A stretch of DNA of 43,530 nt. Origin: Zygnema cylindricum (lineage: Eukaryota > Streptophyta > Zygnematophyceae > Zygnematales > Zygnemataceae). Below the pieces are notes generated by a model. That model was given only the letters and a program-made list of their open reading frames with translations. It made no database searches and was not told the origin of the DNA. A program made the position numbers and the translations under genes. This document shows positions 1 to 43,530 of this stretch, in pieces (within the stretch, counting starts at the first letter, position 1; every line of letters starts with the position of its first letter). Where the stretch lies: the NCBI GenBank assembly GCA_037447655.1, contig JBBHKE010001806.1:1-43530 (forward strand), in the 5' to 3' direction.

Positions 1-128
1 AATAAATTATACTATTTAAGGACGTGGACCATAATCTGCCACGTTTCCGGCACTAAATTAGCATCAATGACACTAATTAATTTTTGACACTAATAATTTC
101 TTTAGTCTAATAACGATTCACGGTGTAC
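1..128. repeat. Terminal part of a dispersed TA-flanked element
   Basis: The end GATTCACGGTGTA at about 115-127, preceded by AT-rich sequence with repeated ACTAATTA-like words, recurs near 4853 and 20023 and in reverse orientation near 19802, 39339 and 42087. It is probably one end of a small DNA transposon family; the other end lies outside the window. No coding potential was seen. Confidence 0.45.
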
Positions 129-864
129 TGGAATGAAAAAAACTTCCATTTTTTTTTCATTGGGAGGGAGGGAGGGAGGGAGGGAGAAAATTTTGTAAAC
201 CAGAGTTTTTTTTCCACATTTTTTTGCCCCATCAAAACATTTATGGTTTGCGCAAATGAACAAAAAGTTTTCGCTCCGAAAAAGAAAGAACAACTTGGAA
301 AATCTACAAAACAAGAAAGTCAGTAAAGGACAGAAACTAAAAAACAAAAAGGAAAAAAAGAAAAAAAAAAGGAAGTAACAAAACTAAGCCAAGCTACTAC
401 CTTGCGAAAAGGGGAAAACTAAGGCGACCTGCTACAGTAGAAGACTCAAAAAAAACGAAAGGCGACCTGCTATAGTAGTAGACTCAAAAAAACGAAAAGA
501 AAAAACAAAATTGCAGCTTTCGCTTATTTTGTGCAACGAAACTATTTACAAGATTTGTACAATTTTCCGTCGTTTTTGCTTAGTTTTGACGTCTTTAGCA
601 TGTCTCATTGTATGTTGTTTCATTCAAAAGCAGTATTTTTTTCCTCCTGTAAGGCTATGGAAAAACAAATCAGCCTGTGTTCAACAAAAAACAAAACAAC
701 AGAGAAAATGAAAAATAACAGAAAAATATGAAAATGTAACAATGTCTTTTACAACATTTTTATATATATATTTTTTAAAATTTAAAATTGAAGATGGACA
801 AACTATTGTGTGTTGAATGGGAAATGAACTTATTTGGCACTAAAATTTGTAAAAATCTCTTACC
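129..864. other. Non-coding stretch with a 40-bp tandem duplication
   Basis: A GGGA microsatellite lies at about 163-187. A block containing GGCGACCTGCTA is repeated head to tail at about 421-460 and 461-500. The rest is A/T-rich with homopolymer runs. The short open frames have low-complexity composition and no recognisable domain. This is the 3' flank of gene A on the minus strand. Confidence 0.4.
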
Positions 865-974
865 TCAATCATTTTCGGATTTTTTCTGGTGAATTTCCGG
901 AATCTTCCTTTCGTTGGAATATCTTTTCCAACCTTTGTAGCATCCTTTTTGCCAATATTTTTTGTAGTTAAGCT
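865..974 (-). CDS. Gene A last exon: Lys/Trp/Tyr cassette ending in TGA
   Basis: The acceptor GGGTAG precedes AGCTT. The frame reads E-L-N-Y-K-K-Y-W-Q-K-G-C-Y-K-G-W, then YSNERK and a short tail ending TGA at 867-865. The bases after the stop read G|GTAAGA, the usual donor context of this family, where other exons have CGA-G|GTAAG. The terminal stop may therefore have arisen by CGA to TGA in what was once an internal cassette. The core is rich in Lys, Tyr and Trp rather than His. Confidence 0.6.
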
Positions 975-3071
975 CTACCCATAAAAAAAAAGAAAAGCTC
1001 ACTCGTATCAATAAAATTGGAACATTATTTTTCCGCAATTTAAAAATGCTCCCACATAAGTTTATCAAAAACCAAACTGTCATCCTTTATAAATTTTACA
1101 TTTTTTACGTAACATTAGAAGTAAGTAAATTGTGACAACACACAAACCATTGAATTATTTGTCTTACAACATGCATAACAATGACTTCGAGAGTGAATCA
1201 AAGTGTGAATATTTAAAAAAAAAAATGTAAAGTTGTAAGCGAAAGATTGCAAAGCATCAAAATCACAATAAAATTCATAATGCAAATCAACAATATTAAA
1301 AGTTACTATTTTCACCTCTCCCATCTTCAAGAGTCTCCCGTCCATCTTCGAGGGTTTCCCTCTCACTCGAATATCTCCCAAAATGTTTGCAATGGTGGTG
1401 GTGATATCCATGTTTGTACCCTTTTTCGTAAAGTTCTAAAAAGCAAAAATAATGAAATAAATAAAAAGAAGAACCCGGAAAAACAACAAATAAGAAAACA
1501 CAAAACGCCATTTGCATCAGCTTGTACACCTGATAAAAGACAATCAAAAATAAAAGAGTTCAAAAGAATAAAATTTATAAACTTCCACATTTATAATTTA
1601 AATTACAGTACGATTGTAGAATAACACGTCGGTAACCTTTACCTCTTTCATCATCGAGCATTTCTCGCCCATCATCATCAAGCATTTCTCTCTCAGTTTC
1701 GAGATTTTGGCGTCCATCTTCGAGAGTCTTCCTCTCATTCGAATAATATGTTCCATAATGGCCATGATAAGGACGATGATGATGATGACGATGACGATAA
1801 TGACGGCGATGTCCATCTTTCCACCCGTCGTCATAATAACGAAGCTGTCGTCATAATAACGAAGCTTTGCATTAAGAGAAATCAACAAGTGTGTGAAAAA
1901 GTGTGTGTTTAACAGAGAGAGATGGAGAGAGGGGGGAAAGGGAGAGAGGTAGAGAGAGAGAGGGTGAGAGGGAGAGGGAGAGAGAGAGAGAGCGGGAGAG
2001 AGATTTTATCATGCTATGCTGTAACAATCGGGGCTAAGGTGATGTTTACCCTGTTAAAAGTAGCCGAATTTGACAACTGCATGAGTTTACGAAGGTTGCA
2101 AAACAGGTACTCTTTAAGCCAAATCCATAAACAAGCTAAAATATATTTTTTTACCCCTACTCTGTTTACCTCTTCCATCATCAAGAGCTCCTCGTCCTTG
2201 TGCCCGAAAGAAAAGGACAAAGACGAGACAAGAAAAATGTGAAAACAACTAAAAAAAACGACTTCATATAAAATAATGGAAACGCCATACGTTCCTATAC
2301 ATCTAGCAAGATCAAAATGTTCCCGAAAATATGACATTCTTAATACACATAATTTAAGCCGTTGTATATGCAAAGAGAAGTAAATGATTCAAAAATTATA
2401 TTTACAAATTTACCTCTTCCATCATCAAGATTTTCTCGCCCCTCCTCGAGTGTTTCTCGTCCATCTACAAGTGCTTGTCTCTCACTCGAATAATATTTTC
2501 CGCAATGATGTCGATGATGATGATGATGATGGCCACGTCTCCACTCATCAAGTTCTACATTTCAAAAGGAAAAAAAAAAAAAAAACAACAATATAAATCA
2601 TAATAAAATGATGGACATATGAAAGAGTTTTATCTTCCATTTTAAAGTGCTGTTTTTCTTACTCGATTCATGTCGTCCACGAAGCTCACAATGATAACAA
2701 TGGTAACACTATACAACGAAAACTAACAACCAAGGTTTCTTGAAAAATGCAAAGACTTGAAAAAATCGTCTACGAAATTAATGAAACTGAAACAAAATAA
2801 GTACACAACACCAACTTCACGTTGTGTGGAAAATATTATGTAAACAATAACCTTAAGACAAAGAAGAAATGTAGGAATCATGGTTCAAACAGCTCGGAAT
2901 ATTTATACAATAACATCAAAGGAAAAGCAAACACTGGTATCAATTTTCACCTCGCCCTTCATCTAGAACTTTCCGTCCACTTGCAACAGAAAATTGAATT
3001 CCGAACATGGAAATTAGGAGGAAAACTCCAAGAAAAGTAACAGAAAACCAAGATACAGATTTCGAAGCCAT
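865..3071 (-). CDS. Gene A: secreted modular protein of the LEDGRE-cassette family
   Basis: No known family was recognised. Proposed minus-strand exons are 3071-2951, 2554-2414, 2196-2170, 1816-1643, 1435-1316 and 974-865. Exon 1 encodes a signal peptide (hydrophobic core FLGVFLLISMFGI) and then GRKVLDEGRG. Every internal exon begins and ends in phase 1, and every junction restores Gly-Arg-Gly followed by Glu, Gly or Asp. Cassettes carry a His-rich variable part and then a charged part such as SSERETLEDGRETLEDGRG. The last exon ends in TGA. The product should enter the secretory pathway; its role is unknown. Two weak points: a remnant exon near 2687-2663 appears unusable, and the exon at 1816 needs an unusual acceptor because of a 20-bp duplication just upstream. 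Confidence is higher for the family and exons 1, 2 and 5 than for the complete splice chain. Confidence 0.6.
1316..1435 (-). CDS. Gene A exon 5: His-rich cassette, intact
   Basis: 120 nt between TTTTTAG and AG|GTGAAA, phase 1 to phase 1. The core reads E-L-Y-E-K-G-Y-K-H-G-Y-H-H-H-H-C-K-H-F-G-R-Y, followed by SSERETLEDGRETLEDGRG. No stop is present. One Cys sits within the His cluster, so metal binding is possible; that is inference only. Confidence 0.7.
1643..1816 (-). CDS. Gene A exon 4: mixed His/Arg cassette
   Basis: The frame is open from 1816 to the donor GAAAGAG|GTAAAG. It reads a stretch of alternating CAT (His) and CGT/CGC (Arg) codons, then SNERKTLEDGRQNLETEREM, then two shorter acidic repeats. 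The expected acceptor region just upstream holds a 20-bp tandem duplication (about 1827-1867) that is not a multiple of three, so I chose the internal acceptor GGAAAG at 1817, which keeps phase 1. The polypyrimidine tract there is poor. The second half closely matches the Arg-rich exon of gene D at 28795. Confidence 0.5.
1912..2003. repeat. GA microsatellite in a gene A intron
   Basis: Interrupted (GA)n with GGGA variants, about 90 bp, inside the intron between gene A exons 3 and 4. Confidence 0.85.
2170..2196 (-). CDS. Gene A exon 3: 27-nt microexon
   Basis: A long T/C-rich tract ends in CACAAG and is followed by 27 nt reading (G)-R-G-A-L-D-D-G-R-(G), then AG|GTAAAC. Both ends are phase 1. 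It resembles the minimal GRKLLEEGRG exon of genes D and E. Very small exons are easy to over-call, so this is moderate to weak. Confidence 0.45.
2414..2554 (-). CDS. Gene A exon 2: hexahistidine-containing cassette
   Basis: 141 nt between AATGTAG and AG|GTAAAT, phase 1 to phase 1, no stop. The core is E-L-D-E-W-R-R-G followed by six His, R-H-H-C-G-K-Y-Y, then SSERQALVDGRETLEEGREN and LDDGRG. The His run comes from a CAT repeat, which can also expand and contract as a microsatellite. Confidence 0.68.
2663..2687 (-). pseudogene. Remnant cassette exon of gene A
   Basis: Minus strand carries AGCTTCGTGGACGACATG, like the AGCTTCGAGGACATG start of gene C cassettes, followed at once by CGAGTAAG. The acceptor is not AG in the needed register, and the alternative register meets TGA. 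It looks like a collapsed cassette that splicing must skip. Confidence 0.4.
2951..3071 (-). CDS. Gene A exon 1: signal peptide plus GRKVLDEGRG
   Basis: ATG at 3071. The N-terminus MASKSVSWF precedes a hydrophobic stretch, then small residues FSVAS suited to signal peptidase cleavage, then GRKVLDEGRG split by the donor GAG|GTGAAA. Gene C has the same layout. Genes D and E have an intron between the signal-peptide part and the GRKLLEEGRG part. Confidence 0.75.
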
Positions 3072-3129
3072 GGTTGTACTAAAGGCCTTTGCGAGTTGGT
3101 GGACCTCTCTTTTACTTTTGAATGTATAA

Positions 3130-3320
3130 TACTCTCTGAGATGGGGAGGGAGGGGGGGAGGGAAAGGTGGAAGGAGTGAGAGAAGGAGAAGGAGAGGGCT
3201 AGCGGGAGGGAGAGGACGAGAGGAGGGGGAGAGAAATTAAAGGAGCACGTATAAGAGGATGAATGAAGGGAAGAAAGAAAGTGTATGGGAGTGGGGGAGA
3301 GGGAGAAGGAGAGAGCTACA
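3130..3320. repeat. GA/GGGA-rich tract upstream of gene A
   Basis: A purine-rich plus strand (CT-rich on the minus strand) lies between the gene A start codon and its TATA-like box. On the transcribed strand it would be a pyrimidine-rich 5' leader. Confidence 0.7.
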
Positions 3321-3377
3321 CTACAATCGAGCTTCCTGTGAAATATTTCCTCCTGATTTTTGCAAGCAGTGGGGAAT

Positions 3378-3385
3378 TATTTATA
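3378..3385 (-). promoter_or_regulatory. TATA box candidate of gene A
   Basis: TATAAATA on the minus strand, about 310 bp upstream of the start codon. Genes C, D and E carry the same octamer 93-115 bp upstream of their starts. The longer distance here is mostly the GA-rich tract. Confidence 0.4.
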
Positions 3386-4592
3386 GCTAGAAATTCAAAA
3401 CTGCGAGTCAAAAGTCAAACAAAATCGAGTCAAATTGATTTGTTTTGCATTCACAAATCACTTCATTCTTCTTTTCCTCTAACTTTCCCTCTTACTTACT
3501 AGCACGGAGACAAATTTACACCACGTGTCAGATAAGATTTTACTCTATTGCTAATGGACACGTTTCAAAAACAACGTCAATTACGATTCCATTTTTCTAA
3601 GTCAATTTTAGAAGGCGAAAGGAATGGGATGGATAGAAAACGGAGCGCCGAACTGAATTGGTCAACGCTGACTTTTTGGCGCGCGTGCTAGAAGTTTCAG
3701 AATTTCAAATCGACGGCTCGATGGTGTCCGCGTGTCAAAATCTTGCGGTACGTTGCATGGCAGTCGAAGGTGACCTGTCGCACTATTTTTTTGAGTTAGG
3801 GTTTTGGTTTGAGATTTAGCTCGGTATTCCTTCGGTACGGAGGCTCAGCTCAGGCCTTAGTACGGTTTTATCGTCACGACTTTTTTTACGGAACTGTAGT
3901 GTACAGCATGAATCAGTGACGTGCTCCAACGTTTAAAACATTTTGCGTTTAAACGTAACATGGACTTTTAAAAGCGTCTCCACGATTTTATTTTTTGGAA
4001 ATCGTTTTTTTCCTTTTTGTTGTAATATTATCCGTTCTAAAGGTACAGTAATGACAAAGACAGACCAAAAATTTGATAATATATTTTTACGAAATTTTAA
4101 GTTGGAGAAAAATAAATAAATGAACAAATAAGCAAAAAATAGGAAATAACAAACGAAACAAACAAACAAACAAACAAACATTGAGACGTTTAAACGTGGT
4201 TTGTCGTTTGAAGGTTTAGCGCTCGACGATTAAACTCAATACTGCGCGAATCGATATTACCGTACGACAGTTATTCGGTGCCTGTTATGTTTAGCCCCTG
4301 AATGAAAAATTACGTTTGGTAACACATTGGTCATTTTTCTAACGCTGGTTAATAAACGGTTCCGAATCGTCCACGTCAAAAAAGGACGCAAGCTAGAACG
4401 TACAACAATAATATACAATCCTCACGCTAGTTTATATGTATTCTCCAAGTAATACCCACGCTAATAATGAACATACCGTACCAGCAATGGTTTACTGCCA
4501 AAAAATCCAATTGAGCTTCATTCTGACGAATCAAAAATAACCTTGTAATTTTATAAATAATATTAATATTTTACGTCTTTACTCCGCAACCA
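3386..4592. other. Non-coding interval, no gene seen
   Basis: No convincing ORF or domain. Repeated GTTTAAACG words occur near 3950 and 4190, and a short ACAAACAA repeat sits near 4155. The interval separates gene A from the tRNA gene. Confidence 0.4.
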
Positions 4593-4675
4593 GCTCCCGT
4601 AGCTCAGTTGGTTAGAGCGTTGGTCTTATGGCTCTAGTAAGCCGAAGGTCGCGGGTTCGAGCCCCGCCGGGAGCA
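4593..4675 (+). tRNA. tRNA-Ile (anticodon UAU) with a 9-nt intron
   Basis: The acceptor stem GCTCCCG/CGGGAGC, D arm GCTC/GAGC with loop AGTTGGTTA, T arm GCGGG/CCCGC with loop TTCGAGC and discriminator A are all intact. The anticodon stem TTGGT (4620-4624) pairs with GCCGA (4641-4645). The loop starts CTTAT, giving TAT at 4627-4629. Nine extra nucleotides interrupt the loop: removing 4631-4639 leaves 74 nt with G at position 37, while removing 4630-4638 leaves the standard loop CTTATAA. The A box and B box (GGTTCGAGCCC) look functional. A T5 run about 35 bp downstream could end Pol III transcription. Confidence 0.92.
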
Positions 4676-4815
4676 AAGGAGAAAAATTATGTCTTCCTCA
4701 AACAGCATTTTTAATATATCCAACCCTATATAAGTACATCAGCATAAAGCCTTAAAGAACAAAATATAATTATTAATCGTGTTTTACGTTCAAGGGTTTA
4801 AATTCAGGGGGGCCG

Positions 4816-4853
4816 AATTAGTGTTATTAACATTTATACCGATTCACGGTGTA
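4816..4853. repeat. Isolated terminal repeat of the GATTCACGGTGTA family
   Basis: GAATTAGTGTTATTAACA followed by GATTCACGGTGTA matches the right end of the element at 19802-20023. No matching inverted end was found upstream, so this is a truncated copy. Confidence 0.45.
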
Positions 4854-5373
4854 CTGCACATAGTACGAACTCTGAAACTTATAGTACTGTACTGAACCTT
4901 GCGATTTTCGGCCTCCGGAGGCAGTGTGGTCGTGTGAGACTATCCACGGCACGCGGCCACGTCGCCCCCCATCCCTTTCGTTTTACGACGCGCCGCGCGG
5001 ACGTTTTCCCACCCAAACTGACGGCCCGACGAAACGCAAAACATTTGAAGCGCCCGTTTAGATGTAAAATTAGCGACCGTGCGACCGTTGCAACGGAAAC
5101 GCTTTTACCGAGACTTCGAACGTTTTTTCATTTCCCAATTATCGCCTTTCAAAAAAGAAGAACCGTTTAATCATTCGTGTCTTCTAGCCTTTCCTTCACA
5201 CGCGCAGCCCATTTCTTCCTTTTTTCGCCCTCTACTGCCTTTTTCCCTTGTTTTCATCTTTAGTGTTGACCCGTTTTTTTCCCTCTCCCGACGGTTTTTC
5301 GCCCCTATCTATTTGTTGGTATTGAGTGTAAGGATTTTGCGCTTTTTATTAGAGTTGTTATTTATTGTGTTTT
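4854..5373. other. Upstream region of the recombinase gene
   Basis: GC-rich to about 5070, then pyrimidine-rich. Two overlapping short ORFs here have no recognisable domain and biased, arginine-rich composition. The pyrimidine-rich part just before the ATG at 5374 could be promoter and 5' leader of the Crypton-like gene. I saw no clear TATA box. Confidence 0.3.
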
Positions 5374-5535
5374 ATGGAGGACCTTGCAAGTAATGCCCTC
5401 ACAAGTAGGGTCGGAAAAAAACGAGTTCGTAACCTACTTCACAAAGGAACCGATGCAAATAGTGATAACGTTCGTAAATTACAAACTAAGAAGAGAAAAA
5501 GACAGGAAAATGTTGTGCCTGGGGGAAGGGAGGAC

Positions 5536-5796
5536 GATGCCGGACCAAGTAGGGGCACACAAGGGGGGGGTAGGGAAGAAGAAGTCGATGCGGGACCAAG
5601 TAGGGGCACTCAAGGGGGGGGTAGGGAAGAAGAAGTCGATGCGGGACCAAGTAGGGGCACTCAAGGGGGGGGTAGAGAAGAGGAAGTCGATGCAGGACCA
5701 TATAGGGGCACTCTGAAGAGTATTGTGGAGCCAGAGGAAGTCGATGCGAGACCAAGTAGGGGCACTCTGAGGAGTATTGTGGAGCCAGCCTCTTTT
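5536..5796 (+). repeat. 51-bp tandem repeat in recombinase exon 1
   Basis: Three near-identical 51-bp units (5536, 5587, 5638) encode DAGPSRGTQGGGREEEV. Two 54-bp variants containing RGTL(K/R)SIVEP follow. The tail upstream of the recombinase core is charged and probably disordered; a basic KKRKR stretch lies just before it and could serve nuclear import. Confidence 0.85.
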
Positions 5797-7904
5797 ACTC
5801 CGGACACCGAAGAAAACAGACGGGAGGCAGTTTCTAATCAAAAAGAGACAGTTGGGACGGAAACCTTCTTACAGTACTCGCGACGCATGTGACAGTGGAA
5901 GGTGCTGGGCAAACATGTATTCTTGTTTGAAATGTTCTTAGTGGATATTAAGCAATTTGGAACAAAATTTTATCGCACGAATGTTTCATGAGTGTGTATC
6001 GTTATTTTGTTTTCATTATTTTTCAAATGATATGGAGTTGTTCTCGGTGATGTGATTTCATTTACAGAAATGGTGGGCCAAGCAAGAAGCCATGTTTCGG
6101 AAAAAAAAATGAGGATTTTCCTGATTACATCCAAAGAATTGAAGAGTCAAATTCATGAGATAATGGGCCGAACGTGGACATACCTTGGGAAGACACTAAA
6201 GTAATTCGAGTATTGTCGGTAGATGCTTTTTATAGGGCCCATAAAGAACAGGTACGTTGGGCCATGGTTTTTTTTTTCACAAAACGAAGTAATGTACCTT
6301 AGTGTAAAACATGTTGACATGAAAAAGAGTTGTAGGGAAATTGACAGAAATTGTTGAAGAGAGGGAGGAAAACAATAGGGGTTATAGTTTTGTGTAAGAA
6401 GAAATTTTAACATTGCATGATAGAAGTGTTTAGGTTGTTTCTTTACTTGCAGAAAAAAGGCTTTTTACAAGCAATGTTGAAAGCATTGAATTTTTTTTTC
6501 AGAAATATCAGTGTAGAATTTTAAAAATTCCAGAAGAAGATATCGCAAATGGACCTGAAACAAAAGTTATTATGAAAGGAAAGATTCGACAAACAGGCAT
6601 GAGGTGTAAAAGCGAGTATTTGGATCGGCAATCGGGAGCTGTTACTGATGGTTAAAATGGGAAGCAGCTTAAGGAGATGAGCAAAAAATGCCTTGATTCG
6701 TGTTCGACAATTGGTTTTTTACACGAGAACATGCTAGCTCGTAATGTGACACTTCTAACTCATTTTGCTGCCGGAAGGGGAAACAGCGCAAGGGCTGTGA
6801 ACCTATGTGATTTGTTTTCGATGGAAGTGGAGAGTGTAGGTCCCACCCTGTGTCACATGTTAGGATTTTTAGACATGAACGGCAAGACTAACAAGGTGCT
6901 TTAACTTTTTCTCTTTGAATATATTAAATTGCATTGCATGCACAACGTCATTTTTTAATGCTTGTATCCACTAATTGTGCGATTGTTATTTATAATGCAG
7001 AATGGCCGGAAGGAGCATTTCGGTGTTATCCGAAATAAGGAACAAGACGTTTGTCCTGTCGGCGAGATCGCTATGTGGTTGTTGTTCCTATTCCACATGA
7101 AAGGAGGCACGGGATGGGGATGCCTCGACTTTTCTTCGAGAGAGTTCTGGTAACACTAGAGAATTTAACTTCTAAATTCAATTGTTTTGTAAACTTGAAT
7201 GCGTACTTGTAATCCGGTTTTCACTGATAACAACCTTTTCTATATGATATACTTTTGTATATCATATACATTTGTGAAACCCCGTCAGGTATGATTTTTT
7301 TCTATTCCCAAAGGCTTCCGACAACGAAAATCCTTTGGACTACCATTCCCACCTTAAGTTAATACAGGCGCTGTTTTTTAGTTTAGACATTGTCTCCAAC
7401 TCAAAGACACACGCAATGCGGGGGTCAGGGGCAAGGGCAGCTGAGAGCAAAAGGTGAGTACATCCCCGTTCTTTTGACTTGCATTAAATTATAAAATATG
7501 AAGGTAATAATTGTTGATGTTTTGTTGTTTATATCTCTGGATAACAAAATTGTGAATAGGGCTTCTGAAGTGCATATTCCCCGCCTTGGGAGATGGGTGA
7601 ACTCCCATATGTACCTTTCTTACCTCACATCGATCCTCTTCGAGGTATTATTAGTACAAGCTGGATTTGAGGACGGCAAAAACACTTACCTTGTACTTCG
7701 AGATCGTGTTGAAGTCCGTGAATGCCTTCTTCGACGTACATTTCCATGGGCGGACGACGCTCTTCGGATATTAAAGAGGTAAGTAATCTATTTTCAAGGA
7801 AAAAAATGGGGACAAAACATAGAAAGAATAAAAATTATGTAAGAGAATAAAAAATAAGGACTAGAGGTAAGCGTCATCTTTAATTAGAATAAGGGTATTG
7901 TAGG

Positions 7905-8345
7905 GTTAGGGTCAAAGTGTGATGAAGGTGGGAAAACAGGCAACAGCGGCGACAAAGTGGTGGGGGTGCCGAGGTTGCGGCGGTGGTGAGGTGTTGGCGG
8001 TGGCGAGATGGCGGCGGTGGTGACGTGGTGGCGGTGGCGAGTATGTGGCGGTGGTGACGTGGTGGTGGTGGCGAGGTTTGTGGCGGTGGTGAGGTGGTGG
8101 CGGTGGCGAGGTGGCGGTGATGATGAGGTGGTGGCGGTGGCGAGTATGCGGCAGTGGTGATGTGGTGGTGGTGGCGAAGTGGCGGCGGTGGCGGCGGTGG
8201 TGACGTGATGGCGGTGGCGAGGATGGCGGCGATGATGAGGTGGTGGCGGTGGCGAGTATGCGGCAGTGGTGATGTGGTGGTGGTGGCGAAGTGGCGGCGG
8301 TGGCGGCGGTGGTGACGTGGTGGCGGTGGCGAGGTGGCGGCGGCG
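7905..8345. repeat. GGT/GGC trinucleotide satellite in recombinase intron 6
   Basis: About 440 bp of interrupted GGTGGC repeats with larger repeats inside: a block of roughly 115 bp at about 8120-8225 recurs at about 8236-8340. All frames are open on the minus strand (His/Pro/Arg-rich), which reflects the repeat and not a gene. Confidence 0.85.
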
Positions 8346-8800
8346 CATATATTTGAATTTGAATATATGCGCGCCAAACTATTTGGATCGCCATGTCGAT
8401 TCGACTTGCAGTGTACGCCAAATTGTACATTTGCGAGCGTCTCAGTTGAATCGCGATGCACTTCGGCGTCTAAGTCGCAACGTGAAACGATGTAAAAAAA
8501 TTTACGCGATTCATAATGAAATGTAGGATGTGACGTTTCGTGCGAGCGGTTCGCGATACAAAATGATTCAGTACGTCACATGTCGTGAGAGCGTTTCGTT
8601 TGAATCCCAACTCCAAATGAAATTAAAATTCGTACGGGATTTAACCAATAGTTTAGTACTAATACGAGTACCAATACCCTACGTCAACTTTCGTACGTCG
8701 GTTTCGTTTTGTAACCCTTCGTACGTCACAATGGTACCTTTAACATTCTTACTCTCTCTCTTCACCTGTCTTTTTCACTTTGAAATTTTAAACAGCCGCC
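8346..8800. other. Non-coding region with repeated CGTACG words
   Basis: No domain found. The words GTACGTC and TTCGTACG recur. The last 50 bp before 8801 are pyrimidine-rich and end AACAGCCGCC before an ATG, so this may be leader sequence of the acidic ORF that follows. Confidence 0.25.
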
Positions 8801-9474
8801 ATGGATTTTCCATCCAAACGAACCACACGTCCACGTAGCAATATTTCACGCAACACTATTCCACGCCCTGAACAACAAAACGACGAAGAAGAAGAAGGGG
8901 AGGAAATTGCTACGCAGTTAGTACAGGACGGCCAGAGAGGATGAGAGGACCTCCTTCGACACCCTTCGAATTTGAATATGATTTTCTAGGGCCATTAGAT
9001 ACTTCCAATAGCAAGGAAGATGAAGATTATGAGCCATCCGAACACTCTACAGAAGAATCCATCGTCAACGGAGATGAACCATCACAGGACGCTACTTCTT
9101 CAGAGCACACCATGGAGGGGGACTTGAAGGTCGACAAATTCGAAGGAGAGGCCTCTACAGAGGACAATCAATCGGCCGAAAGTACGGAGGGGCTAGAAGA
9201 AGCTGTGTATGAAAGTGGGGACGAGGTGTTGGGTGTTGCCTTTTCAGGGTTTCCTGAGCAATTAGGGTTAACAATAGTGCATGGGAACGAAGAAGTGTTA
9301 TCGCCAATCAACCATAGGCCAGAGGAACCAGATTGGTTCTTCCCTGCACCTGAAAGGCAATATGATGCCATGGACGCATTTATTCTCCACCCCTCTCACT
9401 TCATTCACCCTAGGGATTGGCCTCCACACTGGAGGTACTACAATCCTGGAGGGGTTCGGGCCTCAATGTAGAAA
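8801..9474 (+). pseudogene. Unidentified acidic protein, two frames
   Basis: An ATG at 8801 in good context opens a frame starting MDFPSKRTTRPRSN and ending at TGA 8942-8944. A second frame overlaps it from 8941 and runs 176 codons to a stop at 9471. The second part is strongly acidic (DEDYEPSEHSTEES, SGDEVLG) and ends in an aromatic/proline segment (DWPPHWRYYNPGG). One frameshift would join them. I do not recognise the family. It could be the gag-like part of a retroelement or a host gene captured in intron 6. A further open stretch at about 9520-9675 (KKPRQSTSNFSLQTRKLV) might be a second exon. Confidence 0.35.
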
Positions 9475-9675
9475 TTAATGGTACATTTTTAGTATTTTCT
9501 AGGTCTAAATAGAAATATAGAAAGAAGCCGAGGCAGTCTACCTCTAACTTCTCTCTCCAAACTCGCAAACTTGTCGCAGTCACTGAGAAATTGAAGAGGG
9601 AGCTAGAGCCATGGCTACCTAGGCTATCCAGAGGTTTACGGGAAATTTATATTAGTTGGGGTTTATTTATTTAAA

Positions 9676-10472
9676 AAACATGTGCCGGCGACAGGAATTG
9701 ATACTTGTACCTACCGGCCAGCAGACAAGAAGTAGCCGGTAACCTTAGCCGTTAACTCTAGATATAACATTACGTAATATATAGTTTGATATTTATTTAA
9801 ACATGTAAACGTAGGATAAATCATTTAACTGTAATTGTTTACGGTATACATAGATCTGGTAATGTATAAGTACGGAATACGGTACGAGCAAGAAATCAAT
9901 ACCGCGCATGTATTTATTACGGCTACGATTAAATTCGATTCTAATCGGACGGCCGGAATTAGCGCTGAGATCGCGGAAGAAGATTTCGGCGGTTTGTGGC
10001 CATCGCCACATCGGATGACGCGTGGCGTATTTACATTGGATCGTGGAATCTTCGGAGATTATGGCACCGAATCCGGATATGACATGTGTCAACATTTAGG
10101 GCATGTCGTACAATGTCAGTACATAAAAGTACACCGGCAGCTGTACTTTTGCGTACGGAACTGTATTCTGCTTGGTTCCGTACATCAGTAGATACAGTCT
10201 GTGAGAGAGATAGGACTTAGAAAAATTAAGAGATAGGACCCTCTCTCCCAGAGAGCTTCTGTACAAAAGGTCAACTTTGACCCTCCATAACTAACTGCTC
10301 AGGGGAGCAAATTCGGAGATTCTTTTTGCTATCGACTTAGGGGAGTCTTGCCTTTGAAGGGGTGCAGGTGGTCAGAGTGTTTGTCTGCCATGGTGGCAGT
10401 TATTTTTGCTGAAACACAAAGGGGTCAGGATTATCCTAGAGGCTTCTTGGAAGCTGTCCACTCTGAGGACTT
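9676..10472. other. Intron sequence with possible Copia 5' region
   Basis: No clear gene. A tRNA-like 3' half on the minus strand near 9684-9755 is too degenerate to call. The stretch 10200-10472 runs into the gag-like segment at 10473 and may be LTR/leader sequence of that Copia fragment. I could not define LTR ends. Confidence 0.3.
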
Positions 10473-10655
10473 ATGGAGGTCTCAGAGTTTCAGGTTATGG
10501 GCCCACCCTCTAGGGTACCAATCTTTAATGGAACTGGCTTCATATACTGGGAAAGTATGATGATAGGAGCTCTATGCGAAAAAAGGTTTTGGGGGATAGT
10601 GAGTGGACGATTGGGGCGTCCATCAAGTCTTGGAATTCCTCCAGGGTTTAAAGGA
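10473..10655 (+). mobile_element. Ty1/Copia gag N-terminal fragment
   Basis: The frame MEVSEFQVMGPPSRVPIFNG followed by FIYWESMMIGALCEKRFW and GIVSG matches the start of Copia-type gag proteins (a P-x-F-x-G-x-N/G-x-x-x-W motif). It breaks off within about 60 codons at the start of recombinase exon 7. It is a truncated copy in intron 6. Confidence 0.6.
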
Positions 10656-10660
10656 AGCAG

Positions 10661-12246
10661 ATTAAACTCGAGATATTTCGGCTCAAAAATTTCTGGAGTT
10701 ACTAATCGGCACCGTTCGACGAACCATATGGCAAGATCTTGCACTTATGCAAAGGGATTTCCCGGACCATGCATACTTTACCACTTCATTCTTTTTGACA
10801 ATATTAGAAGAATGCGGTCCGGAGTGGCAAACTTTCGCGGAAGCGGTGCATCGAATGGACGAGAAAAAGGACGAAAGGTCCCCTATTGCCGACATTCCAA
10901 TTCCAACGGAGGTCAAAGATGAACTCCGCGCGTTGAGAGTCGGAGTTGACTCTATTCCACCCCTCATAGGAAGAATACGCGAACTCGAAAATATTGTGGA
11001 AAAATTGGGCACAAAATTAGAAACGTGTATTGCGAAGCTTGACACAAGGCTCACGACAACACAACGCCAACTTGACGGAGGATTATCGAGGATTGAGTCA
11101 ATGTTTTTAGGCTTGACACAACGTTTTATGCAACCATTTTCCTTTTCTTCACAACCATCCTTTTTCCCTCCCCCTTGTCCTACTCCTCACCCTCCTCCTC
11201 CCTCTTCATCTACAAATTCACCACCTTTTTCATTTCCCCCTTTTGCACCCATGTCTTCTTCCCAACCAACACCTTCCTTTTCTCAACATCATACATTTAC
11301 TAGTGTCCCTTTCCACCCTATTCATTCCACAACATCTGCTTACCACCTCTCTACATCTACCGATGCCTCTCTCCCCCCTATTTATTCCACGACCTCTCCT
11401 TCCCACCATTCTACATCTACCTATGCCTCTATCCCCCCTATCCATTCCACATCATCTCCTTCTCAAGCTTTTACTTCTACCGATGCCTCTCTTCCCCCTA
11501 TTCTTTCCACGACCTCTCCTTCCCACCATTCTACATCTACCCATGCCTCTATCCCACCTATCTATTCCACATCCTCTCCTTCTCAAACTTTTACTTCTAC
11601 CGATGCCTCTCTTCCCCCTATTCATTCCACGACCTCTCCTTCCCACCATTCTACATCTACCCATGCCTCTATCCCCCCTATCCATTCCACAGTATCTCCT
11701 TCTCATACTTTTACTTCTACAGATGCTTCTCTTCCCCCTATTCATTCCACTTTAGTTCTTACCCCAACTTATGTCAAACTTGATGCATTTCCTATAGATT
11801 GGGCGAATTGGCAAGGATAGACCCTACAAAGCCACGAGTGTGATGTCAAGGTGGAATCTATATTCAACGAGTACCATTATGGGTTGAATGGCCACCCTCC
11901 TATAAAGTTGTTATTCAACACAACTGAAACAGACAAATACAAAACAAAAAAAGGATGTAAATTCATAGTATGGGCAAAGGGAGAGGGGAGGAAGTGGAGT
12001 CGTTGTCTCAATATTTTGCAATGTGTTGAAAAGTTAATGACTGTTCCAGGGTGGGATTTAACAAAAAACATAAACTTTGTTGAAAGAATTAGAATAGAGA
12101 AGTTTGGTGGGAGCACGGCAAAACTTAAAGAGGCCTTATATATAACAACTAAACCAGATTTGAAAGACGGATTGAATGAGAAAGAATTTCAACGAAGGTT
12201 GGGTCGTTTCCAAAAATTAGAAGAGTTACGTGTAATCACGGGTTAA
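10661..12246 (+). pseudogene. Recombinase exon 7: coiled coil, S/T/P repeat and GCR1_C-like domain
   Basis: The acceptor GGAAGCAG fits the phase of exon 6 (AG|A). After an extra A in the run at 10684-10688, the frame is open except for TAG at 11818-11820. Order: FLELL..IWQDLALMQRDFPDH, typical of the segment after the recombinase core; a heptad-like region about 10930-11110 (LRALRVGVDSIPPLIGRIRE); a Ser/Thr/Pro region with seven 60-bp repeats; then VESIFNEYHYGLNGHPPI with downstream basic residues (EGRKWSRC), matching the DNA-binding GCR1_C family in layout. Stop at 12244-12246. Confidence 0.75.
11341..11760 (+). repeat. Seven 60-bp Ser/Thr/Pro repeats in exon 7
   Basis: The unit is exactly 60 bp, seven copies. 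Alternate copies resemble each other more closely, giving a 120-bp higher-order unit. The encoded 20-residue motif is like STSTDASLPPIYSTTSPSHH. It separates the coiled coil from the C-terminal DNA-binding domain and stays in frame. Confidence 0.9.
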
Positions 12247-12344
12247 ATTAGGTATTTATAGGAATAGTATAGGAGTTACGATGTGTTGAGTAGAGATATA
12301 CCATTAATTTGTAATTTTTGAACTTGAATTTGGGCTAAATTGTT

Positions 12345-12750
12345 ATGTGTCGGGTTATTGTGGTGCTTTGTGTTTGGTATGTTAGGTTTGTTTTTGGAAA
12401 CCACGGTATTAACATGCTTTGTGTGTGTAAAACGCCCTCGACGGTCCCTAACCATATCGACAAAGAGTGTGGTTTTTACGCCTTTACATTAATTTGTATA
12501 GTGTTAAAGCCCGACAACACGCGGGTTTACGTTTCCAATAGGTGGTGTAATACATATCGTTTCAAAACTTGAAGTAACTACCGACGCGCGTCTAAATGGG
12601 CGATTGTGTGCGTCGGTTGATTTGTCGTTGGTTCACCCCAAAAACGGGTTATTGTGGTGCTTTGTGTTTGGTATGATGTACATTCTCGCACAAAATAGGT
12701 TTGTTTTTGGAAACCACGGTATAAACATGCTTTGTGTGTGTAAAACGTCG
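12345..12750. repeat. Direct repeat about 300 bp apart
   Basis: The block beginning GGGTTATTGTGGTGCTTTG and ending GCTTTGTGTGTGTAAAACG occurs at about 12352-12435 and about 12645-12748. The second copy has about 20 extra bases inside. No coding role was seen. Confidence 0.75.
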
Positions 12751-13184
12751 TCGTTAATAAATTCTTGGATTATCATTCAACCATGAACTTCAAAGATTAT
12801 TATTTCACCAGGTGTAAGCATACGATATTGAAACTAAAAAAAGTATAACTGGAAACACTTAATAATTTTTTATACATAAATATCACACTCTACAACTAAC
12901 CCTAAACATAGAGCGATAGTAACTAGTTTTTTTGAAAGGATGTTTATTATACTGCATATACAAACAACAACAACATAACGTTAGTTTTTATAAATTAAGA
13001 AAACAATTTATTATAGGAACAATGTTTGAGTGCAACAATGTACTATTGGGCGCATTATAAAACAAAGATTCCAACAACATGAACTAGTTTAACAATTACG
13101 ACATTAAGGTGGAGCATGTATGAACTAATGTTTTGCAACGAAATTATTAAATAATATTTGTAATGAAACATATGTCCTTAGAAT
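12751..13184. other. AT-rich interval, nothing recognised
   Basis: No ORF above background and no RNA gene. It ends at the start of the 650-bp direct repeat. Confidence 0.4.
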
Positions 13185-13837
13185 GGCACCGTTAACCCTA
13201 CTAAGAGCGTTGATAAATAAGGTGTGTTTACATAATACAAATTCGTGTCAAGATAGAGAAAAAATACAAGAAATTACACACTCCAACTAAATTATTTAGG
13301 GATGTCCACACTTTTATTTATTGTTAATAACATTATCCATCAAATGTTAACAAACCCTCATCTTAAAGTCATAAACATGGGATTGCATTCGACACTCGTT
13401 AAGAAGGGAAACACTATATTAATGAAAGCGCGTTATTATAACCTCTATTAATAGTTTGGTGTAAGTAGACGTGGAAAACTGCAATCGACTATCTAAAATA
13501 CAGTTCTTGACTTTAGTTGATGAATTAATGCCAACTGGGCGGCGAGCGATTCAGTTTATGATTTTGGGGCCAACTGAACAGCGTTCGAATGTGTTATTGA
13601 CGATAACAATTATAGACGAAGTAAATATGAAATCCGAACAGTTACGCGACATACACCCGCTCTGGTCGACAAAAGGACTAAAATGAATTTATTATTATGG
13701 GAAACGGTAAGAGTTAACGTACTAATATTTAACGTAAAATAAAAATCCGTATACATCTCCCGGTCAGTTTTAACGTCCAATTTTTTTTTCTTAAAAATGC
13801 AAGGTACTTGGTAAGTACATTGCGAAGTGTGAGACTA
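13185..13837. repeat. Left copy of a 650-bp direct repeat
   Basis: Starts GGCACCGTTAACCCTACTAA and ends GTGTGAGACTA. It is almost identical to 16074-16723. It holds a 71-codon open frame at 13471 (starting MENCNRLSKIQFLTLVDEL) of unknown meaning, which is broken in the other copy. The ends are not TG..CA, so an LTR identity is uncertain. Confidence 0.85.
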
Positions 13838-14575
13838 TGGGTAACCCTCCATCAGGCGCCGACAGTAATCGTACGAAAACGTCTACTTGTAGTAATACTT
13901 CGTTCACTTCTCCATCAGGTCGTGTCAGCAATGGAATCTATCGCGTACGTGCTTTCTTTCGATTGGACGCACATATGTTCATGTTCTGACGACGAGCAGC
14001 CAAAGATTCCAAAAGCACAATATCTAGACTTGTATCCGTACATCCAGTCGCAAAATTAAATTACGTGAATGTACAATTTGTATGTTCGTGTTTAGTATTT
14101 TTTGTAGCTGTTTTGTCGTTCCTAATTCTTCCTGGCGCCATAAATTCCAGATATCAGCGGATCGTGGAGGAGGCGTCAGGACACATTATTCAACAAATAT
14201 TTTTTTTGGTGGTTTTCGTTGGATTTGATTCCCGCCAGTTCGAAGGCGCGCGGCCCGTACATCACCTTTCCACGCGTAAACATTTTACACGTCCGGTGAT
14301 TGATGACTCTCCTCTTGAGGAAAGTAATTAATCACTCGACGACTTGACCGCTTGCTTGGAAAACACGTGATCGGACGGTTGACGTTGTCGCCCAGAAGTT
14401 TGGAGAATCTTGACGCGCTGACAATAATCATCACTATATAAATAAGGGAACGTTGTTCGCCTTCGAGGAAACCTTTATATAGGTGCCGTGTCTGTCTCGA
14501 ATTTTTTCCATCACACGGTCGTACTGAGGGCAGGATGTAGCGCTGCCGCCTGTCGCAATACAGACCGCCGTACCG
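13838..14575. other. Interval between direct repeats, no gene recognised
   Basis: Several short open frames with no recognisable domain. An imperfect hairpin lies near 14296-14334 (GTGATTGATGACT pairing with a later AGTAATTAATCAC). Confidence 0.3.
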
Positions 14576-14579
14576 TGGC

Positions 14580-15110
14580 AATATTCAACGCTGTCGCCCG
14601 CCTGGTGGCATAATTCTACGTTGGCGCTCGCCTGGTGGCATAATTACACGCTCCCGCCAGCAAGCATAATTCCACGCTCCCGCTTGGTGGCGGATTATAC
14701 GCTACCGCTTGGTGGCGTAATTTTACGCTGCCGCTTGGTGGCGTAATTTTACGCTGCCACTTGGTGACGTAAATTTACGCTGCCGCCGACTGGCGTGATA
14801 CTACGCTACCGCCTGTTGGCATAATTTAAAGTTGTCGCCGGCTGGCGTGATTGTACATAATTTAAAGTTGTCGCCGGCTGGCGTGATTGTACGCTGTCGC
14901 TCAGTGTCGTAATTTTACGCCGCCGACAGTTAGCGTAATTATACGCTGCCCCCAGCTAGCGTAATTCTACGCTGCCCCCCGCTAGCGTAATTCTACGTCG
15001 CCGCCTGTCAGCAATACATACCACCGTACCTGACACAATGTAACGTTGTCGTGCGACCGTCCGCAGTACGGACCGCCGTACCCATGGCGTAATGCAACGT
15101 TGCCGCCCGC
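14580..15110. repeat. 26-bp minisatellite
   Basis: Units such as ACGCTGCCGCTTGGTGGCGT plus AATTTT repeat about 18-20 times, cleanest at 14700-14780 and diverging on both sides. CG-rich and AT-rich halves alternate. Open frames across it are repeat artefacts. Confidence 0.85.
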
Positions 15111-15833
15111 TAGTATCTACGAACGACCACCTACAGTACCGAAAAAAAACACACTTTAAGATGATCAAATCACCCTGTAGTTTTGTTCCCATGAATAGTG
15201 TATTACTACTGTCAAGAGAAAAAATACAAAATTAAAAATCGGTTTTTTCGATTAAAAATTATAGACCTTTGGCTACCGTGTTGAAAACCTTAAATAGGCG
15301 ATATCTATGTGCGCGCGAGGCGGTGTCTGTATATCCGCGCGACCCAAAACAAGATGTCCTTTATGACCACGACCCATGTTCCCATGTGCAGTCGGTGCAA
15401 AATTGATGCCTCAACATACATCGCAAGAGCAAAAAAGGAAAAGTTACGCGTGTGCCATCCCGACTCAATTGATGCTTAAAAATACATATCAAATGAAAGA
15501 TTACGAAATATTGTGATTTGTAAGAAACGGTTATTAGTAGAGGGATATATTATTATTGTTGTTGATACAATTCATATTACATGCAAGTACGCTGCTAAGT
15601 CGTGAAATATACAAGCAATAATAATATATCATTGCATTTTTTTTTTTAAATTGGGGTTGATTTATGAAAGCGGCCCAAAGTGTGTAAATGTCAGTAGCAT
15701 ACATTACTTCACTATTGCAGTTTGAAAGAGTTTATGATGCGTATATGACCCTAACGCAAACACCCCATGGTTGTTGTTGCAAAGTGCGTAGACGTGAGTA
15801 TGCATATTCGAGCTGAACAATAACTCACAATAT
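15111..15833. other. Interval, nothing recognised
   Basis: No supported gene. Short homopolymers and AT-rich words only. Confidence 0.35.
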
Positions 15834-15844
15834 GTGATCCGACA

Positions 15845-16024
15845 ATGTACGAACCGACAAGATGTGAACCAACAATATATGAACCTACAAGATATGAATC
15901 GCCAAAGTACGAACCGACAATATATGAATCGACAATTTATAAACCGACAATATATGCACCGGAAATATATGAACCAACAATACGTGAACCAACAATATAT
16001 GAACCAACAATATATGAACGGACA
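15845..16024 (+). repeat. 15-bp minisatellite encoding YEPTI
   Basis: About twelve 15-bp units (consensus ACAATATATGAACCA) give the pentapeptide YEPTI in one plus frame, open for 79 codons from 15845 to a stop near 16084. Other frames are open too, so coding is not proven. A purine-rich tract follows and touches the right copy of the 650-bp repeat. Confidence 0.8.
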
Positions 16025-16073
16025 ACAAGAAAGAGAGAGAGGGAGAGGGGAGAGACAACAAGAGAGGGACGAG

Positions 16074-16723
16074 GGCACCGTTAACCCTACTAAGAGCGTT
16101 GATAAATAAGTTTTGTTTACATAATACAAATTCGTGTCAAGATAGAGAAAAAGTACAAGAAATAACACACTCTAACTAAATTATTTAGGGATATCCACAC
16201 TTTTATTTATTGTTAATAACATTATCCATCAAATTTTAAAAAACCCTCATCTTAAAGTCATAAACATGGGATTGCATTCGACACTCGTTACGAAGGGAAA
16301 CACTATATTAATGAAAGCGCGTTATTATAACCTCTATTAATAGTTTGGTGCAAGTAGACGTGAAACTGCAATCGACTATCTAAAATACAGTTCTTGACTT
16401 TAGTTGATGTATTAATGCCAACTGGGCGGCGAGCGATTCAGTTTATGATTTCGGGGCCAACTGAACAGCGTTCGAATGTGTTATTGACGATAACAATGAT
16501 AGACGAAGTAAATATGAAATCCGAACAGTTACGCGACATACACCCGCTCTGGTCGACAAAAGGACTAAAATGAATTTATTATTATGGGAAACGGTAAGAG
16601 TTAACGTACTAATATTTAACGTAAAATAAAAATCCGTATACATCTCCCGGTCAGTTTTAACGTCCAATTTTTTTTTTTTTAAATGCAAGGTACCTGGTAG
16701 GTATCTTGCGAAGTGTGAGACTA
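16074..16723. repeat. Right copy of the 650-bp direct repeat
   Basis: Near-identical to 13185-13837 with a few small indels, for example loss of bases near 16362. It is preceded by a purine-rich tract (about 16028-16073), which would fit a polypurine tract before a 3' LTR. No TG/CA ends and no target duplication were found. Confidence 0.85.
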
Positions 16724-16925
16724 ACTCGTTTTTTGAACCTGTGTCCTTATGTCCACACGAACCACACCCCCTGCCAAAATTTAACAAACCTAGTCTGTAC
16801 TTTGTACTTCTCGCTTTCCACAAAACCAGCACCGACGTGGCACTAACATATGCCACAAATTTTGCATATTTTAGGGCGTTTCTACCATAATTCGCTGCTG
16901 AATGCTATCGTGCCCAAATTGGTAG

Positions 16926-17139
16926 TTCGACCAAACTTAAAGTGCGTACTGAATCGGTATTTTGACCCAACTTAAAGTGCGTACTGAATCGGTATTTTGA
17001 CCAAACTTAAAGTGCGTACTGAATCGGTATTTTGACCAAGCTTAAAGTGCGTACTGAATCGGTATTTTGACCAAACTACAATACAGTAGGATATAAACTG
17101 AATTGTTATTTTGGCCAAATTAGAATACGTACTGAATTG
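16926..17139. repeat. 35-bp tandem repeat array
   Basis: The unit TTTTGACCAAACTTAAAGTG plus CGTACTGAATCGGTA repeats about five to six times. The array is interrupted at 17140 by the hAT-like element and resumes after 18341 with a diverged unit. Confidence 0.85.
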
Positions 17140-17147
17140 GTATTTTG

Positions 17148-18333
17148 TAGTGTTGTGTATAGGTAAGGATTTGCCGATAACCGATATGGGCCTGTTTTGG
17201 GGTTGCCAATAATCAATATATTGGTACGATAAATCGTTATCGGTGTTATCGCCAATAATTAACCGATAATATCGGTTGTTTATCGGCGATAACACCGATA
17301 TTGATAACTATCGGCGATAATAAAACGGACCGTACAGATAAATGTACGGCCAGTACACTCAACTGTACATGTTATTCCCCGAACGCGCCGCGGACCCCGT
17401 TCCCTCCGATTTCGGTAAAAAACCACGATATTTCTTTGATTACTTCTAATTTAAGTGGGTTTTACTTGGGTACCACGCTCACATACCCGTCCAAAATGTC
17501 CGTTTGACTGTTATTTGTTTTTGCAAGGTTAGTTACGCCCTCATATCACTTCCATGGTGGCAGTAAATGGCGGCAGACTGATTCGTCTGTTCGTGTGGTC
17601 GTCTGTTTTTTGAAAAAGTTTGAGTTACAAATTTACATTATAATTTAATATTTTTCGTTTCGGTAATATAGTTTTAGAACTATAAAGTATTGTTTTAAAT
17701 TTGTCAATGTTTATGTGCTGACTGCCTGTTATAAATTTCAGTTAAACAGATACGGAACATTAGTGTTGGGTAACGGGAAAATTCATATCGTGATAATTGC
17801 GATATTCGATATATCGAATATCGATCGAGCAGATTCCTCGATATATCGTACCGGGACCAACATAAATTATCACGATATATATCGCAAAAAAATGGGTGTC
17901 CGTACAGTCATAGTACGGAAAATCGTACGGATATTTACCCCCCCCCCCCCACTGAAAGGGGGGGGGGGGGGGTTTGAAAAAAAAATGATTTTTTTTTTTT
18001 TTTTATGGCTCAATAATTATCACGATATATCGGCGATATATCGATTATCGGGTACCTGAAATTCGATATATATCGAATATCGGCAAAGGGTCCTCGATAC
18101 CCAACACTACGGAACATATTCTTATACGTGGCATGCCACGGTATATAAAGCTTATAATATAATACAGTATGTAATAAAGTACTATTGTATGCATACCATA
18201 ATTTTTTAAAGTTATCGCCGATATGGAATTTGTTGGTCTCGGACCGATATATCTAGAGCTATGACCGTTCGATAACCGATAACTATCGGTATCGGTGTTA
18301 TCGCGATAAAGTTTTTACCGATACACAACACTA
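17148..18333. mobile_element. Outer hAT-like non-autonomous element
   Basis: Left end TAGTGTTGTGTAT; right end ATACACAACACTA is its inverted repeat, followed inward by TTACCGATA-type sequence on both sides. It is flanked by a perfect 8-bp direct repeat GTATTTTG (17140-17147 and 18334-18341). An 8-bp duplication and TAGTGTTG ends fit the hAT superfamily. No transposase was seen. Subterminal ATCGGTTATCGG-like words are repeated. About 829 bp long without the nested insertion. Confidence 0.88.
17761..18109. mobile_element. Nested hAT-like MITE (349 bp)
   Basis: Ends TAGTGTTGGGTA and TACCCAACACTA are inverted repeats, flanked by a perfect 8-bp direct repeat CGGAACAT (17753-17760 and 18110-18117). 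Inside are many GATATATCG palindromes and a C13 tract facing a G15 tract. It inserted into the outer hAT-like element and so is younger. Confidence 0.9.
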
Positions 18334-18390
18334 GTATTTTGGCCAAATTAGAGTACACACTGAATTGATATTTCGACCAAAGTATAGTAA

Positions 18391-19714
18391 GGGTGCGTCT
18401 CCATGTGCCAAAGTAAGGGTTTTTTTCTGTCGTTTTCTTGTTAAACTTAGAGCCGTACCGCGTAAGTTTCAACAGTACAAAAAAAATAGAAAAAAGGAAA
18501 AGTACATTTTGCTCCATTGTCAAATTTAGGATGTACTACATGTTGTCGTCTTGTGTTCTTTGACCCACGGCCACGCCAAAAAACGTCATCTTCAAACTTT
18601 TCTTTTAAACACATGGACGATGTGTTTTAAAAACAAAGTATTTTCTAAAAACAAATAGGAACACGTAGTCGCACGTGTAAAAATTTTTGCAAAAATTTCA
18701 AACGAATTCAAGCGACGACGAAGGGTACAATATTTGTTATGTTTTGTCCGTTTGGGTCCATCAAAGTACACCATTTGTTTTGTTTTGTCGCGTTCCATTC
18801 AGTACGGATTTTTTCATTTCAGGGGTCGGAAAATTACGATGCCATTTCACGAAATTGAGAGAAATCTCAGAGGGCACCCCAGCAACTTGCACACACCGCC
18901 TCTCCCACAGAGCCTCACATTCACTCCTTCAAACTTCACTATTGATCATCCTTTCACGAGGCGGCTCTACGCTGACCGGTGGGAAGCTGGAAAAAACTTT
19001 TTTTGCCTTAAAAAAAGGAAAATCCACAATTATCATTCTATGTTTTTTAACCCGCACAAAGGCGGATAATAAGTTTATTTTATTATGCTGTTTCATCTGA
19101 AAATTTTACCACGTTTTTACAGGCTCAGAATTACCAAAAAAAAAATCTAATTATTGTGCTTAATATTGGTTTTATTACGTCACACTTAATCTACTTTGCA
19201 AATCGGTTATTCTAAAACCAAATTTTATTATGATTATTATAATTATTTTTATTTCTTTTTCTTTATTATCTTTAATTCTTTACACAAGAATGGAAAAATC
19301 AATGCATCCACTAAGCGTTAAAAATAAAACTTAAATTTCTGGTGATTATATCAAATATGCGATAGGTTAGGTTTCTCAAAAAGGAATAGAGATTCAAAGC
19401 GTGTGGAAATTGCCAAAAACGCAACCGTACAGGGAAGGCAGCGTCAGCTATGGACAAAGGGTTGAAAAGGTAAATGTTTACAAATGTCACATAAAATAAT
19501 GCGACGTCATTGACAATTTTGAACAATCAAGTGCGTCATCACAGATTGTAGACGTTGACAAGCGTCACGGGCATTGTCAGCGTATACAATCGTCACACCC
19601 TTAAGTAACATTTTTTTTTTGTTATACATAGGGACACTTGAAATCCGGGTCCGCCGGATCTGCGCTAAAAAACAAATTAAGTTCGCTAAGTTTCAAGTAC
19701 ATGGAGACGCACCC
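18391..19714. mobile_element. PIF/Harbinger-like non-autonomous element
   Basis: Both ends carry GGGTGCGTCTCCATGT in inverted orientation (18391 and 19714). Each is flanked by TAA (18388-18390, 19715-19717), the 3-bp target typical of PIF/Harbinger. The interior of about 1.3 kb has no transposase motif. A TAA flank can occur by chance, so the superfamily is tentative. Confidence 0.65.
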
Positions 19715-19801
19715 TAAGTCATCGTGGATTTGGCTACGATCCATCTCTCAGAAAACAACTGTAGGTATACGTGGTGTACAAAAATAGGGTTTATCAAATA
19801 G

Positions 19802-20023
19802 TACACCATGTATCGCTATTAGTGTTAATAATTTTTTCGCCACTTAAAACAACTTGTTTCCGTACACACTTAGTCCTATTTGTAAATGGAGACGGCCAAT
19901 CGGAAGGTGAGAATCTTAGCTTTCAATCGGAGCCGTCAGATCTGTAATTCGACAAGCGTGTAAGGGGAAAATATGTTTTAAATGGCTGAAAAAACATTAA
20001 TCCTAATAGCGATTCACGGTGTA
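19802..20023. mobile_element. Short TA-flanked MITE
   Basis: Left end TACACCATGTATCGCTATTA and right end TAATAGCGATTCACGGTGTA form an inverted pair around about 220 bp. TA at each end may be the target duplication, as in Tc1/mariner-type elements. Single ends of this family occur at 127, 4853, 39339 and 42087. Confidence 0.65.
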
Positions 20024-20025
20024 CC

Positions 20026-20340
20026 ATTCATAATATCCTTTCTTTTAGGCGATTTTCAAACATTACCATTCACTCTTCCATGTTTTCAAACATTATAGTA
20101 TCATCCTTCCTTTTAAGATTTTTGAAAATTTACCATTCATTCTTTCATGGTTTTAAACCTAAACATTCATTTAGGGTTTCTTCAGACATGCATTTATTCT
20201 TTCATGGTTTTAGGCATTATAATGGCATTCTTTCTTTTAAGGTTTCTTCAAATATCACTATCCATTCTTCCATTGTTTCAAACATGACACTTTCATCCTT
20301 CCTTTTCTTCCATGGTTCCATGGTTTTTTACTTCCTTTAG
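20026..20340. repeat. Diverged tandem repeat of about 70 bp
   Basis: Words TTCTTTCATGGTTTTA, TTTCAAACAT and CCTTCCTTTT recur in order four to five times. The resulting 86-codon plus frame is repetitive (FFHGF, SFLL) and judged non-genic. Confidence 0.5.
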
Positions 20341-20532
20341 GTTATCTCATTTGATTCCCATTCAACCTCTTCCTCTCTTGCTTTCCGTACTCTCTTTTTT
20401 ATGGCTATACAATTCATAAGAACACAAGAAATAAGTAGTATTTCAATGTCTCAAATGTTTGTGGTTTATGTCACTGTTATGCTATTTGGTGGCAGCCAGT
20501 CATCATGCTCATCTATGCAAAAAATGAATATT

Positions 20533-20537
<5 letters not shown>

Positions 20538-20568
<31 letters not shown>

Positions 20569-20582
20569 TCCCCATCTCTTTC
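20538..20582. repeat. CT microsatellite
   Basis: (CT)n with a few interruptions. Confidence 0.85.
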
Positions 20583-22750
20583 TCTGTGCTTGAGAGTTCG
20601 GATTTCATCTTTGGAGTGTAGGAATGGAGGCAAGAGATTTGCCGAATGGACAATCATGCAGATACTTTTGTATTCCTTGAATTTCCCTTCTTTCCAATCC
20701 TCTTTTCCTCTCCCCCAACTCTGCACCTCGCAATAATTTCTGTTATTACTTTTCAAATCCGCTAGTCGTGGTTTTGAAATCCCCATTATCACATGGGCTT
20801 GAAGCTCTAGTTTAAGTAAGAAATAATCTTTTGCTCCTGAATGGAGGAACAATATGTGTACACATCTCTTACTGCTAGTAGCAAATTAGCCATTGCATTG
20901 AATTTTTTCCTTTTTGAGGATATAAAAATTGTAGGTATAAGATGGAAGCTATAAAAGGGCTTCCCCAAAAAGAACATCATCTATCAAATATTAATACTGA
21001 GAGGTGGTTTGCAAAAACTGGAAAAACCAACATTGTTCACCAACACTTTTATGTTTCGAGAAATCAGCATTGGCACTTTCAAGTGGTGATCTCTGATAAT
21101 AATGCAGTAAAGAAAAGCTAAATGATTGAGATTAGATTTTCTTTCTTTCTTCTAAGTCTCTAGCGTTTTGCAATAATGCTTAATGTTGAATAAGTGTATG
21201 GCGAAGAGATTTCATGAAAATTGTTACGTGATACAGGTCCCTACAAATCCCTTCAAAATAATGGATTCTTAATATGCAGACAGCCTGCAATAATTGAAAT
21301 CAGTTTTCTGAACAAATTTAGATTCCATAAAATGCAAACCTTCAATCATTGTTGTTCCGTTATCTCCATTACCTTCAATGGAGGTGAATCTGAAGATTTA
21401 TGATAGAAGTACGGTTAATATCTCGTATGTTTACAAAAAATGTTCTTGAAGCTTGGTACGGGGGCACAATTTCATTTAGCACTCGGCTCAATTCCGATTG
21501 GTTCGGTCCGATTTCGGTTTGAAACACATAATTGTTGAAAACCGGTTCCAAACTAAATCAAACTGTTGGATTTCCCGGAACCAAATCGCTCAAAACCGTT
21601 ACATCAGTTGAAGATCGTAAAATATCCTTAAAAACCATCATTGAGCCCTGGACTCTAATTTATCGAATTTAATGTACTACTGGCACATGTACTCCTTCCA
21701 TACTGTCATACTTTTTGATAGTACATTGGTTCAAACTGGGTTCATTGAGATAGCGCCGAACCAAACCGGCTTAAACTGATAATGCGACTTAAACAACTCG
21801 AAACTACTGACAAGCCAACCTACTCGTTTGGTGAGGTACTGGTTCCGTTTGGTTTCATCCCAAACTCACTACCCATCGTTATTAGCGTTAAGGATTTGTT
21901 AGTGTTTATGTGAAATCAAAATTAATAATATTAATTTAGTGCAAGAGGAGGCAGATTTTAGTCCACTTTCTTCTATAGTGTTGTTAACACTTTGTTTGAT
22001 TTTTAGCTAACGATATTTGGGATTGTATTAGTGCTATTAATTCTATTGATGATGGGCGGTTTAGTTGTCAAGCATGAACAGTATTGGACAGTAATAAAAG
22101 TAGTTGTTGCTGACAGTGTAACATTGTGATGTTAATATTTGTGTTGATATCCTATCAAGATCACAATAATAATCATAAGGATTTTATATTTCGATTACAA
22201 AATATTCAGTAATGAACAGTAAATACAACCATATGCCAGTGAAACAACGCTACCAGTAAATCTTCTAAACTTGAGTCCTGAATTAGCCAAAAACCGTAAA
22301 AATAGGCAACATACATATGAACTTGGGCATTTCGAACCGAGACATAACGAACATTTCAAAGTCTTGAACCAAAATGAGAAAATATCCACTTTCAAGGGGA
22401 TAGATACTGGTGAAAAACAAAAAAAACTGCAGATTTGCCCCGTTCATAGGTACGATTTATCAAAATGACAAATCTTTACAAAGACTAACTACTAGTTTGA
22501 CAAAAAAAATTGCACAAAAACCTATCTAACAAAAATTGACATTTTGTAAACAACTGCATAAGATCAGGTCAGACAAGACCCCTATCTCTAACGAATTTCA
22601 TTGCACATGCCAAAAACTGCAAATTTCAATTTGCTATGCCCTCTCTCCCCAGTTATCCAACTAAAAATCCTCCTCTATCTCCCTAGAAAAAGAAATTACT
22701 ATGCTATGAAGACTTTCAAAGAAATCGCTTCCCATGTTAGGTTTTCTCCT
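20583..22750. other. Interval without a recognised gene
   Basis: Only short open frames, none with a domain. The segment 21470-21860 has repeated AACCGGTT/AACCAAA words on both strands and may be an old transposon or LTR fragment; ends could not be defined. Downstream of 22600 it is the 3' flank of gene C. Confidence 0.3.
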
Positions 22751-22991
22751 TTTCACTTGTAATGTCCTCAATGACCATGGTATCCCCAATGGTGTCCCCA
22801 ATGGTGTCATCCATCAATCGCGTCCTCAAAGCTCTACATCCAAAACATACACTCAAAGCATTATCTAAATGTCTGTTTACTGAACTAAGTTATGTAAAGT
22901 AAAGAAGTTTCATCCTTCCCAAATGTTATAATTTCGAAAATGGAAATGGTATTAAAAATTCATTGCAAACAACTCCAGCCAGAACGCTTAC

Positions 22992-24752
22992 CTCCTGCAC
23001 TTCTAACGGTTCATATTTAACCTTCACGTTCCTGCTCGAGTGTCTTTCTTTCACTCGAGTAATGCCCACCGTGTCCATGACTTCCGTCACGATATCCTCC
23101 ATGGCCTCCATGATGTCCATCATGTCCTCGAAGCTCTACATAAAAATCATATATTTTCCAACAAAGTCTCACTGACATTGTTGATGAATCAATTATGTAA
23201 AAACTAAGATCATCCTCATATCTTAGCATTTGGAAACAGACAAGGTACGAATTGCAAAGAACTCTAACCAAAACGCTTACCTCGACCATCTTCTAACGTT
23301 TCACGCTCATCCTCGAGACTTTTACGTCCTTCCTCGAGTGTCTTTCTTTCTCTCGAGTAACGTCCAGCGTGTTTATGTCCATAATGCCCATCATGTCCTC
23401 AAAGCTCTGTATAAAAAACATATATTTGCAACAAAGTGTCAACCTTGTTTTTTTTTGCTCATCACATCCTCACTCATACTTTTTCGTTCGGAAATAGACA
23501 ACGTATGAAACATTTGTTGCAAAGAATTCAAAACAAATCGCTTACCTCGACCATCTTCTAATGTTTCACGTTCATCCTCAAGAATTTCACGTCCTTCCTT
23601 GAGTGTCTTTCTTTCTCTCGAGTAATCTCCATCATATCTATGTCCATGATGTCGACAATGTCCTCGAAGCTCTACATTGAAAACATATTTTTGCAACAAA
23701 GTGTCAACCTTGTTTTTTTTAACTCACCCAATCCTCACTCATACTTTTTCATTCAAAAATAGACAACGTATAAAATATTTGTTGCAAAGAATTCAAAACA
23801 AATCGCTTACCTCGTCCATCTTCGAACGTTTCACGCTCATCCTCGAGAATTTCATGTCCTTCCTCAAGTGTCTTTCTTTCTCTTGAGTAACGTCCACCGT
23901 GTTTATGTCAATAATGCCCATCATGTCCTCGAAGCTCCATATCAAAACCATATATTTGCAACAAAGTGTCAACCTTGTTTTTTTTTGCTCATCACATCCT
24001 TTCTCATACTTTTTAGTTCGGAAATAGACAATGTGTGAAACATTGGTTGCAAAGAATTCAAAACAAATCGCTTACCTCATCTATCTTCTAACGTTTCACG
24101 CTCATCCTCGAGACTTTCACGTCTTTTCTCGAGTGTCTTTCTTTCTCTCGAGTTATGTCCACCGTGTTTTTGTCGATAATTCCCATCATGTCCTCGAAGC
24201 TTTGTATCAAAAACATATATTTGCAACAAAGTGTCAACCTTGTTTTTTTTTGCTCATCACATCCTCACTCATACTTTTCCGTTTGGAAATTGACAATGTG
24301 TGAAACATTTGTTGCAAAGAATTCAAAACAAATCGCTTACCTCGACCATCTTCTAACGTTTCATGTTCATCCTCGAGACTTTCACGTCCTTCCTCGAGTG
24401 TCTTTCAATCTCTCGAGTAATGTCCACCGTGTTTATGTCCATAATGCCCATCATGTCCTTGAAGCTCTGTATCATAAACATATATATGCAACAAAGTGTC
24501 AACCTTGTTTTTATTTTAGCTCATCTCATCCTCACTCATATCTTATATTTCGGAAATAGACCACTTATGAAATATTTGTTTCAAAGAACTTTAACGAAAA
24601 AGCTTACCTCGCCCATCTTCTAACACTTCACGTTCATCCTGGAGACTTTTACGTCCTTCCTCGATTGTCTTTCTTTCACTAGAGAAATTTCCACCTAGCC
24701 AATGATGTCCTTCGCCATGGCCATCATGATGTCCACGATGCCCTTTAAATAT
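22992..24752 (-). repeat. Tandem array of 265-bp exon-intron units
   Basis: Seven units plus a remnant ending near 22755. Each has an acceptor region ending (C/T)AG, a 126-145-bp cassette exon, the donor CGAG|GTAAGCG and an intron containing AACAAGGTTGACACTTTG. Spacings are 286, 265, 265, 265, 265, 271 and 302 bp. The intron is as well conserved as the exon, so whole units were duplicated by unequal exchange. Confidence 0.88.
23546..23671 (-). CDS. Gene C intact cassette exon
   Basis: 126 nt, phase 1 to phase 1, no stop. Reads E-L-R-G-H-C-R-H-H-G-H-R-Y-D-G-D-Y, then SRERKTLKEGREILEDERE and TLEDGRG. Acceptor AATGTAG, donor CGAG|GTAAGC. It is the only fully open copy of the array and shows what the other copies encoded before decay. 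Confidence 0.6.
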
Positions 24753-24900
24753 CTGCATCTAAACCAGCAAAGAAGTGTTCAAACAATTCAAGAAACCTAC
24801 GGTACTTTCAGTTGTAACAATTTTACATTCTTTTAACAAAGTACAACAAAAGCATTGTGCCACGAGTCCTGCAAGACATGGTGGTCTTGAAGGCTGGACA

Positions 24901-25084
24901 ACAACCACTTATATACTAGGCATAGTTTTGACTCTAACTCTTGCAAACAACCACTTATATACTAGGCATAGTTTTGACTCTAACTCTTGCAAACAACCAC
25001 TTATATACTAGGCATAGTTTTGACTCTAACTCTTGCAAACAACCACTTATATACTAGGCATAGTTTTGACTCTAACTCTTGCAA
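24901..25084. repeat. Four perfect or near-perfect 46-bp repeats in gene C intron 1
   Basis: The unit begins ACAACCACTTATATACTAGG; copies start at 24901, 24947, 24993 and 25039, with a partial at 25085. High identity indicates recent expansion. Confidence 0.92.
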
Positions 25085-25362
25085 ACAACCACCTGACCAT
25101 CCAGTTTTCAGGTACAACATTGAAATTAATTTGAACTTGGCACTTTTGCAACTAGACTGATGTTTTATTTGCCAATGCCTTCCGCTCTTTCATTGGGCCT
25201 CTCATATTATAAAGGATGTTAGCCTAAAAGCTCTGAGATTTTAAAACACTTTATCTTCGAAAAAGATAAATTTTGGATTGGAATCAGCGGATCTATTGCT
25301 CATACTCTATCCCGTTCATGTCCTCCATAAATATTGAGATAAAAACTCAGTCTGAGACCCAC

Positions 25363-25480
25363 CTCGCCCTTCTTCGAGAATCTTCCGACCACTCACAATC
25401 GAGCCTCGACTCGACAAAAAAACTAGAAATAAAACTCCACAAAAGATGAGAGAAACTCGAGAAAACGAAATGGAAACCAT
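25363..25480 (-). CDS. Gene C exon 1: signal peptide plus GRKILEEGRG
   Basis: 118 nt from ATG at 25480 to GAG|GTGGGT. The hydrophobic stretch is LIFCGVLFLVFL. Layout matches gene A exon 1 exactly, including phase. Confidence 0.7.
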
Positions 25481-25572
25481 TTTGTCGATACACTCAGAAG
25501 CTCACAGGTTTGCACTATTAGATGTCGGAGTCTCTAAGTTACCACACACAAAAAGGAAGGCAAAGGGAAACA

Positions 25573-25580
25573 TATTTATA
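25573..25580 (-). promoter_or_regulatory. TATA box of gene C
   Basis: TATAAATA on the minus strand, 93 bp upstream of the ATG, the same octamer and similar distance as genes D and E. Confidence 0.55.
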
Positions 25581-26390
25581 TGAATAACTCTAAAAGTGAG
25601 CTTCCTGGTCCAATCCATTTGTCTCGGCGATTGAGTCCGTCGAAGTTTCGTCATCGGCCGTTCAACGGCGAGATCGTCGCTAAGTTTCAAAATATCGGCG
25701 TTGATGTCGCTGTGCGGAAACCGAAGTTTCGTACGGCTGTTTCGTACGTGGAGAACTCCTCTCCGTGTTGGCAGGAGATCGCACTTCATATGGAAGCGAC
25801 TTCTCCGTGACATGCCATGCGCTGGAAGGTACAAGGACCGTAATATACAGAGGATTTTTTTTTAAATATAAATTGAAATTGCTAAAGTACGCGTACATAA
25901 TACGCAAGTACAGAGTTTGAAACGAAATGGGTCGGTTTTTAAATCTTTGACGATTTTAAAGATGGGTTCCGCAACTTACGTAGAACCACTCAAATAGAGA
26001 CACGTATGTACAAACTTATTAACGGTCGTTAAGCGATGTAACTGAGGCCTCTGTATTACAGGAATATTGCTGTCCGTACAATTACAGAGACGTCCCCATG
26101 TAACTTCACCTTATTTTGTACCACTGTACGGCTTATGAATAGAATGTGGTTCAAAAAGCTTTTGTTTTGAAACAAAGCGTACGGACCATTGTTTTAAGCC
26201 ACACTTAAAGTCTTCGAGTGCATGATCTATCGCCACGTATTTCCTGTTATTTTTTAACCCAAGAAATTGAATTGCATTTCAGCTTTATGCCCTCAACTGC
26301 TATAATAAATTGTCATTCTGGCCGACTGAGAAAAGACCGACAAAAAAAAATGGCTAGAGCATCATCGAAAACGACAAACAATAGCAACTT
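25581..26390. other. Intergenic region between genes C and D
   Basis: Divergent upstream regions of gene C (minus) and gene D (plus). Open frames near 25580-25830 exist on both strands but show no domain. TTCGTACG words are frequent. Confidence 0.3.
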
Positions 26391-26398
26391 GAACCGGG

Positions 26399-26971
26399 TT
26401 TGATGCCATATCTTGGCAAAAGTATAATCGATCATTGATTTGGTTCGTTCGTACGGATTTAAGTGTACTTTTCTTCCGCGAGTTGTGCACCTTTGGATTT
26501 GCCACTTTTGCTACTTTCCGTACGCCCGATGGCCATGCAGAGATAGATGAAACTTATGAAGCGCGGCATCATTTCCAGCCGTCAGATCTATAAGCGGTCA
26601 GATATTTGGAATCGAGATTTCACATCATAAATGACTTCAAAAGTCGAACTTTTCACCATTTTTGTAATGAAACTTTATTGAATTGTAATGCGGTCCCGTC
26701 CACATTCGCCATGAACTCAAGCCAAAATAACTAAAAACGCATTAAATTTTGACAAGTGTCAGACATGCCGTACCTCAGATTCTGCGGAATGTTAACAATC
26801 TTTTCACAGCAATCGACTTTACGTCAAATAGCGTTTAAACAATCTTACAAACCAATCCGTTTACACGGTTTAACCAGGAGGAGAAGCACTTGGTATGGTA
26901 TTTTATCATGAATCCGTACGGACGAACCGAATCGACGCACGATTATACGTTTGCCAAAGCTATGGCCGCAA
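26399..26971. mobile_element. MITE-like element upstream of gene D
   Basis: Left end TTTGATGCCATATCTTGGCA and right end TTGCCAAAGCTATGGCCGCA plus A form an imperfect inverted pair of about 55 bp, continuing through ATCCGTACG words. An 8-bp direct repeat GAACCGGG flanks it (26391-26398 and 26972-26979). No coding capacity. A related, partly deleted copy lies in inverted orientation upstream of gene E (about 38635-39225). Confidence 0.6.
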
Positions 26972-27213
26972 GAACCGGGAATCGTAACGTTTAAACGTAA
27001 ATTTATTAATTTTAAAGTTTTGAACAATGTTAATCATTTTGAGCAACGTCGGAAATAGAAACCACTGTAGTAAACACACAAATGGCCACGTGGCAAAATC
27101 TTACGATTAAATTTTACGAACTGAAACTTGTCGTCACCGGGATCTGAAACCGGACTTCGTTGATTTGTGGCTTAGCTTTGGCTTAGCCTTAGCATTTTTG
27201 CCCTTTGTCCCCT

Positions 27214-27263
27214 TTGACTTTTGACCCTATTGTCTTTCTCCCTACTATTTTTGCCTATAAATA
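27214..27263 (+). promoter_or_regulatory. Gene D promoter: W-box-like words and TATA box
   Basis: TTGACT (27214-27219) and TTGACC (27221-27226) precede TATAAATA (27256-27263), 112 bp upstream of the start codon. Gene E has two TTGACC words and the same TATAAATATAGCC in mirror position. W boxes are known WRKY binding sites in plants; control by WRKY factors is inference. Confidence 0.55.
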
Positions 27264-27374
27264 TAGCCATTTTCTCTTCAAATTTTCATTCCTTCTGTAG
27301 GAGAGGAGAGAGTTTGGGATCTGGGAGAAACTAAATTTTTTGTAACTGTGGGTTTTTTGAGACTAAATTTTAAA

Positions 27375-27522
27375 ATGTCGACAGTTTCTTTTTCGCGAGC
27401 TTGTTTCTTTCTTTTTGGGGTTTTTGTTTTCATTTTTGTGACGGCGATTCAGTGTTCAGTCGATACAAAAGAAAATGAAGGAAAGGATGTTGGTAAGAAA
27501 GTGGGACATAATTTATGCGGAA
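27375..27522 (+). CDS. Gene D exon 1: signal peptide and KENEGKDVGKK segment
   Basis: 148 nt, ATG to GGAA|GTATGT, phase 1. The N-terminus MSTVSFSRACFFLFGVF is a clear signal peptide; a hydrophilic stretch follows with Gly-Lys pairs. Nearly identical in length and sequence to gene E exon 1. Confidence 0.75.
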
Positions 27523-28702
27523 GTATGTCTTATTTTTTTTGGTTGTGATTGTTCGTTTTTTTTCATGGCTTAATTTTCCTGCTTTCTCTTGTTTTTACCG
27601 TTTTTCGAGACATTTTTTTTCAAAATGATACTCTTTGAAGCACATAGAACTAATTTTTTTTGGTGAAGATTTTTTATTTGTCCTTCATTGACTCTTAACA
27701 CACTGTGAATCCTAGTTTATACAAGCAGTTTTTATGCACTAAAAAATGGTACTTTTTTTTTGTTTTTGCTTTACCACCTATGAAGTAAGAAATTCATAAC
27801 CTTTTTTTGTTCTTTTCTTTTTTGTAGGGATTGTCGTCCAAACTGGACGGAAGTTACTCGAAGAAGGACGAGGTAATTCTAAATCATTTGCTAGTTTTTT
27901 TTTTTTTTTCCGTGACATCCAACATTGTTTGTTTCTTTGTTCATATCGCTTTCTTGTTGACATATATCTATATGTCTCGTCCTCTCTATATGTATGACAA
28001 TATACATGCAAATGCATACATACATGTGTACTTGTCCTTGTATACTCATATTTTTATTTTTTGACTGAGGTTTTGTCTATCTTGTTCACTTTCTACGTTA
28101 AGATAGTCGAGAAAGGTGAAACGAATGTAAAGAAATAATCATATAGAAAAAAAATTGTTGAGAATATTTTTTTGACTTGTTTTTGAATACATAAAACCAT
28201 CAAATGGGCTCTGTATTTGTTGGTTTTGTTGTACTCAGTTTTTTACTTCTGATTTATATCTGCTTTTTTGTGTTCATGGTCATAGAACTTAAACACACAT
28301 GGGCCGGAAATAATCCCGAGGGATGGAAAAATGAAAACTTGTACTCACCCGAACGAAAGACATTAGAAGACGAAAGAGAGGTTCTCGAGGATGGAAGAGA
28401 GACTCGCGAAGAAGGGAGAGGTGAAAAGAAAACAATACTATCTTGATTTTTTTTTCCTCGAAAAAACGTTGTCGTCTTTCTTGAGAAAAATTGGTTGACC
28501 TTGTTATTTTCTTGTAAATGAAACTTATAGCTTGTAGACCTATACAGCTTTCATAAATTCACCTTAGCCATGATTTTTGCATCATAGCATGATAAAATCT
28601 CTCCTGTTTGCGCTCTCTCTCTCTCTACCTCTCTCTCTCCCCCTCTCTCCCCCCCTCTCTCTCTCCCTCCCTCTCTCTTCCTCTCTCTCTATCTCTTTTT
28701 CT

Positions 28703-28751
<49 letters not shown>

Positions 28752-30160
28752 ACGCACACATACACAACTTTTCACACTTGTTTTTTGAATGCAGAGCGTA
28801 GGCGTCGTCGTCGCGGTCGTCGCGGCCGTCGTCGTCGTCGTAGAGATGATGATGAGGGGAGGGGGTATCTCGAAGATGGACGCCAAAATCTCGAAACAGA
28901 GAGAGAGATGCTTGATAATGATGGGCGAGAAATGTTAGAGGATCAAAGAGGTGAAGGTTAAGGACATATTATTCTACAATTCTACTATATTTTATCTTTT
29001 TTTATATTGTATATATATATGTTATTATTTTGCATATGAAAATATTTTGAGGCATCTATAATTAATTTTTTTTGGTGAAGGTTTTTCACTTGTTTTTCAT
29101 CGAGTCTGAATACATTGCAAATCCAATCAAGTTCATATAAGCAGTAGAAGGACGAGGAAATTCTGAAAACTTTGTAGTTTTTTTTTTTCCGTAACATCCA
29201 ACATTGTTTGTTTCTTTGTTCATGAAAAGATGATGATTATATCACTTTCTTGTTTATATATGTGTAAATATATACATATATATGTATGTATATATTTATG
29301 TCTTTTCCTCTCAATATGTATGACTATGTACATGCAAATGCATACATACTTCTCGTCCTTGTATAGTCATATTGCGTTTTTTGTCTCAGGTTTTGTCTAT
29401 CTTGTTCACTTTCTTTAAGAAAGTCGGAAGAGGTGAAAGGAAAATAAATAAGTAATCGAATAAGAAAAAAATTGTTGAGCAATAATTTTTGACTTGTTTT
29501 TTAATACATAAAAACATCAAATGGGCTCTATATTTGTTTTGTTTTTTTTTACGTAGTTGTACTGAGTTTTATACTTTTTCTGATTTTCTTTGCTTTTTTG
29601 TGTTTATGGTCATAGAACTTACACAAACATGGGGCGAACGAAAGACATTAGAAGACGGAAGAGAGGTTCTCGAGGATGGACGGGAGAATCGCGAAGAAGG
29701 GGGAGGTGAAAAGAAAACAATACTATCTTGATTTTTTTTTTATCGAAATAACATTGTCGTGTTTCTTGTGAAAAAAATTGACCTTGTTTTTTTCGTATAA
29801 ATGAAACTTTTAGCTTGTAGAAATATATAGCTTGCATAACTTTACCTTAGCCATGATTGTTACATCATAGCATGATATATAGCTTGCATAACTTCACCTA
29901 AGCCATGATTGTTGCATCATAGCATGATAAAACCTTTTCTCCTCTCGCTTCTCCTCGCTCTCACTCACATTAATAATAATAACATACACAACTTTTCACA
30001 CTTGCTTTTTTGAATGCGAGCGAGGGCGCCGCCGCCGGGCCGCCGCGTCAGCGGCCGGTCCGCAAGGAGGATGATGATTAACGGGGAGGGTGACCGATAG
30101 ACGCCAAAATCTCAAACAGAGAAATGTTTGATAAGATAGCGAAAATGCTGGAGAGGTGCC
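27375..30160 (+). CDS. Gene D: secreted LEDGRE-cassette protein
   Basis: Exons: 27375-27522, 27828-27872, 28286-28420, 28795-28950, 29616-29705 and a degenerate last one near 30016-30160. Exon 1 encodes a signal peptide (FFLFGVFVFIFVTAIQC) and KENEGKDVGKKVGHNL. Exon 2 gives RIVVQTGRKLLEEGRG. Exon 3 has a Trp-containing core and then SPERKTLEDEREVLEDGRE. Exon 4 is Arg-rich. Exon 5 is a short version of exon 3. All internal junctions are phase 1. The family is unrecognised and should be secreted. The 3' end is uncertain: the exon at 30016 has lost its AG acceptor and contains stops, so translation may end in retained intron after exon 5, where the frame reads GEKKTILS then TGA. The 28.0-28.96 kb part is duplicated at 29.0-30.15 kb. 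Confidence 0.65.
27828..27872 (+). CDS. Gene D exon 2: 45-nt GRKLLEEGRG exon
   Basis: Acceptor TTTTTTGTAG, donor CGAG|GTAATT, phase 1 both ends. Encodes RIVVQTGRKLLEEGRG across its junctions. Matched in gene E at 37730-37686. A decayed duplicate lies near 29144-29165, where the donor GT has become GA. Confidence 0.72.
28286..28420 (+). CDS. Gene D exon 3: Trp-core cassette
   Basis: 135 nt, acceptor GTCATAG, donor GAGAG|GTGAAA. Core ELKHTWAGNNPEGWKNENLY with two Trp, then SPERKTLEDEREVLEDGRE and TREEGRG. The gene E counterpart has the shorter core ELTQKWAGKWY. Confidence 0.72.
28611..28752. repeat. CT microsatellite in gene D intron 3
   Basis: (CT)n with CCCT interruptions, just upstream of the acceptor of exon 4, where it lengthens the polypyrimidine tract. 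Confidence 0.9.
28795..28950 (+). CDS. Gene D exon 4: poly-Arg cassette
   Basis: 156 nt, acceptor TGAATGCAG, donor AAGAG|GTGAAG, phase 1. Begins E-R-R-R-R-R-G-R-R-G-R-R-R-R-R-R, then an acidic DDDEG and YLEDGRQNLETEREML. The second half matches gene A exon 4, whose first half has His codons where this has Arg. CAT and CGT differ by one transition. Confidence 0.68.
29616..29705 (+). CDS. Gene D exon 5: shortened Trp cassette
   Basis: 90 nt, acceptor GTCATAG, donor GGGAG|GTGAAA. Reads ELTQTWGERKTLEDGREV and LEDGRENREEGGG. The AGxxxYSP part of the core has been deleted in frame compared with exon 3. Confidence 0.65.
30016..30160 (+). pseudogene. Degenerate copy of the Arg-rich exon
   Basis: Aligns with exon 4 (TTTTTTGAATGC context, GC-rich Arg codons, ACGCCAAAATCTC). 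The acceptor CAG has become CGAG, the expected frame hits TGA at the GATGATGATTAA region, and the later part lacks a donor. Confidence 0.55.
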
Positions 30161-30410
30161 ATGTAATTTACAATCGTGACTACATTTTTTCATATATATT
30201 ATATACATGTGTGTATATAAACGCAATGTGTATGTGTGTGGCTGTATGCATGTTTGTGCATGTTATTCTACAATCGCACTACATTTTTTTCATATATATT
30301 ATATACATGTGTGTGCATATATAAATCTAAATGTGTGCATGTGTGTGTATGTATGCATGTTTGTGCATAAACATTTTCACACAATTGTTTTACCATTTTA
30401 TATTTTGGTG

Positions 30411-30414
<4 letters not shown>

Positions 30415-30453
<39 letters not shown>

Positions 30454-30565
30454 GTATATACATATATATAATATATGTATATATATATAATATATGTATA
30501 CATATAATATATGTATACATATAATATATATATATATACATATATAATATACGTATATATATATT
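30415..30565. repeat. TA microsatellite
   Basis: Long (TA)n and ATATGTATA-type variants. It is preceded by two copies of an ATATTATATACATGTGTGT segment near 30190-30325. Confidence 0.9.
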
Positions 30566-31093
30566 AATTTTTTTTTATTTTACTTATTTTTTTTGCTATC
30601 ATTTTTCACTGTTTTGTTTTAACTCCGCTCTTTCCTACCTTTTTTTTTATAATTTTTCCTTTTCTTTGTTGCTTTGTTTTTTCTTACACACAGGCTGATT
30701 TTTTTTCTATGGCTTTACCGAAGAAAAAAAAAAAAACTACATAATTTCAAAAATTCTGAAGACGTAAAAAATAAGGAAAAACGGTGTTAAATCGTTCAAA
30801 GTTTCGTTGTATATAATAGGCGAAAAGCTACAATTTTTTTTTTGGTTTTGTCTTTGGGCCTTCGTACTATAGTAGGCCGATTAGTTTTCGTTTTCTTTTT
30901 CCCTTTCATTTTTTTTTTTTTTTTTTTTTACGTTTAGCTGTTGACAACGATTTTGGAGATTTAGGTTTAGTTGTTAACAGTGGTTTTGAGTTTTTCACAA
31001 TGTAGTAGTTTAGATTGATTTTTTTGCTTCAATTTTTTGTAAATGTTTTGATGTTTCAAAAAAACTTTGGGTCTTCAAAATATGTTGTTGTTT

Positions 31094-31099
<6 letters not shown>

Positions 31100-31162
<63 letters not shown>

Positions 31163-31660
31163 ACCCCCTCTCTCCCTCCTCATGCCCCCACTCACTCCCT
31201 CCCTACCTCACTCCCTCCTTCGCGTCTCGTCTCCCTCGCACCTCCCTACCTCGATCCCTCTTTTTTTCGCTCCCCTTCCCTCCCTCTCTCACTCGCCCTC
31301 GCTGTCTTTCTCTCTCTTTTCCTCTTTCCCTCCCTCCTTCCCCCTTTTTATCCCTCTTGCTCTTTCCCTCTTTCCCTCCCTCCTTCCCCTTTTTTATCCC
31401 TCTTGTTGAAACTCAATTAAAACTTATCTATATTTTACCACCTACTTTTCCTACAAGCTACACAAGTCTAGTACTTTAATATAGCGTTCAGTGCCCCTCT
31501 CCCTCCCTCTATCCCTCCTTTCCCCTTCCCCTCTCTCTCTCTCCCTCTCTCTCCCTCTCTCCCTCTCCCCCTCCCCATCTCTCTCTCCCCCCCTCTCTCT
31601 CTCTCCCTCCCTCCCTCCCTCCCTCCCTCCCTCCCTCCCTCTCTCTCCCTCTAATTTATA
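31100..31660. repeat. CT and CCCT microsatellites
   Basis: A pure (CT) run of about 60 bp at 31100-31160, then CTCC/CCCT-rich sequence to about 31400, and a second tract at about 31495-31650 with (CCCT)n. This is the spacer between D and E; long open frames here are artefacts. Confidence 0.9.
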
Positions 31661-32212
31661 CATACCTTCGTTAGTGTAGGAAATCAAAATCGTCACATCC
31701 TTTTTATTTTCTGATTCTTTTTACCGTAACTAGGCCTACCTTCACTAGTCACGCCTAGGATTAGATCTACCTAGAAGCGCCCCTATGGCTTCCCATTCTC
31801 TAGTTTTCTTCAACCTTTTGCTTAAACCTTAAACATTCTCAAATCTTTTGCTTCTTCTTCGTAAATCGTCAAATGACGAGACACCTTTACGACAAATTTA
31901 CCTTTACGACAAATTTTTCATTTGTATTTTTATTGTTTGTGGTTACTTTGCTTTGAACTTTTTGGCCACTTTCTACATTTTGGCCTTTTATTATTGTCTT
32001 TCTCGTTTTGGCCATTCATGTTCTCACATTCGATACTCCCTCCCTCACACCTCTCGCGTTGCCTTTCTCACACTCTCTCTCTCTCGCTGCCTCTCTGTTT
32101 AGCCCCCTCTACGCGGAAATAGGATCACTTTTGAAAAGTCATAAATGTACGGGAATATAGTGGTCGGTGGTATGTTTCCACCAGGTACTTTTCGTCGTAG
32201 TAGTTAAGTTGC

Positions 32213-32275
32213 ACAGTTCAGTCTGAATAGTTTAGGGACAAATCAGTTCAGTCTGAACAGTTTAGGGACAAATCT
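32213..32275. repeat. 29-bp tandem duplication
   Basis: CAGTTCAGTCTGAA(T/C)AGTTT followed by AGGGACAAAT occurs twice in a row. It may lie in the leader or LTR of the downstream Copia element. Confidence 0.75.
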
Positions 32276-32639
32276 AACCGGACAGTACGATAGTGTACCA
32301 TACAGAGCTGATTGGTTGTTAGGTAGTTAGAAAGACTTATTTGCATAAATTATGACTTGGACGTTTTGAACCATAACTTGTACAAGTTCACTAAGTGAAA
32401 AGAGTGTTTTTATGGATGCCTTTGTGCATGGGTAACTTTGGGCCTGATTAGAGTTTCTAGTGATACTGTCAGATTGCTAAGTTAAGTGTGAGCTCTAAGT
32501 GAGTTGTGTTGTGATGGGTCTTGTTGTGCTGAGTGTCAGATGGTCAAAGTAGGCCATTCGTGTGGTACTCTTGGGTTGTCTTTTGCTCAACTAAATGGGC
32601 GACTCTACAGCTTTTGGTAGTGTCCATGTTGCTGTATGT

Positions 32640-34870
32640 GCCCTCATCCCAGGGTACTTAGATTTGATGGAGAGAACTATCTATATTGGAGAGGAATCAT
32701 GAAGCTCTACTTTATTGAAAAAGGGCTCATGAATGTGGCTGGCGGCACACTTGCTGAAACTGATCTGACCTAGAGCAAGAAAAATGGAGCAAGAAAAATA
32801 CTCACAGAGACACTTTCTTTGGAAATTGGAATGGCACATATTCAGATGGACAAGGCAAAAGAAATTTGGACATTATTGGAGGAAATGTATCAACAAACCA
32901 ATATTCAGCGACAAATGATAACCGCCACAAATATTTTTGAATATAAGTACAATGGTGGCTGAATTTCAGATTATTGTTATGACTATAGGAAGTTGTTTCG
33001 AGAAAATGCATGCTCAGGAGGACATTTTTGAGCTGCACAGCAAAGACATGTTACTTAGGAGAGGATTGTCTGAGGAATATAAAGGCGCCTCTGACGCACT
33101 GAAGAAACTTGGAATCTAACACTTGCAATTCAGTTAGTGTTAAAAGAAGAATCTACTAATCTAGCAATGAAATGAAGTAAGACAAGACAAGTATTTAACA
33201 CTCAAATTCAGAATATAAATCAGTATCAGACAGGTCGACCTACTGACACATGGGCCTGTTTTTACTGTTCTAACAAGACTGTCCGGTTCTGAACAAGAAA
33301 ACTCTAACAGGGAATTTTTTAGAGGGATGGAACAGCAACCGGCCCTCTACGAACAAAGGATAAAAATATAAGCGACCCGAAATAGCTTCGGCCTTCTGAA
33401 CATACACAAGAGGAAAGAGAAGACAAAACTGACAAACGAGTCAGCAGCTCGATTTTGACAAGAAAGGAAATGTTTGCACGACGGCCCAAGATTCGCACCA
33501 AAGGAGCAATCACTGGCACATTAAAAGCATCAGCACACAAAGCACCATGTGCGGCGACAGGGAAGTGTTTGAAAATTTTGAGCCCATCCCACCATAGAAC
33601 ATCTACAATACGGATGACAGTTATGTAGTAGCAAGCTCAAAAGGAAAAGTGAAATCTGAAACTCAAAATAGATGGTTAGACAGTAGACAAAATTTTGAGT
33701 GATGTGTTATATAATCCAGATTTTAGCAAGAATCTGTTTAGTACATCCTTGGTAGAGAGCAAAGGATTTGAAGTGAGTATGAAACATGAAAAACAAGTAA
33801 TCAGTATGAATGGATTCATTGCGGCTATAGGAACTAGAGGTGAAAATCTGATGTATAGGTTTGATCTTGCAGACGGATTTAATGAAAAAAAGGTTCTCTA
33901 CTCAACTTTCACCATGATACTGATCTATGCAAAATTGGGGTACGCTCACATGGAAAGATTACAAAATGGTGAAAATGACGTAATAAAAGAGTAGAATTGC
34001 AGAAGCGTTTGAGTGATGGATGTGCTCTAGGAAAATTCACAAATTACCATTTCCAGCTAAAAGTAATCATAGAGCTAAAAGAGTTTTAAAATTAATTCAT
34101 TCAGATGTATTTAGACCTGGAAAGATTTTTAGAATTAATTCATTCAGATGTATTTAGACCTGGAAAGATACTATATGTTCACACTAACGGATGACTTCTC
34201 CAGATAATGAGGGGAGTTCGATATATGCTCACACTAACAAATGATTTCTCCAGATATACTATTCTTAACATCCTAGTACATGGAAAATGGAGCCAAAAGG
34301 AATGCCTGGCATCCTGTTAAGATATGATAACAATGCAAAAGGATATAGAGTTAACTTACCAAATAGTGATAAAATTGTAATATCTAGAAATATACTAATG
34401 AAAGACGAATCAGATTCAGTGGACGTAATTTCTCTTACACCCGACCAGAGAAGAAAAAAGGAAATGGAAACGAAGTGAGACAAGTGACGGAAGAGCGGTC
34501 TGCCACTACTCGGACAGAAACTGATGGATCCACAGAACCAGAAACAGATAAACTCTTAAACTCTTACCCTCCAGAAACGACAAGAACCTCAAGGAGAGAT
34601 CCTTGGATTCCGGCGTTAAATTTTCCGAGGGGGAAAAGGACAAGCACAAGAGAAAAGAGAATCAGTTCGAGACTAAGGGATCCCACAAAAATGTGCACAC
34701 TTTCAGCGGCATCCGGAGAAACCCATCCAAGAAGCCTTTTTTGTACCAGAAAAAGAACATTGGATAGAAGCCGTGAATGACGAAATGAAGTCTGTTATGG
34801 CAGCCCAAACTTGAGAACTCGTTGAGCTTCCATCCGATCGGAAAGCCATCGGAAGTAAAAATAGTAAAAT
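32640..34870 (+). mobile_element. Degenerate Ty1/Copia element, gag to start of RT
   Basis: Order matches Copia: gag (LRFDGENYLYWRGIMKLYFI, IWTLLEEMYQQTN), a zinc-knuckle trace near 33251 (CFYCSNKTVRF), a protease/pre-integrase part (VLYNPDFSKNLFSTSLVESK), integrase traces (the HSDVFRPGKI block tandemly duplicated at about 34095-34165, then DDFSR/NDFSRY), the capping segment (RYDNNAKGYRV, KIVISRNIL) and the RT start near 34770-34860 (DEMKSVMAAQT, ELVELPSDRKAIGSK). Several stops and frameshifts. No LTR was identified. Inserted between genes D and E. Confidence 0.8.
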
Positions 34871-35219
34871 GTCCAAGATTGTGATTCTTTGTCACACTGA
34901 ACAAACCGTATGGAGGCTCAAACAAGTAAAGAGAAAAAACCAACACAATAACGCAAAAAATTCCGACACAAAAAGTACAGAACTCCACAAAAAATGGTAC
35001 CAAAATTGGGAACAAAATTGGGAACAACGATCAAAAGTACAAAATACTGTACAAACATCGAGCAGCTAGCTATACTAAATCCTAAAATGCTCGTTTAGTA
35101 AAATTTCCAAAATTGTGACTCATTGTCACACTAAACAGCAAGAAGGTTCAAAACAGTAAAAGAGAAAAAAACAAAAAAAACAAACCTTGAAAAACTGTCT
35201 ATCGCTGTTTGAAAATGCA

Positions 35220-35338
35220 TCATTTGTGACTGTTCTCTAAAGCTCGTCTGATCTCTAAATCTCTCTTTCTTCTAATGTCCCTCGTTCCGAAGATTTCTCC
35301 ATAACGTTCAAGATTTTCTGTTCCATCGTTCTTGAATT
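35220..35338 (-). CDS. Gene E candidate last exon
   Basis: Acceptor TTTGTTTATAG, phase 1, open to TGA at 35222-35220. Reads E-F-K-N-D-G-T-E-N-L-E-R-Y-G-E-I-F-G, then TRDIRRKRDLEIRRALENSH. Charged and heptad-like but without GRG. It would be reached only if the stop-containing copy at 35609 is skipped. Confidence 0.5.
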
Positions 35339-37542
35339 CTATAAACAAAAAATAAAGAACACCGAAAAAAAAAAAAAAACAACCTCAAAAATAAGTCAAT
35401 ACAAACAATAACAGAAATCCAAATTTGAAGCCCAACTAATGCAACTAAAAACCTTGCTCAAAAAAAGAAGTACAATATTTTCGTTTTTTCTTTCACCTTG
35501 TCCGACTTCGCGATTCCTCGCTTCTATCCTCAATCTCATTCGACTTCCAATGTCCCTCGTCCAGACTTGCGTCTTTTCCGTCGTTGTCTGCGGCTTTGGG
35601 TTTTGAGGTCTATAACCGGAAAAAATCAAAGAAAAAAAGAAAAAAAAGGGAACAAAAGGTAACAAAGGTCAACAATAAGAGAACAAACTCTATAATGAAC
35701 CACAAAAAGTAACAAAAAGTCAGAAAAAAAAAATGAAAAAATTTAGTTGGTTTGTTCACAAACAAGGTCAACAATTTTTCTTTCAAACATATATATTCAA
35801 AAACAGTTTCTTTATTTTCGTGTCACCTCTTCCGTCTTCGAGATCCTCTCTTCCGTCTTCGAGATCCTCTCTTCCGTCCTCGAGAGCCTCCCTTTCGACT
35901 TCTAATGTCCCTCGTCCAGACTTGCGTCTTTTCCGTTGTTGTCTGCGGCTTTGGGTTTTGAGGTCTATAACCGGAAAAAATCAAAGACAAACAAGACAAC
36001 AAAGAGAACAAAAGGTAACAAAGGTAAAAAAAAAGAGAACAAACTCTATAGTGAACCACAAAAAGTAACAAAAAGTAAAAAAAAACAAAAAAAAATACTT
36101 GGTTTGTTGACAAACAAGGTCAACAATTTTTTTTTCAAACATATGTATTCACAAACAGTTTCTTTATTTTCGTGTCACCTCTTCCGTCTTCGAGATCCTC
36201 TCTTCCGTCTTCGAGATCCTCTCTTCCGTCCTCAAGAGCTTCCCTTTGGACTTCTAATGTCCCCCGTTCAGACTTGCGTCTTTTCCGTCGTTGTCTGCGG
36301 CTTTGAGTTTTGAGGTCTATAACCAGAAAAAATCAAAGACAAAAAAGACAATAAAGAGAACAAAAGGTGACAAAGGTCAACAAAAAGAGAACAAACTCTA
36401 TAATGAACCACAAAAAGTAACAAAAAGTGAGAAAAAACAAAAAAATGAAAAAATCTAGTTGGTTTGTTCACAAACAAGGTCAACAACTTTTCTTTCAAAC
36501 ATATATATTCACAAACAGTTTCTTTATTTTCATGTAACCTCTTCCGTCTTCGAGATCCTCTCTTCCGTCCTCAAGAGCCTCCCTTTCGACTTCTAATGTC
36601 CCTCGTCCAGACTTGCGTCTTTTCCGTCGTTGTCTGCGGCTTTGGGTTTTGAGGTCTATAACCAGAAAAAATCAAAGACAAATAAGACAACAAAGAGAAC
36701 AAAAGGTAACATAGGTCAACAATAAGAGAACAAACTCTATAATGAACCACAAAAAGCAACAAAAAGTCAGAAAAAACAAAAAAATGAAAAAATCTAGTTG
36801 GTTTGTTCACAAACAAGGTCAACAACTTCTCTTTCAAACATATATATTCACAAACAGTTTCTTTATTTTCGTGTCACCTCTTCCGTCTTTGAGATCCTCT
36901 CTTCCGTCTTCGAGATCCTCTCTTCCGTCCTCAAGAGCCTCCCTTTCGACTTCTAATGTCCCTCGTCCAGACTTGCGTCTTTTCCGTCGTTGTCTGCGGC
37001 TTTGAGTTTTGAGGTCTATAACCGGAAAAAATCAAAGACAAAAAAAGACAAACAAAAATAACAAAAGGTTCACAAAGGTCAACAACATCATTATTATGTT
37101 CACAAACAATCATGTTTTTCTCAAGAAAGACAAAAACAAAATAAAATCTAGATAATGTTGTTTTCTTTTCACCTCTTCCGTCTTCGAGATCCTCCCTTCC
37201 ATCCTCAAGAATCTCTCTTTTGTCTTCTAGTGACTTTCGTTCGGGTGAGTACCATTTTCCGGCCCATTTTTGTGTAAGTTCTGTGATCAAACCAACCATA
37301 AAAAGTAGAGAAATAAGTAGAAGAACATCAACAAAAACGAAACAAATATAGAGCCCATTTGATGTTTTTTTGTATTCACAAACAAGCCAAAAAATATTGC
37401 TCAACAAAAAAACATTTGTATACGATTATTTTTTGTTTTCATTTCACCTCTTCCATCTTTCTCAAAGAAGAAAGTGAAAAAGACAGACAAAAAAAAAAGT
37501 ACACGATACAATATAGAAGGAAGAGATTTATAGATATTTTTA

Positions 37543-37581
<39 letters not shown>

Positions 37582-38221
37582 AAAGATATATATTCAAGCA
37601 TCTAGTAAAAAACAAAGAAACAAAATGTATGAAGTCACGAACAAAAAAGAGAAAAAATACAAATGATATAGAAATTTAGAATTACCTCGTCCTTCTTCGA
37701 GCAACTTCCGTCCAGTTGGGACGACAATCCCTACAAAAACAAAAACAAAAAAAATGTTATGAATTTCTTACATCATAGGTGGTAAAGCAAAAACAAGAAA
37801 AGTAGCATTTTTTAGTGCATGAAGACTGCTTATATAAACTAGGATTTACAATGTATCAAGAGTCGATGAAGGACAAATAAAAGACCTTCACCAAATAACT
37901 TTAATTATATATGCTTCAAACAATATTATTTTGAAATTAATGGTCTCGAAAAACGGTAAAAACTAGAGAAAGCAAGAAAATTTGAGCTAAAAAAACGTAA
38001 AAACCAAAAAACGTTTTAAACCCAAAAACGTAAAAAAACAAACAATGAGAAACCAAAAGCAAACACAACATACTTCCGAATAAATTATGACCCATTTTCT
38101 TACCAACATCCTTTCCTTCATTTTCTTTTGTATCGATGGAACATTCAAATGTCGTCACAAAAATGAAAAGGAAAACCCCAAAAAGGATAAGAGAAGCACG
38201 CGAAAAATAAACTGTCGCCAT
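35220..38221 (-). CDS. Gene E: secreted LEDGRE-cassette protein, best preserved
   Basis: Exons on minus: 38221-38074, 37730-37686, 37280-37173, 37015-36878, 36655-36539, 36316-36179, 35964-35827, then 35609-35536 and/or 35338-35220. Exon 1: signal peptide (LILFGVFLFIFVTTFEC). Exon 2: RIVVPTGRKLLEEGRG. Exon 3: Trp cassette. Exons 4-7: four nearly identical Arg-rich cassettes, DLKTQSRRQRRKRRKSGRG and then TLEVEREALEDGRED with one or two more LEDGRED heptads. Exons 1-7 have no stop and every junction is phase 1. The copy at 35609 has TGA at 35538-35536: it either ends the protein or is skipped in favour of the exon at 35338, which ends in its own TGA. Unrecognised family; the basic runs could be cleaved by kexin/subtilase-type proteases (inference). 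Confidence 0.72.
35536..35609 (-). CDS. Gene E cassette copy ending in TGA
   Basis: Begins like exons 4-7 (DLKTQSRRQRRKRRKSGRG) but after TLEVE reads TGA. Downstream bases are a shortened, frame-broken LEDGRED region ending ACAAG|GTGAAA near 35497. It may be a true terminal exon or a decayed copy. Confidence 0.5.
35827..35964 (-). CDS. Gene E exon 7: Arg-rich cassette
   Basis: 138 nt, acceptor GGTTATAG, donor GAAGAG|GTGACA. One Arg of the basic run is Gln here (RRQQRKRRK). Two LEDGRED heptads and LEDGRG follow. Confidence 0.72.
36179..36316 (-). CDS. Gene E exon 6: Arg-rich cassette
   Basis: 138 nt, same layout. SERG replaces SGRG and EVQREALEDGRED replaces EVEREALEDGRED. Confidence 0.72.
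36539..36655 (-). CDS. Gene E exon 5: Arg-rich cassette, one heptad fewer
   Basis: 117 nt. The donor is GAAGAG|GTTACA, weaker than GTGACA in its sisters. An exact 21-bp (one heptad) deletion keeps the phase. Confidence 0.68.
36878..37015 (-). CDS. Gene E exon 4: Arg-rich cassette
   Basis: 138 nt, acceptor GGTTATAG, donor GAAGAG|GTGACA. The last heptads read LEDGREDLEDGREDLKDGRG. Confidence 0.73.
37173..37280 (-). CDS. Gene E exon 3: Trp-core cassette
   Basis: 108 nt, acceptor TGATCACAG, donor GAAGAG|GTGAAA. Core ELTQKWAGKWYSPERK, then SLEDKREILEDGREDLEDGR. Homologous to gene D exons 3 and 5. A trace of another exon end (GATGGAAGAG|GTGAAA) lies near 37448-37460 without a usable start. Confidence 0.73.
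37551..37578. repeat. TA microsatellite in a gene E intron
   Basis: (TA)n of about 28 bp between exons 2 and 3. Confidence 0.85.
37686..37730 (-). CDS. Gene E exon 2: 45-nt GRKLLEEGRG exon
   Basis: Acceptor TTTTTGTAG, donor CGAG|GTAATT. Differs from gene D exon 2 by Gln to Pro (RIVVPTGRKLLEEGRG). Confidence 0.73.
38074..38221 (-). CDS. Gene E exon 1: signal peptide
   Basis: 148 nt from ATG at 38221 to CGGAA|GTATGT, same length and phase as gene D exon 1. Starts MATVYFSRASLILFGVF; the segment KENEGKDVGKKMGHNL is conserved with gene D. Confidence 0.76.
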
Positions 38222-38334
38222 TTTAAATTTACTCCCAAAAACCCCAAAAATACAATTTCTTTAGTTTCTCCTATTGACCCCGATGTCTTCCCTCTCGTAC
38301 AGAAGGAATGAAAAATTTGGAGAGGAAATGGCTA

Positions 38335-38389
38335 TATTTATACTCAGAAAACGCCGGGATAAAGACAAAAGTGGGTCAAAGTGGGTCAA
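38335..38389 (-). promoter_or_regulatory. Gene E promoter: TATA box and two W-box words
   Basis: TATAAATA on the minus strand (38342-38335), 114 bp from the ATG. TTGACC occurs twice upstream (38379-38374 and 38389-38384) in a 10-bp direct repeat. Both features mirror gene D. Confidence 0.55.
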
Positions 38390-38399
38390 AGCGCAAAAA

Positions 38400-39225
38400 T
38401 CTAAGTGCCAAAGCTAAAGCTAAGCCAAAACTAAGTCACAGATCAAACAAAATCCAGTTTCAGATCCCCACAGTGGATCTGTCAGTTCGTAAAAATTACC
38501 AGTAAGTTTTTGCCACGTGTCGTGTGTAAAGGTAAGTCAGAGGAGTTTTTTCTTTCCTAAGTTGGTCAAAATCCTAATCATTTCCAAAAACCTTAAAACT
38601 TAACAAATTTATGTTTAAACATTACGATTCGGCGCCTATAGCTTGGCAAAAGTATAATAGTGCATTGATTAGGTTCGTCCGTACGGATTCACGATAAAAT
38701 ACCATACCAAATGCTTCTCCTCCTGGTTAAACCGTGTAACTAGATTGGTTTGTAGAATTGTTTAAACGTTATTTGACGTTCAGTTGTTTGCTGCGAAAAG
38801 ATCGTTAACATTCCGCAGAATTTAAGGTACGGCATGCCTGACACTTGTCAAAATTTAGACGGTCATGGATCAACCTATCTGTCGCTGTCAATTGGGTACC
38901 ATGCCGGGTTTGGCGCGTCTTTACTTTTGTTGGCTTGAGTGCATTTCGAATGTGGACGGGACCACATTACAACTCTAGCGCATTTCAACGAAGTTTGACT
39001 ACAAAAATGGTGAAAGGTTCGACTTTAATTTATGATGTAAAATCTCGATTCCAAATATCTGACCGCTTATAGATCTGACGGCTGTAAATGATGCCGCGGT
39101 TGATAGGTTTCATCTATCTATGCATGGCCATCGGGCGTACGGAAAGTACCAAAAGTGGCAAATCCAAAGGTGCACAACTCGCGGAAGAAAATAAAACGAA
39201 AGTACACGAGGACACAGATCTACTG
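38400..39225. repeat. Right arm of an inverted duplication shared with gene D
   Basis: Reverse complement of about 26445-27190, with indels: shared blocks include CTTCTCCTCCTGGTTAAACC, TATCTGACCGCTTATAGATC, ACAACTCGCGGAAGAAAA and ATGGCCATCGGGCGTACGGA. With genes D and E themselves the arms extend to roughly 26.4-30 kb and 35.2-39.2 kb. Confidence 0.85.
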
Positions 39226-39338
39226 AAAGGTACAGTTAACATGTACGGAAATGTTAGATGTACAATAGACTTGTCTCCGTCGCTGTACCTTATTGGAGTC
39301 GGGCGCACTTTTGCGGACCGCCAGTTTTGTTGCAAAGT

Positions 39339-39590
39339 TACACCTTGAATCGCTATTAGCGTTAATAACGCTAATTCGATGCTCAGAAAATTTGAACCTA
39401 AAATAAAATTAATAACTCTAATTGTTTTTTTACGTTAATATAGGTACTGCTTAATTAGCGTTAATAACTCTAATTTAAACAATTTTTAAATAGTGTAATG
39501 TACGAAGTGTGTCAGTTCGTACTAAAACGGCTCGTTATTTTGAACAATAGTACAAAAAGTGCGTCAGCTAAAGTCGTCGACACAGAAAAG
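39339..39590. repeat. Element of the TACACCGTGAATCGC family
   Basis: Starts TACACCTTGAATCGCTATTA then GCGTTAATAACGCTAATT. It resembles 42087-42330 over about 240 bp (TAGGTACTG, AAATAGTGT, GTCAGT(T/C)CGTACTAAA). The far end was not found, so the boundary is approximate. Confidence 0.5.
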
Positions 39591-39829
39591 TGAGTACGTC
39601 AACTCAAAAAAAAGTGATTCCCAGAGATAAAGACGGAGGACAATCGTGCGAACCTGTTCTCACATGTTCAAACGTCGACTATGTGAATGTCGGGTATACT
39701 GGCTACACTATGGGAAAAATGTACCGATATTAAAGTTTTTGATAAATTAGAGTTAATTTCTTTTTGACGAAAGGCCATGAACCTAAATTAAAGTTATTAA
39801 CACTAATTGTTAGCAAGGATAAAATTTTA

Positions 39830-39995
39830 TCCAAGGGCTCGAATTCTAAAACGAGCCAGTGGTCGCACCTTATGCTCTATGCAATGAAATGTACACGTCC
39901 GGACATCTACACCAAAATCGAAATCCAAAACCGTTTTTTTAACCAACAAGGGAAACAACATTGGTCAACGATAAAGAGAATAATTAGTAATTATT
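39830..39995 (+). mobile_element. Copia fragment (RT/RNase H linker)
   Basis: LMLYAMKCTRPDIYTKIEIQ then GKQHWSTIKRI matches the Copia motif (L-M-Y-A-M-x-x-T-R-P-D-I .. H-W-x-A-x-K-R-I). Isolated and without flanking domains. Confidence 0.65.
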
Positions 39996-40160
39996 GGAGG
40001 TGGATTGACGAACGCCATGAAATTATACATAAGAGAAAATTCAATGCATTGGAAAGAGAAATTGATTTGAATTTGGGATGACTTCATTAAGTGAGAAAGT
40101 CACCTATATACAAATTACACAGTGCTAATTCCTGTGGAGTCCAAGCGCTCTTTGGTGGGA

Positions 40161-40533
40161 TGTAACAAAAAGGATCATAGTCTAGATTCTAATACATGTA
40201 TTCGAGATTATAAGGGATTGACGTTAAGACTAGATTCTAATATACGTAGTCTAGATTCTAAGGGATTGACGTTAGGGCGGCAATGTATAATGTAATTAAG
40301 ACCTAAGGTAATAACGTAGAGTAAAGCGAAAAAAAAAATTACAACAATACCAACAATAATATGAAATAGAATCAAGACAAGGAGAAATAAACGGTACGTA
40401 GGGCGGCAAGACCGGACCGACACATGAAAAGACTTGACCGACGCATGTAACGATTCGTACGGTCAAGACCAGGACCAGACCGGCATATGTAATGACGCGT
40501 ACGGACTGAACCGACGCGAAATGTCCGTTAACA
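40161..40533 (-). mobile_element. 3' LTR of the minus-strand Copia element
   Basis: On the minus strand a polypurine tract GAGGGGGGG is followed by TGTTAACGG. The LTR is taken to end at TTGTTACA (40161), giving 373 bp with TG and CA ends. It contains short direct repeats around TCTAGACTA/ATTAGAATC. No second LTR lies in the window, so the 3' end is provisional. Confidence 0.6.
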
Positions 40534-40539
40534 CCCCCC

Positions 40540-41760
40540 CTCAAGCGAAAACTAGGAAGTAGATTGAGATGAAAAATGAAAGGAAATTTAGCCAGGAGGA
40601 GAAGGAAGACGAAGGCCAGAGGAGAGGCGATGTTGCTCAAAGTGAGGGCGATGAAGAGCCTTGGTGAGATAATCGGCCACTTCATCAGTAAATTTGACAT
40701 AAAGAAACTAGAGAGTGTCATCCTTGACCCGTTCCGAGAGTAATGGTACCGAATGTCGATGTGTTTTGTTCTCTTCTGGTGAACAAGATTGCGAATCAAA
40801 GCAAGAGTTCCTTGGGAATCGGAAAAAATAGGGGTAGGAGCTGAAGGGGGAAATCCAATATTAGAAAGAAGAGTGCGAAGCCAGACAACTTCCTTGGCGG
40901 CATGACAAGCGGCCATGTACTCCACCTCAGCGCTGGAGCATGTGGTGGTAGGCTGATTTCTGTATGACCAAGAGATAATGCCATTGCCCAAGAACAAGCA
41001 CTAGCGGGTAGTGGAATGACGAGAAATCTCATCTTGTGCCCAATCTGAATCAACAAAACCAGTGAGAGCACTAGAGCCAAAAAAAGAGTATGTGAGGCAA
41101 AGAGATTTGGTGCCCTATAGATAATAGAAGACACGTTTGGCTGCAGCAAGACGATCAAGGTAAGGACGTTGGAGGAATTAACTAAGCTTAGTGACAGCTG
41201 TGGCAATGTCATTGCGAATGGCTTGCATGGCGTACATAAGGGCCCAGACCATCGAGCGGTAAGTAGCATGAAGGGAGGGGGAGAGAAGAGAGTGGCAAGG
41301 AGGAGAGGGGCATTGACATAAAAAGGAGTGGAAAAGGAGGAGCAATCCGCCATGCCAAAGCGTTCCAACTGGTCTAATATAAAGGTCTTCTAAGAAAGAG
41401 AGAGGGTTCAAGCTGACTGGTTACAAGTAACTTGAATGCCCAAGTAATACGTGAGCTCACCTAGATCGGCCACGTTAAAATGGTTTTGAATGAGAGTTTT
41501 GATAGTAGAGATTTCAAAGAGAGAAGGACAACGAGAAGAAGATCATCACCAAAGATGGCAACAACGATCCAAGAGGTGCCAGAGCCACGAGAGTAAATGC
41601 TAAAATCTGCATAAATTCGAATAAATCCTTCCTTCTTCATAATGGCATGTATAGTATGGTTCCAAACACGTGGGGATAGTTTCAATTCAAATATAGTTTT
41701 AATGAGATGGCATACGAGATGTTCAAATCTAGGGGAAATATACACGTCAGGCTGATGCAT
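40540..41760 (-). mobile_element. Ty1/Copia pol C-terminal part (RT and RNase H), degenerate
   Basis: Minus-strand order: RT near 41760-41461 (LSPRVWNHTIHAI, FGDDLLLV in place of YVDDLLL), LERFGMADCSSFSTP near 41370, YRSMVWALMYAMQAIRNDIA near 41260, RNase H near 40997-40730 (ISWSYRNQPTTTCSSAEVEY, AAKEVVWLRTLLSNIG, SDSQGTLAL, RTKHIDIRYHY), then the polypurine tract and LTR. Frameshifts and stops separate the blocks. Confidence 0.82.
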
Positions 41761-42300
41761 GTAAATGTCATCGGATAAAACACCATTTAAATAGACATAA
41801 TCGGTTAAAATGTGTAATCAGCCGACGCGCTAATGAAAATTTTTATGAGGCGGGAGTTTACTTTGGTTTTACTTTGTTTTAGCCTTAGGGTGAACCTACA
41901 TCAGGCTCAAAGTGAGGTTGTCCACTAGAGAAAAGTTCATTTTCGTACATGGACGTATTGGGTTTTACTTTTTTTTAAACATCTTTATTGGAGATTCTAC
42001 AAGATTCTCCAAACATTTGGGCGACAAATGTCGCCCATTCAATTTGTTATTTTCAAAGCCAAAGCTCATTCTATCATGTGTTTGGCTACACCGTGAATCG
42101 CTTATATTGTTAATAACTATATATCCGCGCCCCTAAATTTTGACCCTTGAACCCATAATAGAACTAATAAAACCAAATTTTTATTTACTTTAATGTAGGT
42201 ACTGTTTAAGTAACGTCAATGCCTATAAAATGGGCGGTTTTAAAATAGTGTGTTGAACTAAATATGTCAGTCCGTACTAAATTTACTAGTTTTTTTGTAC
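41761..42300. other. Interval inside the Copia remains, with a TA-family repeat
   Basis: No integrase found where it would be expected, so the Copia element has lost it. From 42087 the sequence TACACCGTGAATCGC starts a copy of the dispersed repeat, running to about 42330. Confidence 0.5.
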
Positions 42301-42304
42301 ATTT

Positions 42305-42900
42305 CTACAGAAAGAGTATCAAATAAAGGTGTCTACAACCTTTATTTCTTCTTTCATCTTCTACAGCTTTGATTTTGGTGTCACCAATTCTTTTCGCGAG
42401 CATCGTATGAGTTTTTCTCCCCATAAAAATACAAGAAGGTGCGGTCTCGATGAAGTTTGTATAGCACGTGTGGGTGGAGGCAGCATTGTCTATCATTCAA
42501 GCGTAGTCGCAAACACGAGAAGACAATGCCACCACCGCATGTAAGTTAATGATCTCTTTCCAGTTGTCGTTCCCCTTCCTTGTTTTCTATTTTCCAAATT
42601 AAACGTATTGCTTGTCATACGTGTACTTGCGACACATAGAGATAGAGTGTCCACGTTTGTCGTAGGAAAACATGTTTTACCTGTATTTTTGTCTGTCGTA
42701 TTTTGAAACAGAAGGTCTAGCCATTCTCTATGTTTGAGATGAGATAAAAAAATAGAGAGATGAAAGAAGAATGAAGAGAAAAAAATATTTCCGTATGTGT
42801 TCGCAATTTCGTATGCGTACACCCTGATTAATATTGATGGAAGTTGTTCGTACGAAAAGGAGAATGTGACGACACGAAATGAAATGACGGTTGTCAAAAT
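42305..42900 (-). mobile_element. Copia gag/protease remnant
   Basis: The protease part near 42496-42330 reads MIDNAASTHTCYTNF, where DNAAS replaces the usual DSGAS but the Asp is kept. Upstream, near 42690-42640, a zinc knuckle can be read across a one-base shift (C-F-P, then DKRGHSISMC). It probably belongs to the same minus-strand element as the RT and LTR. Confidence 0.65.
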
Positions 42901-43530
42901 TTGAAAGGAAATTGGAGTACGGCAAAACTGTTCGATTGCTACAGGAAACGCCGAATGTTATTGTCTGCAGTTTAATTGAGGGGCGAGTGAATCCGTTCGG
43001 CGGTTCGGTACTTGGTACATTTTCCGTACCATGATTAAGAGGGGGCGGTCCCTAATGGAGTTGATTACGTCATTTTGTTACTTTACATTATGAGGGGGTT
43101 TGACGATTATACGGTCGTGTGGACGACATCGATGGAATTTCGAAGGGAAGTACTTTAAGTTGTCTTCTATGTTAGTTTAGTTGACTTGTTGTGTCGTGCA
43201 GTTTTATGTTTTTTTCGTTTGGAGTTGTGTTGTTTAGTGCGTTATGTGTCATTGGTCCAGCGCACGTATGAGTTTCGGATATTTTGGTCGCAGTTGCCAG
43301 CAGGTGTGCTGGCATATTAGCAGTTTGGGGGAGTATTACATTTCATTGTTTTACTGCATTAGTTGAGGTAATCCCTGGCGGGGGAGAATTAGTACCATGC
43401 CTTTTACATGGTTCATGGCTTGGCGGCTTGCCTAAGTGAGCGGGGAGTTAATTTGACGTCTGTTATTGTAAGCCGCAAAGGACATCGTTAGCTTGTCAAA
43501 ACGGCATGAGGTTAAAGGAAAGTTTAAAAC
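42901..43530. other. Right end of the window, nothing recognised
   Basis: No open frame with a domain and no repeat pair found inside the window. Confidence 0.4.

Follow-up and report, generated by a model that had tools for sequence, protein, structure and literature searches.

A candidate family of secreted precursors with basic cores and acidic heptad spacers, built from exon cassettes in Zygnema cylindricum

Precursors that carry several peptides have been described from distant organisms. In the available part of its description, the Ib-AMP precursor of Impatiens balsamina comprises six basic peptides lying between acidic propeptides of 16–35 residues (PMC10136942). Apidaecin is encoded by several exons, each with one peptide, while ant hymenoptaecin has its repeats within one exon, separated by EAEP spacers with RR or RxxR sites (both as given in the accessible text of PMC3415428). 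Shepherin I of Capsella bursa-pastoris binds Zn and is antifungal in its presence, with no antibacterial activity seen in the part of that account available (PMC10698721), and the shepherins are listed as cysteine-free in the relevant section of a further source (PMC10136942). Among the burpitides and plant RiPPs, precursors that are secreted and hold several cores also occur, according to the extract available (PMC11253845).

The DNA analysed here (the window) is a stretch of 43,530 nucleotides from Zygnema cylindricum. Four neighbouring loci, A, C, D and E, each consist of a putative signal-peptide exon and a set of cassette-type exons, giving 20 cassettes in total. The hydrophobic N-termini are conserved across the four genes, the signal peptides being called by eye, and a TATAAATA box is found upstream of the ATG, at 100–121 bases in C, D and E and at 312 bases in A. 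A half-spacer, GRK-[V/I/L]-L-[D/E]-E-G-R, comes after the signal peptide, and the repeated cassettes lie downstream of it. An internal cassette is a single exon between phase-1 introns, and usually specifies E/D-L, a core of 13–28 residues, a hinge and a tail. An aromatic-S-x-E-R hinge is present in A, C, D3 and E3, and an aromatic residue is immediately N-terminal to S-x-ER in six of ten aligned cassettes. Acidic xLEDGRE heptads, usually two to four of them, make up the tail, with an Arg at every seventh residue, and 11 internal tails measured 16–31 residues. Cores are His-rich in A, Gly/His-rich in C, and Arg/Lys-rich in D4 and the E array, with zero or one Cys each. The introns are T-rich, and the window also contains copia-type fragments.

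Both strands of the window together contain 23 occurrences of the tail-plus-donor pattern GGN-(CGN/AGR)-G|GT, 18 of which belong to family exons. All 16 non-terminal cassettes have GT immediately 3' of the tail and a length divisible by three, a count that includes A3, A4 and C1, whose starts were chosen to keep the frame; AG stands immediately 5' of NN-CTN in 11 of them. Nine of the 20 cassettes are clean internal exons (A2, A5, C5, D3 and E3–E7), four are terminal and include a stop (A6, C7, D4 and E8), three are open only via a shifted acceptor (A4, C1 and C6), one is a stub (A3), and three have in-frame stops (C2, C3 and C4), with C3 and C4 additionally lacking the acceptor AG. A first-pass annotation of this DNA had described a family of phase-1 cassette exons in the four loci, all phase 1 at both ends. 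The family itself stands, with its four signal-peptide exons, its cassettes and the cross-gene profile matches described below, but its clean internal members are only those nine, and the phase rule holds for internal cassettes and not for signal-peptide or terminal exons. The GRG-(E/D) junction proposed at the same time was a misreading: the exon-final G opens a split codon and the actual junction is GR-(E/D)-L, so that the protein reads ...LEDGR-EL... and the spacer is an unbroken seven-residue xLEDGRE repeat. Because the introns share one phase, a cassette can be duplicated, lost or skipped without harm to the frame, and the number of heptads can rise or fall in steps of 21 nt.

Gene A is on the reverse strand. 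Its first exon (2951..3071) carries the putative signal peptide and the first half-spacer, ending SGRKVLDEGR, and A2 (2414..2554) is an intact cassette with a His-run core and an acidic tail of three heptads. A3 (2170..2196) is a stub, GRGALDDGR, a tail remnant that was missed by every profile. A4 (1643..1816) has a His/Arg core and is open only through a downstream acceptor; at its start, AA replaces the acceptor AG of D4, and there is a 20-bp duplication. A5 (1316..1435) is intact, with a His-rich core and one Cys, and the terminal cassette A6 (865..974; ELNYKKYWQKGCYKGWKRYSNERK...) ends in TGA and has a tail that is not acidic. Neither A3 nor A6 was recovered below 0.1 by any of the four single-gene profiles, so both rest on a reading by eye.

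Gene C, also on the reverse strand, begins with an exon (25363..25480) for a putative signal peptide and half-spacer, ending SGRKILEEGR. C1 (24608..24742) has a Gly/His core without the usual EL start and was read from an alternative acceptor; C5 (23546..23671) is intact, with a Gly/His/Arg core and one Cys; and the terminal C7 (23017..23135) has a Gly/His core and the end TLEQEREG-stop. Each of the other four cassettes contains a TGA. C2 (24341..24466) has an in-frame TGA, C3 (24076..24201) has lost its acceptor AG and has TGA as its last codon, C4 (23811..23936) has lost its acceptor AG and carries an in-frame TGA, and in C6 (23281..23406) the third codon from the usual acceptor is TGA, but the frame is open when read from another AG that lies nine bases further downstream (23397). 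The array is thus made of 265-bp exon-plus-intron copies of which four out of five contain a stop (C2, C3, C4 and C6), two of these (C3 and C4) without an acceptor. Changes in the array number 31 nonsynonymous or stop against 10 synonymous, giving no detectable constraint, and the excess of core over tail divergence is not significant (p = 0.09). As TGA is found at all four stops in C2, C3, C4 and C6, and also at the ends of A6 and E8, its use as a sense codon was considered; C7 and D4, unlike A6 and E8, end in TAA. This idea was set aside because decay is simpler, given that two of the four TGA-creating changes in the array are C-to-T at CpG, that two copies have lost their acceptors, and that the array is unconstrained.

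Gene D lies on the forward strand and gene E on the reverse strand. The first exon of D (27375..27492), with a putative signal peptide, is followed by a phase 1-1 half-spacer exon (GIVVQTGRKLLEEGR, 27828..27872), by the intact cassette D3 (28286..28420), the core of which is not basic, and by the terminal D4 (28795..28961), which has a poly-Arg core and a tail nearly identical to that of A4, and which runs past a donor-like site to TAA. A degenerate second copy lies behind gene D. In E, the signal-peptide exon (putative; 38104..38221) is a paralogue of D exon 1, and is followed by a half-spacer exon (GIVVPTGRKLLEEGR, 37686..37730), the intact cassette E3 (37173..37280), and four copies of an exon-plus-intron unit of about 339 bp, all of them intact: E4 (36878..37015), with an Arg/Lys core, E5 (36539..36655), which is one heptad (21 nt) shorter, E6 (36179..36316) and E7 (35827..35964). 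The terminal E8 (35536..35609) keeps its core, and a stop interrupts the tail where it begins (GTLEVE-stop). Within the E array there are five synonymous and four nonsynonymous changes (one-sided p = 0.033). Between D and E, dN is 0.119 and dS 0.226 over three exons, with intron values of 0.18 and 0.39; over exons 2 and 3 alone, dN is 0.119 against a dS of 0.158, indicating little constraint.

Profiles made from gene A alone or from 11 cassettes each gave 17 matches in the window at iE<1e-3, and the same two profiles gave none at that level in any of 20 Markov-1 simulated sequences, where the best control iE was 0.037. Every match of the gene-A profile, searched against 2133 six-frame ORFs, is a cassette or a degenerate copy, and three are the training exons. 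Single-gene profiles pick up the cassettes of other genes, and that of gene A finds those of C, D and E. By these comparisons the cassettes are homologous across the four genes at the protein level. For the tails, pS is 0.86 versus a pN of 0.19 in the proposed frame, compared with 0.39/0.33 and 0.18/0.38 in the shifted frames, over 45 non-independent pairs between four groups, three of which are within gene E. Three disjoint between-gene pairs of tails have 18/9/35 mismatches at positions 1/2/3 (p = 0.00015); taken singly, three of nine between-gene pairs fall short of significance. Judged by these substitution patterns, the tails are constrained in the proposed frame. The cores, meanwhile, are poorly conserved between paralogues: A4 and D4 have tails identical at 75 of 82 bases, and their cores, aligned with 69 gap columns, agree at 38 of 74 bases, a pattern indicating that the core has turned over while remaining basic.

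These results bear on several earlier proposals. One secreted family across the four loci is supported, as is a cassette number that evolves by exon duplication, shown by the exon-plus-intron units of C and E, and the A4–D4 pair bears out the suggestion that the core type changes while the tail stays; the likeness drawn to multi-core peptide precursors was likewise supported. The implication that all arrays are live coding sequence is weakened by the C array, which is unconstrained as far as can be detected and partly broken.

Charge was calculated with the His pKa set at 6.0, chain ends ignored and the leading E/D counted in the core. On this basis the core is more positive than its own tail in all 15 of the open cassettes that have a tail (16 are open), and at pH 5 every open cassette except D3 has a net positive core (15 of 16). 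At pH 7, three of the 16 cores are not basic (C1 -0.5, D3 -0.9 and C7 -0.4). In 10 of 11 tails the Arg residues are exactly seven apart, with an additional Arg in D3; a single step in A4 spans eight residues. RR, a site quoted for hymenoptaecin, is absent from all 11 tails compared, and RK occurs at the hinge in eight of the 16 open cassettes, the remainder having a lone Arg or no tail. With no RR in the tails and RK in only half of the open cassettes, the cleavage site is a guess, and the regular Arg spacing is at most suggestive of proteolytic release.

Against Pfam, the four predicted proteins gave seven families at E up to 1, none reaching its own cut-off; the lowest E was 0.00018, for DUF2564 (22.3 bits against a cut-off of 26.3). 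At the same threshold there was no BURP match, and hence no fused BURP domain in these four proteins, and none of the ten ORFs compared with Pfam stood out as a processing enzyme. The window also has a Crypton-like GCR1_C Pfam match, Cryptons being relatively rare in eukaryotes according to the excerpted source (PMC11630846). A PDB sequence search with a 97-residue composite returned three matches, none significant (best E 0.21), and AlphaFold2, run on a 10-row cassette alignment, gave a mean pLDDT of 61 and a pTM of 0.12, with no secondary structure reported, which is not a confident model. Two scans of viral contigs yielded 19 and 89 pattern matches, none confirmed, and hence no relative. 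In prokaryote genomes, one of 118 pattern matches was confirmed; it lies in a Prosthecobacter MAG, covers 21 query residues at 62% and is taken as chance in a charged repeat. No description of a LEDGRE-tail family was found in the literature searched (on the LEDGRE motif, related precursors and tandem exon duplication). By comparison with Pfam, the PDB, viral contigs and prokaryote genomes, the family is provisionally regarded as new.

We tentatively favour the explanation, while giving it somewhat less than an even chance, that the four genes are paralogues in one family of secreted precursors, each holding several cationic peptides separated by acidic spacers. The precursor would enter the secretory path, where the acidic spacer could neutralise the basic core in transit; cleavage at the spacer Arg sites would free several cationic, partly metal-binding peptides, and outside the cell these might target microbes or other anionic surfaces. 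The charge of the His-rich cores would rise where the extracellular space is acidic or Zn/Cu is present. A more elaborate version, which we consider doubtful, is that the loci form an exon library of an undescribed eukaryotic family, in which phase-1 cassettes are copied and moved between neighbouring genes, the Arg-heptad spacer remains constant, and the cargo changes from His-rich cores (pH- or metal-gated) to Arg-rich cores (always charged) or back.

The main rival, possible though on the unlikely side, is that the product is secreted but left unprocessed, as a disordered and repetitive component of the wall, of mucilage or of a mineralising matrix. Its basic His/Arg cores and acidic heptads would bind metals or polyanions, or co-condense as a charge-alternating polymer. 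The alternating charge blocks, the near-exact Arg periodicity through the spacer, the lack of a confident fold and the nearly identical repeats of E would all suit such a protein; a core chemistry that shifts from His to Arg with the spacer retained looks more like independent cargo, and live cassettes are few per gene. It could also be that the family is decaying or non-functional, its exons being remnants with a coding signal left from a functional past. Stops in four of the five C copies, acceptors lost in C3, C4 and A4, the 20-bp duplication in A4 and the degenerate copy behind D point that way, but we think it distinctly unlikely, since frame and splice sites are preserved in the E array, where an indel has the size of one heptad and synonymous change per site exceeds nonsynonymous change, and D and E have kept their frames with dN below dS over three exons.

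Precursors of signalling peptides, each with several receptor ligands, would likewise have a signal peptide (putative here) and several cores, and the half-spacer motif R-K-[V/I/L]-L resembles S1P-type subtilase sites. In the available part of one report, a moss RALF precursor has an RRLL motif and S1P cleaves at RR (PMC9933782). We hold this explanation to be improbable, as the cores are poorly conserved between paralogues, unlike receptor ligands, and consist of low-complexity His or Arg runs. Such runs are, to our knowledge, untypical of receptor ligands. Least probable, and by our estimate very much so, are precursors of enzymatically modified peptides of the plant RiPP type. Multiple variable cores between conserved flanks, and the aromatic residue before S-x-ER in six of ten aligned cassettes, speak for them, but at E up to 1 none of the four predicted proteins has a BURP match, and in length and low complexity the cores here are unlike the short ones known to us.

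If the favoured reading, that of multi-core cationic-peptide precursors, is true, these genes offer a clean case of a secreted precursor with one part per exon, in which the number and chemistry of the cargo can change independently of the rest, and the near-identical tails and replaced cores of A4 and D4 would allow cargo replacement to be watched directly. Should the peptides stay unreleased, the product would still be an unusual charge-alternating secreted protein. Among known systems, the Ib-AMP precursor shares the signal peptide (putative here), the several short basic segments and the acidic spacers, the tails here being of 16–31 residues. By its published description, as far as available, its peptides have 20 residues and four cysteines (PMC10136942), whereas here no core has more than one Cys, and the cores are rich in His or Arg and have an exon each, so that none matches the 20-residue, four-cysteine basic peptide that defines the Ib-AMP family. 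In apidaecin and ant hymenoptaecin, antimicrobial peptides are repeated with acidic spacers, a layout like that of the cores and spacers here. In the account available, hymenoptaecin has an EAEP spacer and its repeats in a single exon; the present genes have an xLEDGRE heptad spacer and no EAEP. Nothing shows homology to apidaecin or Ib-AMP precursors, and the likeness is one of build. Burpitides and plant RiPPs, as described in the extract available, differ in that the genes here have no BURP match and no comparable short fixed core. The shepherins share a Gly/His-rich composition with the cores here. We know of no LEDGRE spacer in shepherins. If the favoured reading holds, the LEDGRE-spacer family would join the known precursors of several cationic peptides.

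Reading frames and exon tables together give the putative secreted-protein family of genes A (-), C (-), D (+) and E (-) four signal-peptide exons (assigned by eye), two exons encoding a short half-spacer after the signal peptide (D2, E2), and 20 cassette-type exons (A2–A6, C1–C7, D3–D4 and E3–E8), which usually encode E/D-L, a variable core and an acidic tail of xLEDGRE heptads. Across both strands of the window there are 23 matches to the tail-plus-donor pattern GGN-(CGN/AGR)-G|GT, 18 of them family exons and five not; A4, C3 and the terminal exons escape it. In each of the 16 non-terminal cassettes the tail is followed immediately by GT and the exon length is a multiple of three (the starts of A3, A4 and C1 being picked to keep frame), and 11 of the 16 have AG directly 5' of NN-CTN. 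Exons end in Gly and Arg codons plus one G, the next exon starting AA-CTT, AG-CTT or AC-CTC; the final G thus opens a split GAA, GAG or GAC codon, and the protein across the junction is Gly-Arg-Glu/Asp-Leu. The first-pass annotation had predicted GRG-(E/D), but the sequence itself shows that no Gly stands between Arg and Glu, so that the heptad repeat carries on across the junction into the following cassette without interruption.

Substitution patterns bear on the proposed frame. In that frame the tails gave pS 0.86 and pN 0.19, compared with 0.39/0.33 and 0.18/0.38 in the shifted frames, over 45 non-independent pairs between four groups (three of the pairs within gene E). In three disjoint between-gene tail pairs, 18 mismatches fell at codon position 1, 9 at position 2 and 35 at position 3 (p = 0.00015), and the nine single between-gene pairs shown fell below p = 0.05 in six cases and not in three. 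Genes D and E are paralogues, with dN 0.119 and dS 0.226 over three exons (dS 0.158 for exons 2 and 3 alone) and introns at 0.18 and 0.39. By eye, their flanks at about 26.4–27.4 kb (+) and 38.2–39.2 kb (-) seem to be inverted copies over about 1 kb, the alignment having covered only their inner part, starting at 27.1 kb and 38.56 kb. The near-identical cassettes E4–E7 differ from their own majority by five synonymous and four nonsynonymous changes (p = 0.033, one-sided); one copy is short by exactly one heptad, and intron pairs with indels have eight gap columns.

Profiles built from single genes recover cassettes of the other genes. Among 2133 six-frame ORFs, the gene-A profile had 17 matches at iE<1e-3, three of them the exons it was trained on and the other 14 cassettes, or degenerate copies of these, from C, D and E, while neither this profile nor an 11-cassette profile matched any of 20 Markov-1 simulated sequences at that threshold (best 0.037). 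C7 and E8 were recovered by some single-gene profiles only, and A3 and A6 fell below 0.1 in none of the four.

Cassettes multiply by tandem duplication, and, from a comparison of A4 and D4, they also seem to be exchanged between genes. Between these two, 75 of 82 tail bases are identical, as are 38 of the first 60 bases 3' of the donor position; 5' of the acceptor, 30 of 43 aligned bases match (10 gap columns). In the cores, by contrast, 38 of 74 aligned bases are identical, with 69 gap columns. That core identity, 0.51, equals the maximum of 30 shuffles of the A4 core (mean 0.42), so a faint leftover similarity is possible. The A4 core is His/Arg and that of D4 nearly pure Arg; the His codons CAT/CAC lie one transition from the Arg codons CGT/CGC, which may ease a switch from His to Arg. 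A4 also has AA at the position of the D4 acceptor AG, and a 20-bp duplication.

In gene C, the five copies of a 265-bp exon-plus-intron unit have an exon divergence (0.122) close to that of their introns (0.103, from four copies), with dN 0.115 and dS 0.152. Four of the five contain a stop, the acceptor AG is lost in C3 and C4, and of 41 changes from the consensus, 31 are nonsynonymous or create a stop and 10 are synonymous; CpG transitions account for 11 of the 41. These figures make it probable that the array is relaxed and in part dead. By phase-1 symmetry its bad cassettes would be skippable without loss of frame; if C2 is spliced in, translation ends there. An extra degenerate cassette start with two stops lies past the terminal exon of gene C at 22760–22860 (-), and about four identical 46-bp tandem copies (24900–25092) separate its signal exon from its first cassette. 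Behind gene D, a degenerate second copy of exons 2–4 was seen by eye at about 29.1–30.2 kb, within 28970–30200 (+); its third-exon copy is open, is a hit in the single-gene profile searches and has the final Arg changed to Gly.

Elsewhere in the window, a tRNA-Ile (anticodon TAT) at 4593–4675 (+) is 83 bases long, which suggests a short intron. At 10666–12243 (+), a GCR1_C match above and an NDC10_II match below the Pfam cut-off suggest a Crypton-like tyrosine-recombinase element, and a second may, by eye, lie at 5.3–7.8 kb. Copia-type fragments are found at 33680–33991 (+), with a Pol_BBD match below its cut-off, and at 40296–41389 (-), RNase H-like by eye and without a Pfam match. At 7957–8343, units of 34 and 112 bp are repeated in tandem over about 390 bp.

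Fifteen of the 16 open cassettes have a tail, and in each of these the core carries a more positive charge than its tail. Three cores (C1, D3 and C7) have a slight negative charge at pH 7, and at pH 5 only that of D3 does; the tail of A6 is non-acidic. Arg recurs every seven residues exactly in 10 of 11 tails compared, D3 having one extra. The most likely reading, a tentative one, is of a precursor whose acidic spacers would neutralise the basic cores during secretion and would be cut at Arg to release them. The half-spacer R-K-[V/I/L]-L resembles S1P-type subtilase sites. This likeness is a lead, since the available part of PMC9933782 mentions just RR sites and, in the RALF precursor of a moss, an RRLL motif.

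Precursors in which acidic spacers accompany several basic peptides are described for the Ib-AMPs (PMC10136942) and for the apidaecin/hymenoptaecin type, where apidaecin has several exons with one peptide each (PMC3415428). Shepherin I is Gly/His-rich and antifungal with Zn (PMC10698721). By the features tested, genes A, C, D and E are members of neither the Ib-AMPs nor the hymenoptaecins, and Pfam returned seven families at E up to 1, none at its cut-off. They may, provisionally, form a new family, and the system is best seen as a variant of an already known kind.
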